A stretch of DNA of 64,000 bases. Source: Bifidobacterium polysaccharolyticum. Lineage in GTDB: Bacteria > Actinomycetota > Actinomycetes > Actinomycetales > Bifidobacteriaceae. This document shows positions 1 to 64,000 of this stretch, piece by piece. The stretch is from assembly GCF_016101585.1 (NCBI RefSeq), contig NZ_JACFQG010000002.1:248001-312000 (forward strand). The letters run 5' to 3'. Each line of letters starts with the position of its first letter. Within the stretch, counting starts at the first letter, position 1. A program made the translations under genes and the position numbers. The notes under the pieces were generated by a model. The model was not told the origin of the DNA. It made no database searches and was given only the letters and a program-made list of their open reading frames with translations.

Positions 1-811
1 GTTGCGCCCGGTCACTGGCCGGGTGAGTGAAGAAGGCCTCCGGATCGTCGGACTGCTCAACCAGTGAGCCTCCATCCAGGAGGACGATGTGGTCGGCGAT
101 GCCCCTGGCGAAAGCCATCTCGTGGGTGACGATCATCATGGTCAGCCCCTGGTCGGCCAGTTCCAGAATGACCTGGAGGACCTCGCGGACCATCTCAGGA
201 TCCAGAGCAGCCGTCACCTCATCGAAGAGCATGATCTCGGGATGGAGAATGAGTGCCCGGCAGATGGCCACCCTCTGCCGCTGGCCGCCCGAAAGCTGGC
301 TGGGCCAGGCATCCCGGCGGTCGGCCAGACCTACCCGGTCCAGCAATTCCAGAGCCTCCTGACGTGCCTGGTCCCGCTTGCGCTTCTGGACCAGGACGGG
401 CGCCAAGGTCACGTTATCCAGAACGGTCCTATTGGGAAAAAGATCGTAGCTCTGGAAGACCATGCCGATCCTGGTGCGCAAGTCAGAGCTGCGACTGCCC
501 GACATAAGGCCGCCAGGACCTCCGCTGCGGTTGCCCAGGGGGTGGCCGGTCTCCACCACCTGACCGTCCAGAAGGATGCGGCCGCCCTGTATGGGCTCCA
601 GTCCGGCTATGGTCCGCAGCAGGGTGGACTTGCCTGAGCCTGATGGGCCCAGGACCACAAAGACCTTCCCCTTGGGCACCTGGAATGAGATGTCATTGAG
701 CACAGGGCTCTGCGCCTGCGGATACTGCTTGACCAGATGCTCCACGGTCAGCACCACCCGTTCCTCCTGGTCATTTTGTGGCTGGTTCGCCCTCGTTTGC
801 CCCTCAGTCAT
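1..811 (-). CDS. Polar amino-acid ABC transporter ATP-binding protein (3' end beyond window)
   Basis: This is the ATPase of a glutamate/glutamine-type ABC importer, which hydrolyses ATP on the inner face of the membrane to drive uptake. Visible motifs are Walker A (GPSGSGKST, residues 55-63), the LSGGQ signature near residue 174 and Walker B followed by the DEVTAALDP segment near 195. The start at 811 overlaps the end of the upstream permease (stop at 804-806) by eight bases, so translation is probably coupled. A Gly-rich insert (RSGGPGG, about residues 95-101) sits between Walker A and the Q-loop and is unusual for the family. The gene runs off the left edge, so its C-terminus and any following gene, such as a solute-binding protein, are not visible. 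Family certain; substrate inferred from the paired His/Glu/Gln-type permeases. Confidence 0.9.
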   Translation of the reverse strand, partial: MTEGQTRANQPQNDQEERVVLTVEHLVKQYPQAQSPVLNDISFQVPKGKVFVVLGPSGSGKSTLLRTIAGLEPIQGGRILLDGQVVETGHPLGNRSGGPGGLMSGSRSSDLRTRIGMVFQSYDLFPNRTVLDNVTLAPVLVQKRKRDQARQEALELLDRVGLADRRDAWPSQLSGGQRQRVAICRALILHPEIMLFDEVTAALDPEMVREVLQVILELADQGLTMMIVTHEMAFARGIADHIVLLDGGSLVEQSDDPEAFFTHPASDRAQ

Positions 812-1496
812 GGGCCCACCTCTTTTCCAGATGCCGGGCCGCCAGAGACAGGGGCCAGCAGATGAAGAAATACATGAAGAAGATCACCCCGTAGATCCAC
901 AAGGTTGCTTGAGGATAAGCGAATCGGTTGGCATCGATGATCTGCTGGCCGACCTTGATGACCTCGATGACGCCCAGCAGGGCAGCCAGAGAGGTGGTCT
1001 TGACGATCCTGGTGGCCAGGTTGACACTTGCCGGCAACAGTCGGCGCAGGGCCTGCGGAAGAATGATCCTAGAGAAGGTCTGCCAGGAGCTCAGTCCCAG
1101 CACGTAGGCCGACTCCACCTGTGTGCGGGGAATGGACTCCAGGGCCCCGCGGACCAGGTCGCCCAGCTCGGCCCCGCCCCAGAGCACAAAGACCAGCAGG
1201 CAGGCACCGGTGGCGTCAAGATTCAGGTTCCATGCCCTGGACAGCCCATAGAAGGCGATGAAGAGCAGTGCCAGCTGGGGCATGATGCGGATGAAGTCCA
1301 GATAGACCCTCATCAGGAAGCGAATCAGGGGGTTGCGTAAGGTCATCAGCCATCCGACCACCAACCCCAAGGGCAGGGAAAGCAGAACCGAAACGCCGGC
1401 TATCCAAACGGTCACCCAGAGCCCCTGGAAGAGCCTGGGCATGACCCCTGGCTGGAAGAGCACCTCAACGCCGTGCATAGTCGAACCTCCGCTCAA
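804..1496 (-). CDS. Amino-acid ABC transporter permease
   Basis: An integral membrane subunit of a polar amino-acid importer (His/Glu/Gln/Arg permease family, about 230 residues as usual). Several hydrophobic helices are visible, for example LWVTVWIAGVSVLLSLPLG near the N-terminus. The EAA loop is recognisable in the segment beginning ESAYVLGLSSWQTFSRIILP, the contact site for the ATPase. The start at 1496 overlaps the upstream permease by 32 bases; a second Met (MHGVEV, at 1478) is an equally possible start. It forms one operon with the second permease (1465-2118) and the ATPase (1-811). No substrate-binding protein gene lies upstream in this window. Family assignment is firm; substrate is inferred. 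Confidence 0.9.
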   Translation of the reverse strand: MSGGSTMHGVEVLFQPGVMPRLFQGLWVTVWIAGVSVLLSLPLGLVVGWLMTLRNPLIRFLMRVYLDFIRIMPQLALLFIAFYGLSRAWNLNLDATGACLLVFVLWGGAELGDLVRGALESIPRTQVESAYVLGLSSWQTFSRIILPQALRRLLPASVNLATRIVKTTSLAALLGVIEVIKVGQQIIDANRFAYPQATLWIYGVIFFMYFFICWPLSLAARHLEKRWAHD

Positions 1497-2118
1497 GAAT
1501 TGTTCCGATGACGGAGATGGGCAGCAGTATGACCAGATAGGTGACGATAAGCAGGGTCAACGACTCGTAGGTGTCGTATGAGGTACCCATCAGGTCCTTG
1601 GTGACATACATGACATCAGCCAGGGCGATGGCCGAAACCACCGAGGATTCCTTGATCAGGAAGATGATGTTGGCCACCACGCCCGGTATGGCGCTGCTCA
1701 AGGCCTGGGGCAGCACGATCCTGGACAGGGTCTGGCCTCGGGTGAATCCCAGGACGCGGGCCGACTCGATCTGCACTCGAGGCACCGCCTCCAGTCCCCC
1801 ACGCATGGCTTCGGCCATATAGGAGCCGCCCAGGAAGGCCAGCCCGACGATGGCGCAGGTCTGGGCGCTCCAATTGACCCCGAGCTTGGGCAACCCGAAG
1901 TAGAGGAAGTAGAGCTGAACCAGGAGCGGGGTGTTTCTCGACAGCTCGATGTATATCCTGGCCACCTGTGAGAGCAGAAGGATCCTGAAGACCTCCAGCC
2001 CGGCGCAGACCAGCCCGATCAGCATGGAAAACACCACGCCAAAGAAAGAGATGAAGACCGTGACATAGGCTGCGTTGACGAAGAAGTGCAGATTCTGCGC
2101 CATGAAAGTCCAATTCAT
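1465..2118 (-). CDS. Amino-acid ABC transporter permease
   Basis: First gene of the visible transporter operon and partner of the permease at 804-1496, so the membrane channel is a heterodimer. It encodes 217 residues with the family pattern: a hydrophobic N-terminal helix (VFISFFGVVFSMLIGLVCAG), the conserved ELSRNTPLLVQLYFLYFGLP segment and the EAA loop beginning ESARVLGFTRGQTLSRIVLP. It ends inside the next gene (32-base overlap), which implies tight co-expression. The 490 bases upstream contain no gene, so the operon starts here; the binding protein must lie elsewhere or downstream of the ATPase beyond the window. Confidence 0.9.
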   Translation of the reverse strand: MNWTFMAQNLHFFVNAAYVTVFISFFGVVFSMLIGLVCAGLEVFRILLLSQVARIYIELSRNTPLLVQLYFLYFGLPKLGVNWSAQTCAIVGLAFLGGSYMAEAMRGGLEAVPRVQIESARVLGFTRGQTLSRIVLPQALSSAIPGVVANIIFLIKESSVVSAIALADVMYVTKDLMGTSYDTYESLTLLIVTYLVILLPISVIGTILERRFDYARR

Positions 2119-2560
2119 GCCCTCACCCCCCTACTTGCTTGAGTCCTGTTCATCGTCTCCTCTTCACTGCTTCCCGCTCGCTTCCCGCCGACTGCGGCAT
2201 ATAGTCGACAATCCTAGAGAAGACGAACCTTTTTCCTTTGCTTTTCGATATACGAATACCGGATACCGCGTTATCATCCGCTCTCGCAGCAACCTGAACG
2301 GCGATTCGTATCCATGCCGTAGCCGAACGGCAGGAATGAGATGGTCTCAGCCTGCAAAACCCGGCAGGTGCACTCCACAGACCACAGATGATCGCTCTGT
2401 CATTGCAATACCTATCAACCGAACAGTGCCAAATCAAACAAGGCCAACTCATTAAGCACTTGCAGAACAATAATCAGCCAATTACTCGCCTACCCAGCAT
2501 CTACTAACCAAGTAGGCGTACAAGGTAATTTTCACTGAACGGACTGCTGACCAAACTATC
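2119..2560. other. Intergenic stretch without a gene
   Basis: About 440 bases separate the amino-acid transporter operon from the nrdH terminator. It is more AT-rich than its flanks, especially 2400-2560. I see no convincing coding sequence or RNA gene; a 106-codon reading frame on the minus strand (2150-2470) has no recognisable protein features. It presumably carries the promoter of the transporter operon. Confidence 0.5.
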
Positions 2561-2595
2561 AAAAAAGCCCGGTCCACATATTCGTGAACCGGGCT
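2561..2595 (-). terminator. Rho-independent terminator of nrdH
   Basis: Read on the minus strand, AGCCCGGT (2595-2588) pairs with ACCGGGCT (2573-2566) around a 14-base loop, followed by a run of six T (2566-2561). It lies just after the nrdH stop, so nrdH is transcribed alone. Confidence 0.9.
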
Positions 2596-2608
2596 CCGAG
2601 TGCTTTGA

Positions 2609-2851
2609 TCAGGCGAAGACCTTGGCGCTCTGTGCTATCTTCCTGATCAGATCGGGGCGATACCCGCTCCACGTCTCCTGGTCAGTGACCACAATGGGGG
2701 TCTGCTTGAACCCCTGGGCGATGAACTGGTCGATCAAGGTCTGATCCTCAGTCAAATCCACCTGCTCGAACTCCAGCCCCTGCTTGGTCAACTGACGCTT
2801 GGTGGCATCACACTGGGGACAGTGCGCCTTGGTGTAGACCGTGATGGACAT
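2609..2851 (-). CDS. nrdH: Glutaredoxin-like protein NrdH
   Basis: An 80-residue thioredoxin-fold redoxin that supplies electrons to class Ib ribonucleotide reductase. The CPQC active site is at residues 11-14, as in the NrdH family, and the SGYRPDLI segment near the C-terminus is the NrdH signature that directs reduction by thioredoxin reductase. A strong ribosome site (GGGAGAGG) precedes the ATG. The gene is flanked by its own promoter with a NrdR-box pair (2924-2999) and its own terminator (2561-2595), so unlike the common nrdHIEF arrangement nrdI, nrdE and nrdF do not follow; an ABC transporter does. Confidence 0.93.
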   Translation of the reverse strand: MSITVYTKAHCPQCDATKRQLTKQGLEFEQVDLTEDQTLIDQFIAQGFKQTPIVVTDQETWSGYRPDLIRKIAQSAKVFA

Positions 2852-2923
2852 GATCGCCTCTCCCTTAAATGTTGCCGTGACATTCCAAGCTCAATATCCC
2901 TCTGCTCGGAACCTGATGATTGC

Positions 2924-2999
2924 ACTCTACACAATCCAAGGCGCGAGCACAATACCACCTGTAGTGGCGTGTCAGTCCACAAACCCCAATATCTAGTAG
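2924..2999 (-). promoter_or_regulatory. nrdH promoter with two NrdR-box-like operators
   Basis: On the minus strand a -35 TTGTGC (2952-2947) and a -10 TAGAGT (2929-2924) are separated by 17 bases. Two sites resemble the NrdR consensus acaCwAtATaTwGtgt: 2984-2999 (11 of 16 positions) and 2952-2967 (10 of 16). Their starts are 32 bases apart, about three helical turns, the spacing expected for co-operative NrdR repression. The proximal box abuts the -35. Matches were scored by eye. Confidence 0.6.
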
Positions 3000-3076
3000 C
3001 TTTTCTGCCCTTACAGAGCCAGGAGGAATCTATGTGAGCTGCATGACACATTGACTATATGAGACGCAAAACTGCC

Positions 3077-3880
3077 TCAGAAGAGGGTCAGTTCGTCGCT
3101 ATCGGCGCCCTTCATGGCCTCGTAGTCCAGGATCAGGCACTCGAATCCCCTGTCCTCAGCAAGGACCCTGGCCTGGGGGGTGATGGTCTGGGCAGCAAAG
3201 ATCCCGCGGACAGGGGCCAGCAGAGGGTCGCGGTTGAGCAGGCGGCAATAGCGGGTCAGCTGCTCTACCCCGTCAATGCCGCCGTGCCGCTTGATCTCAA
3301 TGGCCACATGCCGCCCCTGGCCGTCGACGGCCATGATGTCCACCGGGCCGATGGGCGTGGGATACTCCCGGCGCACCAGAGTGGCTCCTGGGCCGATGCG
3401 GCCGATCTGTTCGGCCAGATAACGCTGCAGATGCGCTTCCACACCATCCTTGACCAATCCCGGATCCTCTCCCAGGTCGTAGCTGTCGTCGGCATATACC
3501 TGGTAAAGCCTGATGGTGAGCACATCACTGGATTTGACGGCCGAAACGCGCAGAACCTTACGTACAGGCCGAGACTGGTCCTGATCCTGCTCCTGGGCAA
3601 TTAGCGCATCGGGCGCGGCGACTTCAGCTACCTCATCCGGCCCGGTTCCAGCCACTGAATCAGCCTCGGCACCCGCGCCGTCCTGGCTTGCCTCCTCGGG
3701 TTCGATCTCCCTGATGGTGCAGGGGGCGCACATCCAGTTCAGTGGCTTGTAGGAGCCCAGTTCCGAAAAGATCAGACAGCTCATGTCGGCCTTGATCAGC
3801 AGGACACGTCTGGCCGGCGGCAGGCTGGCATTGAGACGCCCGGAGTATTCGGCGGAGCAGTCGGCAACAATGATTCGCAC
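3077..3880 (-). CDS. nucS: Mismatch-specific endonuclease NucS (EndoMS)
   Basis: NucS replaces MutS/MutL mismatch repair in most actinobacteria, cutting mismatched DNA. The N-terminal domain matches the family (RIIVADCSAEYSGRL, then YKPLNWM) and the C-terminal nuclease core shows GPVDIMAVD and VAIEIKRHG, the PD-(D/E)XK catalytic elements. The last residues ELTLF fit the sliding-clamp-binding tail. The start is a GTG at 3880: upstream codons would read through the atp operon terminator, and homologues begin with this RIIVA segment. No Shine-Dalgarno is visible, but a TATATT box lies six bases before the GTG, consistent with a leaderless mRNA. At 267 residues it is about 40 longer than the mycobacterial protein because of an acidic linker after the N-terminal domain. 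Confidence 0.92.
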   Translation of the reverse strand: MRIIVADCSAEYSGRLNASLPPARRVLLIKADMSCLIFSELGSYKPLNWMCAPCTIREIEPEEASQDGAGAEADSVAGTGPDEVAEVAAPDALIAQEQDQDQSRPVRKVLRVSAVKSSDVLTIRLYQVYADDSYDLGEDPGLVKDGVEAHLQRYLAEQIGRIGPGATLVRREYPTPIGPVDIMAVDGQGRHVAIEIKRHGGIDGVEQLTRYCRLLNRDPLLAPVRGIFAAQTITPQARVLAEDRGFECLILDYEAMKGADSDELTLF

Positions 3881-3910
3881 AGGTGCCAATATATCAGTCG
3901 CTGCTCCGGG

Positions 3911-3951
3911 CGGAAAAGAAAAGCCCGGCCGATGCCAGTGCACCAGCCGGG
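3911..3951 (-). terminator. Terminator of the ATP synthase operon
   Basis: On the minus strand CCCGGC (3951-3946) pairs with GCCGGG (3929-3924) and is followed by CTTTTCTTTTCC. It lies 17 bases beyond the atpC stop and just upstream of nucS, separating the two transcription units. Confidence 0.8.
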
Positions 3952-3967
3952 TATAAAAGGAAGGAAG

Positions 3968-4264
3968 TCAGGACTTTTGGCCCTGATCAGCGTCCTCCAG
4001 GTAGTGGTCCACGGCCACAGTCAGCTTATTGCTGTCGAAGGAGGCGAATCCGCTGTCCACATGGAAGGACTGACGACCGCCATCGGTGGCCTGAACCCGG
4101 ATGTTGCCCTCCTGCAGCAGGGCCAGCACCGGCTCATGGTCGGGCATGATGCCCATGGACCCCTGGGTGCCGGGCACGGTGACCGACCGTGCCTGGCCCG
4201 ACCAGATGGGCCTGTCCGCCGAGACGATGTTGACCTGCATGGAGGCCTTGCCCGTGTCCGCCAT
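3968..4264 (-). CDS. atpC: ATP synthase epsilon subunit
   Basis: A 98-residue epsilon subunit of the F1 central stalk, which links rotation to catalysis and can inhibit ATP hydrolysis. The family pattern is clear: NIVSADRPIWSGQARSVTVP, then GSMGIMPDHEPVLALLQEG. The start chosen is the ATG at 4264, two bases after the atpD stop, rather than an in-frame codon at 4297 inside atpD. It is the last gene of the operon and is followed by a terminator. It is short and lacks most of the C-terminal helical hairpin, as is common in actinobacteria. Confidence 0.93.
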   Translation of the reverse strand: MADTGKASMQVNIVSADRPIWSGQARSVTVPGTQGSMGIMPDHEPVLALLQEGNIRVQATDGGRQSFHVDSGFASFDSNKLTVAVDHYLEDADQGQKS

Positions 4265-4266
4265 GA

Positions 4267-6710
<2,444 letters not shown>

Positions 6711-6713
6711 GGT

Positions 6714-8372
6714 CTACCGCTTCCCGGCCTTGCTGCCGCTCTTGCCGTCGGCCACCAGCTTCTCCTGCTGGACGGCCACGGGCTGCTCCTGATCCTGATC
6801 GGCCTTGTGGCCGTCCAGAGTCTGACCCTTGTGGGTCACGAAGGTCTTGGCGAACTCATCCACAGCCTTGTCCAGGGCCTTTTCGGTATCGTCGGTGAAG
6901 TCCTCCGTGTCGCGGATGGTCTTGAGGATGTCGGTGTTGTGGTCCAGGTAGTCCAGGAGCCCGGACTCGAAGGGCAGCACGTCCTCCAGGTCCAAATCAT
7001 CCAGCTTGCCATGGGTCCCCACCCAGACCGAGACGACCTGCTTCTCCATGGAGTAGGGCGTGAACTGAGGCTGCTTGAGCAACTCGGTCAGCCTGGCGCC
7101 GCGGGTCAGCTGGGCCTTGGAGGCCGCGTCCAGATCCGAGGCGAACATGGCGAAGGACTGCAGAGAGCGGTACTGGGCCAGGGAGATCTTCAGTGTCGAG
7201 GAGACCTTCTTCAGAGCCTTGGTCTGTGCAGCGCCGCCCACGCGGGAGACGGAGATGCCCACATCCACAGCAGGACGCTGGTTGGCATTGAACAGATCGG
7301 ACTGCAGGAAGATCTGGCCGTCGGTGATGGAGATCACGTTGGTCGGAATGTAGGCCGAGACGTCGTTGGCCTTGGTCTCGATGATGGGCAGACCGGTCAT
7401 GGATCCGCCACCCAGGTCATCGGAGAGCTTCGCGCAGCGCTCCAGCAGACGCGAATGCAGGTAGAAGACATCGCCAGGGTAAGCTTCACGCCCCGGCGGA
7501 CGACGCAGCAGCAGGGAGATGGACCGGTAGGCCTCGGCCTGCTTGCTCAGATCGTCGAAGACAATCAGGACGTGCTTGCCGCCGTACATCCAGTGCTGAC
7601 CGATGGCCGAACCGGTGTAGGGGGCTATGTACTTGAAACCTGCAGAGTCGGAAGCCGGGGAGGCCACGATGGTGGTGTACTCCATGGCGCCGGCCTCTTC
7701 CAGAGAGGAACGGACCGCTGCAATGGTGGTGCCCTTCTGGCCGATGGCCACATAGATGCACCGCACCTGCTTCTTGGGGTCTCCGGACTCCCAGTTGCGC
7801 TTCTGGTTGATGATGGTGTCGATGGCGATGGCCGTCTTGCCGGTCTGCCGGTCGCCGATAATCAGCTGACGCTGGCCGCGTCCGATGGGTGTCATGGCGT
7901 CGATGGCCTTGATGCCGGTTGCCAAGGGCTCGTCGACGGGATGCCGGTGCATGACGTCGGGGGCCTGAGCCTCCAGGATTCTGCGGCCTTCACTCTTGAT
8001 TTCGCCCAGGCCGTCGATGGGCTCGCCCAGGGGGTTGACCGTACGCCCCAGATAGCCATCGCCGACTGGCACTGAAAGCACCTCGCCGGTCCTGTGGACT
8101 TCCTGGCCTTCTTCGACGCCTGCGAAGTCGCCCAGGATGACCACGCCGATCTCTCGGGCATCCAGGTTGAAGGCCAGACCCAGCGTGCCGTCCTCGAAGG
8201 TCAGCAGCTCGTTGGCCATGCAACCAGGCAGTCCCTCCACATGCGCAATGCCGTCACCGGCCGTACGGACGTAGCCCACCTCCTGGGTGGGGGTGTCCGT
8301 CGGCTTGTAGGACTCGACGAACTGGTCGAGCGCCTTGCGCACCACGGCGGGATCAATGGTCATTTCTGCCAT
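6714..8372 (-). CDS. atpA: ATP synthase alpha subunit
   Basis: The non-catalytic nucleotide-binding subunit of F1, 552 residues. Walker A is GDRQTGKT and the alpha signature [17 protein letters not shown] is present. The ATG at 8372 is preceded by AAGGAG at a spacing of six; an in-frame GTG at 8378 lies too close to that site. The C-terminus has a charged extension of about 35 residues ending SGSKAGKR, beyond the usual alpha end, typical of actinobacteria. It sits between atpH and atpG. Confidence 0.98.
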
Positions 8373-8418
8373 GATCACTCCTTATTTCTGTTCTTGTTCA
8401 AGTCTGTCTGTTCCCCGC

Positions 8419-9246
8419 TCATCCTGCCACGGCCATCCGCCGCCGCAGGTGCTTCAGCTGGGTGGCCACCGTGCCGTCGGTGGAGACCGAGCCGTACTGG
8501 ACCTTCATGCCACCAAGGACCGAGGGATCGACCACCGAGTTGATGTGGACCGGCTTGCCCAGCTTGCGCCCGTAGACCTTTTGCAGGCGACTGACCTGTT
8601 CGTCCTTCATGGAAACCGCCGTGGTGACGGTGACCATGACCTGGTCCATGTGCTCGGAGAAGCGATCCACCAACCAAACGATGGTGTCAGGGAAGCGTCG
8701 TCCGCGCAGATCGACGGTGGCGTTCAGGGCCATCTGCTCGGTGACCGGATGCATATGCTGCCCAGCCAGGAGTGCCCTGAGCAGGTCGGCTCGAGCTCTG
8801 GAATCGCTGTACTCATCCGAGAGCCGGAAGAGCACAAGAGGCATACCCAGCAGGGCCGAATGAATCTCAGCCAGCTCGCCGGCCACCTGGTTGGTGATTC
8901 CCAAGGCATCGGCGTAATAAGCGGTGGCATCCACTGACATGTCCTCGGCCGCGTTGGCGATGTGCACCACACGGCTCCACTGATGATCAGTCAGATCATG
9001 GAGGATATCCACGGTCAGCGGATCGGCCTTGTCAGCCAGGATTGTGTCGATCACCTGCCACTTGTCCTCAGCTGGACGGGAGGGGTCGGTCAGCGCACGC
9101 TCCAGGGGCCTGTTGGCATCAAGCAGGGCCACGAAGGTATAGAGCTCCATGGCCACGCGGAGGGCATCCTTTCCCTTGCTCTTCAGCAAAGGGGCATACT
9201 TGGCCCTGGTCTCCTTGTCGGAGCTCAGCGAAGTCTCTCCTCGCAT
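8419..9246 (-). CDS. atpH: ATP synthase delta subunit
   Basis: Delta caps F1 and joins it to the b-subunit stator. The 275-residue length is typical for actinobacteria, where delta is longer than the 177 residues of E. coli. The C-terminal segment KVYGRKLGKPVHINSVVDPS followed by GGMKVQYGS is the family signature. It lies between atpF and atpA, all on the minus strand. Confidence 0.95.
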   Translation of the reverse strand: MRGETSLSSDKETRAKYAPLLKSKGKDALRVAMELYTFVALLDANRPLERALTDPSRPAEDKWQVIDTILADKADPLTVDILHDLTDHQWSRVVHIANAAEDMSVDATAYYADALGITNQVAGELAEIHSALLGMPLVLFRLSDEYSDSRARADLLRALLAGQHMHPVTEQMALNATVDLRGRRFPDTIVWLVDRFSEHMDQVMVTVTTAVSMKDEQVSRLQKVYGRKLGKPVHINSVVDPSVLGGMKVQYGSVSTDGTVATQLKHLRRRMAVAG

Positions 9247-9297
9247 GTCACCTCCCCTTTCGCAAGACGGGCGCGCCCGTCGTCCGCCTATCAGTCA

Positions 9298-9840
9298 TCA
9301 TGCCTGCCGCTTGTCCGAGGACTGTCCGCCCTGGTCCGCGATGATCGAGTCGATCATGGAGGACTGCACGGCATCATCCTGAAGCTGCGAGCCCAGGATT
9401 TTGCCGGCAAGAGCCGTAGCCAGCGTGCCCACCTCGCCCTTGAGCGAGACCAGGGCCTGCTGCTGCTGGGACTTGAGGGATCTTTGGGCGTTCTCGGTAA
9501 TCTGGTTGGCCTCGGTCTCTGCACGGGTCCTGGCATCCGCCACGATCCTCGAGGCCTCAGCGCGGGCGTCATCCCGAATCTGGGATGCCTCCACACGAGC
9601 CTTGCTCAGCTGATCCTGATACTGCTTTCGGGCCTGATCCGCCTCTTCACGAGCCTTGGCGGCCTTCTGGATGTTGCCCTCGATCTTGGACGAGCGCTCA
9701 TCGAAGATGGCCTGGAACTTGGGCATGAAGAACTTGTAGAAGAAGACGGCCAGGATGACCAGGATGACCAGCGACCAGAAGATGTCGTAAATCGGAGGAA
9801 TAAACAGCTTGATCCCTTTGCCTACCGCTAGAGCGTACAT
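9298..9840 (-). CDS. atpF: ATP synthase b subunit
   Basis: The stator stalk subunit, 180 residues. One N-terminal membrane helix (DIFWSLVILVILAVFFYKFF) is followed by a long Ala/Glu/Arg/Gln-rich coiled coil (residues 45-150) that dimerises and contacts delta. The ribosome site AAAGGAGGAG precedes the ATG. It lies 50 bases after atpE. Confidence 0.96.
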   Translation of the reverse strand: MYALAVGKGIKLFIPPIYDIFWSLVILVILAVFFYKFFMPKFQAIFDERSSKIEGNIQKAAKAREEADQARKQYQDQLSKARVEASQIRDDARAEASRIVADARTRAETEANQITENAQRSLKSQQQQALVSLKGEVGTLATALAGKILGSQLQDDAVQSSMIDSIIADQGGQSSDKRQA

Positions 9841-9890
9841 TGGCTCCTCCTTTCCTTTATCGAAGCCGGATCATGCAAGAATCACACGGC

Positions 9891-10118
<228 letters not shown>

Positions 10119-10247
10119 TTATTTTCCTTTCCTCCACCGTTGCCGGTTCTTGGATTGTGGTTCGGCCCCGACCCCCGTCTACTGGTCGGAACCGACGAAT
10201 ATGTGGGCTGCGACCGCCTGAAGCGCCGACCGCGGCTTTCTTTTCGC

Positions 10248-11063
10248 TCAACCTTCCTCAGGGTAACTCATGGAGATGTAGACCGTGGTCAGGATGGCGA
10301 AGATGTAGGCCTGAAGGGCCGCTACAAAGATTTCAAAGGCCGTCAGGGCGAAGCCCAGAACGAACCAGCCCACGCCAGCCAGGGCCAACAGCTTGTTGCT
10401 GGCCTCAATGATGTAGAACTGGGTGAAGGCCAGGCTGACCGCCACCAGCAGATGGCCGGCGATCATGTTGGCGAAGAGTCGAATGGTCAGGGAGGCCGGC
10501 TTGACGATGACCATCTCCAGCAGCTGGATGGGCGTCAGAATGATATAGAGAGGCCATGGCACCCCAGCCGGGAAGAGCTCCGACTTGAAATAGCCCCAGA
10601 CGCCCTGCTCCCGGAATCCCGTAACCATGTACTGGCAGAAAGTCCAGATGGCGAAGACCAAAGGCATGGTGATGGTCGCAGTGGCCGCGATGTTCATGCC
10701 TGGCACGATGCCGCAGAGGTTGAAGACCAGAATGGTCAGGAAGATGGTCGTGATCATGGGCACGTAGCGCTTGCCGCGAATCTCGCCCAGGGTGTCGTAG
10801 ACGACCGAGTCGCGGATGAACTCGATGACCCATTCAATAGCCCCCTGCCAACGGGAGGGGATCAGCTTGGCCCTGGCGGCGGTGATTCCCAGCACCAGAA
10901 GGATGATGACCATGGCCACGAACCTGATCAGGATGATCCTGTTCATGGCGAAGGGCGTTCCCTGGAAAAGAATCTCAGGAGGCAGGAAATCTTCGATGGT
11001 GGGTAGCTCGCTCGGCTTGGCCATAGCCAGACTGAAAGCTTCACTTCCCATTGCCTCTAGCAT
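10248..11063 (-). CDS. atpB: ATP synthase a subunit
   Basis: The membrane stator subunit that forms the proton half-channels, 271 residues with several helices. The essential Arg lies in SLTIRLFANMIAGH, and the last helices read FEIFVAALQAYIFAILTTVY, both family hallmarks. GGAGGCGATAG precedes the ATG. It is the first gene of the operon; no atpI-like gene precedes it. Confidence 0.97.
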   Translation of the reverse strand: MLEAMGSEAFSLAMAKPSELPTIEDFLPPEILFQGTPFAMNRIILIRFVAMVIILLVLGITAARAKLIPSRWQGAIEWVIEFIRDSVVYDTLGEIRGKRYVPMITTIFLTILVFNLCGIVPGMNIAATATITMPLVFAIWTFCQYMVTGFREQGVWGYFKSELFPAGVPWPLYIILTPIQLLEMVIVKPASLTIRLFANMIAGHLLVAVSLAFTQFYIIEASNKLLALAGVGWFVLGFALTAFEIFVAALQAYIFAILTTVYISMSYPEEG

Positions 11064-11131
11064 CTATCGCCTCCTGAACGACACAGTGAACACTATAGCG
11101 CGTATGTGACTCATAGCTGCACCGTATGGGT

Positions 11132-11160
11132 AGTGTAGCCCACACCAAGAGCCACGGTAA
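11132..11160 (-). promoter_or_regulatory. Candidate promoter of the ATP synthase operon
   Basis: On the minus strand TTACCG (11160-11155) and TACACT (11137-11132) are separated by 17 bases. This would give a leader of about 60 bases before the atpB ATG. Found by eye; the -35 is weak. Confidence 0.4.
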
Positions 11161-11254
11161 CCATGGATTCATCCAGTGTGTCACAGATAGTGGCCACAGG
11201 TTGAATGCGCCCCGCGGTGTGGACAGTTTGATGATTAATTTAATTTAAACGTCA

Positions 11255-12301
11255 TCAACTATTAACAACCCCAGGAATAAGCCCGTACCCGTCACCGGTC
11301 AGGGGACGATATCCGTCGGCGCGTGGGCTTCCAGGAGCGTGTCTGATGGATCGGTCGGTGCCTAGTTGGCCCGCTGCTCGCAGAGTCGGCACCTGGTCCA
11401 GATCATAAGGAGTGGTCTCGTATACCCAGTTCAGCCAGTTGCGCCAGAGCAGGTTGGCGTGGGCCCGCCAGGAGAAGACCGGCTCCAGTGCGGGATCGTC
11501 ATGGGGGTAGTAGTTGACCGGGAAAGGCACCTGGTCCAGGCCCTTGGCCATGTCACGCTGGTACTCGTGAGCGAGAGTGTCACGGTCATACTCCCAGTGG
11601 CCCAGCACGAAGATTTCTGAGAAATCCTGGGTGCTGATAAGCCCTGGACCTGACTGAGGACCCCAGGTCAGCACCTGCAGATCAGGACAGGCCCGCACTT
11701 GGTCCTCGTCCACCCCGGCCCAGCGGGAGTGGGGCTGCAGGGCAATCTCGTCGAAGCCATTGGTGATGAAGCAGTACTCGTCTTGCAAATACTGGGGGAA
11801 GACCCCGAAGACCTTGCGGTCCAGGTTGCGCTTGGCGATGCCATGACGGTAGTAGAGCCCGGCCATGGCCCCCCAGCACAAGTACATGGTTGAGAAAACA
11901 TGGGTAGACGACCAGTCCAGAATGCGGGTCAGCTCCTCCCAGTAGTCGACCTGCTCAAAATCCATCTGCTCCACCGGGGCGCCCGTCACGACAAGACCGT
12001 CATAGCAGTTGTCTTTGAAGGAATCCAGATTCTCGTAGAACTTGACCAGGTGATCCATGCTGGTGTGCACGGCCTGATGAGTGGAAGTCTTCATGAAGTC
12101 GATCTCCACCTGAAGCGGTGACTTGGAGATCAGCCGCAGCAGCTGGGTTTCGGTCTCCACCTTGGTAGGCATCAGATTGAGGATGACCAGCCTGAGTGGA
12201 CGCATCTCCTGGCGCTCCGCCTCGTGGCTCTCCAGGGCGAAGATACGCTCCGAATCGAGGATGGATCTGGCCGGCAATCCGGTGGGGATGGTGATAGGCA
12301 T
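11255..12301 (-). CDS. metA: Homoserine O-acyltransferase (MetA family)
   Basis: Activates homoserine by O-acylation, the first committed step of methionine synthesis. The 348-residue protein has the class-I-amidotransferase-like fold of MetA: LRLVILNLMPTKVETETQ, GLVVTGAPVE, and the nucleophile Cys in STMYLCWGAMAG, with the WGPQSGPG and GHWEYDRDTL segments. The ATG at 12301 fits homologues (PITIPTGLPA); an in-frame extension to 12433 would cross the tRNA gene and is rejected. MetA proteins use either succinyl- or acetyl-CoA depending on an active-site residue, so the acyl donor is left open. Divergent from tRNA-fMet with only 95 bases between. Confidence 0.93.
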   Translation of the reverse strand: MPITIPTGLPARSILDSERIFALESHEAERQEMRPLRLVILNLMPTKVETETQLLRLISKSPLQVEIDFMKTSTHQAVHTSMDHLVKFYENLDSFKDNCYDGLVVTGAPVEQMDFEQVDYWEELTRILDWSSTHVFSTMYLCWGAMAGLYYRHGIAKRNLDRKVFGVFPQYLQDEYCFITNGFDEIALQPHSRWAGVDEDQVRACPDLQVLTWGPQSGPGLISTQDFSEIFVLGHWEYDRDTLAHEYQRDMAKGLDQVPFPVNYYPHDDPALEPVFSWRAHANLLWRNWLNWVYETTPYDLDQVPTLRAAGQLGTDRSIRHAPGSPRADGYRPLTGDGYGLIPGVVNS

Positions 12302-12342
12302 GACTCCATTATGGCCCAGCGTAGGCCTTCCCACACACGGAC

Positions 12343-12370
12343 TTGACAAGCGCGCTGGAATCCGTAACAT
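12343..12370 (+). promoter_or_regulatory. Promoter of initiator tRNA
   Basis: A consensus -35 TTGACA (12343-12348) and a -10 TAACAT (12365-12370) are separated by 16 bases, about 27 bases upstream of the tRNA 5' end. Confidence 0.65.
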
Positions 12371-12396
12371 AGATAACTGCTGTGTTGAACAGCCGA

Positions 12397-12473
12397 CGCG
12401 GGGTGGAGCAGTTCGGTAGCTCGCTGGGCTCATAACCCAGAGGTCTCAGGTTCAAATCCTGACCCCGCTACCA
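12397..12473 (+). tRNA. Initiator tRNA-fMet (CAT)
   Basis: A complete 77-base cloverleaf with encoded CCA. The anticodon is CAT in the loop CTCATAA. Initiator features are the three G:C pairs closing the anticodon stem (CTGGG/CCCAG) and an unpaired first position (C1 against U72), the actinobacterial form of the initiator mismatch. The T stem is TCAGG/CCTGA with loop TTCAAAT. Confidence 0.96.
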
Positions 12474-12474
12474 G

Positions 12475-12510
12475 TAAGGCTCGGAATCGTTTGGATTCCG
12501 GACCTTTAAT
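12475..12510 (+). terminator. Terminator of tRNA-fMet
   Basis: AAGGCTCGGAATC and GATTCCGGACCTT form a 13-position hairpin with two mismatches and a five-base loop (core CGGAATC 12482-12488 with GATTCCG 12494-12500), followed by TTAATTCT. Confidence 0.65.
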
Positions 12511-12666
12511 TCTCTATATTGTTTTTCTATCTCAGCGTATTTGCGGCCGTTCGGAACACTGGCCAGTGTGGTGCAGTCAAATATGGACGGACGATGGACG
12601 ACCCAACCACAAAGTCGAGATAGCCGTTTAGGCCCATCACCTCACATGACCGCACCGTTCATAGTC

Positions 12667-14193
12667 TCAGGCTCCTATCGCCTTCGACTTATTTACTTCG
12701 TCGAATTTGGCTTTCATCGTCTCATTGTTTCTGGTCAGTCTTCGTATGGTCACATCCTGCGCCTTGTTGTTGGCCAGACGAAGCTGGTTCTCGGAACCTA
12801 GCAGCGCGTCCTTTATCTTGTTCAGGTGGTTGATGGATTTGTCGATCTCCTCTACTGCATTCTTAAACTTTTTTGAGGCGATATCGTAGTTGCGTCCAAA
12901 AGCACTCTTGAAGGAGTCCAGCTCTTCCTCGAAATGCGTTATATCGATGTTCTGTGCCTTCACCTCTTCAAGTTCATTCTTGTATTGCAGAGAGTTCTTG
13001 GCGGCATCACGAAGCAGGGTGATTATCGGAATGAAGAACTGCGGGCGGACAACGTACATTTTCGGGTAGCGATAGGAGACGTCCACGATACCGGTGTTGT
13101 ACAGGTCGCTGTCAGGCTCCAGCAGGGAGACCATGATGGCGTACTCACAATGTTTCTCATGCCTGTCCTTGTCGAGCTCCTTGAAAAAGTCCTCGTTCTT
13201 GTGCTTGGTGGATGTGGTGTCCGTCTCATTCTTCATTTCGAACATGATGGACACAATCTCAGTGCCTGAATCGTCCTTGTCGCGGAAGATGAAGTCGCCC
13301 TTGCTGCCCGTCCTGGCATCGTTGTCCTTCTCGAAGTAGGCATTGGGAAAAGCCGTGGATCGCAGCTTGTTGAACTCGATCTGACAATGCTGCTCAAGCG
13401 TCTCCCCCACCATCTTGGTGGACAGCTTCGCCTTCAGATCACGCAGCCGCTCAATCTGCTCGTCACGATCCTGGATCTGGACCTCGTAACGCTCCTTGAG
13501 GGACTTGGCCTCGACCTTGCTCTGCAGCTCCGCCTTGTCCAGACTGCTCTTCAGCTTGGCTATCTCGGAATCCTTGTCTGCGACAACCGCCTGCAGCTGC
13601 GACTTCAGCTGCTCCTTGGAGAGCTTCTCCTCCGATTCCTTCTGAAGCTGCAGCCTCTCAAGCCTGCCCTTGAAATCATCACGCTCCTTCTCCACCGGAC
13701 TCAGCGCTTGGGCAAGCTCCTGCTTCTTCTGCAACTCAAAAGCATCCAGTTGATTCTGCAATTTGACGATCTCGGCATCTTTATCTGCAGCCGCCTTCTG
13801 CAGCTCGCTCTTGGAATTGGCCTCTGCCAGATCGAGCGCCTGCTGCTTCTCCGACTCGGCCTTGTCCAGCTTGGCGCTCAGATCGTCTTTCTCTTTCTCG
13901 ACCTTCCTCAAGGCTTCTGAAACAGCCAGTTCCTTTGCAGCCTGCTCGGATTCCAGCTTTGCCTGCAACTCCTGTATCTGGGCATCCTTGGCGCTTTTGG
14001 TCTTCTGCAGTGTCTGTTCGGCCTGAGCCTGGTCCAGTTCGCGGATCTTGCTATTCTCTCTTTCAGCCTGCTCAAGCCGTTCATGAAGCTGCTTGTCAAA
14101 ATCCTTGTCACGAACCTGCTTCAGGATATCGGCATATCCGGCCTCTTCGGGAGTGAATACGGTTCCGCATTTGGGACAAACAATCTCAGGCAT
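12667..14193 (-). CDS. DUF2130 coiled-coil nuclease-like protein
   Basis: A 508-residue protein. It begins with a short CPKC motif (half of a zinc ribbon), continues as a very long Lys/Glu/Gln/Leu coiled coil (about residues 30-265), and ends with a DUF2130 domain (about 265-430) plus a helical tail. In the DUF2130 domain the Asp in SKGDFIFRD and the Glu/Lys in SIMFEMKNE resemble a PD-(D/E)XK nuclease core. The ATG at 14193 has AAGGAAGGG upstream; an in-frame TTG at 14199 is less likely. It lies 80 bases downstream of the OLD-family gene on the same strand and may be co-transcribed. Function unknown; a DNA-processing or defence role is inference. Confidence 0.8.
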   Translation of the reverse strand: MPEIVCPKCGTVFTPEEAGYADILKQVRDKDFDKQLHERLEQAERENSKIRELDQAQAEQTLQKTKSAKDAQIQELQAKLESEQAAKELAVSEALRKVEKEKDDLSAKLDKAESEKQQALDLAEANSKSELQKAAADKDAEIVKLQNQLDAFELQKKQELAQALSPVEKERDDFKGRLERLQLQKESEEKLSKEQLKSQLQAVVADKDSEIAKLKSSLDKAELQSKVEAKSLKERYEVQIQDRDEQIERLRDLKAKLSTKMVGETLEQHCQIEFNKLRSTAFPNAYFEKDNDARTGSKGDFIFRDKDDSGTEIVSIMFEMKNETDTTSTKHKNEDFFKELDKDRHEKHCEYAIMVSLLEPDSDLYNTGIVDVSYRYPKMYVVRPQFFIPIITLLRDAAKNSLQYKNELEEVKAQNIDITHFEEELDSFKSAFGRNYDIASKKFKNAVEEIDKSINHLNKIKDALLGSENQLRLANNKAQDVTIRRLTRNNETMKAKFDEVNKSKAIGA

Positions 14194-14273
14194 ATACAAA
14201 CCCTTCCTTTTTAAGACGCGGTTAAGAATTTGTTTTTATTCTTTGGGCGTCGCAATAACTAAAAGAATATTAA

Positions 14274-16202
14274 TTACAAATTCCTTCTGCGATTGAGTTC
14301 CCTCGCATCTTCGATAAGGGATTTTATTTCTCCTGGACATTTACTGATATCTGCCGATTGAACTGCCAATCGATATGTATACGCGTCTTTTTTGTCTTTT
14401 CCAGTGCGAGCAACAGCCTTGTTCAGTTCTTCAGTCCAACCTTCCCACTGAGTATCCAGATAAGGTTCAAGAGTTTTATCAACAACAAGCACATGGCTGT
14501 CTTCGTAATAGCCGGGATCAGGCCAATTTCTATCACCACATCGTTCAGTTAAACCAAAATAGGTAACAATTCGTGAATTCTCTTTTGCGCACTGTTCATA
14601 GCCCTTGTCTCCTGGAGTCTTGTTCGAATCATTATCAAAGACGACCACACAGGGTATACCTAGCGTCTCAAGGATAGCTGCATTTTGATTTATATTACTC
14701 TTTCCATTGCAAACAACCACCTCTATGCCCTCACATCCCAACTGGGATTGTTTGTTTAATAATCTATCAGCACATTCTTCAATAACAGCTTTCTCTGTCG
14801 AACCCTCGACAAGAATAGCTACATTTGAGAACACCACAGACGATAAACTATTAGTGAGGACTTCACCTATTCTGTTTTCGATAGTTGATTTAGGAGAAGA
14901 CGTTTCCTTCTCCTTTTTCATTTGGCGGAGAATTTTTTCTTTACTCGTGCCAGTTATGGCTACTCCAGTATCACCAGTACTGACGTTATGGTGCCGCGTT
15001 AGACGATATATATCGTCATAATGTTGCTCACTTATAAAAAATGGACTGTGTGTTGCATAGATAATTTGAACATTACTTTTTGGATTTTCAGCCAGCGAAC
15101 GCAGTACCCGAGCAAATGTTTTTGCCTGGATCGGATGCTGATACAGTTCTGGTTCTTCAATGGCAAGGCATAGAACACCATTCGCATTTTGAGATGATTC
15201 CTCATCTGTAGCTACAGTCTCCGCCAGCAGTTGCAAGGCAGCAATTAGCAACATCCTCTGAAAACCATGACCCTGGTTGGCAACGATGGTTTCATCTTCA
15301 CCCTCCTTCACTGCTATAGTGAAATTCGCTTTGGGCGGCTTGATCTCTTGTATCATCGGCTTGATTTCAACATCTCTGCCATGAGAATATTGATCCACTA
15401 TACGATTCAGCTTTTGCGAGAGTCCTTGCAAGTCACCACTAAAGGTCTTCTGATAAATGCTTTGTTCTTCGCCAGTGATTCCCCCGTACAATTTTTCTAG
15501 CTCTTCATCTGCCTTATGCCTGTCAATCGCACGACCGATTATTGATCCAAGCAGAGAGGAATTCGTATCTTCAGCTTCTTCCGCAGCCCTATAATCTGCT
15601 TTTACAAGCGTAAAATTAAATAAGTCTCGTATAGCACCATTCGAGTTGAAACCATTAAATGCTGTAGTGACTTCTTCGGGCATTTCCTGTAAATCGTCCG
15701 GATGAGCATGCTCCCAATCCAATAAAGCACTCATTATGGCAGTATTAGTAGTAGCAGCTGGCAACTCCAAGTCTGGCTTTTGCTCCCTTAAAGCTCTATA
15801 CTTCTCTCTCTTTTCGGCCACCTTTGAACAATTTCTTATAGCAGCAAAGTCTGGATTTCCTTTATAATTTGCTGATAATCCTTCGTGTCCGTCCTTTCGC
15901 GTTTTCCATGCAACAAAAGTATCCGAATTATCCGACACATACTTTGCTAAGCTCGCTCGGTCATCACTGGTGAGATCGTTAAAAGTCACCTTGACTTCAA
16001 TATCCTCATCAGAATGCCCGTATGTCGCATCTGATTCACTTAACGCATCATCGCTAGAACTATTGAAAAACCAATCCAGTGCATTAAGAATTGTAGATTT
16101 CCCCGCGCCATTAGGACCGATAAATGTTGTAATATTATGAAAATCTATTGACACATCGTAAAGAGTTCTGAAATTATGAATTTCCACTTTTTGTATTTTC
16201 AT
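14274..16202 (-). CDS. OLD-family ATP-dependent endonuclease (ABC ATPase + TOPRIM)
   Basis: A 642-residue protein of the OLD family: an SMC/RecF-like ABC ATPase joined to a TOPRIM nuclease. Walker A is GPNGAGKST (residues 29-37), the ABC Walker B is LCLAIEEPELYQHP near 350, and an H-loop YATHSPFF follows. The C-terminal TOPRIM domain begins with the catalytic Glu in ILVEGSTEKAVIEE (about 460) and has the metal-binding VVVFDNDSN. No UvrD-like helicase adjoins it, so it is a solitary (class 1) OLD and not a Gabija pair. The coding sequence is clearly more AT-rich than the flanking genes, a sign of horizontal transfer. OLD proteins are known in phage exclusion; that role here is inferred. Confidence 0.9.
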   Translation of the reverse strand: MKIQKVEIHNFRTLYDVSIDFHNITTFIGPNGAGKSTILNALDWFFNSSSDDALSESDATYGHSDEDIEVKVTFNDLTSDDRASLAKYVSDNSDTFVAWKTRKDGHEGLSANYKGNPDFAAIRNCSKVAEKREKYRALREQKPDLELPAATTNTAIMSALLDWEHAHPDDLQEMPEEVTTAFNGFNSNGAIRDLFNFTLVKADYRAAEEAEDTNSSLLGSIIGRAIDRHKADEELEKLYGGITGEEQSIYQKTFSGDLQGLSQKLNRIVDQYSHGRDVEIKPMIQEIKPPKANFTIAVKEGEDETIVANQGHGFQRMLLIAALQLLAETVATDEESSQNANGVLCLAIEEPELYQHPIQAKTFARVLRSLAENPKSNVQIIYATHSPFFISEQHYDDIYRLTRHHNVSTGDTGVAITGTSKEKILRQMKKEKETSSPKSTIENRIGEVLTNSLSSVVFSNVAILVEGSTEKAVIEECADRLLNKQSQLGCEGIEVVVCNGKSNINQNAAILETLGIPCVVVFDNDSNKTPGDKGYEQCAKENSRIVTYFGLTERCGDRNWPDPGYYEDSHVLVVDKTLEPYLDTQWEGWTEELNKAVARTGKDKKDAYTYRLAVQSADISKCPGEIKSLIEDARELNRRRNL

Positions 16203-17076
16203 AATCGGCCCCCTGGCTCATTTGAACAACATTGCTCATTTGTTTCATTTTCCACTATATAAAACTACCTAGAAGTTTCTTCTGCAAATCTCAGAATTCG
16301 TCAAACTCCTCAATGCAAAACACTTAATCCGAGAATTGATATGAAATTATTCCGCTATTAAATCTTCCAAGTTTTGTGCGGCTAGCAGACATGAGCGTTG
16401 AGTAGACATGACTCGAATATTGTTATAGAAATAATTAATCTACAGAGAAACGAAAACATGGCGTTGCTTGCTGTTAATTTGCATCTATATGAACAGTGTG
16501 AGGGAGGGGCCTAACTCAACTCGCGTTCTACAAGGCATCTATAAACTCACCCCAGAAAAATAGTGATATATACAGTTGCGGGCCTGGCATAACGAGCCAT
16601 CTATGGAGACAGATCTGCCGTAGTTTTTCTACAGTGGTCTTTCAGATTTGACCCTTTACTGCACCCTCTATCTACTGGGCAAGGAGCTTAAAGCCGTAGG
16701 CTCGATTATTGTTTCTTACGATCATCAGACACCAATCTAACCTATTTACATTGAAGCGCGTAAAAGCAGAGGAATCCAGAGCGTTATCCACATAACCCGG
16801 CTTGTCCATACAAGTAGTTAGTGACTACCGGCAATATCAATCGCACAAGATAGGGGAAACCTCATCCTAAAGCCTAAAATTGCTGCCAATGGATACCAGT
16901 CTCAGACTTATTCATTTCTTTTGTGTCCACGTTGCTGCCCAGAGCACCGAGAGGCAGAAATCCAGTTCCTCTTTCATACAGAACCGTATCGACGTCTCAA
17001 GCCCGAGAGTAGACTTCCACCGACTCGAACTTGCTAGCATGATTGCATCTGCACCAAGGAAGGCCAAGGGGCTTAA
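16203..17076. other. AT-rich intergenic stretch, no gene seen
   Basis: About 870 bases upstream of the OLD gene and downstream-facing toward the aldo/keto reductase. It is AT-rich and broken by stops in all frames. A 71-codon frame (16880-17095) overlaps the next gene's start and shows no protein signature. No tRNA, integrase or repeat is visible. It may be the decayed edge of the accessory segment. Confidence 0.5.
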
Positions 17077-18084
17077 ATGCAGTACACACAACTAGGCGAA
17101 ACGGGCATCAGCATATCGAAGATCTGCGTGGGGTGCATGAGCTTCGGCAAACCAGGCACCATGCACGACTGGACACTGAACGAGGAGGGGACTGACGCGG
17201 TCGTTGCGCACGCACTCGATCTGGGCATCACCTTCTTTGATACGGCCAACGGCTACTCCGCTGGAACCAGTGAGGAGTACTTGGGAAAGGCGCTTAGAAA
17301 GCATACAAGCCGCGAGCGGGTGGTCATTGCATCCAAGGTCTATTTCAATGAGGGGCGCCTTTCGTCCAAGGCCATCCATCGGGAGATCGAGGGGACGCTC
17401 AAGCGGCTGGGCACCGACTACCTGGACCTCTATATCATCCACAGGTTCGACTATGAAACGCCCATCGAGGAGACCTTGGAAGCTCTGAACGATCTGGTTC
17501 AGGCCGGCAAGGTGCGGGCGCTGGGCGCCTCAGCCATGTATGCCAGCCAATTTCAGGACATGCAGAAAGTCGCCCAAGACAACGGTTGGACCCCCTTCAG
17601 CGCCATGGAGAACCATTACAACCTGCTCTACCGGGAGGATGAGAAGGACCTGATCCCCTTCTGCAAAAAGACGGGTGTCTCGCTCATGCCCTACAGCCCT
17701 CTGGCCGCCGGCCATCTGACACGTCCCACCTGGACAGCCGACACTCTGCGCAGCGCGACTGATAAGGTCTCGCGTGGCAAGTACGACCGGGCCGAAGACA
17801 ACGACCTGGCCATTATCGACCGTGTACAAAAGGTGGCAGAGCGACACAACGTTCCCATGGCCCGGGTAGCCATTGCCTGGCAGTGGGCCAAAGGCGTCGC
17901 TTCACCAATCATCGGCGCCACGAAGGCCCGGCATCTTGACGACGCAGCGGCTGCGTTGGATTTGGGGCTCACGCCTGAGGAGATCGCCTCCATGGAGGAG
18001 CCCTACCTGTCGCACGAGACCGTGGGAGCCATCGACAGCAATCCGCCCCAGGGTGTAGTGCTGCTGGACGCTGAGGAGAATTGA
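17077..18084 (+). CDS. Aldo/keto reductase
   Basis: A 335-residue NADPH-dependent TIM-barrel oxidoreductase. The catalytic tetrad is visible: Asp and Tyr in FFDTANGYSAGTSEEYLG, Lys in VVIASKVYF, and His in YIIHRFDY. The cofactor-binding end of the barrel shows GVASPIIGATKARHLDDA. It resembles the YakC/YghZ group that reduces small aldehydes; the substrate cannot be told. It stands alone, with an AT-rich gap upstream and a gene remnant downstream on the opposite strand. Confidence 0.92.
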   Translation: MQYTQLGETGISISKICVGCMSFGKPGTMHDWTLNEEGTDAVVAHALDLGITFFDTANGYSAGTSEEYLGKALRKHTSRERVVIASKVYFNEGRLSSKAIHREIEGTLKRLGTDYLDLYIIHRFDYETPIEETLEALNDLVQAGKVRALGASAMYASQFQDMQKVAQDNGWTPFSAMENHYNLLYREDEKDLIPFCKKTGVSLMPYSPLAAGHLTRPTWTADTLRSATDKVSRGKYDRAEDNDLAIIDRVQKVAERHNVPMARVAIAWQWAKGVASPIIGATKARHLDDAAAALDLGLTPEEIASMEEPYLSHETVGAIDSNPPQGVVLLDAEEN

Positions 18085-18287
18085 CACCGTCACCCCTCGC
18101 GTCAGAACCTTCTGCGGCATATGCTTCGAAGCCGATATCCCCGGCTGTTCGGAAATTCAAACGCTTGCAGAACTGACAGCAGCGGGGCCAAGCATAAGGC
18201 GGATGCCCCGTTGGGGGATTGTCCACCTCAGTTGTTGGATGCTCTCAGGCAGGCACTGACAAATCAATCATTTATTTGCTTAAGCGT

Positions 18288-18512
18288 TTACTTTGTATAG
18301 TGCTGGTTATAGACTTTCTGCTCCTGTTTGATGTTCTGGTCCAGACTGGTCTTCTTGAGGGTGTCCACGTACTGTTCCCAGCCGGAGCTCACCTCCTGCC
18401 AGTTGATCTCGCAGCAGCAGTCATTCTCGACCTGCTTGGGCAGGACCATCTTGAGCATCTTCTTCATCAGGTGGTGCATGACTACAGAGACGGCTGCAGG
18501 CGACACCACCAC
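18288..18512 (-). pseudogene. C-terminal remnant of an ABC sugar-binding protein
   Basis: The minus-strand frame gives about 60 residues that look like the end of a solute-binding protein of the CUT1 sugar-importer type: HHLMKKMLKMVLPKQV, then SSGWEQYVDTLKKTSLDQN and a final EQKVYNQHY. The rest of such a protein (about 400 residues) is absent: upstream the frame loses similarity at once, and the following bases to 18892 carry no continuation. I read it as a truncated relic of a transporter that may once have served the neighbouring glycosidase. The identification rests on pattern memory and is moderate. Confidence 0.45.
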
Positions 18513-18892
18513 CTACAAAGGCCAGCAACGATGCGCTTATTCGGCGAAGCTCTGCCGACGGCAGCCTCACCCGCCACGGATCCGATCCCACAGGAAACGC
18601 GACGAGCCGGAATCTCAGTCCAGTGCGCCCCTGTACGATGTGAGGTCATGGCATGTCCTTTCTTCATGAAACGGGATGTACAAGCGCCAAAAGGATTAAG
18701 CTCGCTCACACTGGGAACCGGACAGACGACCTGCGGCCCTAATGCCTATCGGCAACTCCGACACTGGTCATGATAAGAAGAAAAGAAAAATTCGTCAAAT
18801 AAAAAAGTTTCTTAATATTAAAGGACAAAAGACCCGATTGTGTCAGTGAAATTGCGATTGCAGTGCTGTCTGAAATCTAGCGGCAAACGGCT
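18513..18892. other. Intergenic stretch, no intact gene
   Basis: About 380 bases between the transporter remnant and the end of the LacI gene. No frame shows a recognisable protein. The last 110 bases are very AT-rich (18775-18850). Confidence 0.45.
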
Positions 18893-19897
18893 TTAGAGCG
18901 GCATTCTGGTAGAGGTGCGCTGGACCAGCGTGCCCTTGACGCATTCGATACCTTGGTGACTTCGGCCGTCCAGCATGTCAGCAAGGCAGCTTGCAGCCCT
19001 GGTGCCGATGGCCTTCAGATTCAGGTCGACGCTTGTCAGCGGAGGACGCGAGTTGCCAACAATGACCGACCGATTGTCAACCCCAACCACCGATACCCTA
19101 TCCGGAACGGCAATATGCCGATCATGCAGGATATCCAGGCAACCCCGGGCTATCTCGTCGTTGCCGCAAGCCACCCCATCGAAGTCGATGCCCTCATCCA
19201 GCAAGCCAATCATGGTGCGACGTCCGGTCTCTTCGTTCCAGCCTCCATACCGAACCGTGCGCACGGCCGCCAAACCACGGCTATCCAGTTCGGCCATCTC
19301 ACCCTTGAGTCTCCTGACCGAGGACTGGAAGGCTGGATCGCCAGCAATCAGCACGATTTTTTTGGATCCACCCTCGACCAGATGCCGTACCATCAGCCGC
19401 CCGATATCCTCGTTGTCAGTGATAACCGAGCAGTCATGGGGATCCAGGGATGCCTGGTTGGCATAGACAACCGGCACCGGACAGCTGGTCAGCGCAGGCC
19501 GCGGATCGGTACGCCATCCGACCATCAGCAGACCTTTGACGCCATAGGCCAGCAGATTATCTATATGGTGCTGTTCAAGAGCAGGGTCCCTGCCGGCGTT
19601 GCAGAGAAAAACAGGAATGGATTCGACTCCGAAGTAGCTTTCCGCACCAATCAGGATGGGCATGGAAAACTGACCGTCCAGGTCCGAAGTGACCAGCCCC
19701 ACCGACTTTGGCAGGCTGGGCGGTTGGGACTGTTTCTGACGCTCATTGAGCGAAAAGGAGAGCTCTGCCGCGGCCTTGAACACCTTGGCCCTTGTCGGAC
19801 CGCTGACCTGTGCGCTGTTGCGTAGCGCCTTGGAGGCTGTGGACACCGCAACCCCTGCCTTGGCAGCCACGTCGGCCAGCGTCACTTTCTTGCTCAT
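18893..19897 (-). CDS. LacI-family transcriptional regulator
   Basis: A 334-residue repressor-type regulator. The N-terminal helix-turn-helix reads VTLADVAAKAGVAVSTASKAL, followed by a periplasmic-binding-like sensor domain containing FDGVACGNDEIARGCLDIL and a C-terminal RPPLTSVDLN segment, all family hallmarks. The ATG at 19897 has a strong GGGAGGCGAT site; an in-frame ATG at 19999 would add 34 non-conserved residues. It is divergent from the GH115 gene, with 193 bases between, so it likely controls that gene in response to a sugar or uronic acid. Confidence 0.92.
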   Translation of the reverse strand: MSKKVTLADVAAKAGVAVSTASKALRNSAQVSGPTRAKVFKAAAELSFSLNERQKQSQPPSLPKSVGLVTSDLDGQFSMPILIGAESYFGVESIPVFLCNAGRDPALEQHHIDNLLAYGVKGLLMVGWRTDPRPALTSCPVPVVYANQASLDPHDCSVITDNEDIGRLMVRHLVEGGSKKIVLIAGDPAFQSSVRRLKGEMAELDSRGLAAVRTVRYGGWNEETGRRTMIGLLDEGIDFDGVACGNDEIARGCLDILHDRHIAVPDRVSVVGVDNRSVIVGNSRPPLTSVDLNLKAIGTRAASCLADMLDGRSHQGIECVKGTLVQRTSTRMPL

Positions 19898-20000
19898 CGG
19901 ATCGCCTCCCGGCTCTGCTGTACTGTGAGCGTCTCCAACTATGGTAATGGAGGGAGACGGCCATCGAACCCTGTCAGTCGTATTCATTTTTTTGCTCATT

Positions 20001-20010
20001 GAAAATTTTC
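20001..20010. promoter_or_regulatory. Candidate LacI-type operator palindrome
   Basis: GAAAATTTTC is a perfect 10-base palindrome midway between the divergent lacI-type gene and the GH115 gene. It lacks the usual central CG of LacI operators. A separate inverted repeat, CAGGCGG (20044-20050) with CCGCCTG (20059-20065), lies in the GH115 leader. Confidence 0.3.
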
Positions 20011-20090
20011 CTAATCAGGTGTTAGCCTATGGGTGTCCGAACACAGGCGGCAGAGCATCCGCCTGATCAGCAGACAGTGGGAGCGCCACC

Positions 20091-23000
20091 ATGGTCACCT
20101 TGTTTCATCCCCAGCCCGGAACCATCCCAGTGACCGCCGGGTCGGGCGCAGTTCTGGCCGATTCAGGGGTCCGGCCCAATTGGCTGCTGGATCATGGTGA
20201 GGATTCGGCCGTGCAAATTGCGGCAAGCAATCTGATGAGGGATTTTGCGACCGTCACCGGCCAGACCCAGAGACCGACCAATCTGATTGACGAGAGCAGC
20301 CCGACCATCTGCCTGGGCACCCTGGGCCATTCAAGTTGGATCGATTCGGTTGTCTGCTCCGACCAGCTCGATCTGACCCCGCTCAAGGACCCCCGAGGAG
20401 AATATCGCTGGGAAGGCTTCACCTTGCAGGTCATCGACGGCATCCTCTACATCGCCGGGACTGACCGGCGCGGAACCATCTACGGAATCTACGCTCTCAG
20501 CCGGGCCATCGGCATCTCACCCTTGCACTGGTGGGGAAACGTGCCAGCACGTCACCATGAACGGATATGCCTGCCCGACGACCTGCGCGTCTTCGACTGG
20601 CCCTCGGTCAAATACCGGGGCTTCTTCATCAACGACGAAGAGGAGCTGGACGACTGGGCTCGCCTGCACACTCCCGACGGAACCATCGGACCGACGACCT
20701 ACGAAAAAGTCTTTGACCTGATTCTGCGGCTGGGCGGCAACTATCTGTGGCCGGCCATGCACGTCAACGCCTTCAATGCCGATCCGCGTAACGGCAGGCT
20801 TGCCCAGAGCATGGGGATTGTCATCGGAAGCAGCCACTGCGACATGCTCCTGCGGAGCAACCAGCATGAGTGGGACCCCTGGGTGGCCTCGCAGGGCACG
20901 CATGTGGACTATGACTATTCGTTGCCCGGACACAACCGGGATATGATTCGGCGCTACTGGTCGCAGAGCGTGGACATGAACCGGAACTACGAGGTCACCT
21001 GGACCCTGGGCATGCGCGGTATACACGACACGGGCCTGACCACGCGCGCCATCGACGAGGATCCGAACCTGGACCAGGAGGGTCGTCTGCGAGCGCGAGT
21101 CGATCTGCTCGGTCGAATCATTCGCGACCAGAGGGACATCCTGCGTCAGCACCTGGGTCGACCTCCACAGGAGGTACCCCAGCTCTTCATTCCCTACAAG
21201 GAGGTGCTGCCCCTCTACGACGCGGGCCTGGACCTGCCCGAAGACGTGACCATCATGTGGGTCAACGACAACTACGGGTATATGCGTCGCTTCCCCAATC
21301 AGGCCGAACGGGCACGCAGCGGAGGCAATGGGGTCTACTACCACAGCTCCTACTGGGCGCCACCGAGGACCAGCTACCGCTGCACCTCATCCACTCCCCT
21401 GGCTCTGATGAACGACCAGCTGGGCAAGTGCTGGGATCGGGGCATCCGCCGGGTATGGGTAGATAATCTGGGAGCCATCAAGCGCCTGGAGCTGGAGGGA
21501 TCCTACTTCCTCCACCTGGCCTGGAATGCAGACGAGAATCACCACAGTCTGTCGGCCCGGGACTTCGTGGCCGCCTGGTTCGACCAGACCTTCGCCGACG
21601 ATCGCGGCTCTGAGGTGGCCGATCTGTGCATGAGCTACTACCGGATCAACAATCAGACCAAAATCGAGCACCTGCACGAGGACTCCTTCACCCAGACAGG
21701 TTACGACGACGAGGCCGGCGGCCGCCTGGCAGCCTTACGGGAACTAGCTGAGCGCTCGCACAATCTTGTCAGAAGCATGAAGCCAGAGTTTCGCGAAGCC
21801 TATCAATCGCTGGTGAACCTGAAGATCGCCATGGCCTACTACGTGAACGCCCAGTTCTACCATGCGGACCGCAGCCGCCTTGAGGCCGCCAGAAGCGCCT
21901 TACCAGCCGCCGACAGGCAGATGAAGATCTCCCATCTTTTCCAGGGTATGATCCGGGCTCTGCTCCATTGGTACAACAAGGAGCTGGCACAAGGCGGTTG
22001 GGACGGCATCCTCACTCCCAACAGGTTCCCTCCTCCTACGCTGCCTCAGTACCCGGCTTGCAGGCCGGTGAAGGTTCAACCAAACCAGGGACTGATCCTG
22101 ACGCCACAGGGAGCACAGGAGGGCGTCATAGCCCCGGGCAATAGCCATCACGCCAAGCTGGTCTTCGATCCCTATGGCATCACCGACCGTTGGATTGACC
22201 TGGACCTTATGGGAAGCCCTGCACAGGAAGTGTGCATCAGCGCCGATCAGGACTGGATCCGTCTGCCAGTGGAACGACGAATTGTCAGGGATGAATGGCG
22301 AATCCATGTACAGGTCGAGAACGCCTCAACACATGCGGGTCGCCAGGGTACTCTAACCATCATCACCCGTCCCAGCAAGCCGGAGACAACTGAAAAAGCC
22401 TGGTCTACCCCGATCAGGGTCGATGTTCTAGTAGGCGAGAATCCTGGCTTCAGACAAGGATTCACCGGCTACGTCGAGGCGGATGGCCACATCAGCATGG
22501 ACCCCTCACGCGGACGCGTCAACCCCGACCTCACTCAGGCCACCGCTTGGCTGGCGACGCAAGACCTGGGACGTTTTGGCCCAAGCCTGATGCAGACCAA
22601 GGGCTGGAGCAACCCTGAATCAGGAAGTGGGGCCTGTCTGAGTCTGGACTTCTGGCTGAAGGCCCCCGGCCGCCATCGTCTGGAGGTTCACCGGCTGCCC
22701 ACTCTAAACTCACGTGGGCGAATTCGCCTGCGTGTCAGCTTGGATGGCGACCATGGCGAAATCCTGGAATCATCTACCACTGACGAGTTCCGCGGCGACT
22801 GGCAGGAGACCATCGTATACAACGCCGAGCAACTGGCCATGATCCTGCCCTACTTGAAGACCGGACCCCACCGGCTGCAGCTGATCGCTGTGGACGACTC
22901 CTTCGGCATCGACAAAGTGGTGATCAACACCGGCCAGGAACGGCCCAGCCGACTGGGACCGGCCTTCAGTACCTGGGTGACAGGTGGACAGCCCTCCAAA

Positions 23001-23858
23001 CAGACCGACAACAGGAGCTCTCACATATTTCATAAAGACAAGGCTCAGACCGGCAATCAGATTACGGACCATCAGCCAACGCCCACGGCCGAGGTCTTGG
23101 ACCGCCCCCTACGGAACCTGGCCATCAGTGACTACGGAATCGATCCGGACCACACCCCGGAAGAACCTGTGCCCTACTTCGATCAGGACTACTGGCTTCA
23201 CGGCGGTTTGTATACACGGCCGAAGCTGGTCTGGCCTGACGGGCATCAGCATGAGCAGAAGCTCAGCCAGGACAGTGACGCCAACAAGACCCCAGAGCAT
23301 ATCTACCTTGAGCCCGCCGACTGCCTAAGACAGGACGAAAACGCCTGGCTGTCACAGGATGGCCCACAGAATGGCAGGCGTCGGAAGGGCTTCTGGGTCC
23401 CTACGGACGCCCCCATTCACAGGGGCCGGGGCTTGGCCATGCGGACCGAGCCAAGGCAACAGCTCTGGCCCGAACCCGGCCGAGCTCCCGGCATAAACCT
23501 TGCCTTCCAGGTTGACAGGCCAGGCAACTACCGGATCTGGCTCCTAGCCCAGTTCGCCTCCGACCTGGAGGACTCCTGCCATGTGATCTTGGACGGCGAC
23601 CCGCTGGCCCCGGACGACATCTTCCCCCGAGGGGGAAGACTGATGACCTTCGCCACGGAACATGTCTGGGGATGGTCGGAGATGGCCGCCGTCCAGCTGA
23701 CCGGCGGTCGGCACGTGCTGACCTTGGAGCCGGAACGGGCCGGCATGCGCATCGCACGTGTCTACCTGGCCTGCGATGGATCACGGCCTCCCTTGGATGA
23801 GCAGTGGCCCAGCGAGAAAGACGACAGACCAGGGGACACGCATGGGCTGGACGTGTGA
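20091..23858 (+). CDS. Glycoside hydrolase family 115 (xylan alpha-1,2-glucuronidase)
   Basis: A 1255-residue GH115 enzyme, the family that removes (4-O-methyl-)glucuronic acid from xylan and its oligosaccharides. The family signature SVKYRGFFINDEEEL appears near residue 180, then GGNYLWPAMHVNAFN and the histidine/aspartate-rich EWDPWVASQGTHVDYDY. The N-terminal small domain (residues 1-170) and C-terminal beta domains (about 660-1250) fit the large multi-domain forms. No signal peptide or anchor is seen, so it should work inside the cell on imported oligosaccharides. ATG 20091 is preceded by GGGAG. It is flanked by the LacI gene and ends two bases from the convergent LPxTG gene. Confidence 0.9.
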   Translation: MVTLFHPQPGTIPVTAGSGAVLADSGVRPNWLLDHGEDSAVQIAASNLMRDFATVTGQTQRPTNLIDESSPTICLGTLGHSSWIDSVVCSDQLDLTPLKDPRGEYRWEGFTLQVIDGILYIAGTDRRGTIYGIYALSRAIGISPLHWWGNVPARHHERICLPDDLRVFDWPSVKYRGFFINDEEELDDWARLHTPDGTIGPTTYEKVFDLILRLGGNYLWPAMHVNAFNADPRNGRLAQSMGIVIGSSHCDMLLRSNQHEWDPWVASQGTHVDYDYSLPGHNRDMIRRYWSQSVDMNRNYEVTWTLGMRGIHDTGLTTRAIDEDPNLDQEGRLRARVDLLGRIIRDQRDILRQHLGRPPQEVPQLFIPYKEVLPLYDAGLDLPEDVTIMWVNDNYGYMRRFPNQAERARSGGNGVYYHSSYWAPPRTSYRCTSSTPLALMNDQLGKCWDRGIRRVWVDNLGAIKRLELEGSYFLHLAWNADENHHSLSARDFVAAWFDQTFADDRGSEVADLCMSYYRINNQTKIEHLHEDSFTQTGYDDEAGGRLAALRELAERSHNLVRSMKPEFREAYQSLVNLKIAMAYYVNAQFYHADRSRLEAARSALPAADRQMKISHLFQGMIRALLHWYNKELAQGGWDGILTPNRFPPPTLPQYPACRPVKVQPNQGLILTPQGAQEGVIAPGNSHHAKLVFDPYGITDRWIDLDLMGSPAQEVCISADQDWIRLPVERRIVRDEWRIHVQVENASTHAGRQGTLTIITRPSKPETTEKAWSTPIRVDVLVGENPGFRQGFTGYVEADGHISMDPSRGRVNPDLTQATAWLATQDLGRFGPSLMQTKGWSNPESGSGACLSLDFWLKAPGRHRLEVHRLPTLNSRGRIRLRVSLDGDHGEILESSTTDEFRGDWQETIVYNAEQLAMILPYLKTGPHRLQLIAVDDSFGIDKVVINTGQERPSRLGPAFSTWVTGGQPSKQTDNRSSHIFHKDKAQTGNQITDHQPTPTAEVLDRPLRNLAISDYGIDPDHTPEEPVPYFDQDYWLHGGLYTRPKLVWPDGHQHEQKLSQDSDANKTPEHIYLEPADCLRQDENAWLSQDGPQNGRRRKGFWVPTDAPIHRGRGLAMRTEPRQQLWPEPGRAPGINLAFQVDRPGNYRIWLLAQFASDLEDSCHVILDGDPLAPDDIFPRGGRLMTFATEHVWGWSEMAAVQLTGGRHVLTLEPERAGMRIARVYLACDGSRPPLDEQWPSEKDDRPGDTHGLDV

Positions 23859-23860
23859 AA

Positions 23861-26800
23861 TCAGCGGTCACTGCCGCCCCTACGGCCTTTGGACGCCCGC
23901 CTGACCAGGCCGAAGAGGAGCGAGCCGGTCATGACTGCCGCTGCAACGATGGCCAGAGGAAGAGCTACAGCTGCCCCTGTTCCGGGCAGTGCTTCCCCAA
24001 GGGCGTTCCAATCGTCGCTATTGGAACGGACAGCCCGATCCGAACACAGCAGACGGCCGTCGACCATCACGCCCCGGGAATCAGGCCGTACAGAAGCCTT
24101 GCCGGCATCTTCCCGCTCAGGAAGGGTCGCATCCTCTTCTACCGGACAGGGCACCAGGGGACTGCCGATCACCCTAGCCCTGTCGGTGTGCCGACCTGAT
24201 ACGCCCGTCACCGTGGCATGCACGTCTACAGACTGGCCAGGTCGTAGCATCAGGGTCGACCAGTTGTCGGGATAGCGAATCCCAGTCACCCGCCCCTGAC
24301 CGACGACTGTCTGATCCTCCAAACGCAGTTGCCGGGCGGGGAAGATGGCCCCGGTCCCATCGCCGGGATCGCGGGGAGAATCATTGGTGATCCGGAAAAC
24401 AATAGGGACATCATCATGAGTCCGAAGGGCCTGTTCCGGCTGATCCCGATCACCCTTGGACATACCGCCGGCCCGATCAAACTTCTCGATATGCAGAGCC
24501 GGAGTCATATCGGGCGTTCTGGTCCAGACCGTGTTGGAGACCAGGGTCTTGTCCTGGTAGTACTCAGTAAATCGGTTCTCATGACGCTCCACGTTCTTCA
24601 GCCGTCTGCATTGCAGGTAGGTCCTCCAACCGACGGGGCGGTCGCCTGAAGCGCTGACCAAGGCCAGATATCGGGGTGTGGCCTCCACTTTGACCAGACC
24701 TGCCGGGTCTGCGGTCATCGTGAACAGGGGGCCGCCATGAATATCTGCAGATATATCCGAACCAGCCATGATTTGTCCATGATGAATCAGGATGCGCCCA
24801 TTCTCGTAGAGATCCTGGTTGGCGTAGACGGCCCAATGGCCGGTGAACCGGTCCACCGAGGGGTCCAGCCGATCCTCGATCCGCCAGGTTTTCACCTGCG
24901 GATAGGCCCGTCCGGCCGGCAGCAGACTTGAGTCCAGACGATAGAGGAAGAGCCGGCCACGGTAAAGACTGCTGCTGTGAGCGCTGTCCCCGCCCACGTC
25001 CACTACCACATCCTTGGCGGGATTGAGCGGTTTGACCGGATTAGCGACCACATTGGTGGCTTTGCGCATGTCGTTGACTATCTGAGTCGCCTGGTTGCGC
25101 ACCACGTGACCAGGCTCTGCACGGATGACCGTGTAAGGCAGGACCAGATCGTAGGTGCGCCCCAGCAAGCCTTGGTCAATGGCCGGCTCCCTGAGGGGAC
25201 TATGGCCTCGGGCAGCGGCATAGGCAGCCAGATCGGGAGGCTGAGGATCTCCTTTGAGGGTCGCACCTGTGGCCGGAACATAGGTGTCCACAGTTTTGGC
25301 GAAGACCATAACCATACCGTTTCTTACCTGGATATTGAAAGCCTTGGTGTAATCGCGGCCGTCGGAGCCCAGGACCTCGATGCTCTTGGGATCGATATCC
25401 AGATGCCGAGCGTCGTAGGCATCCGTCATGCCCAGCCGCCAGACCGGATAGGCGGTGTCTTTACGGCGGGCGTCCAGACTGATTCGATAAACTCCACGGT
25501 CACCCACAAAGAGCACCTTGCCGTCGATGCTGATGCCCGGATCATGCGCGCTGACATCGCTCTTTGAGGGATGGAAGTCAGCTGGTGGATTGCTCACTTG
25601 GTTGGAGGGGGTCAGTGAATTGTTCAGCGTCAGCAACCACTGATTGCCCACCCGATGATCCCTTGGAGCCTTGGGATCAACCCTGCCCTCAAAGCGCAGG
25701 CGGATTCTGGGTTTGCCCCCGGCCCGCCACTTGCTGATACGGGTGGGGTTGGTAATGGCCACCCGCAAACTGTGGTCCTTGTCCTTCCACTTTGTGGCGT
25801 ATCCGGTCTTGGCGATGATATCGCCGCTCTGCAGGTCAGTAACCTCAAGGGTCTGCTTGTCGGGCAGAAACCAGCGGTCATACACATCCGTCAGGATGAT
25901 TGATTTGACAGGATAGGCCAGATTGTCGGGCAGACTGGGCTGGGTATCCAATTGATACTCCAGTCGCTGACCAGGGAAGACCACCTTGCCGTCGACGCTG
26001 GCCTGCTCCCCGCCCTGACCAGCCTCAGAGATTACATCCTTGCGTACCGGAGGCAGGTATCCGCAAATGCCTGGCTTGTTGGTCTCCACACTCTGCGTGT
26101 TGACTGTCTGGGAACCCGAGTTGGTCAGAGGCTCGCCCTGGCTGCCATGGCCATCAGGAGCCCGGCAAAAGGTCAGCTCCTGGTCAGGTGCTCCACCCAT
26201 ATCCTTGCGGACCTTGGCTGCGCCGCCGCCGTTGGCAAAGCGGACCGTGAAGGGAACCAGCATAGTGACCTGCATAGGGTCCTCCATCCCCTTTAAGCCG
26301 CTCAACCATCCGCTTTTGGCCTGTGCCCGCGCTCGTGTGCCGGTCACGCTGATCTCGAAACGGTCGGTCACATCCCTGCCCTTGGCCGCAATGTCCTCGA
26401 TGCTGCTGCGGCGGTAGTACCCGTCTGCATCCGCCTTGGCCTTGGCAACGAAAATGCGAATGGCCCGAGCCCCGTCCTGATCGACCAGATAGTCAGCAGC
26501 GCTCCAGTCGTCAGTCAGGGCGAAAACCTTGGGTGCCTCAATCAGATGGGCTTCGACAGTAGCGTTGACCACTGACCCCACCCGATCCCCATCCAGAAAG
26601 GCATGCCCGTCGGCGCCAGTTCCGTTACTCCATTGGGGGTCTATGACGCTCTTCCACACCCCCGTAGCCGTATCTCGCAGGATCCAGGATTTGTCGGGCC
26701 TGGGCTTCCATGTGGGTGTACGACGTTCCGGAGTCGACTGGTCAATCTGCCGGGCGGCGCCCTTCCAGTGGACTCCTCCCTGGTCCAGAATCACCCCGGT

Positions 26801-27784
26801 CTCTGGCCGCTCGACAGTCACATCCAGCTGCCACACCCAGCGGTGTTTCTGCGGCAGAGCACCGCCCTTCCAGGTTGCTGTGGCCCGGTCACCAGGCGGC
26901 CTAACTCCTTCGGCGGTGTTGAAAATGAATTTGTCAGTCAAATCTTCACCGCTGGTCTGGTCCCTGACATGCTGGCCGCTTATACGGTACTGCTTGTCCT
27001 GAGGATTGAAAACATCGCTGAAAGTCAGCTCACGCCCGCCCCGGCCGGTTCCAGTGACGATATGGGTGCGATTGATCATCCCATCCGCGCTGGTTCCACG
27101 ATCTACTTCCTTGTCGGGGGGATCCGGCGGCAGATCTGCCGGCTTGGGCTCGTAGTCGTTGAGCATGATCACCACCAGGGAAATGTCATTCTCGTTGCCT
27201 GCATACTCGTCAGCAAATTTGTCCAGACTGTCCTCGGGCTGATCCCAGAATGGGTCGCCGGTTCGGTAGGTCACCCCGCGGTTGCTGAAGGTTCTGTTGG
27301 CCACCTGGCTGCGCCAGTTATCCATCCAAAGCTTGTGAATAGCCACACAGATCCCGTCAAAGATACGTTGGGATCCACGGTAGCCAGCAACCACTCCCAC
27401 GCCGGTTACCCGACAGTGGCCCTGTCCTGATTGGTCGGCATGGGCCTGGTTAAAGCGCGCCTGACAGTTGCCGTTAGCCTCATCCAGAGCCTGCCGCTTG
27501 ACCCGGGCCGTAGTGGCATTGCCCCCATCCACCACACCCATCTGGGACAACGCCCTGTCTATGCTGCCTATCTCATAACCGCCAAAAGCGCCCTGGTCGT
27601 CATCCTTGTAGGCCCAACCCTGCCAGATCCGGACATTTTCGCCGCCGGGGGGCACAGGTCCGCCACCGGCATGACCCGATCCTCCGCCAGCCACGGCAGG
27701 AGCCGCCGGACCGGCAAGGGTCGCCAAGGCAACCAGATCCGCCAAGAGGCTGACCCGTCTATGCTTGTTCATACTCGTCCTCAC
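23861..27784 (-). CDS. LPxTG-anchored adhesin with antigen I/II-like repeats
   Basis: A 1307-residue surface protein. It has an N-terminal signal peptide (hydrophobic LLADLVALATLAGPAAPAVA after MNKHRR), a unique N-terminal region (about 40-230), further domains to about 570, and three repeats beginning near 580, 746 and 925. The repeats share patterns such as DGKVVFPGQRLEYQLD and resemble the C2/C3 isopeptide-bonded domains of streptococcal antigen I/II adhesins. A fourth beta domain starts near 1093. The C-terminus is a classic sortase signal: LPGTG (1266-1270), a hydrophobic helix and a positive tail. The true start may be the fifth codon (MNKHRR). The ligand is unknown. It converges on the GH115 gene with two bases between stops. 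Confidence 0.85.
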   Translation of the reverse strand: MRTSMNKHRRVSLLADLVALATLAGPAAPAVAGGGSGHAGGGPVPPGGENVRIWQGWAYKDDDQGAFGGYEIGSIDRALSQMGVVDGGNATTARVKRQALDEANGNCQARFNQAHADQSGQGHCRVTGVGVVAGYRGSQRIFDGICVAIHKLWMDNWRSQVANRTFSNRGVTYRTGDPFWDQPEDSLDKFADEYAGNENDISLVVIMLNDYEPKPADLPPDPPDKEVDRGTSADGMINRTHIVTGTGRGGRELTFSDVFNPQDKQYRISGQHVRDQTSGEDLTDKFIFNTAEGVRPPGDRATATWKGGALPQKHRWVWQLDVTVERPETGVILDQGGVHWKGAARQIDQSTPERRTPTWKPRPDKSWILRDTATGVWKSVIDPQWSNGTGADGHAFLDGDRVGSVVNATVEAHLIEAPKVFALTDDWSAADYLVDQDGARAIRIFVAKAKADADGYYRRSSIEDIAAKGRDVTDRFEISVTGTRARAQAKSGWLSGLKGMEDPMQVTMLVPFTVRFANGGGAAKVRKDMGGAPDQELTFCRAPDGHGSQGEPLTNSGSQTVNTQSVETNKPGICGYLPPVRKDVISEAGQGGEQASVDGKVVFPGQRLEYQLDTQPSLPDNLAYPVKSIILTDVYDRWFLPDKQTLEVTDLQSGDIIAKTGYATKWKDKDHSLRVAITNPTRISKWRAGGKPRIRLRFEGRVDPKAPRDHRVGNQWLLTLNNSLTPSNQVSNPPADFHPSKSDVSAHDPGISIDGKVLFVGDRGVYRISLDARRKDTAYPVWRLGMTDAYDARHLDIDPKSIEVLGSDGRDYTKAFNIQVRNGMVMVFAKTVDTYVPATGATLKGDPQPPDLAAYAAARGHSPLREPAIDQGLLGRTYDLVLPYTVIRAEPGHVVRNQATQIVNDMRKATNVVANPVKPLNPAKDVVVDVGGDSAHSSSLYRGRLFLYRLDSSLLPAGRAYPQVKTWRIEDRLDPSVDRFTGHWAVYANQDLYENGRILIHHGQIMAGSDISADIHGGPLFTMTADPAGLVKVEATPRYLALVSASGDRPVGWRTYLQCRRLKNVERHENRFTEYYQDKTLVSNTVWTRTPDMTPALHIEKFDRAGGMSKGDRDQPEQALRTHDDVPIVFRITNDSPRDPGDGTGAIFPARQLRLEDQTVVGQGRVTGIRYPDNWSTLMLRPGQSVDVHATVTGVSGRHTDRARVIGSPLVPCPVEEDATLPEREDAGKASVRPDSRGVMVDGRLLCSDRAVRSNSDDWNALGEALPGTGAAVALPLAIVAAAVMTGSLLFGLVRRASKGRRGGSDR

Positions 27785-27929
27785 TCTTCGCCCGCTCCAT
27801 GCCTTGAGTATGAGCGACTGCCGGGCGTACAGGTGCGTGAGCGGGAGATTGTGGTCGAATGTGCCGCGGGACGGTTATGCTGTGTATAAGACATACCTAT
27901 GCTGTCCAGACCGAGAAGGAGACAGGACT

Positions 27930-28421
27930 ATGGCAGAGACATTCGACGTGTTGGTCGAGATCCCCCGGGGCTCCCGCAACAAGTATGAGATGGACCACGA
28001 CAGCGGCCATATCAGGCTGGATCGCACCCTCTTCACCTCTATGGGCTACCCCGACGACTACGGCTACATCGACGGCACCCTGGGCGAGGACGGCGATCCC
28101 TTGGATGCTCTGGTCATGATCCCCGACTCGGTCTTCCCTGGTTGCATCGTCGAATGCCGCGCCGTGGGTCTCTACCACATGGTCGACGAGGCCGGCGGGG
28201 ATGACAAGGTCCTCTGCGTGCCTGCCGATGTCCGCTACGATGCCATCAAGGACATCGACGACGTCTCCGACTTCCACAAGCAGGAGATCAAGCACTTCTT
28301 CGAGCAGTACAAGGCTCTGGAACCCGGCAAGGAGGTCATGCCCGGCGACTACTGGACCAACGCCGAGGCTGCTGAGACCCAGATCAAGGCTGCACGCGAG
28401 CGCCTGGCCGCCCAGCACTGA
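27930..28421 (+). CDS. ppa: Inorganic pyrophosphatase
   Basis: Hydrolyses pyrophosphate to pull biosynthetic reactions forward. At 163 residues it is a typical soluble class I enzyme. The N-terminal VEIPRGSRNKYEMDHDSG and the metal-binding DGDPLDALVM (the DxDPxD signature) are intact. ATG 27930 is preceded by GAGAAGGAGA; an upstream in-frame start at 27765 would overlap the divergent adhesin gene and is rejected. A terminator follows. Confidence 0.96.
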   Translation: MAETFDVLVEIPRGSRNKYEMDHDSGHIRLDRTLFTSMGYPDDYGYIDGTLGEDGDPLDALVMIPDSVFPGCIVECRAVGLYHMVDEAGGDDKVLCVPADVRYDAIKDIDDVSDFHKQEIKHFFEQYKALEPGKEVMPGDYWTNAEAAETQIKAARERLAAQH

Positions 28422-28449
28422 CCTCTCAAGGCCGACCAGTCGGCACAAT

Positions 28450-28492
28450 CACCCCGGCAAGGGCCCAATCGAGCGCCCGAACCGGGGTTTTG
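28450..28492 (+). terminator. Terminator of ppa
   Basis: ACCCCGG (28451-28457) pairs with CCGGGGT (28482-28488), with an inner GGGC/GCCC pair in the loop, and is followed by TTTT. Confidence 0.75.
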
Positions 28493-28571
28493 CATGCCCA
28501 AATCCTCCCAAAACGCGTCTGGCCGTCTACGATTGCCAATTGCGGGTGCGCGCGCAAGGGCAGGAGCGGCT

Positions 28572-29018
28572 ATGACTTTCTATACGTACCAATACCTCAA
28601 GGGTGGTCAGACCAACTGGACCATGATCAGGATCATCGTGGTCGTCGTTCTGGCCCTGGCCTTTCTCTTCTTCCTGTTCATGTACTCCCGCCACCGCTGG
28701 AACCACAAGTACAAGGATCTGTCCATCATCCTGGCCACCCTGCTTCTGTTGGCGGCGGCCATCCAGTACAGCGACTACACCAATCTGCGCACAGCCAGCC
28801 TACAGAGCGGACAGCTGACCACGGTCATCGACAAATCCGCAGCCAAGCTCAAGGTCAGCCCTGAACAAATCAGCATCAACGACACCTCGCGCAACAACGA
28901 CATGATCATCAAGACCCCCAAGGGCTACTACACCCTGGTATTCAACAGCTCCGGCTCCGAATTCCTGCTGCAACGCGCCGACCTGTACCACCCAGACATC
29001 ACCGTGATCGGAGAGTGA
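28572..29018 (+). CDS. DUF3290 membrane protein
   Basis: A 148-residue protein with two N-terminal membrane helices (residues about 18-40 and 52-68) and a soluble C-terminal domain. The FYTYQYL start and the SAAKLKVSPEQISINDTSRNN segment fit DUF3290. The ATG at 28572 has CAGGAGCGG upstream and matches the family start better than the in-frame codon at 28494. It is followed three bases later by a DUF421 gene, a pairing seen in many Firmicutes and lactic bacteria. Function unknown. Confidence 0.85.
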   Translation: MTFYTYQYLKGGQTNWTMIRIIVVVVLALAFLFFLFMYSRHRWNHKYKDLSIILATLLLLAAAIQYSDYTNLRTASLQSGQLTTVIDKSAAKLKVSPEQISINDTSRNNDMIIKTPKGYYTLVFNSSGSEFLLQRADLYHPDITVIGE

Positions 29019-29021
29019 CCC

Positions 29022-29666
29022 ATGGATATCAATTTCTACGTCAACGTGGCCCTGAAGCTGATTGTCGGGCTGCTCTTCATCACCCTGCTCATCAACGTGA
29101 CCGGCAAGGGGAACCTGGCGCCCACCTCGCCCATGGACCAGCTGCAGAACTACGTCCTGGGCGGCATCATCGGCGGGGTCATCTACAGCGACAGCATCTC
29201 CATGGCCCAGTACATTGTCATCCTGCTGATATGGGCGGCACTGATCCTCATCACCCGATACGCCAAGACCCACATCCACGCGGTGGGCAAGTACATCGAC
29301 GGCGAACCGGTCACCATCATCAAGAACGGCAAACTGCTGGTCCAGAACTGCCTCAAAGTCAATCTGACGGCCAAGGAGGTGGACTTCAAGCTGCGCACCA
29401 AGGGCATCAACGACATCCGCGACGTCAAGCGGGGCATCGTCGAACAGAACGGCGGCCTGACCATCATCTCCGAAGGCGACAAGGACGTGCGCTACCCGGT
29501 GGTCATGGACGGGCGGGTCAATCCGGACGTTCTTGACACCATGGGACGGGACGAGGACTGGCTTGACGAGCAACTGGCAAAGCAGGGCATACACAAGGTC
29601 AGCGATGTGTACATGGCACGCTTCCAGAACGGCGAGTTCTACGCCGTTACCTACCAGGACCAGTAA
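29022..29666 (+). CDS. DUF421 membrane protein (YetF-like)
   Basis: A 214-residue protein with three N-terminal membrane helices (roughly residues 7-25, 42-60, 63-80) and a soluble domain. The TGKGNLAPTSPMDQLQNYVLGG segment and the conserved GEPVTIIKNGKLL fit DUF421/YetF. It directly follows the DUF3290 gene and the two are certainly co-transcribed. YetF-type proteins have been tied to membrane lipid and spore processes in bacilli, but no function can be claimed here. Confidence 0.85.
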   Translation: MDINFYVNVALKLIVGLLFITLLINVTGKGNLAPTSPMDQLQNYVLGGIIGGVIYSDSISMAQYIVILLIWAALILITRYAKTHIHAVGKYIDGEPVTIIKNGKLLVQNCLKVNLTAKEVDFKLRTKGINDIRDVKRGIVEQNGGLTIISEGDKDVRYPVVMDGRVNPDVLDTMGRDEDWLDEQLAKQGIHKVSDVYMARFQNGEFYAVTYQDQ

Positions 29667-29711
29667 GACCTGTAATACTCGAAAACCGGCAACAGAATCC
29701 GTTAGTCACCC

Positions 29712-29725
29712 GACATCTAGATGTC
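29712..29725. promoter_or_regulatory. Perfect 14-base palindrome, candidate TA operator
   Basis: GACATCTAGATGTC is its own reverse complement and lies 22 bases upstream of the toxin-antitoxin promoter -10 region's -35 side. HigA-type antitoxins bind palindromes, so it is a candidate autoregulatory operator. Confidence 0.45.
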
Positions 29726-29733
29726 ATGAGCAA

Positions 29734-29762
29734 TTGCTCTAATGTCTACTGTAGTGTACACT
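29734..29762 (+). promoter_or_regulatory. Toxin-antitoxin promoter with palindrome over the -10
   Basis: TTGCTC (29734-29739) and TACACT (29757-29762) are 17 bases apart. The -10 overlaps a second perfect palindrome, AGTGTACACT (29753-29762), ideally placed for repression by the antitoxin. Confidence 0.55.
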
Positions 29763-29818
29763 TTTCTTGTGGGGAATGGGACGCATCTTCTCGAAAATAA
29801 GGGAGGGGAAGCGGCACC

Positions 29819-30136
29819 ATGCCCCTGTCCATCATTGAAGTACTGGAGACTGAGGAATTCAGCCGGTGGATTGATGAAATGAAAGACACCCAGTCGGCAG
29901 TACGTATCCTGCACCGATGGGAACAAGTAAAGCTATCCGGGCACCCGTTAGGGGATTGGAAGACTTTGGGAGAAGGCGTATTCGAAATGCGTTTTCACTA
30001 TGGTCCTGGTTACCGCACCTACTTTGGCTTGAAGAACAGACAGGTCGTGCTACTGCTTTGCGGCGGCAGCAAGGCTCATCAAAAGAGGGACATAGACCAG
30101 GCAAAACATCTGTGGAAGTCATATCTGGAAAGCTGA
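29819..30136 (+). CDS. HigB/RelE-superfamily toxin
   Basis: A 105-residue protein of the phage-Gp49/HigB-like addiction toxin family in the RelE fold, which typically cleaves mRNA at the ribosome. Family features are the EFSRWIDEMKD start, GDWKTLGEGVFEMRFHYGPGYRTYF and the C-terminal LLCGGSKAHQKRDIDQA. GGGAGGGGA precedes the ATG. The antitoxin follows 48 bases downstream, giving the toxin-first order of HigBA systems. Activity is inferred from the family. Confidence 0.88.
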   Translation: MPLSIIEVLETEEFSRWIDEMKDTQSAVRILHRWEQVKLSGHPLGDWKTLGEGVFEMRFHYGPGYRTYFGLKNRQVVLLLCGGSKAHQKRDIDQAKHLWKSYLES

Positions 30137-30184
30137 TGTCAGCCAACGGTCAAGGAAACGGACCACATTAAGGACAGGGTTGTG

Positions 30185-30499
30185 ATGATGTTGAAGATCA
30201 GGAAATTTCGTGCAGGCGACCATATACATAGTGAGCAGGCGGCCGTCACCTACCTGCAGGTTGCCATGGAAGAGGCCGACAAGGCCGAAAACCCTCGGCA
30301 AGGAGCTGCCATCATCGCAAATGCACTCGGCGAGGTAGCGCGAGCACAGAGGCATATGAGCGCCATCGCCTCGGATGCCGACCGATCCCGTTCGGGCATC
30401 TACAAGGCCCTGAGCAATCAGGGGGATCCGGCGCTGAGTACGGTCATCAGCGCCATCCACGCAGCGGGAGGCAGCCTGACAGTGACTATGGCTCGCTAA
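30185..30499 (+). CDS. HigA-like antitoxin (addiction module antidote)
   Basis: A 104-residue antitoxin with a helix-turn-helix in its second half (MSAIASDADRSRSGIYKALS, followed by GDPALSTVISAIHAAGG), matching the putative addiction module antidote family. It should neutralise the toxin encoded just upstream and repress their promoter at 29734-29762. Start options are ATG 30185 or GTG 30182; AAGGA at 30170 serves either. Confidence 0.85.
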   Translation: MMLKIRKFRAGDHIHSEQAAVTYLQVAMEEADKAENPRQGAAIIANALGEVARAQRHMSAIASDADRSRSGIYKALSNQGDPALSTVISAIHAAGGSLTVTMAR

Positions 30500-30543
30500 T
30501 GGGCCTATCCGATAGCCTGTCATGCTTGATTCTCCAGCGCTGA

Positions 30544-30721
30544 CAGGTAAAATCTATGTCCATATTGTTATGGCGTAGCATGTGAACGGCATTCAACGAA
30601 TTCAAAGCCGACTCCAGTCGGCAGTTCCGCGCTCGACGCTTCCGAGGCGTAGGCGGGTTTGAGGAGACCTGGTCGAGGCCCATCCCACCGGGGATGAACC
30701 CTTTCAAGGAATGCCGTGTTC
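30544..30721 (+). promoter_or_regulatory. Structured leader of mntP (possible cis-regulatory RNA)
   Basis: The leader holds several nested helices: CGGCATTC (30587-30594) with GAATGCCG (30709-30716); GCCGAC with GTCGGC (30607-30622, four-base loop); ACGCTT with AGGCGT (30636-30650); and CATCCC with GGGATG (30680-30695). An alternative helix joins CAGGT (30544-30548) to ACCTG (30667-30671). The long-range helix covers the ribosome site AAGGA and the first base of the GTG start. mntP genes are often under the manganese yybP-ykoY riboswitch, but I could not match its conserved GGGGAGUAG loop, so the class is unassigned. Confidence 0.45.
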
Positions 30722-31279
30722 TTAAGATTGTTGTTTATCGCTTTAGGTGTATCTTCCGACGCTTTTGCCGTCTCCATCAGCAAGGGACTGTCTGTAGAGC
30801 GACTGCGGGCCCGCCATCATTGGCTGGTCGGACTTTGGTTCGGCGGGTTCCAGACTCTGCTGCCCCTGCTTGGCTACTTCGCAGCCTCCATGTTGCAGGA
30901 CTCCCTGGCCGCTGTGGATCACTGGATTATCTTCGGCATTCTGTCGGCCATCGGGGTCAACATGATCCGCGAGGGCATCTACGGCAAGGAAGAAGGAGCG
31001 GACGGAGAAGAGAGCTTCTCCTGGCGGCAAATGCTTCCTGCAGCCATAGCCACCAGCATCGACTCATTCGGCGTGGGCGCGGGCCTGGCCCTGCTGGGCA
31101 TCAACATCTGGCTGTCCGCACTGGTCATCGGGTTGGTGACGGCTGCGGTCTCCATAGCGGGATTGCGCATCGGATACGTTGTCGGTTCCCGCTGGCGCAA
31201 GCCGGCCAGAATCGCCGGCGGCATCATTTTGATAGTCATGGGCATCCAGATCCTTCTGGATCACCTGATGAACGCCTAG
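30716..31279 (+). CDS. mntP: Manganese efflux pump MntP
   Basis: A 187-residue, six-helix inner-membrane protein that exports Mn(II). The two internal repeats each carry the conserved aspartate motif: ALGVSSDAFAVSISKGL near the N-terminus and ATSIDSFGVGAGLAL in the second half. The start is GTG at 30716, with AAGGA five bases upstream; homologues begin within a few residues of this point. Start codon and ribosome site lie inside the structured leader described separately, so translation is probably regulated. The stop abuts the convergent gene at 31281. Confidence 0.92.
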   Translation: MFLRLLFIALGVSSDAFAVSISKGLSVERLRARHHWLVGLWFGGFQTLLPLLGYFAASMLQDSLAAVDHWIIFGILSAIGVNMIREGIYGKEEGADGEESFSWRQMLPAAIATSIDSFGVGAGLALLGINIWLSALVIGLVTAAVSIAGLRIGYVVGSRWRKPARIAGGIILIVMGIQILLDHLMNA

Positions 31280-31280
31280 C

Positions 31281-31943
31281 TCAGATCGTCGTCTGGAGGA
31301 CGAGTGCCGCCAGTACCACGATGGCTCCGGACAGAAGCACCGACATCAGCGCCAGACCAATGGCCCCGTGCCGATCAGCTGCTTCTTTGGCCCAGCGATA
31401 GCCTGCGGCGATGAGCCCGATCAGCAGCAGCAAGGCCACAAGCACCACCAGGATCGGCATCAGGTCAGGTCCGAAGCCCCTGACCAGCTCTGGCAGGAAG
31501 ACCCATCCCGAGGCGGCGATAGCGGTGACCCCGCCCATGGCCGTTGCAGAAATGCCTCGGATGACCATCTGCCGGTCCCGACGCATCATCTGCCGAACGA
31601 ACATAAACACAGCCAGGAGGGCAAGCAGGAATGCCGCAGTCGACAGCCAGACCCTGAAGGCGTCAGACCCCTGCACGACCAAGGCCGGAACCAGGCAGAC
31701 CAAGGTCAGCAAACCGAACATGGCTCGGTCTGGGCCGGTGCGAATACCCCGACCCACCAAGGGCCAAGAGGCCAACAGGGCCAATGCCAGCACCAGAACC
31801 AGGAAGGCCTGCACCCATCGGGCGACCCGAGGCTCGGCCAACAAGCCCGCCGCCACGCCCGGCAGGATCAGCGCCGCCAGGGCCAGCAGCTGCGTCAAGG
31901 CGGGCGCGCGCCCATCCCGGGTTTCTTTTACGGTCTGCGCCAT
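31281..31943 (-). CDS. Multi-pass membrane protein, unknown function
   Basis: A 220-residue protein with about six predicted membrane helices, for example LLALAALILPGVAAGLLA, WVQAFLVLVLALALLASWPL and ILVVLVALLLLIGLIAAGY. No catalytic or binding motif is recognised. The Met at 31943 is preferred over 31976 because it gives a short charged N-terminus before the first helix. It converges on mntP with a single base between stops and is divergent from glnR. Confidence 0.7.
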   Translation of the reverse strand: MAQTVKETRDGRAPALTQLLALAALILPGVAAGLLAEPRVARWVQAFLVLVLALALLASWPLVGRGIRTGPDRAMFGLLTLVCLVPALVVQGSDAFRVWLSTAAFLLALLAVFMFVRQMMRRDRQMVIRGISATAMGGVTAIAASGWVFLPELVRGFGPDLMPILVVLVALLLLIGLIAAGYRWAKEAADRHGAIGLALMSVLLSGAIVVLAALVLQTTI

Positions 31944-32104
31944 GGGTCCTCCTGCCTGTCCCCATCGGGGAGCCATACGTCACATCCTAGGGCAAGGCCA
32001 TCCTGTGAACTCGAAGCCCTGTGACGGGCCGATTGTACAATGATGACGACTGTTCAACGAATCCACCCCTCTATGGACGAACGGACAGGGAAGAAGGTAC
32101 CCCC

Positions 32105-32935
32105 GTGACGGATCTGACCTTGATGACCTGCGCCGAGGACCCGGCATCGGTTCTGCCAGCCTTGGCCCTGCTCTCCCATCGGGTGCGCGTTCTGCCCTTG
32201 GACGCCGCCTCCCTGGTAAGAATGCCCGAGGACACAGTGCTGCTGATCGATGCCAGCGACGACCTGGCCGAGGCCAAGACCCTCTGCAACCTGACCCGGG
32301 CCTCGGGCCTGTCCACGCCCATCATCCTGGTTCTGAGCGAGGGCGGCTTCACCGTGGTCAATGCCAGCTGGGGCGTGGCCGACGTCATCATTCAGTCCGC
32401 ATCCCCCGCCGAGGTCGAAGCTCGGCTGCGTCTGGTCTGCCAACGCGTGACCCCGATACGCAAGCCGGATGCTCAGCCCGAAGAGGCTGAGGACCAGGTG
32501 CCCACTGGTCAGGTCCGCTCGGGCGATCTGGTTGTGGACACCGAAAGCTACACAGCCCGAATCCACGGTCGTCCCATCAACCTGGCCTACAAGGAGTTCG
32601 AGCTGCTCAAATACCTGGTTCAGCATCCCGGCAGGGTCTTCACCAGGGCACAGCTCCTCCAGGAGGTCTGGGGCTATGACTACTACGGCGGCACCAGGAC
32701 GGTTGATGTGCATGTGCGGCGGCTCAGGGCCAAGCTGGGCAGCGAGTACGAGCACCTGATCGGCACGGTCCGCAATGTGGGCTACCGGTTCGACCCGCCC
32801 TCGTCAGCACGGACGACCTCAGCCCCCAAGCCCGAGCCGGATGTCGGGACCAACCCAGATCCAGCCGAACAAGAGGACAGCCAGTCAGAACAATCCCAGG
32901 ACTCCAAGAAGAAGAAAACCGATCATAGTGACTGA
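32105..32935 (+). CDS. glnR: GlnR-type nitrogen response regulator
   Basis: An OmpR-family orphan regulator that controls nitrogen assimilation in actinobacteria. The N-terminal atypical receiver (VLPALALLSHRVRVLP, DTVLLIDASDDLAEAKTLC) follows the GlnR pattern, and the winged-helix domain is nearly the family consensus: LAYKEFELLKYLVQHPGRVF, WGYDYYGGTRTVDVHVRRLR and GTVRNVGYRF. The start is GTG 32105; no sensor kinase adjoins. A Lys/Asp/Ser-rich tail of about 50 residues follows the DNA-binding domain and is not in the Streptomyces protein. It overlaps nth by eight bases, so the two are co-translated. Confidence 0.93.
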   Translation: MTDLTLMTCAEDPASVLPALALLSHRVRVLPLDAASLVRMPEDTVLLIDASDDLAEAKTLCNLTRASGLSTPIILVLSEGGFTVVNASWGVADVIIQSASPAEVEARLRLVCQRVTPIRKPDAQPEEAEDQVPTGQVRSGDLVVDTESYTARIHGRPINLAYKEFELLKYLVQHPGRVFTRAQLLQEVWGYDYYGGTRTVDVHVRRLRAKLGSEYEHLIGTVRNVGYRFDPPSSARTTSAPKPEPDVGTNPDPAEQEDSQSEQSQDSKKKKTDHSD

Positions 32936-33644
32936 TGCATCATCAAATCGAAAGCGTCCCCAAGGCAGGGAAAGCAAGGCCCACCGCCTGGCCCGCATGC
33001 ACGAGGAGTACCGCATCCTCTGCCAGGTCTTTCCCGAGGCGGTCTGCGCCCTGCACTTTCACAACCCCTTCGAACTGCTGGTGGCCACTGTCCTGAGCGC
33101 CCAAACCACCGATAAGCGGGTAAACTCGGTGACCCCTGAACTCTTCGAGCGCTACCCCGATCCCGCAGCCATGGCCCAGGCCCAGCCGAACGAACTGGAG
33201 GCCATAATTCACCCGGTGGGCTTCTACCACGCCAAGGCCCGCCACCTGCTGGGGCTCTCTCAGATGCTGACCGAAGACTACAACGGCAAGGTCCCCCAGA
33301 CCATGGAGGAGCTGACCGCTCTGCCCGGCGTGGGACGCAAGACCGCCAATGTAGTCCTTGGCAATGCCTTCAACATCCCCGGATTCCCGGTGGACACCCA
33401 CGTCACCCGGGTCACCGGCCGTCTGCGCTGGCGGACCGACTGGCGCAGCATCCACCCCGATCCAGTGAAGATCGAACATGAGATTTGCGACTGTTTCCCG
33501 CCCGAGGACTGGACCAATCTGTCGCACAGGCTGATCCTCCACGGCCGAGCCACCTGCCACGCCCGCAAGCCCGACTGCCTCCACTGCCCCCTGGCCGAAA
33601 CATGTCCCAGCGCCGAACTCCTGGCCGGACCGGCCTCTCGATAG
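32928..33644 (+). CDS. nth: Endonuclease III
   Basis: A base-excision-repair DNA glycosylase/lyase for oxidised pyrimidines. The helix-hairpin-helix LPGVGRKTANVVLG carries the catalytic Lys, and FPVDTHVTRV the catalytic Asp. The 4Fe-4S cluster ligands are in the spacing C-x6-C-x2-C-x5-C near the C-terminus. The start is taken as GTG 32928, overlapping the glnR stop; a later ATG (MHEEYR) is an alternative. Length 238 residues, normal for the family. Confidence 0.93.
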   Translation: MTDASSNRKRPQGRESKAHRLARMHEEYRILCQVFPEAVCALHFHNPFELLVATVLSAQTTDKRVNSVTPELFERYPDPAAMAQAQPNELEAIIHPVGFYHAKARHLLGLSQMLTEDYNGKVPQTMEELTALPGVGRKTANVVLGNAFNIPGFPVDTHVTRVTGRLRWRTDWRSIHPDPVKIEHEICDCFPPEDWTNLSHRLILHGRATCHARKPDCLHCPLAETCPSAELLAGPASR

Positions 33645-33654
33645 AATCAAAACC

Positions 33655-35187
33655 ATGGCACGGGGCAGACACACACAAATCAGATCCGGAATCATCTTTC
33701 TGCTGGTACTGGCGATCCTGACAGCGGGCACCTACATAGCCTGGCCGCTGGTGACAGGTCAGGGAAGCTGGCAGCTACCCTGGGCCCAGGGGAGCACGGG
33801 CCAGATCGTGCGCATTCGAGCCCGCCAGGCCCCCGTCTCCCTTGACATCCGCACCGAACCCGGATTCGCCACCGACCAGGCCCTGATGGGCAATGTCTAC
33901 CAGACTCTGACCAGGCCCGACGCCAAAGGCCGGCCGACGCCCGGCCTGGCTCAAAACTGGGAGGTCTCCTCAAACGGGCTGCTCTACACCTTTCATCTGC
34001 GCAATGACGCCCACTTCGCCGACGGACGCCGCCTGACCTCGGAGGATGCCCTCTGGTCCCTGCACCAGATCATCGACCACCAGTACCAGGGTCATCGGGA
34101 CCTGGATGGACTGGCCAGGGTCACCAACCCCGATGATGCCACACTGGTAATCGGCCTGAAGAGCCCGAACGCCAGGCTGCTGACCGCCCTGAGCGGTCGT
34201 GCGGGCATAGTCTACGACCGCCGGGCCCGTGTCAACTATTCCACTCGATCCGCTGGTTCAGGCCCCTACCAGGTGGATGACTGGCAGCCGGGCACCAGCC
34301 TGACCCTGACCGCCAGCAAGTCCTACCAAGGCCCGGACAAGGCCACCATCCACAAGGTGATCTTCAGCTATACCGGCAGCCCGCAAGAGACCATCAAGAA
34401 TCTGGACCAGGGACGCCTGGACGCTGTAGTGGACATGGATCCCGCCACCGCCAAACAGGCCGGCAAGGCGCCGACTGCCACGCCCAGCACAAACAATGTG
34501 GTCCTGGCCTTCAACAACGAGGCATCCAGCCTGCTATCCGACCAGCATGTGCGCGAGGCCGTCCGCTATGCCGTGGACCGCCAGGCGCTGGCCGATCTGG
34601 AAGGCGGCGGAGCCAAAGCGCTGGGCGGGCCGCTCAACGCGCTGAGCCCTGGCTATGATCCCGGTTTGCAGGCTTTCCCCTTCGACCGCATCCAGGCGGC
34701 CCGTCGAAACTCCTACTATGCCCCGTCCTACTATCACGGCGGTCTGCGCCTGATCTACCCCCAGGAATTCGGCAATCAGGTGGGCGATCTAATCAGCACG
34801 CAGCTGAAGGCGGTGGGCATCCCCAGCCAGGTCTCCATGGTGGACCAGGCTGCATTCCGCGACCAGGTGCTCAATCGCCACGACTATGACATGACCCTGC
34901 TGGTCATGGACAATGATGAAATCGACCGCTTCGCTGACCCCGAATCCACGATGCACTTCGACAACATCGATATTCAGAATTCCTGGAAGCAGGTGACGGA
35001 CTGCACTGACCAGAACACCTATGCCGAGCGACTGAAGGCCTTTGCCCGACAGGTCAGCGACCTCTCCCCCAGCGACTGGCTGTATCAGCGTACGCCCCTG
35101 GTCCTCACCGCCCCCCGCCTGCAGGGCATGCCTAGCTCTCTGGTGGACCGCTACCTGCCCCTGTGGAACCTGCGCATCCAGGGGTGA
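33655..35187 (+). CDS. Family 5 extracellular solute-binding protein (peptide type)
   Basis: A 510-residue DppA/OppA-like binding protein. An N-terminal hydrophobic segment (SGIIFLLVLAILTAGTYIAW) has no lipobox cysteine, so it is probably a membrane-anchored or secreted form rather than a lipoprotein. Family features include DQALMGNVYQTLTR, TFHLRNDAHFADGRRLTSED and the VREAVRYAVDRQAL segment. No permease or ATPase genes adjoin; it lies between nth and valS. Ligand unknown. Confidence 0.88.
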   Translation: MARGRHTQIRSGIIFLLVLAILTAGTYIAWPLVTGQGSWQLPWAQGSTGQIVRIRARQAPVSLDIRTEPGFATDQALMGNVYQTLTRPDAKGRPTPGLAQNWEVSSNGLLYTFHLRNDAHFADGRRLTSEDALWSLHQIIDHQYQGHRDLDGLARVTNPDDATLVIGLKSPNARLLTALSGRAGIVYDRRARVNYSTRSAGSGPYQVDDWQPGTSLTLTASKSYQGPDKATIHKVIFSYTGSPQETIKNLDQGRLDAVVDMDPATAKQAGKAPTATPSTNNVVLAFNNEASSLLSDQHVREAVRYAVDRQALADLEGGGAKALGGPLNALSPGYDPGLQAFPFDRIQAARRNSYYAPSYYHGGLRLIYPQEFGNQVGDLISTQLKAVGIPSQVSMVDQAAFRDQVLNRHDYDMTLLVMDNDEIDRFADPESTMHFDNIDIQNSWKQVTDCTDQNTYAERLKAFARQVSDLSPSDWLYQRTPLVLTAPRLQGMPSSLVDRYLPLWNLRIQG

Positions 35188-35231
35188 AAAGGCCGGTGCC
35201 CCTTGTCACTGTTCGTCCATAAAATGCTGGT

Positions 35232-37973
35232 ATGTCTGCTGAAAACCAAGGAATCGTCAATGCCCATCTGACCCCCCTGCCCGACAGGGTGGGCGTGGAT
35301 GGCCTGGAGGAAAAGTGGTGCCGCGACTGGGATGAGTCCGGCGTCTACCGCTTCCGCAACACCCGCGAGCGCTCCGGTGTCTACTCCATCGACACCCCGC
35401 CGCCCACGGTCTCGGGGCATTTGCATGTGGGACACGTCTTCTCGTACACCCATACCGACGTGATCGCCCGGTTCAAGCGGATGCAGGGCTACGACGTCTT
35501 CTACCCCATGGGCTGGGACGACAACGGTCTGCCCACCGAGCGGCGGGTCCAGAACTATTACGGGGTCCGCGTGGACACCTCGCTCAAGTACGATCCGGAC
35601 TTCAAGCCCCCCTTCCACGGGACCAAGGGTAAGAAGATCAGCGCCAAGGACCAGGTGCCCGTCTCCCGTCAGAACTTCATCGAACTATGCGAGGAACTGA
35701 CCGCCGAGGACGAGAAGCTCTTCGAGCAGCTCTGGCGGTCGCTGGGCTTGTCGGTGGACTGGTCGCAGACCTACCACACCATCGGCGAGCATCCCCGCCG
35801 GGTGGCGCAGAAGGCTTTCCTGCGGAACTTGGCCCGAGGCGAGGCTTACCAGAAGGAGGCCCCGGGACTCTGGGACGTGACCTTCCAGACCGCTGTGGCA
35901 CAGGCCGAGCTGGAGTCGCGCGAATATGACGGCTTCTATCACCGTGTGGCCTTCCGGTTTGCGGACGGCACGCCAATTTACATCGAGACCACCAGGCCTG
36001 AGCTGCTGGCGGCCTGCGGCGCCCTGATCGCCCATCCGGACGACAAGCGCTACCAGAAGTACTTCGGGCAGAAGGTCTACTCTCCCCTGTTCAAAGTGGA
36101 GGTGCCCATCCTGGCCCACCCCGCCGCAGAAATGGACAAGGGCGCCGGCATTGCCATGTGCTGCACCTTCGGCGACGTGACCGACGTGCAGTGGTGGCGG
36201 GATCTGAACCTGCCCACCAGGTCCATCATCCAGCGCAACGGACGAATCGTCATGGATGTGCCGGACTGGATCACCGATGAAGGCGGACGGCGAATCTTCG
36301 AGCAGACCGAGGGCAAGACCACCTTCTCAGCCCGCAAGATCATCGTGGATGCCCTGCGCGAGTCCGGCGACCTGGATGGCGAACCCAAGCCCACCAAGCG
36401 CATGACCAACTTCTATGAGAAGGGCGACAAGCCCCTGGAGATCGTCACCTCCCGTCAGTGGTACCTGCGCAATGGCGGCACCGACCAAAAACTCAACCAG
36501 GAGCTGCTGGAACGTGGCAAGGAGCTCAACTTCCATCCGGACTTCATGCGGGTACGCTACAACAACTGGGTCGAGGGACTTAACGGCGACTGGCTGATCT
36601 CCCGCCAGCGCTTCTTCGGAGTCCCCTTCCCCCTCTGGTACCCGGTCAGGGAAAACGGCGAGACCGACTACGCCCATCCCATCACCCCGGCCGAGGACAG
36701 GCTCCCCATCGACCCCAGCAGCGATGTGCCCGAGGGCTTCGAGGAGTCCCAGCGCGACCAGCCTGGCGGCTTCACGGCCGAGAAAGACATCATGGACACC
36801 TGGGCCACCAGTTCCCTGACACCCCAGATAGTGACACACTGGGCCGAGCCGGGCGAACAGGACCAGGCCCTCTTCAAGGCGACCTTCCCCATGGACCTGC
36901 GTCCCCAGGGCCAGGACATCATCCGCACCTGGCTCTTCAGCTCCATGGACCGCGCCCATCTGGAGAACGGCTGCCTGCCCTGGAGCGACACCACCCTGTC
37001 GGGGTGGATTCTGGACCCGGATCACAAGAAGATGAGCAAGTCCAAGGGCAATGTGGTGGTACCCGACGAACCCATCAAGAAGTATGGCGCTGACGCTGTG
37101 CGCTACTGGGCATCCTGCGCCCGGCTGGGCCTGGATGCCACCTACGATGAAGGACAGATGAAGATCGGCCGCCGCCTGGCCGTCAAGCTCCTCAACGCCG
37201 TCAAGTTCGCGCTGGCCATCGGACGTGAGGATGAAAACCATAAGGTCACTCAGGCAGCGGAGGCCACCTGGGACCCGGCTGATGTGACGGTCCCGCTGGA
37301 TCGCGCGGTCCTGGCCGGCCTTGCCCAGGTGATCGACCAGGCCACCAAGGCCCTGGAATCCTACGAGCACTCCAAGGCATTGGAAGTGACCGAATCCTTC
37401 TTCTGGGACTTCTGCGACAACTACATCGAGCTGGCCAAGAACCGGGCCTACGGAACCGCGGATGCCACCGGCAGGACCCCTGACGAGGCCCAGGTACTGA
37501 GTGCCCGCACAACCCTGGGACTGGTCCTGGACGCTCTAGATCGTCTTCTGGCTCCCTTCCTGCCCTTCGCCACCGAGGAGGCTTGGCAGTGGATGCATCA
37601 GGGGGACGGATCGGTTCACCGGGCCTCCTGGCCACGTTCAGAATCCTACCGTGCAGCTGCCCAGGGCCAGGATCCGGCTCTTTTGGCCTGGGCAGGCACG
37701 GCTTTGGCCTCACTGCGGCGGATCAAGTCCGAGGCCAAGGTCTCCATGAAGACCCCCATTCTCTCCGCCTGCTTAAGTGTGGCGCCGGAGGGCCTGGAAG
37801 CCGTGAAGGCCGCCTTGGACGACATAGCCGAAGCGGGTAGGGTTACCGGAGATCTGGATCTGGTCGAGGAGACCAATCAGCCCGATGCCAAGAGTGCCGG
37901 CGAGGATGAAACCGGCATCCGGGTGACCGCCAGCCAGCTGGGCGAGCCCCCGGCCAAGAAGCCTCGTAAGTAG
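35232..37973 (+). CDS. valS: Valyl-tRNA synthetase
   Basis: A 913-residue class I synthetase that charges tRNA-Val and edits mischarged threonine. The HIGH motif is HVGH in GHLHVGHVFSYTHTD and the KMSKS motif is intact (KMSKSKG, near residue 600). The editing domain and anticodon-binding C-terminal helices are present; the usual C-terminal coiled coil is short. No ribosome site precedes ATG 35232, but TAAAAT ends six bases before it, suggesting a leaderless transcript. A strong terminator follows. Confidence 0.97.
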   Translation: MSAENQGIVNAHLTPLPDRVGVDGLEEKWCRDWDESGVYRFRNTRERSGVYSIDTPPPTVSGHLHVGHVFSYTHTDVIARFKRMQGYDVFYPMGWDDNGLPTERRVQNYYGVRVDTSLKYDPDFKPPFHGTKGKKISAKDQVPVSRQNFIELCEELTAEDEKLFEQLWRSLGLSVDWSQTYHTIGEHPRRVAQKAFLRNLARGEAYQKEAPGLWDVTFQTAVAQAELESREYDGFYHRVAFRFADGTPIYIETTRPELLAACGALIAHPDDKRYQKYFGQKVYSPLFKVEVPILAHPAAEMDKGAGIAMCCTFGDVTDVQWWRDLNLPTRSIIQRNGRIVMDVPDWITDEGGRRIFEQTEGKTTFSARKIIVDALRESGDLDGEPKPTKRMTNFYEKGDKPLEIVTSRQWYLRNGGTDQKLNQELLERGKELNFHPDFMRVRYNNWVEGLNGDWLISRQRFFGVPFPLWYPVRENGETDYAHPITPAEDRLPIDPSSDVPEGFEESQRDQPGGFTAEKDIMDTWATSSLTPQIVTHWAEPGEQDQALFKATFPMDLRPQGQDIIRTWLFSSMDRAHLENGCLPWSDTTLSGWILDPDHKKMSKSKGNVVVPDEPIKKYGADAVRYWASCARLGLDATYDEGQMKIGRRLAVKLLNAVKFALAIGREDENHKVTQAAEATWDPADVTVPLDRAVLAGLAQVIDQATKALESYEHSKALEVTESFFWDFCDNYIELAKNRAYGTADATGRTPDEAQVLSARTTLGLVLDALDRLLAPFLPFATEEAWQWMHQGDGSVHRASWPRSESYRAAAQGQDPALLAWAGTALASLRRIKSEAKVSMKTPILSACLSVAPEGLEAVKAALDDIAEAGRVTGDLDLVEETNQPDAKSAGEDETGIRVTASQLGEPPAKKPRK

Positions 37974-37982
37974 GTTTCATTC

Positions 37983-38037
37983 CCGATGGTAACCGAGGCG
38001 GTTCGGCCATAGGCACCACCCCGGTTGCCATCGGTTT
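37983..38037 (+). terminator. Terminator of valS
   Basis: CCGATGG (37983-37989) pairs with CCATCGG (38028-38034), extended inward by AACCG with CGGTT, followed by TTT. Confidence 0.8.
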
Positions 38038-38337
38038 GCACTCGTAACAAGGCCGTTACAGTGCAACTAGCGTTACAGCCTGAAGGCCGGACGAACAATC
38101 GTCACCCATGCAAAAGCAGTACCAATCAGCATTCACGCAGTTTTGCAATCGAAAGCATGCCTGTTACGAGCTGCTCAGACCGAATTTGCCTGTGGAACAG
38201 CTTGATCACAACACTCTGCACCTTGCGAAGATTGTAATGCTAAAGTGGAGTTAGTAGAGGGATTTTACATGGTGTGCGTCGACGCAGTTATGGGGACTAT
38301 GACCTGGGAAGTCAGCACGCTTGGGGAGGAAGATTAA
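38038..38337. other. Leader region of the RCC1-repeat gene
   Basis: About 300 bases between the valS terminator and the RCC1-type gene. No gene is seen. GGGGAGGAAG precedes the ATG of the next gene; I could not settle on a promoter. Confidence 0.4.
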
Positions 38338-41300
38338 ATGGGGAATGCTCATAGCACCCGTAGACTGTTGACCTTAACGGCTATGATTGGACTGGCGCTG
38401 GTCGTAGCTTCAACCGGAGCATACGCAAACACCGACGACATGGCGCCTACACCTACAGCAGGCAGCAGCAGCGCGAACTCATTGCTCAAAACAGGTGAGC
38501 AGGCACGGGCTATGATGCCGACCGCATCACCATCGCCGCTGGCCAACAATAATCCCTCGCCGTTCAAGTCCATCCAACCATTCAATAAGCAAAAGACTGA
38601 CAAGTCGCCCCAGCCCAGGGATTCATCCTCATATACCCTCACCTTTGATTCGGATGGGGGCTCGCTGACGTCCGGCTCGCCGGCCTTGAGCCAGACAGTA
38701 GCCTCAGGTCATCTGGCATCTCCTCCTGCCGTCACCAAGACAGGCTACCTGTTTGACGGATGGTTCGTCAAAGCAGCCGACGACAGCTCCAATGTGGCCT
38801 ACGATTTCGGCAAGCCGGTCACCAGCACCAGCGCGAAGTCGCTGATAGCCCATTGGTCATCAGTCAAAGACTCCCAGTGGACGACAGCCAACGCCAGCGG
38901 CAACGACACAGGGGGCTCTTCAATCACTCTGACTCCCCCCAAGCCCAGAGGGGTCAGATTCGCACAGGTCAGCGCCGGCCACGACCACACCCTCGCCGTA
39001 GGCTCGGATGGCCACGTTTATGCCTGGGGCGACAACAGCAAGGGCGAGCTTGGCGATGGAACCACAATCAACAAAAACACGCCAGTGCGGATTACCGAAA
39101 ACGAGGCCATCAAGGGAAAGACCTTCATATCCGTCAGCGCGGGAACCACATTCTCCATGGCCCTAGCCTCGGACGGCACCGTCTACACCTGGGGCGACAA
39201 CAGTCGCGGCGAACTCGGCAACGGTTCCACCACGGATCCCGATTCCTCAGTACCGGTAAAGGCGAATCTCAACGTCACCATCACCGCCATCAGCGCCGGA
39301 TACTGGCATGCCATGGCCCTGTCCTCGGACGGGACGATCTACACATGGGGAGACAACGAATACGGCCAGCTCGGCAACGGGCACACGGGTGTCAAAGTCA
39401 ACGCTTCACCAGCAGCGGTCTCTTCATCCGGCGTCACCTTCACCACCATCAGCGCCGGATACGATTTTCAAACGGCGCTGGACAGCCAAGGACATGCCTA
39501 CGCCTGGGGACGCAACCAGGGCGGCCAGCTCAGCATCGGCACCATGGACGGCACCAGCAGTGGTTCCAATGTCTACACTCCATCGCGCATTTACGGCGAC
39601 TCAACCGGCAACCCAGACAGCACTGTCTACACCGACATCGATGCAGGGTACCTGCACGTCCTGGCACTGAGCAATTCAGGCAAGGTATATTACTGGGGTT
39701 ATCCCCTGATCAAAGGAAATGACCCCAATGCCGACAGCGTTCACTCCTTCTATCCCAGTCTGGTAAGCTTGGACACGGGAGCGGCGACGCCTGTTTCAGT
39801 CAGCGCCGGGGACTCCTCCTCTGCGGTGGTCGACTCTGCGGGCAGCCTGTACATGTTCGGCAGCAATTCCAGCGGTCAGCTGGGCGACGGAACCACAACT
39901 GCTAATTCAAAGATGACCGAGGTGAGCCTGACAGGCGTCACAGTCGCCGCATTCGATGTCTGCCGGCACAGTCTGGCCATCGGCTCGGACGGGCTCCCCT
40001 ACAGCTGGGGGGAAGCGAAAAGCGGCAAGCTGGGACAGGGCAGCAGCGGACCTCAAAGCGGCTCACAGACCAAGCCTGCAGCGGTCAGCCCACCCCAGAT
40101 AGATTTGGCCAAGGTGACCTTTGGCAAGACTGATGTTGCCAAGACCGACAGCGGCAGCCCAATCAACCGAACTTCAGCAGGTGACGACACTTGGAGTACG
40201 AATACCCCATGGACGGTCACTACCCCGCACCACACCTACGGAACCACCAAGATCAAAATCAATGAATGGACCATTGGCGGCGCAGCGCAACAAGGCCAGG
40301 CCATCGCCGACTATACATTCACACCCACTGCTCAAAAGGTCACCTTTGATTCGGACGGGGGTTCATCGGTCTCGGACCAGTCCGTCACATCAGGCAAGCA
40401 GGCTTCACCTCCCAGCGTTACCAAGGCAGGTTTCCTGTTCGACGGCTGGTTCGTCAAAGCGGCCGACGGCAGCTCCAATGTGGCCTACGACTTCAGCAGC
40501 CCGGTCACCGGACCGCTGAATCTGAAAGCCCATTGGTCGTCGCCAGACACCAAATGGAAAACGTCGAACGCCCTCCATGGCGATGACACCGGTGGCTCCA
40601 CGATTACTCTGACTCCTCCCAAACCCAGGGCAGTGAGGTTCGCGCAGGCCAGCGCCGGGCGCTACCACACTCTGGCTGTAGGTTCGGACGGACACGTCTA
40701 CGCCTGGGGAAATCAGGCCAGCGGGAGTCTGGGGAACGACAAAACCTCAGGCACGGCGACTACACCAGTACGGATCACTGAAAATGACGCCATAAAAGGA
40801 AAGATCTTCATAGCCGTCAGCGCCGGCGACGCTTACTCCATGGCCCTGGCCTCGGACGGTACCGTCTACACCTGGGGCAGCAACGGCAAGGGACAGCTCG
40901 GCAACGGCACCACAACAGATTCTGCCGTGCCTGTGAAGGCGAATCTCGACGCCAACATCACCGCCATTAGCGCAGGACGGTCATACGCCATGGCCCTGGC
41001 CTCGGACGGCACGGTCTACACCTGGGGCAACAACCAGTACGGCCAGCTCGGCAACGGCAGCTCAGACAACAGCGACCATTCCTCCCCCACCAAGGTCCCG
41101 ACGCTGTCCGGCATCACCGCCATCAGCGCAGGATTCACCACAGGCACCGCCCTGGACAGTCAAGGCCACGCCTGGGCCTGGGGCCGCAACGAAAAAGGCC
41201 AGCTCGGCAACGGCACCCTTAATGACAACCCGACACCGGCACGCGTCCAAGACCTGGGCACCGGACAGCCTGATACCCGGTCCTATATCGCCATCAGCGC

Positions 41301-43827
41301 CGGCTACCAACACGTGCTGGCGATCGATACGGATCATGACGTCTATGGATGGGGTTCCGGCACCGCCATCGGCTCCTCGACTGATTCCAATGTCAGCACG
41401 AAAGGATCCACTAAGATCAGCTTCGGAGACGACGTTGTCAATATCACCGCCATCAGCGCGGGCGACGATGGATCCGAAGCCATAGATGACAGCGGAAGAA
41501 TCTACACCTGGGGTAAAGAGGGCTACGGACAGCTAGGCAACAACATAAACAATAACGATGCATGGCAGACCAATCCGAAAGCCATCACCCTGGCCCAGTC
41601 AGTAAAAGCCTGCGCGGTAGCCACCTCCAGTCATCACCAGACAGCCATCGGGTCTGACGGATTGCTCTACACCTGGGGATACAACTACTACAACCAGATC
41701 GGACGAAACGGGGCATCCTCGCTGCCCGGCACCACACAGCCACCACAAATCACCCTGACCAAGGTGACCTTCGGCACCATGGCCAGCGGCACTGCACAAG
41801 CCCCCAACCTGACCCAGACAAGCAAAGACACCTGGGATGAAAACCGGGATTGGACCTTCACCACGCCCGCGTACCCGTACGGCCCGTCCAGTTTCACCAT
41901 CACATGGAACATTGCCGGCGATGCCGGGGACTCAACGCAAACACAGCAGTTCGACTACACCTTCGATCCGACCAACAAGCACATAGATCTTGACCCCGTT
42001 GGAGGCGTCGGGGCTGCATGGACAAGTAAGGACATCAAGGAAGGCGAATTGGTGCCCCGACAGACTGTCACCAAAGCAGGATTCCTATTCGACGGCTGGT
42101 TTGTCAAAGCATCCGACGGCAGCTCCGATGTGGCCTATGACTTCGGCAAGCCGGTCACTGGCCCGCTGACCCTGGTCGCACACTGGACACGTTCGTCTTC
42201 AATGACTGTCAACCCAACCATCAGTCCATCCACCGGCGGATACCAGGTAACCATCACTCCGCCCTCGCAGCGTGGCATCCGTTTCGCCCAAGTCAGCACA
42301 GGCAAAAACCATTCCCTGGCTGTCGGCAGTGACGGCAACGCCTACGCCTGGGGAGACAATAGTACGGGGCAGCTCGGCAACGGCAGCAAAGATAGCAGCA
42401 AGACACCCATCCAGGTAAAGAAACCCGACAACGTTGCTGACAAGGATAGCTTCGCCTACATCCAGGTAAGCGCTGGTTATGGTTTCTCGCTGGCCCTCGG
42501 CAGTGACGGCAACGCCTACGCCTGGGGAAACAATAGTACGGGGCAGCTCGGCAACGGCAGCAAAGATAGCAGCACGACACCCATCCAAGTGCAGAAGCCA
42601 TCCGACGCAGGCACCGACTTCTCCTACATCCAGGTAAGCGCAGGCGGCTATCATTCCCTGGCCATCGGCAAGGATCATCAAATCTACGCCTGGGGAGACA
42701 GAAGCAACGGACAGGTAGGCGACGGCAACACGACCGGGAACTCCCCTACTCCAGTAGCCGTCAACGCAAGCGCCGGCAACCCTGGATTCCAAGCCAAGCA
42801 GGTCAGTGCGGGATATCAGCACTCTCTGGCCATTGGTATAAGCGGACAAACTTACGCTTGGGGATACGGCGTCAGCGGAAGACTGGGCAACAATGCCAAA
42901 GCCTCACAGGCCACTCCCGTATCGGTGTCGTCACCCAAGAAATACGAGGACGGGTCAACAGGCTTCTTTGCTACTCAGGTCAGCGCGGGCGGCTCACACT
43001 CTCTGGCCATTAGCAGAGCTCTGGCAATTAACAGCAAAGGCGAAATTGAGAGAGACGACCGCAAGGCCTACGCCTGGGGGGCGAATGCCGACGGACGCCT
43101 GGGCACCGGAGACACCAACGATGCCGCAATACCTACCCTGGTGGCCGATCCTGACGGAGGCAGCGATGGATTCAAACCCACCGAGGTCAGCGCCGGAGGG
43201 TGGTTCTGCGCAGGAATCGACGACAAAGGGAAGGTATACACCTGGGGAAGCAATGGTCAAAACGCCCTGGGCAATGTCTCCATCACCGGATCAATCAGCG
43301 TATCCCCTGTTCTGGTGAGCAAAGACGGCAGCGCCATACAGATCGGTGCAGGCGAGCGCCAAATCCTGGTCATCGACTCCGACGGCAAGGCCTACGCCTG
43401 GGGCGACAATAGCGGCATGCAACTAGGCACCAATTCCGACAACAGTTCCGTCAAGGCGGCCACCTTGGTCTGCCCGCCGCAATTGACCATCAGCTCGGTC
43501 ACGGTCGGCACGGACCCGGATACCGTTGCAGTTCTCCAACTGACGCGGAACGGCACGGCAGAGACTTGGGGATCCTGGAATACCTGGACTTTCTATACCC
43601 CAGCGTTCAAAGCAGGCTCGACTACGGTCAACATCACCTGGAACATTGGCCAAGGCAGCTCTCAGACCGAGAACCTGGACTTTTCCTACAGGGATGTTCT
43701 GCCCCTGACCGGCAGCCAAGGCCTTCTCGCCATGCTGCTTGTCGGTCTGTTCGTTACGGTGACGGTCCTGGCATCAAGGCAGCACTACCAGGAAACGGCT
43801 CATCAGACTAAAGCCAGCACTCGCTGA
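38338..43827 (+). CDS. LPxTG surface protein with three InlB-repeat/RCC1-propeller modules
   Basis: An 1829-residue wall-anchored protein. After a signal peptide (cleavage near AYA, residues 29-31) and a Ser/Thr/Pro-rich linker come three modules. Each has an InlB B-type repeat (about 100-170, 664-732 and 1212-1284; pattern [20 protein letters not shown]), seven RCC1-type repeats with the core YAWGDNSxGQLG (about 205-575, 764-1124 and 1310-1707) and an Ig-like closing domain (about 580-660, 1134-1210, 1714-1784). Seven repeats are the number in a complete RCC1 beta-propeller. The C-terminus is a sortase signal: LPLTG (1788-1792), a hydrophobic helix and a charged tail. Likely role: adhesion or binding at the cell surface; ligand unknown. 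Confidence 0.9.
42324..42587 (+). repeat. Near-identical tandem RCC1 units at DNA level
   Basis: Bases 42324-42413 and 42498-42587 differ at only a few positions (for example GAGACAAT against GAAACAAT), with a period of 174 bases (58 codons, one RCC1 blade). Other blades are far more diverged, so this duplication or conversion is recent. Confidence 0.85.
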
Positions 43828-43857
43828 CCAGGCGATTCCGTCATCGCTAATATCTAG

Positions 43858-43895
43858 TGGTCGATGGCATAGTAGTTCATCTACGCCATCGACCA
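43858..43895. terminator. Bidirectional terminator-like hairpin
   Basis: TGGTCGATGGC (43858-43868) and GCCATCGACCA (43885-43895) are perfectly complementary over 11 bases, with an inner GTAG/CTAC. It lies between convergent genes and has no long T-run on either side. Confidence 0.8.
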
Positions 43896-43915
43896 TTAGC
43901 GTGCTATGGATTCCC

Positions 43916-44272
43916 TCAGCGCGAACCTAGCTGACTGGCCAACTGTTCGTGGCCCTGTTTAGCAGCGTCAGCCACCAGATGCAGATAAGCCTCAGCCAGA
44001 TTCGGATCGAGGCCATAATCTTCAGCCTTGTCTCGCAAGGCCGCTATCTGTGAAGCCTCCCGGCGCAGGTCAGCTGAGGCGAATCCTGCCTGGGCCTTGA
44101 GCAGACCGATGCGGTGGGTCACCCTGAACCGTTCGGCCAGCATGGCGACAATAGCGGCATCGATGGTGTCCACATCGGCACGCAGTTCCTCCACCTGGCG
44201 GGCGGCCTCGGCCTGGGGTCCCCCGCTCTGCGCCTGGTCATCGATCACTGTTTCCATCTTCTCAGAGCTCAT
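43916..44272 (-). CDS. Chorismate mutase (AroQ type)
   Basis: A 118-residue monofunctional enzyme converting chorismate to prephenate for Phe/Tyr synthesis. The helical AroQ core is clear: VEELRADVDTIDAAIVAMLAER, FRVTHRIGLLKAQAGF and DLRREASQIAALRDKAEDYGLD. Conserved Arg and Lys residues of the active site lie in the first two of these. A charged N-terminal extension of about 25 residues precedes the core; a later Met (MAER) would be too short. It stands alone, convergent with the RCC1-type gene. Confidence 0.88.
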   Translation of the reverse strand: MSSEKMETVIDDQAQSGGPQAEAARQVEELRADVDTIDAAIVAMLAERFRVTHRIGLLKAQAGFASADLRREASQIAALRDKAEDYGLDPNLAEAYLHLVADAAKQGHEQLASQLGSR

Positions 44273-44367
44273 GGCAACAGTGTAATCCTGCCACCAAAGT
44301 TCCGACGGCCTGGTCTAAGGGCAGAGCGCTGTTAATGCAAATTTTGGACATTCCCGAAATCCGCAGG

Positions 44368-46257
44368 TTATAGATAGTTCCGCTGCAAATCGCGGATTCT
44401 CTCGTATTCCTGATGGGCCTTTATCGAGGATTCGATATGCGCCACCTCAGGAGTGGCCACCTCCCAGTAAGCGTCGGCTGCATCGTCACGTTCCACCGGT
44501 GCCACCTTTGCATAGATGGCGGTGATTTGATCACTGACGAGCGCTTTTCGCAAAGCCTGACGCAGTTGGTCCGCATCCTCGACGGTATAGGTCTTGACCC
44601 CATACCCTTCAAGAATCTTGGGAAAATCAACCTGCATCGGTTCCTTAAGATTCTGACGGCCGTTATCTCCCCGGTAGTAATACTTGGTCTCAAATCCTTG
44701 AGAGCCGACCTGCATGGACAGTGAATGAATCGATCCATAGCCGCCGTTATCCAAGAGCAGCAATATGATTTTCTCCCGCTCCTGAATCGCCGTCAATACA
44801 TCCTGGTGGTACATGATGAAGGAGGCATCGCCGATGAAGGAGAAGATCTCCCTGCTCGGATCAGCCATTCGCATACCCAGGGCTGCAGGAATCTCATAAC
44901 CCATGCAGGAATAGCCGTATTCGACCGAGTAGCCAAGCGGACTACCCGCCTTCCAGAGCTTCTGAAGATCGCTGGGCATGGACCCGGCGGCGTTCACGAC
45001 CACATCCTGGGGACGGGCGAATTCGTTGACGATGCCGATGACCTCCTTCTGCCCCAGCCCCTCAGTGCCCGGGATATGCTGGACCATGCGGTCCACAGCC
45101 TGCCGTTGCTCGTCGGCCTTGGCCACGGCCTCACGGCGATAATCCTCGTCCACCTGCCAATCGCCCAAAACCTCCTGCAGCTCGCTCAGCGTCTCACGGG
45201 CATCGCCAATGACCGGAATGGCTGCCTCCTTGTGCGCATCGAATGACAGGACGTTGATATTGACGAAGTGCACCTGGGGATTCTGGAACATCGTGTTGGA
45301 TGCCGAGGTGAAATCCGTATAGCGTGTGCCGACACCGATGATCAGGTCTGCAGTGTGGGCCAGGCGGTTGGCAAAGCGCAGTCCCAGAGCACCCATGGGG
45401 CCCGAGTTCATCGGATGGTCATAGGGCAGGGCGCCCTTGCCTGCCTGGGTGCTTCCGACCGGAATCCCGGTCTTCTCGGCGAATTCCGCCAAAACCTTGC
45501 TGGCCGACGAATACACGACACCTCCGCCAGCAATGATCAGCGGGCGCTTCGAACTCTTGATGGCCTCAGCAGCCTGGGCCAGGGAATCCTTGTCTGGTCT
45601 GGTCCTGGGGATTCGCCAAATCCGCTCACGGAAGAGGTCGAGGTCAAAATCGTAGGCTTCGGCCTGCACATCCTGAGGCAGGCAAAGCGTCACAGCACCA
45701 GTGGTAGCCGGGTTGGTCAAAGTCTCCATGGCTCTCATCAGGGAGGCCGACAGCTGCTCGGGCCGGTCGATTCGGTCCCAGTACCGACTGACGGCCTTAA
45801 AGGAGTCATTGGCGGAAATATCGTTGGACTGTTCATTCTCAATCTGCTGCAGAACCGAGCCTGTCCGTCGGGTCGAGAAATAGTCGCTGGGAAGCAAAAG
45901 GACCGGCAGACGGTTGACCGTCGCAGTGCCAGCCGCAGTGATCATATTCGCAGCACCGGGTCCTATCGAGGTAGTGACGGCCATGGCTCCCATTCTGTTC
46001 ATCTGGCGGGCGTAGCCGACGGCTATATGTGCCATGCCCTGCTCGTTCTTCCCCTGGATGAAACGGAATCGGTCGATCTCCTCCAAAAGCGCCTGCCCGA
46101 CCCCGGCTACATTGCCATGGCCCAGAATGCCCAGAGCCCCGCCGAAGAAGGTGGATACCTGCCCATCCCTTTCCACTTTCTGAACCTCCAGAAAGCGAAC
46201 GACGGCCTGTCCAACAGTCAGCCTGACTGTATTACCAGTCTTGCTCGTCCCTATCAT
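44368..46257 (-). CDS. iolD: 3D-(3,5/4)-trihydroxycyclohexane-1,2-dione hydrolase IolD
   Basis: A thiamine-diphosphate enzyme of 629 residues that opens the inositol ring, giving 5-deoxy-D-glucuronate. The N-terminal part shows KNEQGMAHIAVGYARQMNR with the cofactor-activating Glu, and the middle domain has STQAGKGALPYDHPMNSGPMG. The ThDP/Mg motif is FIGDASFIMYHQDVLTA followed by DNGGYGSI (about 475-510). The IolD-specific STRRTGSVLQQIE segment supports the call over other ThDP enzymes. It is transcribed divergently from the iolT-like gene and is the only inositol gene left of the intergenic region. Confidence 0.95.
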   Translation of the reverse strand: MIGTSKTGNTVRLTVGQAVVRFLEVQKVERDGQVSTFFGGALGILGHGNVAGVGQALLEEIDRFRFIQGKNEQGMAHIAVGYARQMNRMGAMAVTTSIGPGAANMITAAGTATVNRLPVLLLPSDYFSTRRTGSVLQQIENEQSNDISANDSFKAVSRYWDRIDRPEQLSASLMRAMETLTNPATTGAVTLCLPQDVQAEAYDFDLDLFRERIWRIPRTRPDKDSLAQAAEAIKSSKRPLIIAGGGVVYSSASKVLAEFAEKTGIPVGSTQAGKGALPYDHPMNSGPMGALGLRFANRLAHTADLIIGVGTRYTDFTSASNTMFQNPQVHFVNINVLSFDAHKEAAIPVIGDARETLSELQEVLGDWQVDEDYRREAVAKADEQRQAVDRMVQHIPGTEGLGQKEVIGIVNEFARPQDVVVNAAGSMPSDLQKLWKAGSPLGYSVEYGYSCMGYEIPAALGMRMADPSREIFSFIGDASFIMYHQDVLTAIQEREKIILLLLDNGGYGSIHSLSMQVGSQGFETKYYYRGDNGRQNLKEPMQVDFPKILEGYGVKTYTVEDADQLRQALRKALVSDQITAIYAKVAPVERDDAADAYWEVATPEVAHIESSIKAHQEYERIRDLQRNYL

Positions 46258-46707
46258 TTCCTCGCACCTTTCCTATTAGCCGCCGTGACCCTCTCAAACT
46301 GGGGTAATGCAAACCCCGCGCTGTCCGCCATGGACTAGGCCTGCGGGGAACCGTCACCGGTTGCCCTAGTTCGCTAGGGTTAACGGTCCATAGGTCAATC
46401 ATGGCCGTCGACGGCCGCGCTCTTGGCAACCAAGGTATAAGAGCAAGTGATTTCATAACTATCCTGCATTTTTTGTATATCGACCCGGTACCCCGCAATG
46501 CCATGCCCTTCTCCCTGCCCTCCGACAGCCCAAGGCGGAGGTCGAACCGGAATGAAGCCGTCTTAGAAAATGGCTAGGAATCTTATAAATACTTGCAGAC
46601 CTGCCAGGATCACCCCTGGAGGATGCAAGGTCGTGGCATAGAACTGGAGAACAACCAATGTCTGGAGACAGAGTCGTGCCAGACAGTATCAGCTGAAAGG
46701 AATGGCC
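46258..46707. promoter_or_regulatory. Divergent control region between iolD and the iolT-like gene
   Basis: About 450 bases without a gene. It contains CCCTAG-TTCG-CTAGGG (46364-46379) inside a longer imperfect hairpin with ACCG/CGGT, and a nested inverted repeat where TTGCA (46593-46597) pairs with TGCAA (46624-46628) and CCAGG (46604-46608) with CCTGG (46615-46619). A TATAAA at 46584-46589 may be the -10 for the right-hand operon. Either repeat could be an operator. Confidence 0.45.
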
Positions 46708-48150
46708 ATGTCGTCATTTGAAACGCTGGCTAAAGCCGAGAGCCCCGCTGAGCTATCCAAACGCCGCACCCATTACACCCGGCTGATGATATGCCTGGGA
46801 CTGTGCGCAGGGGGGCTGTATGGATACACGCTGACAGCCCTATCCGGCGCACTGATAACCATGAACATAGGATCAGGCCAGCTGGGCCGCCCCACCGACT
46901 TCGAACAGGGGCTCATCACCTCGGCAATGCTGCTGAGCGCAGCGGTAGGCGCCTTTGCGGGCGGCAACCTGAACAACCGCCTTGGGCCGAAAAAGATGAT
47001 CCTGACCGGAGCAGTACTGGCAATCCCCGGGGCAGTAATCTGCGCTGTAACGCCCAGCATTCTTATCCTTTGCCTGGGCAGGGTCATTCTCGGCCTGGCA
47101 ATCGGCTTCACATCGACCATCGTCCCTATTTATCTGGGGGAGATGACCGGAGCCGCCAATAGGGGACGCATCGTCTCGGTCAATTCAGTCATGATCGTGG
47201 TCGGACAGCTCCTGGCTGTGTCAGTCAACGCCATCCTGACACAGATGGGCATCGGCTGGAGGGCCATGCTGTGGGCGGCCGTCGTCCCAGGTATCCTGCT
47301 CTTGCTGATAGCCCTTGTCATCAAGGACAGCCCCGATTACCTGATTCGGCACGGTCTGCAGGATCAGGCCATCCAGCTTCTGACTGAAACACGGGACCTG
47401 CCCGAGGCCGAGCAGACCTTCAAATCACTTTCCCAGGCCCGTGAGAACAGCAGTCAAACCGCCGCCCGGAACAACTCCGACAGCAGTTTTGCGACACCAT
47501 GGCTGCGGAGGGTGCTGATAATTGGGATCGGGCTGGCTTTGGTTAATCAGCTCAGCGGGCAGAATATGGTCAATTACTACGCCCCCACTATTTTCACCAA
47601 GACCTTGGGCTTTGCACCATCCATGTCCATACTGGCCACCGTACCTGTCATCTTGGTTTCCGCCATCGCCGCCACAATAGGCGGCCTGGGTTTCATCGAC
47701 AAAATCAATCGACGGACCATTCTGACTGTCGGCCTGGTCGGCACGATTATTTTCCTGGTCGCTATCGGCATCAGCTACCGCTTTATCGATCCCTCCAGTA
47801 GTTCCCGTACTGCCTCCTGGGTCATGATCGTCATGATGATGATCTATCTGGTGTTTGTGCAGGGCATGGTAGCGCCGGTCACATGGCTCTTGATGGCCGA
47901 AGTCTTCCCCACCAGCGTCCGTGGCAAGGGCATGGGATACGCCAACATAGCGCTCAATTTGGTCAACTTCCTCTTGTCGCTGATCTTCCCGCTCCTGCTC
48001 AACGGTCTGGGAGGCTCGGGAACCTACCTGCTGTTCGCCCTTATCAACATTGGGTGCCTGGTGTTTGCAATCACCATGATTCCTGAGACCAGAGGGAAGA
48101 GCCTGGAGGAGATCGAGGCCGAAGAACGCGCCTTGGGACAGCGGAAGTAA
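46708..48150 (+). CDS. iolT: Sugar porter MFS transporter, inositol-type
   Basis: A 480-residue proton symporter with twelve membrane helices of the sugar porter family. Family motifs are present: NLNNRLGPKKMILTGAVL (loop 2-3), GRVILGLAIGFTS, the central SPDYLIRHG, a QLSGQNMVNYYAPTIF segment in helix 7 and PETRGKSLEEIE at the end. ATG 46708 (MSSFETL) has AAAGGA at the right spacing; ATG 46702 is too close to it. It opens an operon with iolB, so myo-inositol or an isomer is the likely substrate. Confidence 0.87.
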   Translation: MSSFETLAKAESPAELSKRRTHYTRLMICLGLCAGGLYGYTLTALSGALITMNIGSGQLGRPTDFEQGLITSAMLLSAAVGAFAGGNLNNRLGPKKMILTGAVLAIPGAVICAVTPSILILCLGRVILGLAIGFTSTIVPIYLGEMTGAANRGRIVSVNSVMIVVGQLLAVSVNAILTQMGIGWRAMLWAAVVPGILLLLIALVIKDSPDYLIRHGLQDQAIQLLTETRDLPEAEQTFKSLSQARENSSQTAARNNSDSSFATPWLRRVLIIGIGLALVNQLSGQNMVNYYAPTIFTKTLGFAPSMSILATVPVILVSAIAATIGGLGFIDKINRRTILTVGLVGTIIFLVAIGISYRFIDPSSSSRTASWVMIVMMMIYLVFVQGMVAPVTWLLMAEVFPTSVRGKGMGYANIALNLVNFLLSLIFPLLLNGLGGSGTYLLFALINIGCLVFAITMIPETRGKSLEEIEAEERALGQRK

Positions 48151-48173
48151 AAGGATTGAATAAAGGAGACAGG

Positions 48174-49055
48174 ATGACTCAATGGGTATATCCAAACGGC
48201 AGCGCAGCCAAGGGTGATTGGGAGGTGAGCCTGGGAGCCTCGGACTCGCAACCCGTTCCAGGTTGGCAGTACACCGGCATCAGGGTCGCCAACCCCCGGA
48301 AAAACCAGGTTCTTACCCTGCCTGCAGCAGATGAGGAACGCCTGGTCGTCCCCCTCTTCCAGCGATTCGATGTCAGAACACCGGATGGTCTTTATCACCT
48401 GCGCGGACGCCAAAACGTCTTCACTGCACCAACCGATGTCGTATATGTAGGCACGGGAACGCCCTTGGAGATATATGGCCCATCGGGGGGACGGGTTGCC
48501 GTCGCATCAGCGCCCGCCAGCACCCACTACCCAGACCAGCTGGTCAAGGCGGAAGACAATGAAACCGTCCTCAGGGGCAACGGGCCCACCTCCAGGCAAG
48601 CCCGAAACTTCGGCATGATGAACAACATCGAAGCTGAACGGCTGTTGGTGTGCGAGGTCATCACCCCCAGCGGCAGCTGGTCCTCCTACCCCGTCCACAA
48701 ACACGACCAGAACAATGACCATGAGACCGCTCTCGAGGAAATTTACTACTTCCAGATGAGGGCGCTGCCGGGTGCCCCTGACCAGGCCCGGCCCCTGGCC
48801 TACCAGGGTGCCAGCACAGCCGACGAACGGCCTCTGAATATTATGACCGAAGTGCATCCCGGCGATACGGTGCTCATCCCCTACGGCTGGCATGGCCCCT
48901 CCATCGCCGCCCCCGGATACGACCTTTACTATCTGAATGTGATGGGCGGCGGCGGACAGCGCGACTGGAAGGTGACCATCCGCGACGATCAGACCTGGAT
49001 CAATCAAGCCCTGCAGAGCCAGCCCCGCAATGATCGGCTGCCCATGATCGACTGA
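48174..49055 (+). CDS. iolB: 5-deoxy-glucuronate isomerase IolB
   Basis: Converts 5-deoxy-D-glucuronate to 2-deoxy-5-keto-D-gluconate. The 293-residue protein is a double cupin; the metal ligands are in SYPVHKHDQ and ETALEEIYYFQ, and the C-terminal cupin has VLIPYGWHGPSIAAPGYDLY with the family's NVMGG after it. ATG 48174 is preceded by AAAGGAGA, better than the in-frame codon at 48156. It follows the iolT-like gene by 23 bases. Confidence 0.95.
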   Translation: MTQWVYPNGSAAKGDWEVSLGASDSQPVPGWQYTGIRVANPRKNQVLTLPAADEERLVVPLFQRFDVRTPDGLYHLRGRQNVFTAPTDVVYVGTGTPLEIYGPSGGRVAVASAPASTHYPDQLVKAEDNETVLRGNGPTSRQARNFGMMNNIEAERLLVCEVITPSGSWSSYPVHKHDQNNDHETALEEIYYFQMRALPGAPDQARPLAYQGASTADERPLNIMTEVHPGDTVLIPYGWHGPSIAAPGYDLYYLNVMGGGGQRDWKVTIRDDQTWINQALQSQPRNDRLPMID

Positions 49056-49121
49056 AAGGGGCTCGGATCGCAGATTTCTATTGCAACAGAACAACTCCAA
49101 CCCCAACAAGGAGAGCACTAT

Positions 49122-50231
49122 ATGGACATCACCGGCGCTGTGCTGAGGACGATGGGTACGCCTGGCCCGTATGCACGGACCGGACCGCTGTCTATCGAAC
49201 ACCTTGAACTGGATCCGCCCCAGCAGGACGAGATATTGGTCAAGGTCACCGCTTCCGGCATCTGCCATTCGGACCTGTCGGTCGTCAACGGCAGCAGACC
49301 AAGGCCCATGCCGATGCTGCTGGGCCATGAGACCACGGGCATCGTGCAGGCCTTAGGGCCTGGGGTTGAGGACTTGAAGGTCGGACAGCATGTCACCCTG
49401 GCCTTTCTGCCCCGCTGCGGCAAGTGCGCCAACTGCCTGACCGGAGGCCGGCTGCCCTGCACTCCTGGCTCCAAGGCCAATCAGGCCGGCACCCTGATGA
49501 ACGGTGGCATTCGCATCCACAAGGGACCGGAGCGGATATACCACCACGTAGGCGTCTCCGGCTTCGCCACCTACGCCGTCGTCGATCGACGCTCAGCTGT
49601 GCCTGTCCCAGAGGAACTTCCCTCTGCCATAGCAGCCGTCCTGGGTTGCGCCGTCCTCACCGGCGGAGGCGCCGTGCTCAACGCCGCCGACCCCCAGGAC
49701 GGACAGGATGTCATGGTGGTCGGACTGGGCGGAGTCGGCATGAGCGCCCTGTTGGCGGCTGCAGCACTGGGCAGAGGCCGGGTCATAGGGGTGGACCGCA
49801 ACAAGGATAAGTTCAACGATGCCTTGGGCATGGGCGCCACCGATGTCTACACGGTTGACGAAGCCCTAAGCAAGGGCATCAAAGCGCCAATCGTCATTGA
49901 GGCAGCCGGCGCTCCAGGAGTCCTGGACCAGGCCTTCGAACTGACGGACATCGGTGGCAAAACCATCACGGTAGGGTTCCCGGATCCCTCGGTCAGAGCA
50001 TCACTGCCATCCAGCGTCATCACCGGTGAGGCACGAACAGTCATCGGCAGCTACCTGGGATCGGCGGTCCCCGCTCAAGACATACCCAGATATGCCCGAC
50101 TATGGCTGGACGGCAAGCTGCCGGTGGAAAAGCTCATCAGCAATCACATCAGGCTTGATGACATCAACGAAGCCATGGACGATCTCGACAGGGGCCAGGC
50201 CTTGCGGCAAATCATCGAATTCGACTCATGA
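49122..50231 (+). CDS. Zinc-dependent alcohol dehydrogenase
   Basis: A 369-residue medium-chain dehydrogenase. Catalytic zinc ligands are the Cys in ASGICHSDLS and His-Glu in LLGHETTG; the structural zinc is bound by a four-cysteine lobe starting CGKCANC. The Rossmann motif is GLGGVGMSALLAAAALG. It resembles class III-like long forms. It lies between iolB and the aldehyde dehydrogenase in one operon, so it may reduce a semialdehyde or glycolaldehyde made during inositol breakdown. Substrate unproven. Confidence 0.88.
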   Translation: MDITGAVLRTMGTPGPYARTGPLSIEHLELDPPQQDEILVKVTASGICHSDLSVVNGSRPRPMPMLLGHETTGIVQALGPGVEDLKVGQHVTLAFLPRCGKCANCLTGGRLPCTPGSKANQAGTLMNGGIRIHKGPERIYHHVGVSGFATYAVVDRRSAVPVPEELPSAIAAVLGCAVLTGGGAVLNAADPQDGQDVMVVGLGGVGMSALLAAAALGRGRVIGVDRNKDKFNDALGMGATDVYTVDEALSKGIKAPIVIEAAGAPGVLDQAFELTDIGGKTITVGFPDPSVRASLPSSVITGEARTVIGSYLGSAVPAQDIPRYARLWLDGKLPVEKLISNHIRLDDINEAMDDLDRGQALRQIIEFDS

Positions 50232-50286
50232 GCCAAGACCCGAACCGAACTAGCACCGCTTACGCCTTGATGAGAAAGGACACACA

Positions 50287-51750
50287 GTGAAGTGGACAAA
50301 GAAAATCGACACAGTGCTGCCAGAGGCATCGAACACCCTGTTTATCAACGGGCAATGGAGGAAATCCCGGACGGGAAGAACATTCGCCGTCGACAACCCA
50401 TCAACTGGCGAGCGCCTGTTCGAACTGGCCGATGCCGGAGCTGAGGATGCCATTGATGCCTTGGATGCCGCAAGTTCCAGCGCCGAAGGCTGGGCAGCCT
50501 CTACGCCCGTCGAGCGCCGAAATCTGCTGGACAACAGCTACGAGGCGGTCATGGACAACAAGAAGCTCTTTGCCGAGCTCATGACCAAGGAAATGGGCAA
50601 GACATACCAGGAAGCCCTGGGCGAGGTCGATTATGGAGCCGGCTTCCTCAAGTGGTTTGCCGAAGAGGCCATGCGCTCATATGGACGGACCTTCCACCTG
50701 CCCGACGGCCGCAAGGGCCTGGTGACCCACGATCCCGTGGGCCCCTGCTATCTGGTGACGCCCTGGAACTTCCCCTTGGCTATGGCCACCCGGAAAATCG
50801 GACCTGCGCTGGCAGCTGGTGACACCATGATTGTCAAGCCCGCAGGTTTGACGCCGCTGACAACCCTGGCCATGGTCGAGGTCCTCCGCCAGGCCGGCGT
50901 ACCCGACGGAGTAGTCAACGTCATTACTTCAGAGCACTCCCCCGAAATATCCGATGCGCTCTTCGCCGACGGTCGACTGCGGAAGATCAGTTTCACAGGC
51001 TCCACCACTGTTGGCAAGACCCTGATGAAGCAGGCCGCCGACCAGGTTCTGCGCACATCCATGGAGCTGGGTGGCAACGCCCCCTTCCTGGTCTTCGACG
51101 ACGCGGACATCGACCAAGCAGTCCAGGGGGTCATGATGGCCAAGTTCCGCAACAACGGCCAGGCCTGCACCTCCGCCAACAGAATTTTCGTCCAGGACGG
51201 CATAGCCGATGAATTCGTCAACAAGCTTCAGCGGGCGGTCAGCGCTCTGAAAGTCGGGGACGGCATGGATCCCTCCACCGATATCGGGCCGCTTATCAAC
51301 AAGAAGGCAGTGGACCGCATGGAGCGCATCGTCAAAGATGCCGTGGATGCCGGGGCCGACCTGCTGGCAGGCGGCCATCGCTCCGATCTCGGCGAATGTT
51401 TCTTCCAGCCCACACTCCTGGACCATGTGCCGCGGGAGTGCGAAGTCTTCCGTGAGGAGATTTTCGGCCCCGTGCTGCCTATCTCCCGATTCGGCAGCGA
51501 CGAAGAAGGAATGAAGGCAGCCAATGACACCATCTACGGTCTGGCCGCCTATGCCTACACCAGATCGATCAAGCGCAGCGAGTGGATCCAAGGCCATGCT
51601 CAAGCCGGCGTGCTCGCCATCAACTCCGGTGTCCTCTCCGATGCTTCAGTGCCTTTCGGGGGTGTCAAGCAGTCCGGCATGGGCCGTGAGGGCGGCAGCG
51701 AAGGCATCTACGAGTACCTGACCACCAAGTACACGCTCCTTATTCCCTGA
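50287..51750 (+). CDS. NAD(P)-dependent aldehyde dehydrogenase, succinate-semialdehyde type
   Basis: A 487-residue non-acylating aldehyde dehydrogenase most like GabD/SSADH. The catalytic Cys lies in RNNGQACTSANRIFVQ (about residue 294) and the general base Glu in SMELGGNAPFLVFDDAD (about 259); the cofactor site shows PWNFPLAMATRKIGPALAAG and FTGSTTVGKTLM. It lacks the IolA (methylmalonate-semialdehyde dehydrogenase) pattern and would make a free acid rather than acetyl-CoA. Placed at the end of the iolT-iolB-adh operon, before a strong terminator, it probably oxidises a C3 or C4 semialdehyde from inositol. Confidence 0.9.
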   Translation: MKWTKKIDTVLPEASNTLFINGQWRKSRTGRTFAVDNPSTGERLFELADAGAEDAIDALDAASSSAEGWAASTPVERRNLLDNSYEAVMDNKKLFAELMTKEMGKTYQEALGEVDYGAGFLKWFAEEAMRSYGRTFHLPDGRKGLVTHDPVGPCYLVTPWNFPLAMATRKIGPALAAGDTMIVKPAGLTPLTTLAMVEVLRQAGVPDGVVNVITSEHSPEISDALFADGRLRKISFTGSTTVGKTLMKQAADQVLRTSMELGGNAPFLVFDDADIDQAVQGVMMAKFRNNGQACTSANRIFVQDGIADEFVNKLQRAVSALKVGDGMDPSTDIGPLINKKAVDRMERIVKDAVDAGADLLAGGHRSDLGECFFQPTLLDHVPRECEVFREEIFGPVLPISRFGSDEEGMKAANDTIYGLAAYAYTRSIKRSEWIQGHAQAGVLAINSGVLSDASVPFGGVKQSGMGREGGSEGIYEYLTTKYTLLIP

Positions 51751-51780
51751 TCGCCTGCAAGACCGACCATCCTCCTTCCA

Positions 51781-51833
51781 CAAGAAGCGAGCGCCGACCA
51801 TCAATATCTTGGTTGGTGTTCGCTTCTTGTTGT
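51781..51833 (+). terminator. Terminator of the iolT-iolB-adh-aldh operon
   Basis: CAAGAAGCGA (51781-51790) pairs perfectly with TCGCTTCTTG (51820-51829); ACCA and TGGT extend the helix, and TTGTTT follows. Confidence 0.85.
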
Positions 51834-51990
51834 TTCGGAAACGCGCACATCTGATATCAGTATTTATAGAAAACGCCTCTCCCCCTCATTGGGACGCTCA
51901 ATTTTCCTTAGGCTTATAGCAGTCAGATCCACCGCCGATAACGATGTCGGAGCATTGGATACGGCATCATGCCAACTTGGAGGAACACCC

Positions 51991-53415
51991 ATGTCCACCA
52001 CCTATAGGGAGATCAGCCGCAACCTCGACATAAAGAAGCTGGCCGCCAACCGACGGCGATACTCCAGACTCATGATCGCTCTGGGCATTTTCGGAGGCGG
52101 TCTGTATGGCTACACAACCGTGGTCCTATCGGGGGCCCTGGTCACCATGAACTTCCACGGACAGGGACTCAACGCCTTCCAACAGGGAGTCCTGACAGCA
52201 GGGCTCCTCCTGGGCGCTGCCGTGGGATCCTTCCTGGGAGGCTCGTTGGCCGACCGATACGGCCGGAAGAAAATGATCATCACCGGTTCCTGCATCTCAC
52301 TGCTGGCTTGCGCGGCCTGTGCACTGGCGACCGACTTCTCCCTCTTCCTCATTGCCAGAATCTCAGTCGGACTGGGTGTTGGATTCACCTCCTGCGTGGT
52401 GCCTATGGCCATCGGAGAGCTGGCTTCGGCGGACAAACGTGGCCGATTGGTGTCTGTCAACTCGGTAATGATCAATATTGCGCAGCTCCTGGCTACCTGC
52501 GTCAACGCCATATTGGCCAAGGTCGCCGACTGGCATGCCATGCTCTGGGCCAGCGTAGTGCCCGCGCTTTGCCTGGTCATCATCGCTTTTCTTATTCATG
52601 ACACACCCAACTACTTCATTCGCCATGGCATGGACGATCAGGCCGTGCGCGTCCTGCTATCCACACGCGATGAACAGGAAGCCAAGCAGACCTATGAGTC
52701 CATGCAGACCAGTCTGGCCTCCTCCAGCCGAGACTCGCAGCACGCCAAGAAGGAGAGCTTCTCCACGCCCTGGCTCCGGCGGGTGCTCACCGTTGGCATA
52801 GGCCTGGCCGTCATGCAGCAGTTCTCCGGAGTCAACGCCATCAACTTCTTTGCCCCCACCATCTTCTCGACAACGCTGGGATTCGGATCCACTGATTCAG
52901 TCATCGCCATGGTGCCGGTCATGCTGGTCTCGGCCATAGCCGCCGTGGTATTTGGCCTGATTCTGATCGACAAGATCGATCGCAGAACCGACCTGCTGAT
53001 AGGCACGGCCGGCGTGACCGTATTCCTGACCGCTATCGGCATCTGCTACCTCTTCATTCAGGGGGGTAACACCAGCAAGGCTATGTCCTGGACCTTGATC
53101 GCCATCATGATGATTTACCTGCTCTTCGCCCAAGGAAGCATGGCACCCGTCACCTGGCTGATGATCGCCGAAATCTTCCCCACCGCAGTCAGGGGCCAGG
53201 GGATGGCATACGCCAATATCGCCGTCAACACCTCCAGCTTCATACTGACATTGATTTTTCCGGTCATGCTCGAAAAACTGGGTGGTGCAGGCTCCTTCTT
53301 CGTTTTCGCACTGATCAACGCGGGCGCCTTCCTTTTCACCAAGGCCCTGGTTCCGGAGACACGCGGCAAAACCTTGGCCCAGATAGAAGCGGAGGCCCGG
53401 CAACGCGTTAAGTGA
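51991..53415 (+). CDS. Second sugar porter MFS transporter
   Basis: A 474-residue paralogue of the transporter at 46708-48150 with the same motifs (SLADRYGRKKMIITGSCI, RISVGLGVGFTS, QQFSGVNAINFFAPTIF, PETRGKTLAQIE). The two are clearly related along their whole length yet well diverged, which suggests different inositol isomers or related polyols as substrates. ATG 51991 has TTGGAGGAA upstream; an earlier in-frame start at 51889 is rejected. It is the first gene of a short operon with the TIM-barrel gene at 53460. Confidence 0.87.
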   Translation: MSTTYREISRNLDIKKLAANRRRYSRLMIALGIFGGGLYGYTTVVLSGALVTMNFHGQGLNAFQQGVLTAGLLLGAAVGSFLGGSLADRYGRKKMIITGSCISLLACAACALATDFSLFLIARISVGLGVGFTSCVVPMAIGELASADKRGRLVSVNSVMINIAQLLATCVNAILAKVADWHAMLWASVVPALCLVIIAFLIHDTPNYFIRHGMDDQAVRVLLSTRDEQEAKQTYESMQTSLASSSRDSQHAKKESFSTPWLRRVLTVGIGLAVMQQFSGVNAINFFAPTIFSTTLGFGSTDSVIAMVPVMLVSAIAAVVFGLILIDKIDRRTDLLIGTAGVTVFLTAIGICYLFIQGGNTSKAMSWTLIAIMMIYLLFAQGSMAPVTWLMIAEIFPTAVRGQGMAYANIAVNTSSFILTLIFPVMLEKLGGAGSFFVFALINAGAFLFTKALVPETRGKTLAQIEAEARQRVK

Positions 53416-53459
53416 TGCCACACAAAACAACAACGCATACAAGCATCAGGAGGAGTGAC

Positions 53460-54344
53460 ATGGCTCTCATCAGCATGAATCAGACCGTGACCATGTACGG
53501 CAACGTACGAACCGATATACGTCTGGCCAAGGAGGCCGGCTACGACGGCATTGACCTGCAGACACCCAAACTCTACCGTTACCTGGACAAGGGATTCACT
53601 GCAAAGAGCCTGCTGCCGCTGCTTGACGGGCTCGCGGTCAGCGACATCGGGTCCATCCAGGACATCGAGCGGGAGGGATCCGCTGCCAGGGATCTGATGG
53701 ACGAGGTGCGACGCATGTGCCAGGTGGCCTCTGAACTGGGGGCCCAGTACATCCAACTGTGCACAGGACCGGGACGGTGGGAGGTGGTCGAGGACTATGC
53801 TGCGGGCAGGCTCGCCGATGATGACCCCCGATACCGAGGCTTCCTGGGACGCGATGAGGCCGAGATGATCCGCGTTACCGCCCAAAACGTCCAAGAGGCT
53901 GCAGACATCGCAGCCGACTTCAACCTAGGCATCTATCTGGAGCCCCTGGCATGGGCTCCGCTCAACCGCTGCAGGCAGATACTGGAGGTCATCGATCAGG
54001 CTTCCAGACCCAACATCGGTTTGGCCGTGGACACCTGGCAGTTCTATTCGGCCGGGGATACTCCTGACGACGTGCGGGCGCTACCGGGAGATCTGATCAA
54101 GGCCGTTCACGTATCTGACGGGCTGGCTCTGACCCCCGGCAAGGATGTTGCCAACATGGACATCTACCGCAACACTATGATCGGAGGCGGTGTCATCCCC
54201 CTGCAGGAATGGCTGGATGCCGTGAAATCCACTGGCTTCGACGGCTGGTATTGCCCCGAAATCTTCTCCGACAGAGCCAGCGAAGAGGATATGGCGACCA
54301 TGGCCGCCCTCACCCGGCAGACCATATCCAGCCTGCTCTACTGA
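53460..54344 (+). CDS. Sugar phosphate isomerase/epimerase-like TIM barrel (IolI/IolE group)
   Basis: A 294-residue xylose-isomerase-like TIM barrel. Metal ligands of this fold can be picked out: Glu in GIYLEPLAWAPLNRC, Asp in GLAVDTWQFY, His in IKAVHVSDGLAL and Glu in WYCPEIFSD. It differs from the iolE and iolH products in this window. An inosose isomerase (IolI-like) role is plausible given its partner transporter, letting the cell use D-chiro- or other inositols, but the exact reaction cannot be read. AGGAGTG precedes the ATG, and a terminator follows. Confidence 0.8.
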   Translation: MALISMNQTVTMYGNVRTDIRLAKEAGYDGIDLQTPKLYRYLDKGFTAKSLLPLLDGLAVSDIGSIQDIEREGSAARDLMDEVRRMCQVASELGAQYIQLCTGPGRWEVVEDYAAGRLADDDPRYRGFLGRDEAEMIRVTAQNVQEAADIAADFNLGIYLEPLAWAPLNRCRQILEVIDQASRPNIGLAVDTWQFYSAGDTPDDVRALPGDLIKAVHVSDGLALTPGKDVANMDIYRNTMIGGGVIPLQEWLDAVKSTGFDGWYCPEIFSDRASEEDMATMAALTRQTISSLLY

Positions 54345-54359
54345 AACTTGCAGCCAAGC

Positions 54360-54390
54360 AGCCCGGCCCTGGTACCGGACCGGGCTTTCC
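54360..54390 (+). terminator. Terminator of the second transporter operon
   Basis: AGCCCGG (54360-54366) pairs with CCGGGCT (54380-54386) and is followed by TTTCCC, 16 bases after the stop of the TIM-barrel gene. Confidence 0.8.
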
Positions 54391-54433
54391 CTATGAGATC
54401 ATCCGTTGATACAACAATGCCAGCAGGCGAGAA

Positions 54434-54721
54434 TCAGACCAGCTGCCTACTGATGATGTCCTGAACGCCCTCCTCGGTAAGATCGCACATCTTGGGGAAA
54501 AGCGTCTTGAAATGTTGGCTCTGGCAGTGTGCTTCGTGGCTGTCGGGCGTGGGCCAGAACTCGATGAAAGCAAATTCATTGTGATTATCCGCTCGCTGAA
54601 CAAAATGATAGCCGCCGCATTGTGGCTCAGCGGCTGACTTGCGAGCAAGCTCAGTCATCACTTTCAAAAATTCGTCCATGTTCTCGTCCTTGACGTGGAC
54701 CGTGGCGTAAATGACTTCCAT
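54434..54721 (-). CDS. Antibiotic-biosynthesis-monooxygenase-domain protein (YgiN-like)
   Basis: A 95-residue dimeric alpha-beta-barrel protein of the ABM/putative quinol monooxygenase group. The pattern KDENMDEFLKVMTELARKSA, GGYHFVQRADNHNEFAFIEFW and HCQSQHFKTLFPK fits the family. Such proteins act on small quinones or sugars or simply bind them; LsrG-type members isomerise sugar phosphates. It is a single gene transcribed toward the second transporter operon. Function in inositol use is unknown. Confidence 0.82.
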   Translation of the reverse strand: MEVIYATVHVKDENMDEFLKVMTELARKSAAEPQCGGYHFVQRADNHNEFAFIEFWPTPDSHEAHCQSQHFKTLFPKMCDLTEEGVQDIISRQLV

Positions 54722-54889
54722 GACTTGTAATCCCTTTCAGACAAACACATACGCACGCCAGCTATTGGCGGTTTACGACTTGCGACGACCGTCAAAAATG
54801 GGCCGGGGGGTGAGGGCTATCGGTTCAACCAGAACATCTGACTGCGAGAGCCATACTTGTTGCTGCCCCGCCCCACCCCTGGGCCTGTT

Positions 54890-54945
54890 GAAAAAAGAAA
54901 ACCGGCATCCGACAGTATTTGCATACACATCGCCAGACACCGGTT
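54890..54945 (-). terminator. Terminator of the iolG-iolE operon
   Basis: On the minus strand AACCGG (54945-54940) pairs with CCGGTT (54905-54900) across a long loop and is followed by TTCTTTTTT. The stem is short, so the call is moderate. Confidence 0.5.
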
Positions 54946-54963
54946 CCGTTGACATATTGAGGA

Positions 54964-55905
54964 TCAGAGAGTACCCAGACCGCAGGAAGCGAGATACTCG
55001 CGGGTCTTGATCGCATTAGGCAGAGGGAAGGAGGGATCAGCAGGATAGAGATCCTGCTCGCAGATCACATACATCTCCTTGTCCAAGGCCGCCAAGGCGT
55101 CGACCAGCTCCTGCATATCAGGCTCGCCGGCCGGGGGTGTCACCGATGCGCCGCGGGCCACCGCTTCGCCGAAGGGCCAGTCCTTCTCATGGGCTTCCTT
55201 GACCAAAGCCGGGTCGAAAGCCTTGATATGAACGTAGGTGATCCTTTCAGGATACTTCTTGACCATCTCGATAGGGTCACCGCCGCCGTACACGATATGG
55301 CCGGTATCCAGGCACAGATTCACATATTCAGGATCCGTGTTCTCGAAGATCCTGGCGATCTCCTCAGGGGTTTCGATATGGGAATCGCCATGAGGATGCA
55401 GGACCATCTTCAGCCCATAGTCCTCTTTCATGATCTTGCCCAGCTTGTTGGCATTGGTAATGTAGGTGTTCCAAGCCTCGGGGGACAGGACGCGGTCATC
55501 GGTCCACTCCCAGGTCTTGTCATCACGGTAGAGCGGCGGCAGATGCACGATGTACTCTGCGCCGACAGCGGCATGGGTCTCGGCGATCTCGCGGAAGTGC
55601 CGCTCGGTCTCCGGCCATTGTTCCGGCTTGTGCAGGACTCCCCAACTGGTTCCGGCCACCACCTTCATGCCGTATTCATCGGTCCAAGCCTTCAGCTCCT
55701 TGGGATCCTTGGGGAAGTAACCCCAGGGGCCTGTTTCAAGAATCTCGAATCCGGCCTCAGCCATCTCCTTCATTGTCTGACGGGGAGGAATCTGCTTGTC
55801 GTCATTGTCGAACCAGACACCCCACTGGTCCGGGCATACACCGATGGACAGCTTGGAGTATTTGGGATCCTTCAGATTGCGCGCCTTGCCCTTGTTGTTC
55901 GTCAT
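54964..55905 (-). CDS. iolE: Inosose dehydratase IolE
   Basis: Dehydrates scyllo-inosose to 3D-(3,5/4)-trihydroxycyclohexane-1,2-dione. The 313-residue TIM barrel begins with the IolE pattern LSIGVCPDQWGVWFDNDDKQ, then GFEILETGPWGYFP. Metal ligands appear in MVLHPHGDSHIET, VNLCLDTGHIVYGG, TYVHIKAFD and YVICEQDLY. It follows iolG by nine bases on the same strand; together they carry out the first two steps of the pathway. Confidence 0.9.
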   Translation of the reverse strand: MTNNKGKARNLKDPKYSKLSIGVCPDQWGVWFDNDDKQIPPRQTMKEMAEAGFEILETGPWGYFPKDPKELKAWTDEYGMKVVAGTSWGVLHKPEQWPETERHFREIAETHAAVGAEYIVHLPPLYRDDKTWEWTDDRVLSPEAWNTYITNANKLGKIMKEDYGLKMVLHPHGDSHIETPEEIARIFENTDPEYVNLCLDTGHIVYGGGDPIEMVKKYPERITYVHIKAFDPALVKEAHEKDWPFGEAVARGASVTPPAGEPDMQELVDALAALDKEMYVICEQDLYPADPSFPLPNAIKTREYLASCGLGTL

Positions 55906-55914
55906 GATCGCGCC

Positions 55915-56934
55915 TTACTGCTCTTGGAAGAAGGACGGGGTCTCGGGCAGCTCGATCTTCTTGCGGACGCCGCCCTCGTCGCGCGAAGCGAAGAGCGCAT
56001 CGCAGGTCACGCAGGCAATGAGGCCATCCCAGGAGGTGGGGCCGGTCAGCTGGTCGGCGTTGATGCCGTCCACGAAGGCCTGCATCTCGCGGTCATAAGC
56101 CTCCTTGAAACGCACGGTGAAGTCATTGGGAATGGACTCGCGCTCGGACTCGGCCACCTTGACAATGGTGTTCTGCGGAGTGTGCAGGGCGATCTCGCCC
56201 TCCTCGCAGACCACACGGCAGTTGATGTCGTAGCCCATGTGGTTGCAGACGAAGACCTCCAGGTCGATGTGGACGCCGGACTTGGTGTCCATCTCGATGA
56301 TCTGCGGATCATGCAGCCCCTTGTGGGTGTAGCGGGTCTGCTTCTTGGGCAGGAAGCAGAAGACCGAGTCATAGTCCTCGCCCAGCAGCCAGTGCAGCAC
56401 GTCCACCTCATGGATGGCGGTCTCCACAATGGCCATATCGGAGTTGTAGTTGAGTGGGGTGTCCTCGTTGCGATGGGCGCAATGAATCAGCAGGGGCTCA
56501 CCGTAGGTCTTGTTCTGGATGGCCTGCTTGATCTCCTGATAGCCCTGATCGAAGCGGCGCATGAAGCCCACCTGGACCAGACGCTTGCCTCCGGCGATCT
56601 CGGCGTCGACCACACGACGGCAGCCGGCAGCGGAGGTGGTCAGCGGCTTCTCACTGAGCACGTACTTCTTCTGCTTGATGGCTTCGAGAACAAACTGCTC
56701 ATGGGTCTCATGGGGCAGGGTCGCCACCACGACAGCGTCGATGTCCGGGGAGTCAATCAGGTCCTTGCCTGTTGCATAGACCTTGGCCCCGTACAGATCA
56801 GCCATCTTCTGAGCCCGTTCCGGTATCAGATCGCAGACGCCGGCGAGAGTGGCACCGTTGATTCTGGTCGAAAGACGCTTGGCATGGTCGGAACCCATGG
56901 TTCCAACACCGATGATTCCAATACGTAGTGTCAT
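55915..56934 (-). CDS. iolG: Inositol 2-dehydrogenase IolG
   Basis: Oxidises myo-inositol to scyllo-inosose with NAD. A 339-residue Gfo/Idh/MocA protein: Rossmann motif GIIGVGTMGSDHAK (5-18), the Lys of EKPLTTSAAG (about 95) and the catalytic Asp/His region TAIHEVDVLHWLLGED (about 172-187). The FMRRFDQGYQEIK segment is typical of inositol dehydrogenases. First gene of the iolGE operon, downstream of the AraC regulator gene in the same direction with 201 bases between. Confidence 0.92.
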   Translation of the reverse strand: MTLRIGIIGVGTMGSDHAKRLSTRINGATLAGVCDLIPERAQKMADLYGAKVYATGKDLIDSPDIDAVVVATLPHETHEQFVLEAIKQKKYVLSEKPLTTSAAGCRRVVDAEIAGGKRLVQVGFMRRFDQGYQEIKQAIQNKTYGEPLLIHCAHRNEDTPLNYNSDMAIVETAIHEVDVLHWLLGEDYDSVFCFLPKKQTRYTHKGLHDPQIIEMDTKSGVHIDLEVFVCNHMGYDINCRVVCEEGEIALHTPQNTIVKVAESERESIPNDFTVRFKEAYDREMQAFVDGINADQLTGPTSWDGLIACVTCDALFASRDEGGVRKKIELPETPSFFQEQ

Positions 56935-57135
56935 CTTCGTTCACTTTCCCTTGGCGATGTAATTGCTATCGCAGTAATTACTTTGTTATTGAGGGAGCTG
57001 CACTGCGTCCCTCTCATTGCATCGTAGGGGGCCATGCGCTCCCCGACTGCTGCCAATCGACCGGGAAAACACCTTTTCTTATCTTCCCTGCAGAAATCTG
57101 AATATTGGGCATCGCATTTTCAGAAAACCTGCAGA

Positions 57136-58026
57136 CTATGAAAAATTCCGCCGAAACTCGGAAGGCGAGACTCCCACAAGCTTCTTGAAGGAGGACGAGA
57201 AGTGCGAGCTCACCGTGAATCCGCACTCCTTGGTGATCTGAGCGATAGGGATCTTGCTGGTCGTCAGCAGGTATTTGGCATGCGAGATTCGGCATTCCAG
57301 GACGAATTGATGCACACCCATGTCCAAATGGCGCTTAAAAGCATGAGAGAGCTGCGACTCGCTCGTATTCAGAATCTTGCTGAGCGCATGGATGGATACA
57401 TCCGAGTCGAAATGCCTATTGATGTATCGTATGGCCGCTGACAGATCCGGGGGTACATTGTCGTCATAGTGCACCTCCAGGCTCTCATCGACTCGGCGAG
57501 TGAGCAGCACCAGCACATGCTCCAAACGGCGGTGGAGCAATTCGTCCAATTGTCTTCGCGACAGTGACACATCCCCGGAGCGCATCTGGTCCAGTATGGA
57601 GATGAGTTCATCCCCGGCATCTTGAGAATCCGTGAACAAAGGACCGTTGACATCCTGCAGATAGTCAGCGTATGCCTGTACGCCGTTGCCCTGAAAATGC
57701 AGGTAGGAGAATCGCGTCAGCCCGCTTGATCGGTAATCATTATGGTTTTTGCAGTCCAGCAAAACAACGTCTCCTGCATGGGCAGTAAATGAAGCACCCT
57801 CATAGACATAATCAAGACTGCCTGACTCAATGAAGAACAGCAGGAAGGAGTTCATATACTCACGTTTGCAGGAATAGTCCGAATTGACCCGGTATGTCCC
57901 GCCCCACAGCGGATGGAGGAAGACAGCGCGCGCCAGCCTTCCTGCGTCATTTATCTGTATGGCTTTCTTCCCGAGAATGCCGGATTCATCCGCCGGTATC
58001 CATTTTTTATAATCCTCAGGTGTCAT
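57136..58026 (-). CDS. AraC-family transcriptional regulator
   Basis: A 296-residue regulator with an N-terminal cupin-like ligand-binding domain and two helix-turn-helices in the last 100 residues: VSIHALSKILNTSESQLSHAF and KIPIAQITKECGFTVSSHFSSSFKK. A ribosome site AAGGGGAT precedes ATG 58026. It lies between the iolGE operon and the divergent LeuB-type gene, so it is the probable local activator of inositol genes. This differs from the DeoR-type IolR of bacilli and the LacI/GntR-type regulators of other actinobacteria. Confidence 0.9.
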   Translation of the reverse strand: MTPEDYKKWIPADESGILGKKAIQINDAGRLARAVFLHPLWGGTYRVNSDYSCKREYMNSFLLFFIESGSLDYVYEGASFTAHAGDVVLLDCKNHNDYRSSGLTRFSYLHFQGNGVQAYADYLQDVNGPLFTDSQDAGDELISILDQMRSGDVSLSRRQLDELLHRRLEHVLVLLTRRVDESLEVHYDDNVPPDLSAAIRYINRHFDSDVSIHALSKILNTSESQLSHAFKRHLDMGVHQFVLECRISHAKYLLTTSKIPIAQITKECGFTVSSHFSSSFKKLVGVSPSEFRRNFS

Positions 58027-58387
58027 ATCCCACGATCCCCTTTACTCGCGTCCTTGCCAGTTCAGGTCCATGAATTGTGCTTTTATTGCTTTATTCTATT
58101 CGATTGCGTTGTTGAAATGTTGTCTGCTCTGTGTCCCCTCCCGGGCAAGACCCAAGGACTGATGCACTTGAGGCAGCAGAAGGCACGGATATTCAGCGTA
58201 CTGCCTGTCGAATGATCCGCTGTATTTTCATGTTATGCAGCTATTGGACAGTCCTCTACATACTTTGATAAGCAAATCAAGGGAATGGCGAATTTTCGAC
58301 ACGATTATGCGAATATTGATATGAAAATCCCGTATATCGGTCTTTTTAGTGGTTTTCTGATTGCCATACCGCCGGGCAATCATTAAC
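58027..58387. promoter_or_regulatory. Divergent control region, AraC regulator and LeuB-type gene
   Basis: About 360 AT-rich bases without a gene. An inverted repeat, GATTGCC (58359-58365) with GGCAATC (58375-58381), ends six bases before the ATG of the LeuB-type gene and could act as an operator or sequester the start. Confidence 0.4.
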
Positions 58388-59449
58388 ATGAAAGGCATGA
58401 ATACCCAAACATCAAAGAAGACATTGGACATCGCGGTCATTCCCGGTGACGGAATCGGCCGTGAAATCGTTCCAGTCGCGCAAGCTGTACTCAAGGAAGC
58501 CGTTGGCGACAGCGTTTCCTTTAACTACACCAACTATGATCTGGGCGCAGACCGATACCTTCGTGACGGTACCCTCATCACAGATGACCAACTCAAGGAT
58601 ATGGACCAAAAGGATGCCATACTCCTGGGGGCTGTCGGCGATCCACGAGTCAAGTCAGGAATCCTGGAGCGCGGCCTGCTGCTCAAGCTCCGCTTCGCAT
58701 TTGACCAGGCCATCAACATGCGGCCCTCCAAACTCTACCCCGGCGTCAAATCCCCTTTGGCCGACCCTGGCGACATCGACTTCGTCGTCATCAGAGAGGG
58801 CACGGAAGGCCTGTATTCCGGCATGGGCGGTCTGCTTCGCATGGGCACTGAACACGCCATAGCAACCGAGACCTCGATGAACACCGAATTCGGCATCGAG
58901 AGGGCGGTGAGGTTTGCCTTCGAACTGGCTCGCAAGCGCGGAGGCAAGAAGCACGTAACCATGGTCAATAAGACCAACGTACTCTACTATGCCGGTCAAC
59001 TCTGGCTGTGGGTCATGGACAAGGTCGGCAAGGAGTACCCCGACGTGACCTATGACTACCTGCATGCCGATGCCTGCACCATCTTCCTGGTCACCGATCC
59101 CTCCCGGTTCGACGTGATTGTGACCGACAACCTCTTCGGAGACATCATCACTGACGAGGCCGGCGCAGTTGTGGGCGGAATCGGCTATTCGGCATCAGCC
59201 AACATCAACGTGACCGATGAGCATCCCTCCATGTTCGAGCCCATCCACGGCTCCGCCCCCGACATTGCGGGCAAGGGTATAGCCAACCCTTCGGCCACGG
59301 TCCTGTCTGCCGCCATGCTCCTGCAGCACTTCGGGTACGACGAAGCAGCCGCCCGCATCGATCGCGCCGTGGAAGCGGATGCTGAGGAGAATTCCTCACG
59401 CAAACGCAGCACAGATCAAATCGGCCAGGACATCATCGCAAGACTGTAA
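58388..59449 (+). CDS. LeuB-type beta-decarboxylating dehydrogenase
   Basis: A 353-residue member of the isopropylmalate/isocitrate/D-malate dehydrogenase family. These enzymes oxidise a 2-hydroxy acid with a 3-carboxylate and release CO2. Visible hallmarks are IAVIPGDGIGREIVPVAQ, LRFAFDQAINMRPSKLYPG with substrate-binding Arg residues, the Lys in HVTMVNKTNVLYY, the metal site DVIVTDNLFGDIITDEAG and SMFEPIHGSAPDIAGKG. Overall it looks most like actinobacterial 3-isopropylmalate dehydrogenase. Its place among inositol genes, next to an AraC regulator and iolH, suggests a catabolic paralogue (for example D-malate oxidation). No leuA, leuC or leuD adjoins. ATG 58397 is an alternative start. Confidence 0.85.
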   Translation: MKGMNTQTSKKTLDIAVIPGDGIGREIVPVAQAVLKEAVGDSVSFNYTNYDLGADRYLRDGTLITDDQLKDMDQKDAILLGAVGDPRVKSGILERGLLLKLRFAFDQAINMRPSKLYPGVKSPLADPGDIDFVVIREGTEGLYSGMGGLLRMGTEHAIATETSMNTEFGIERAVRFAFELARKRGGKKHVTMVNKTNVLYYAGQLWLWVMDKVGKEYPDVTYDYLHADACTIFLVTDPSRFDVIVTDNLFGDIITDEAGAVVGGIGYSASANINVTDEHPSMFEPIHGSAPDIAGKGIANPSATVLSAAMLLQHFGYDEAAARIDRAVEADAEENSSRKRSTDQIGQDIIARL

Positions 59450-59471
59450 ACAAGCAGCAACATACCTGTAA

Positions 59472-59507
59472 GCGCTCCGGAGGATTGAAACTCTGAACTC
59501 CGGGCGC
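59472..59507 (+). terminator. Hairpin after the LeuB-type gene
   Basis: GCGCTCCGGAG (59472-59482) pairs with CTCCGGGCGC (59498-59507) with one bulge; no T-run follows. A second helix, CCTGTTCG (59516-59523) with CGAACAGG (59539-59546), lies in the iolH leader. Confidence 0.5.
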
Positions 59508-59591
59508 CTACCTACCCTGTTCGCAGCAAGGATGCCGACGAACAGGACGAACCAGGGGCATCCATAAGTTCCGACAACGAGGTTAGACAAT

Positions 59592-60461
59592 ATGAAAATC
59601 GCATTGGATCCCACACCATTCCATCCCGACCTGCCATTCCTGGAACTGCCCAAGGCGGTAGCGGACGCCGGCTATAAGTACATGCAGCTGGCTCCGCACG
59701 ATGCCTTCCTGCCGTTTTATGTGCATCCCAAGGCGGACGACGAACTGGTCAAGGACTTCGCGGCCGCTCTGAAGAAGGCGAACGTTGAGCTGTGCTCGCT
59801 GCTGCCGGTCTACAGAACCTCCTGGCCCGACGAGCGAGAGCGGCAGACAGCAGTGCGCAATTGGAAGCGGGCCATCGAAATCGCGGCTCTGCTGGACGTG
59901 CACGTCATCAACAGCGAATTCAGCGGCATACCGGAGCGCTATGAGGAGTCCGAGGCTGCCTTCTACGCGACCATGGAGGAAATACTGCCCCTGCTTGAGC
60001 GGGAAGGCATCCGCATCAACTTCGACCCGCATCCCTACGATTTCGTCGAGAACGGCATTGATGCGCTAAGGATCACACGAGGCCTCAACAGCCCACTGGT
60101 CGGCGCGGTCTATGTGGCTCCTCATACCTTCCACTACGGCAATAATGTGGATGGGATCACCGCCCTGGCCGGCAAACGACTCAGGTCGGTCTATATCTCA
60201 GACAGCTATGACCATCATCGTTCGCATGATCTGCGTTATATAGCCAATCCTCCAGGGACCAACGCCCGCGTTCACCAGCACCTGAAAGTGGGCGACGGCG
60301 ATGTGGACTTCAAGGCCCTGTTCGCCGCCCTGAAGAAGAACGGGTTCCTGGACCGGGAGGATTCCATCATCGTCTCCAACGTATTCGCCGAGGACGAGAC
60401 CGCCCATGAAACGTCCGTCTACCAGCGTGAAACCATAGAACGCCTGGTGGCGGAAGCCTGA
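59592..60461 (+). CDS. iolH: Inositol-cluster TIM-barrel protein IolH
   Basis: A 289-residue xylose-isomerase-like barrel of the IolH type found in actinobacterial and enterobacterial inositol clusters. The match to the family is close: KIALDPTPFHPDLPFLELP, GYKYMQLAPHDAFLPF, VINSEFSGIPERYEESEAAF, YDHHRSHDLRYIANPPG and RVHQHLKVGDGDVDFKALF. Metal ligands of the fold (Glu, Asp, His) fall in these segments. The reaction of IolH is not well settled in the literature. It is followed by a strong hairpin that ends the unit. Confidence 0.9.
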   Translation: MKIALDPTPFHPDLPFLELPKAVADAGYKYMQLAPHDAFLPFYVHPKADDELVKDFAAALKKANVELCSLLPVYRTSWPDERERQTAVRNWKRAIEIAALLDVHVINSEFSGIPERYEESEAAFYATMEEILPLLEREGIRINFDPHPYDFVENGIDALRITRGLNSPLVGAVYVAPHTFHYGNNVDGITALAGKRLRSVYISDSYDHHRSHDLRYIANPPGTNARVHQHLKVGDGDVDFKALFAALKKNGFLDREDSIIVSNVFAEDETAHETSVYQRETIERLVAEA

Positions 60462-60493
60462 ACGCAACTGCCTGTTTCCTCAGGAGTTGCCAT

Positions 60494-60529
60494 GTCGGCC
60501 GACACTGATGTGACGCAGTGTCGGCCGAC
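60494..60529 (+). terminator. Perfect 14-base-pair hairpin after iolH
   Basis: GTCGGCCGACACTG (60494-60507) and CAGTGTCGGCCGAC (60516-60529) are exact complements with an eight-base loop, followed by GCATCTTCTTATAA. It separates iolH from the exporter operon. Confidence 0.75.
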
Positions 60530-60575
60530 GCATCTTCTTATAAAGAGCGTGCGCCAACAAAGGAAGTGACCTAAC

Positions 60576-61364
60576 ATGAACCTCTGGCTGATCATCGGTT
60601 TGGCGGCGGCTGCTGTCCTGATCGGCCTGGACAAGTCGTTGATACCAGGCTCAGCCATCCTGGCGGTGGCCGCTCTGGCGTCACTGATGCCCGCCAAAGA
60701 AGCCACCGAGCTGACGCTGATCATGGCTGTCGTCGCTGACTGGACCGCCATCTGGGCCTACCGGCATGACATTGTGCTGGCTTCCCTGCTTAGACTGTTG
60801 CCGACTGTGACCATAGGCATTCTTGCCGGCGTCTGGTTCTTGTATCACGCTGACAATGACGCGACCAAAAAGATTATAGGGGTCATACTTGCCTGCTTCA
60901 TTGCGCCTTACTTCCTCTCGCGCATAAGGTCCGCGCTGAAAACGCGGCAGAGGGGCAAGAGTCAAGCCCCCCAAGTCGAAACCAGAAGCAAGAACAGGCA
61001 GAAGCAGTGGATAAGCGTGGCATTCCACATGCTCTGCGGCGTTCTGGCGGGTTTTACCACCATGGTGGCCAATGCCGGAGGACCGGTCACAGCCGTCTAT
61101 TTCAGCAGCGAGCGGTTGCCGGTCAAGCAATTCCTAGGCACCACGGCAGCTTTCTACTTAGTGGTGAATATGGTGAAGCTGCCTTTCGCAGTCGGACTGA
61201 ACACAACCAACAGAGAAACCGCGCTTGCCCTCCTATGCGTTCTCCCACTCACATTGCTCGCCGTCTTCTGCGGCAGGCTGATCGCCGGTCACGTCAACCA
61301 GAAAGCCTTTACTGCGGCAATCTATATCTTCGCAGTCATCGCCGTCATCAACCTTCTGGTCTGA
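60576..61364 (+). CDS. TauE/SafE-family membrane exporter
   Basis: A 262-residue protein with about eight membrane helices, of the TauE/SafE (DUF81) family. Both internal repeats show the typical glycine/proline-rich signature: IGLDKSLIPGSAILAVAAL at the N-terminus and GFTTMVANAGGPVTAVYF in the middle. Members move small organic or sulfonated anions. It leads an operon with the truncated dikinase (11-base gap) and probably the transketolase genes, so it may export an acidic end product of the pathway. Substrate unknown. Confidence 0.88.
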   Translation: MNLWLIIGLAAAAVLIGLDKSLIPGSAILAVAALASLMPAKEATELTLIMAVVADWTAIWAYRHDIVLASLLRLLPTVTIGILAGVWFLYHADNDATKKIIGVILACFIAPYFLSRIRSALKTRQRGKSQAPQVETRSKNRQKQWISVAFHMLCGVLAGFTTMVANAGGPVTAVYFSSERLPVKQFLGTTAAFYLVVNMVKLPFAVGLNTTNRETALALLCVLPLTLLAVFCGRLIAGHVNQKAFTAAIYIFAVIAVINLLV

Positions 61365-61375
61365 AAGGCGCCATT

Positions 61376-62539
61376 ATGGCAACAGTACCGATTCCTGCAC
61401 AAAAATTGGCAGAACGCTCCCAATCTCAGCAAAAGACCAAGACAGACTTGAATCTGGCTGAAGGCTTACTACCCGAGCGACAGGTCAGCGGCGACAACGA
61501 CCTGAATGCCGAGGACATGGAATGGCTGGCCCACTGTTTTCTGGACGACTACAAGCAGCAGGAAGGCCGCGAGTTCCCGACCGATCCCACCATCCAGCTC
61601 TTCGAATCCATCAAGGAGGTCAGGGCCAACGCGGACACGCCGGAAGATGCTCGGCGTTCACAGGAGCTGGGTGCTGAGGGAATCGGCCTGTGCCGCACCG
61701 AGCATATGTTCTTCCAGCCCGATCGCATCGAGGCCATCAGACGGATGATAGTGGCAGGAGACGAAGAAGAACGCCAGGAAGCCCTCGATGCCCTCCTGCC
61801 TATGCAACGCGAGGACTTCACCGCCATGTATGAGGCCTTGGGCGGAAGGCCGATGACTGTCAGACTGATTGATCCGCCACTGCACGAGTTCCTTCCCAAA
61901 ACCGCTCAAGCAGTTGAAGCCCTGGCAAAGGCGACCGGACATACAGCCGAAGAGATCAAAGACACTGCTGACGAACTGACCGAGGTCGATTCCATGCTGG
62001 GACACCGGGGATCCCGCCTGGCAGTCACCTACCCCGCCATCGCCCGCATGCAGACCCGGGCCGTGGTGGAAGACGCCATCCAGGTCAAGCGCCAACACCC
62101 CGACTGGTCCCTTGCTCCAGAGATCATGGTGCCTCTGGTCAGCGAGCCGGCGGAATTCGAATATGTCAAGCAGATCGTGGAGGAGACGGCAAACCGTGTC
62201 ATCAGGGGATCCGGGCTTCCCATGTACTGCTCGGTCGGAACCATGATCGAAACCCCCAGGGCTACACTGCTGGCCGGTGATATAGCAGCCGGCGCTGAAT
62301 TCTTCTCTTTCGGCACCAATGACCTTACCCCGATGACCTTCGGGCTCAGCCGGGACGATGCCGGCTCCTTCCTCCAGGACTATTACGACAAGGGGCTTCT
62401 GCAGGAGGATCCCCCCTCCATCGAATTCTGCGAGCGCGTTGGCCTGGACTATGTATCCTGCTCAGCCTACCGGGTGCCGGTGGCGAGACTGGCCGCAGCC
62501 CAGGCCAGTCTGGGCAGGCATGCGCCCGAACGCAGGTAG
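61376..62539 (+). CDS. Internally deleted pyruvate phosphate dikinase (PEP/pyruvate domain)
   Basis: A 387-residue protein against about 880 for intact PPDK. The first 60 residues include DMEWLAHCFLDDYKQQEGR and DPTIQLFESI, which match a short stretch of the PPDK nucleotide-binding domain. From about residue 80 it jumps straight into the C-terminal PEP/pyruvate barrel: RANADTPEDARRSQELGAEG, GLCRTEHMFF, MLGHRGSRLAV, FSFGTNDLTPMTFGLSRDD and VSCSAYRVPVARLAAAQA with the catalytic Cys. The ATP-grasp remainder and the phosphohistidine domain are missing, so normal dikinase catalysis is impossible. The frame is open, with AAAGG before ATG 61376. Either a recent in-frame deletion relic or a repurposed pyruvate/PEP-binding protein. 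Confidence 0.85.
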   Translation: MATVPIPAQKLAERSQSQQKTKTDLNLAEGLLPERQVSGDNDLNAEDMEWLAHCFLDDYKQQEGREFPTDPTIQLFESIKEVRANADTPEDARRSQELGAEGIGLCRTEHMFFQPDRIEAIRRMIVAGDEEERQEALDALLPMQREDFTAMYEALGGRPMTVRLIDPPLHEFLPKTAQAVEALAKATGHTAEEIKDTADELTEVDSMLGHRGSRLAVTYPAIARMQTRAVVEDAIQVKRQHPDWSLAPEIMVPLVSEPAEFEYVKQIVEETANRVIRGSGLPMYCSVGTMIETPRATLLAGDIAAGAEFFSFGTNDLTPMTFGLSRDDAGSFLQDYYDKGLLQEDPPSIEFCERVGLDYVSCSAYRVPVARLAAAQASLGRHAPERR

Positions 62540-62608
62540 GACAGCAATCAGGAAAACCAAACACCGCCGCAATAAGAACCGATCTACAAGAATAGTAAGG
62601 AAATCAAC

Positions 62609-63472
62609 ATGAACGAAAGCACCGATGCGGACAAGGTCAGAGAACTCAAACAGTTCGCTGGTCGGATCAGACAGGAGACGGTCAAGGAAATCTCGGCCTT
62701 TGGGACCGGCCACGTAGGGGGATCCCTGTCGATAGCCGACCTTTTGGCCGTCCTGTACGGGCAGGAGATGAATATCAAGCCCGAGGATCCACAGTGGGCC
62801 GACCGGGACTGGTTCGTCCTGTCCAAGGGCCACTGCGCCCCGGCCCTATACGCCACACTCGCCTTGCGCGGATACTTCCCCATGGATTGGTTGAATACCC
62901 TCAACCGCAACGGGACCAACCTTCCCAGCCATGCCGACAGACTCAAGGTTCCCGGAGTGGACGTAACCGCTGGGTCCCTGGGTCAGGGGGCCTCAGTAGC
63001 CGTCGGCGTTGCCCTGGGACTGAAAATGGATGGTCGGGACAACAAGGTCTATCTGGTCATAGGAGACGGCGAGAGCCAGGAGGGGCAGATTTGGGAGATG
63101 GCCCTTTTCGCCGCCCAACATCGCCTGGGCAATCTGATTGCTTTCATAGATTATAACGGCCTGCAACTGGACGGATACTGCAAGGACATCTGCTCCTTGG
63201 GAGATGCCACAGCCAAGTTCGAGGCTTTTGGGTGGCAGGTCGTTGACGTTCCCGATGGCAATGACGTCCCCTCCATTCTTCAAGCTTTGGAGACAGTCCG
63301 CAGCAAGGCACAAAAGGCCGACGACCGACCTTCAATGATCGTGCTTCATACGGTCAAGGGCCTGGGATGGTCTGAGATTGCCGGAACTCCGAAGAGTCAT
63401 TCAACATCAATCAACGAGCAGCAGCGCGACCAGGCTTTGGCTGAAATCCAAACAATGATGAATGCAGCCTGA
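62609..63472 (+). CDS. Transketolase, N-terminal (ThDP-binding) subunit
   Basis: A 287-residue half-transketolase. Visible are FGTGHVGGSLSIADLLAVLY, LSKGHCAPALYATLALRGYF, the LPSHAD and GSLGQGASVAVGVALGLKM segments, and the ThDP/metal motif GDGESQEGQIWE ending in DYNGLQLDG. Split transketolases pair with a C-terminal subunit, here encoded 58 bases downstream. Such pairs often serve special pathways beside the housekeeping full-length enzyme. AAGGAAA precedes ATG 62609. It follows the truncated PPDK gene by 69 bases. Confidence 0.93.
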   Translation: MNESTDADKVRELKQFAGRIRQETVKEISAFGTGHVGGSLSIADLLAVLYGQEMNIKPEDPQWADRDWFVLSKGHCAPALYATLALRGYFPMDWLNTLNRNGTNLPSHADRLKVPGVDVTAGSLGQGASVAVGVALGLKMDGRDNKVYLVIGDGESQEGQIWEMALFAAQHRLGNLIAFIDYNGLQLDGYCKDICSLGDATAKFEAFGWQVVDVPDGNDVPSILQALETVRSKAQKADDRPSMIVLHTVKGLGWSEIAGTPKSHSTSINEQQRDQALAEIQTMMNAA

Positions 63473-63530
63473 GCGTGAGATCCATGCGCACGAGCCCAAT
63501 TGCACACGGACAGATGAAAAGGGAAGAGGA

Positions 63531-64000
63531 ATGATAGAACATACTTTGGAAAACGAGAAACAGGAAATGCGACAGGCCTTCTGCCAGTGCCTCCTCGATC
63601 TGGCGGCCGACGAGGAGCGCCTGGTTCTGCTGGATGCTGATTTGATGAGTGCCATGGGCACCAAGCCCTTCCAGGAAGCCTACCCCGAACGGACAGTGGA
63701 CTGCGGCATCCAGGAAGCCAATATGATCGGCACTGCAGTAGGGCTCTCCCTTACCGGCAAAATACCGTTCGCACACACCTTCGCTTCCTTCATGAGCCGA
63801 AGGGCCCTGGACCAGATCTTCATTTCCGGCGCCTACAGCAAGGCCAATGTCAAACTCATTGGCTCCGACCCGGGAATCACCGCCAAGACCAATGGCGGCA
63901 CCCACATGTCCTTTGAGGATATGGGGATCATGAGGGGCATCCCCACAATGACCGTCCTGGAAGCCACCGACATCACCATGCTGAAATGGATAATGGGTTG
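63531..64000 (+). CDS. Transketolase, C-terminal subunit (3' end beyond window)
   Basis: The first 156 codons of the partner subunit, beginning at ATG 63531 with GGAAGAGGA upstream. The pyrimidine-binding domain shows LVLLDADLMSAMGTKPF, RTVDCGIQEANMIGTAVGLS with the catalytic Glu that activates ThDP, and FAHTFASFMSRRALDQI. The C-terminal domain is beyond the window. With the N-terminal subunit it should form an active C2-transferring enzyme. Confidence 0.92.
   Translation, partial: MIEHTLENEKQEMRQAFCQCLLDLAADEERLVLLDADLMSAMGTKPFQEAYPERTVDCGIQEANMIGTAVGLSLTGKIPFAHTFASFMSRRALDQIFISGAYSKANVKLIGSDPGITAKTNGGTHMSFEDMGIMRGIPTMTVLEATDITMLKWIMG

Follow-up and report, generated by a model that had tools for sequence, protein, structure and literature searches.

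Strong evidence from gene content suggests that a relative of bee-gut Bifidobacterium and several propionibacteria degrade inositol by means of a two-part transketolase (TK) instead of a kinase and an aldolase. In the pathway as it is taught, kinase, aldolase and IolA make up the lower half of inositol catabolism; here, 2-deoxy-5-keto-D-gluconate (DKG) would be cleaved by TK, and the four-carbon remainder converted to D-malate and from there to pyruvate and CO2, a reading to which a probability of roughly 0.7 is assigned. Within this route the TK step is the best supported, and the step given to a LeuB-like enzyme the least.

Organisation of the inositol clusters

The window, the entire 64,000-nucleotide stretch of Bifidobacterium polysaccharolyticum DNA that was analysed, carries one of the two inositol clusters of this genome (locus A), the other (locus B) lying on contig C9. 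Locus A begins with iolD, encoding the TPP-dependent THcHDO hydrolase (44368..46257, minus strand; TIGR04377 835 bits, cut-off 715), followed on the plus strand by a sugar-porter MFS transporter probably responsible for inositol uptake (46702..48150; TIGR00879 285 bits, cut-off 238; 53% identity to the locus B MFS), iolB for 5-deoxyglucuronate isomerase (48156..49055; TIGR04378 228, cut-off 205), a zinc alcohol dehydrogenase (ADH) of a kind that recurs in TK-type loci (49122..50231; 65% to the Acidipropionibacterium jensenii gene after iolD), an SSADH-like aldehyde dehydrogenase (50287..51750; TIGR01780 547.8 bits, below the cut-off of 646.35), a second sugar-porter MFS transporter (51889..53415; TIGR00879 281 bits, cut-off 238), and xylose-isomerase-like TIM barrel 1 (53412..54344; PF01261; 56% to a locus B gene). 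The minus strand then encodes an IolE-like protein (54964..55905; TIGR04379 162, IolE cut-off 290), an IolG-like inositol dehydrogenase (55915..56934; NF052679 390, cut-off 540) and an AraC-type regulator (57136..58026; NCBIfam matches, all below cut-offs). On the plus strand again lie a LeuB-family dehydrogenase (58361..59449; PRK03437 (NF002898) 539.6, cut-off 393), xylose-isomerase-like TIM barrel 2 (59592..60461; PF01261; 81% to the locus B copy), a TauE/SafE family exporter (60576..61364; PF01925), and the N-terminal (TKN, 62609..63472) and C-terminal (TKC, 63531..64000, on to 64511 beyond the window) subunits of a split TK. The start of TKC is either 63462 or 63531 (full frame L003:462-1511) and, as it continues past the window end, only TKN is complete within the window.

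The analysis bears out the iolD, iolB, split TK, SSADH-like and LeuB-type genes picked out by the sequence-only reading. Of the genes it assigned to the upper half of the pathway, iolD and iolB are above their cut-offs; the IolG-like and IolE-like proteins fall below theirs. The genuine iolE of the genome (398 bits) sits in the C9 cluster, so the window alone is not a complete pathway.

Each of the two loci combines iolD and iolB with SSADH-like and LeuB-like dehydrogenases, and they also have in common two TIM barrels and an MFS transporter, with 53–81% identity across these genes; the split TK is present in locus A, 16 kb from iolD, but absent from locus B. The gene set is not a chance assembly, since C9 carries most of it a second time and other genera share parts of it. 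Among 189 genomes of the family, iolD is found in two: this one, with its two copies, and G101, in which TKC, TKN and iolD are contiguous and the SSADH, iolB and LeuB-like genes show 75%, 71% and 81% identity, respectively.

The search for a standard lower pathway

The standard phosphorylated route might nevertheless be present in disguise, with the IolC and IolJ steps carried out by a PfkB kinase too divergent to be recognised and by an aldolase encoded elsewhere, an SSADH-like enzyme acting as IolA, and the TK unrelated. The genome does contain several PfkB kinases, and G101 has an iolC candidate (182.6 bits) in a stretch with a DeoC aldolase. However, a whole-genome search with the iolC profile (TIGR04382) returned five matches, none above the 300-bit cut-off, the best of which (154.7 bits) belongs to a uronate operon, alongside uxuA and the genes for tagaturonate reductase and KDPG aldolase; nor did the profile search find an iolC over the cut-off in G101. 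Six Aldedh matches, in five frames, are found genome-wide. None of the three full-length aldehyde dehydrogenases (ALDHs) is IolA-type, all three being SSADH-type, and two partial matches, one of 88.7 bits in a 955-aa frame and one of 73 bits in a 455-aa frame, are taken for AdhE and ProA. A standard iolC-iolJ-iolA set elsewhere in the genome, induced by inositol, had been named beforehand as a finding that would speak against the TK route. No iolC over the cut-off turned up and, the two partial frames aside, no iolA among the full-length ALDHs; on these grounds, together with the uronate context, a standard pathway hidden elsewhere was rejected as far as iolC and, within that scope, iolA are concerned. 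With iolC in none of the nine TK rows described below, and TK genes lying inside iol operons and overlapping, this explanation is considered very unlikely.

Association of the transketolase with iolD

In a table of 153 scored iolD rows, TK and iolC were never found together (0 rows), TK without iolC occurred in 9, iolC without TK in 112, and neither in 32, with iolC sought using one query, A. jensenii IolC. It is this comparison of iolD loci that links the TK to inositol. The rows exclude G101 and the window, and include a remnant (L193) as well as L216, which is the same locus as L120, so that the nine TK rows amount to eight distinct loci, one of them eroded. Where a row showed an ALDH, its identity to the query copies was 25–36% in TK-less rows (87 of 144) and 46–54% in TK rows (2 of 9). 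The comparison set comprised 53 of 64 places outside the genome itself from one search and 11 of 13 from another.

Of 20 loci hand-picked from the A. jensenii family, 7 have TK next to iolD. This figure is not a frequency, as the choice among 102 places targeted low-scoring copies, second copies and the partners of these. The order iolD-TKN-TKC-iolB is shared by four propionibacterial loci (L212, L213, L215 and L221), in all of which TKN and TKC overlap by 4 bp. In a tree of IolD, built without L193 and L216, the TK-linked IolDs form one clade of 10 tips from nine genomes (support 1.0), to which the window IolD belongs, and a split TK is found in all nine of these genomes, that of L214 lying ~13 kb upstream. 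The IolD of L210 falls outside this clade, and no iolB is seen at its locus. The TK locus of A. jensenii likewise shows no iolB, its iolB being in the canonical locus, and several propionibacteria also carry an iolC locus. In L154, which comes from a MAG bearing the label Bifidobacteriaceae, IolD again groups apart from the TK-linked clade, and no other query is matched by an ORF within 11.8 kb.

The split transketolase

The best solved relatives of TKN and TKC are 6yak and 6yaj, respectively, the split TK of Carboxydothermus hydrogenoformans. GDG, NG, the Glu in GIQEANM and aligned histidines, which we take to be the TPP-binding and catalytic residues of transketolase, are conserved across the two chains, and the positions aligned to H416 and D424 of human TK are occupied by D and N. 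The C. hydrogenoformans enzyme is likewise two-chain, and differs from the one described here in that the latter has an inositol genomic context and D and N at these positions.

This type of TK is not confined to inositol, as relatives of the window type occur in genomes without iolD (G125, G064 and G128), and the propionibacterial-type TK of G960 has no iolD within 20 kb. A scan of ten ORFs, chosen mechanically, around the TK of G960 gave no match. In G064 and G128 the TK adjoins genes for an iron alcohol dehydrogenase and for a PTS subunit of galactitol type, neither of which reaches its curated cut-off. Such neighbours, the distance of 16 kb in the window, and the B. asteroides strain ESL0199, in which TK and the LeuB-like gene persist though iolD is in pieces, would be compatible with a TK that serves another sugar pathway and merely adjoins the inositol genes. 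The direct adjacency of TKN-TKC to iolD in G101, A. jensenii and the four propionibacterial loci, and the consistent presence of split TK throughout the IolD clade, make that explanation extremely improbable.

The proposed route

In the TK route, IolG, IolE, IolD and IolB would convert inositol to DKG, which would remain unphosphorylated and be taken up by TKN and TKC as a D-threo ketose donor. Through TPP, C5-C6 of DKG would pass to an aldose phosphate; the acceptor is probably glyceraldehyde 3-phosphate, in which case xylulose 5-phosphate is formed. The remaining C1-C4 would be released as (R)-3-hydroxy-4-oxobutanoate, to be oxidised to D-malate by the SSADH-like enzyme and oxidatively decarboxylated to pyruvate and CO2 by the LeuB-like enzyme. 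Bifidobacteria have phosphoketolase, which would split xylulose 5-phosphate into glyceraldehyde 3-phosphate and acetyl phosphate; as the former is thereby regenerated, triose phosphate would serve as a catalytic carrier. The net conversion would be of inositol to acetyl phosphate, pyruvate, CO2 and 3 NADH, with no ATP-spending kinase step, and its electrons balance (24 = 24). The stereochemical argument made from the window, that the remaining hydroxyl gives (R)-malate, i.e. D-malate, is correct. The non-phosphorylated route as first proposed is partly supported. The lack of an iolC over the cut-off, the position of TKN-TKC between iolD and iolB in four loci and the separation of TK from iolC in the 153 rows are favourable. 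Gene content, linkage and the conserved TPP motifs are observed, while the substrates are predicted throughout.

A retro-aldol cleavage of unphosphorylated DKG to malonate semialdehyde and dihydroxyacetone was set aside, as no aldolase gene was seen in the shared core and the LeuB-type enzyme would be left without a role. Two TK lineages are found at iolD loci. The wider proposal of a kinase-free Actinomycetota pathway, for which two split-TK lineages were independently recruited to act on DKG, with glyceraldehyde 3-phosphate as carrier in bifidobacteria and acetyl phosphate, D-malate and pyruvate as products, is given slightly better than even odds.

The dehydrogenases and the fate of the four-carbon product

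The SSADH-like enzyme, whose gene is 71–75% identical to the copies in locus B and G101, has GabD (3jz4) as its best solved relative and in alignment keeps two Arg and one Ser that presumably bind the substrate carboxylate in GabD; its predicted substrate is 3-hydroxy-4-oxobutanoate. The LeuB-like enzyme, for which D-malate is the putative substrate, misses the tartrate/D-malate dehydrogenase (TTC) cut-off (TIGR02089 359.6, cut-off 470.4), and is nearer in sequence to isopropylmalate dehydrogenase than to the tartrate/D-malate type. It keeps the ERGLL motif, as does the other LeuB of the genome, encoded on C8 (577 bits with PRK03437; 64% identity), and the existence of this separate LeuB led to rejection of the idea that the LeuB-like gene is a plain leucine gene.

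TK might instead cleave DKG with the C4 aldehyde then being reduced or oxidised by ADH or SSADH and excreted, for example by a TauE-type exporter, leaving the LeuB-like enzyme some other task. TauE/SafE genes are present in the window and in L221, where one adjoins SSADH; the LeuB-like gene was seen in bifidobacterial loci only and in none of the propionibacterial TK loci; and ADH takes the place of SSADH in the TK loci L213, L215 and A. jensenii. The A. jensenii zinc ADH is 66–70% identical to the genes in L213 and L215, with no relative of at least 60% in the 144 rows without TK, and L212 and L210 have no SSADH-like or ADH match within 20 kb. Excretion is nonetheless judged improbable, given that the LeuB-like gene is retained in three intact bifidobacterial clusters (78–81%) and the eroded B. 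asteroides locus, and that the TK-iolD-ADH run of A. jensenii includes a malic enzyme. Malic enzyme prefers L-malate, however, and its occurrence in A. jensenii in place of a LeuB-like gene counts against the D-malate route, as do the loci L212 and L210 with neither dehydrogenase and the confinement of the LeuB-like gene to bifidobacteria.

TIM barrel 2 was considered as a marker of the TK route, and rejected as relatives (50–59%) also occur at iolD loci without TK (L084, L085 and L106).

Relation to known pathways

The canonical myo-inositol pathway (IolG-E-D-B-C-J-A) resembles the TK route in the IolG-like, IolE, IolD and IolB steps to DKG. It differs in that here no iolC match reaches the cut-off and none of the three full-length ALDHs is of the IolA type, and the lower half would consist of TK, SSADH-like and LeuB-like enzymes. 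A close chemical parallel is the sulfo-TK pathway for sulfoquinovose, in which a D-fructose-like ketose modified at position 6 is split by the TK SqwGH, with glyceraldehyde 3-phosphate as acceptor of the ketol unit and xylulose 5-phosphate as product (PMC9594981). In the TK route the substrate would be DKG from inositol and the C4 product a carboxylate, and only one cleavage is possible, a second one as in sulfo-TK being chemically excluded, since the product would lack the next hydroxyl. The inositol-to-propionate pathway of Anaerostipes is also a variant of inositol catabolism in gut bacteria, but it relies on a 3-oxoacid CoA transferase as key enzyme, and the start of the abstract does not mention TK (PMC8355322). 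A search of open-access PMC papers found no description of TK in inositol breakdown; one study mentions inositol genes in bee-gut Bifidobacterium MAGs (PMC9429759).

If correct, a TK-based lower half would be an additional branch of inositol catabolism, and genome surveys that demand iolC could overlook inositol users. It would also be a second catabolic TK, beside sulfo-TK, acting on a ketose in which an acid group replaces phosphate, and would provide testable substrates for the vaguely named SSADH, LeuB and TK genes of honey-bee gut bifidobacteria and propionibacteria.

Gene content of the inositol locus

The gene families at 44-64 kb of the window, assigned with NCBIfam and Pfam, run in the order iolD, MFS, iolB, a zinc alcohol dehydrogenase (ADH), an SSADH-like dehydrogenase, MFS, a TIM barrel, IolE-like, IolG-like, AraC, LeuB-like, a TIM barrel, a TauE exporter, a partial PEP-utilising-enzyme domain, and the N- and C-terminal subunits of a split transketolase (TKN and TKC). 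TKC lies mostly outside the window and is followed by rho on the opposite strand. This bears out the sequence-only reading, which had described split transketolase (TK), SSADH-like and LeuB-like genes in the window in place of iolC, iolJ and iolA. The source genome, where the window spans C7:248001-312000, is 2.23 Mb and 99.98% complete, and all five of its matches to the iolC family TIGR04382 fall below the cut-off. The best of these (154.7 bits) is probably a KDG kinase, because mannonate dehydratase, tagaturonate reductase and KDPG aldolase genes lie beside it. Aldehyde dehydrogenase (Aldedh) matches number six in five frames: two SSADH-like genes, one of PRK09406 type, and two partial ones, taken as AdhE and ProA from frame length and match.

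A second inositol cluster (locus B, contig C9:55001-90000) holds a true iolE, iolD, iolB, SSADH-like and LeuB-like genes, two TIM barrels, MFS and two IclR-type regulators. Identity to the window locus (locus A) is 72% for IolD, 68% for IolB, 71% for SSADH, 78% for the LeuB-like enzyme, 56% and 81% for TIM1 and TIM2, 53-56% for MFS, and only 28% for IolE-like. As a Pfam search of the genome revealed one split TKN (in the window), one full-length TK on contig C5, and a weak match on C9 ~90 kb past the fetched stretch, locus B lacks its own TK.

Three side observations were made. The PEP-utilising-enzyme C-terminal domain beside TKN stands alone (window ~61370-62539; PF02896, profile 19-220 of 293), and is perhaps a pyruvate phosphate dikinase remnant. 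TauE/SafE exporter genes within TK-type inositol clusters (window 60576-61364; L221:3223-3960, a propionibacterial locus) might serve export of a C4 acid. An 1829-aa protein with the Listeria-Bacteroides repeat (TIGR02543; window 38338-43827) is probably a surface protein.

Proposed mechanism and active sites

A kinase-free pathway had been proposed, in which the split TK cleaves 2-deoxy-5-keto-D-gluconate (DKG), and the SSADH-like and LeuB-like enzymes yield D-malate, then pyruvate and CO2. Its TK step is well supported by comparative genomics: the arrangement recurs, the operon order fits, and TK and iolC exclude each other. The other steps are chemically exact but putative. Viewed from C6, the C3 and C4 hydroxyls of DKG are placed as in D-fructose, the configuration required by TK. 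Removal of C5-C6 by TK would leave an aldehyde whose hydroxyl was computed to give (R)-malate, confirming the stereochemistry originally suggested, and the electrons balance (acetate 8 + pyruvate 10 + 3 NADH 6 = 24 = inositol).

In alignment, the TPP motifs of the TK are intact. At the positions aligned with human H416 and D424, which we take to be the phosphate-side histidine and an aspartate contacting a substrate hydroxyl, TKs of the window type and that of Acidipropionibacterium jensenii carry D and N, whereas G101 (a bifidobacterial relative) and the six propionibacterial TKs of its group carry Y followed by S, A or V; with both residues replaced, the pocket is altered in both types. These changes are no proof of DKG use, because iolD-free window-type relatives have them too. 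The SSADH-like enzyme retains the aligned Arg/Arg/Ser set of GabD, residues taken to bind the substrate carboxylate. The LeuB-like enzymes share 78-81% identity with each other and 64-66% with the LeuB on contig C8; if they behave as their family does, they would use (2R)-malate-type acids, which D-malate fits. This is the weakest step of the pathway, because their ERGLL motif is still that of the C8 LeuB.

Recurrence of the transketolase-linked locus

Among 189 family genomes, iolD was found in two, the source genome and G101. In G101, TKC-TKN-iolD adjoin on one strand, followed by SSADH, two IclR, MFS, iolB, LeuB-like and TIM2; no iolC match exceeds the cut-off, the best (182.6 bits) lying >500 kb from iolD. 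Separate TKN-like frames (43-90% identity) occur in six of 151 family genomes besides the source. B. asteroides ESL0199 (L055/L056, L193) carries an eroded window locus with iolD and TIM2 in pieces and open frames for LeuB-like (96%), TKN (90%) and TKC (86%); the genes between iolD and LeuB were not found in this remnant.

Phylum-wide, iolD was present in 59 of 396 genomes; none of the 53 contexts fetched contained TK or LeuB-like genes, and aldehyde dehydrogenases, where present, were just 28-33% identical to the SSADH-like queries. A named-genome scan gave 80 iolD loci, with TK only in the B. asteroides remnant and A. jensenii (Propionibacteriaceae). The latter (L120:7973-16343) reads TKN-TKC-iolD-ADH-malic enzyme-iolG-like, all in the same orientation. 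An iolE-like gene lies farther along, and iolB is absent from this TK stretch; a separate second locus carries iolC and iolB. Beside TK, iolD and ADH, its malic enzyme gene occupies the place held in bifidobacteria by the LeuB-like gene.

In the A. jensenii family, iolD occurs in 94 of 197 genomes. Seven of 20 loci picked by hand contain a split TK, none of the seven with iolC. L212, L213, L215 and L221 share the order iolD-TKN-TKC-iolB, followed by ADH (L213, L215) or SSADH (L221). The two TK genes share a 4-bp overlap in all of these and likewise in G101 and L211. Five genomes (G546, G642, G645, G681, G769) each combine a TK locus with another iolD locus, where iolC is seen in all except G642; G625 has a split TK plus a second, iolC-type locus.

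Across 153 rows (53+80+20; among them a duplicate, a remnant, short contigs as well as the hand-picked loci), TK and iolC never co-occur: nine have TK only, 112 iolC only, and 32 neither. Neither a LeuB-like gene nor an A. jensenii-type malic enzyme nor an ADH at >=60% was seen in the 144 rows lacking TK; 87 of these have aldehyde dehydrogenases, which match the queries at 25-36% identity. The nine TK rows include ADH in four (two being the same locus), SSADH-like (46-54%) in two, and iolB in five.

In a FastTree phylogeny of 154 IolDs, the TK-linked sequences form one clade (10 tips, nine genomes, support 1.0, stem 0.43), counting locus B as TK-linked via the TK of locus A. L210 falls outside; L214, a member, has no TK in its 20 kb, but a split TK ~13 kb upstream. 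In the TK tree, sequences from iolD loci fall into two separate groups. The first contains the TKs of the window, A. jensenii and the B. asteroides remnant together with three iolD-less relatives; G101, the propionibacteria and G960 make up the second.

A search of open-access PMC literature did not find a TK route for inositol described. The nearest precedent is the sulfo-TK pathway (PMC9594981). A survey of inositol clusters gives all Bifidobacterium species except three as without them (PMC9430895), and other papers describe iolC and iolA in P. freudenreichii (PMC4437456) and note inositol genes in bee-gut Bifidobacterium (PMC9429759).

Transketolases without iolD

A class-wide TK search (E <= 1e-60) returned 14 of 394 genomes. 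None of the 11 further contexts contained iolD, and 10 of these TKs were at <=50% identity, the exception being G960 (57-58%). The G960 locus (L244) carries a propionibacterial-type TK with no iolD within 20 kb, which speaks against a strict one-to-one link between TK and inositol. Three loci (L057, L059, L060) have a window-type split TK without iolD, near an iron alcohol dehydrogenase (in L059/L060) and a galactitol-type PTS EIIC, and in L057 adjoining the IclR pair; these TKs possibly belong to another TK-based sugar route.
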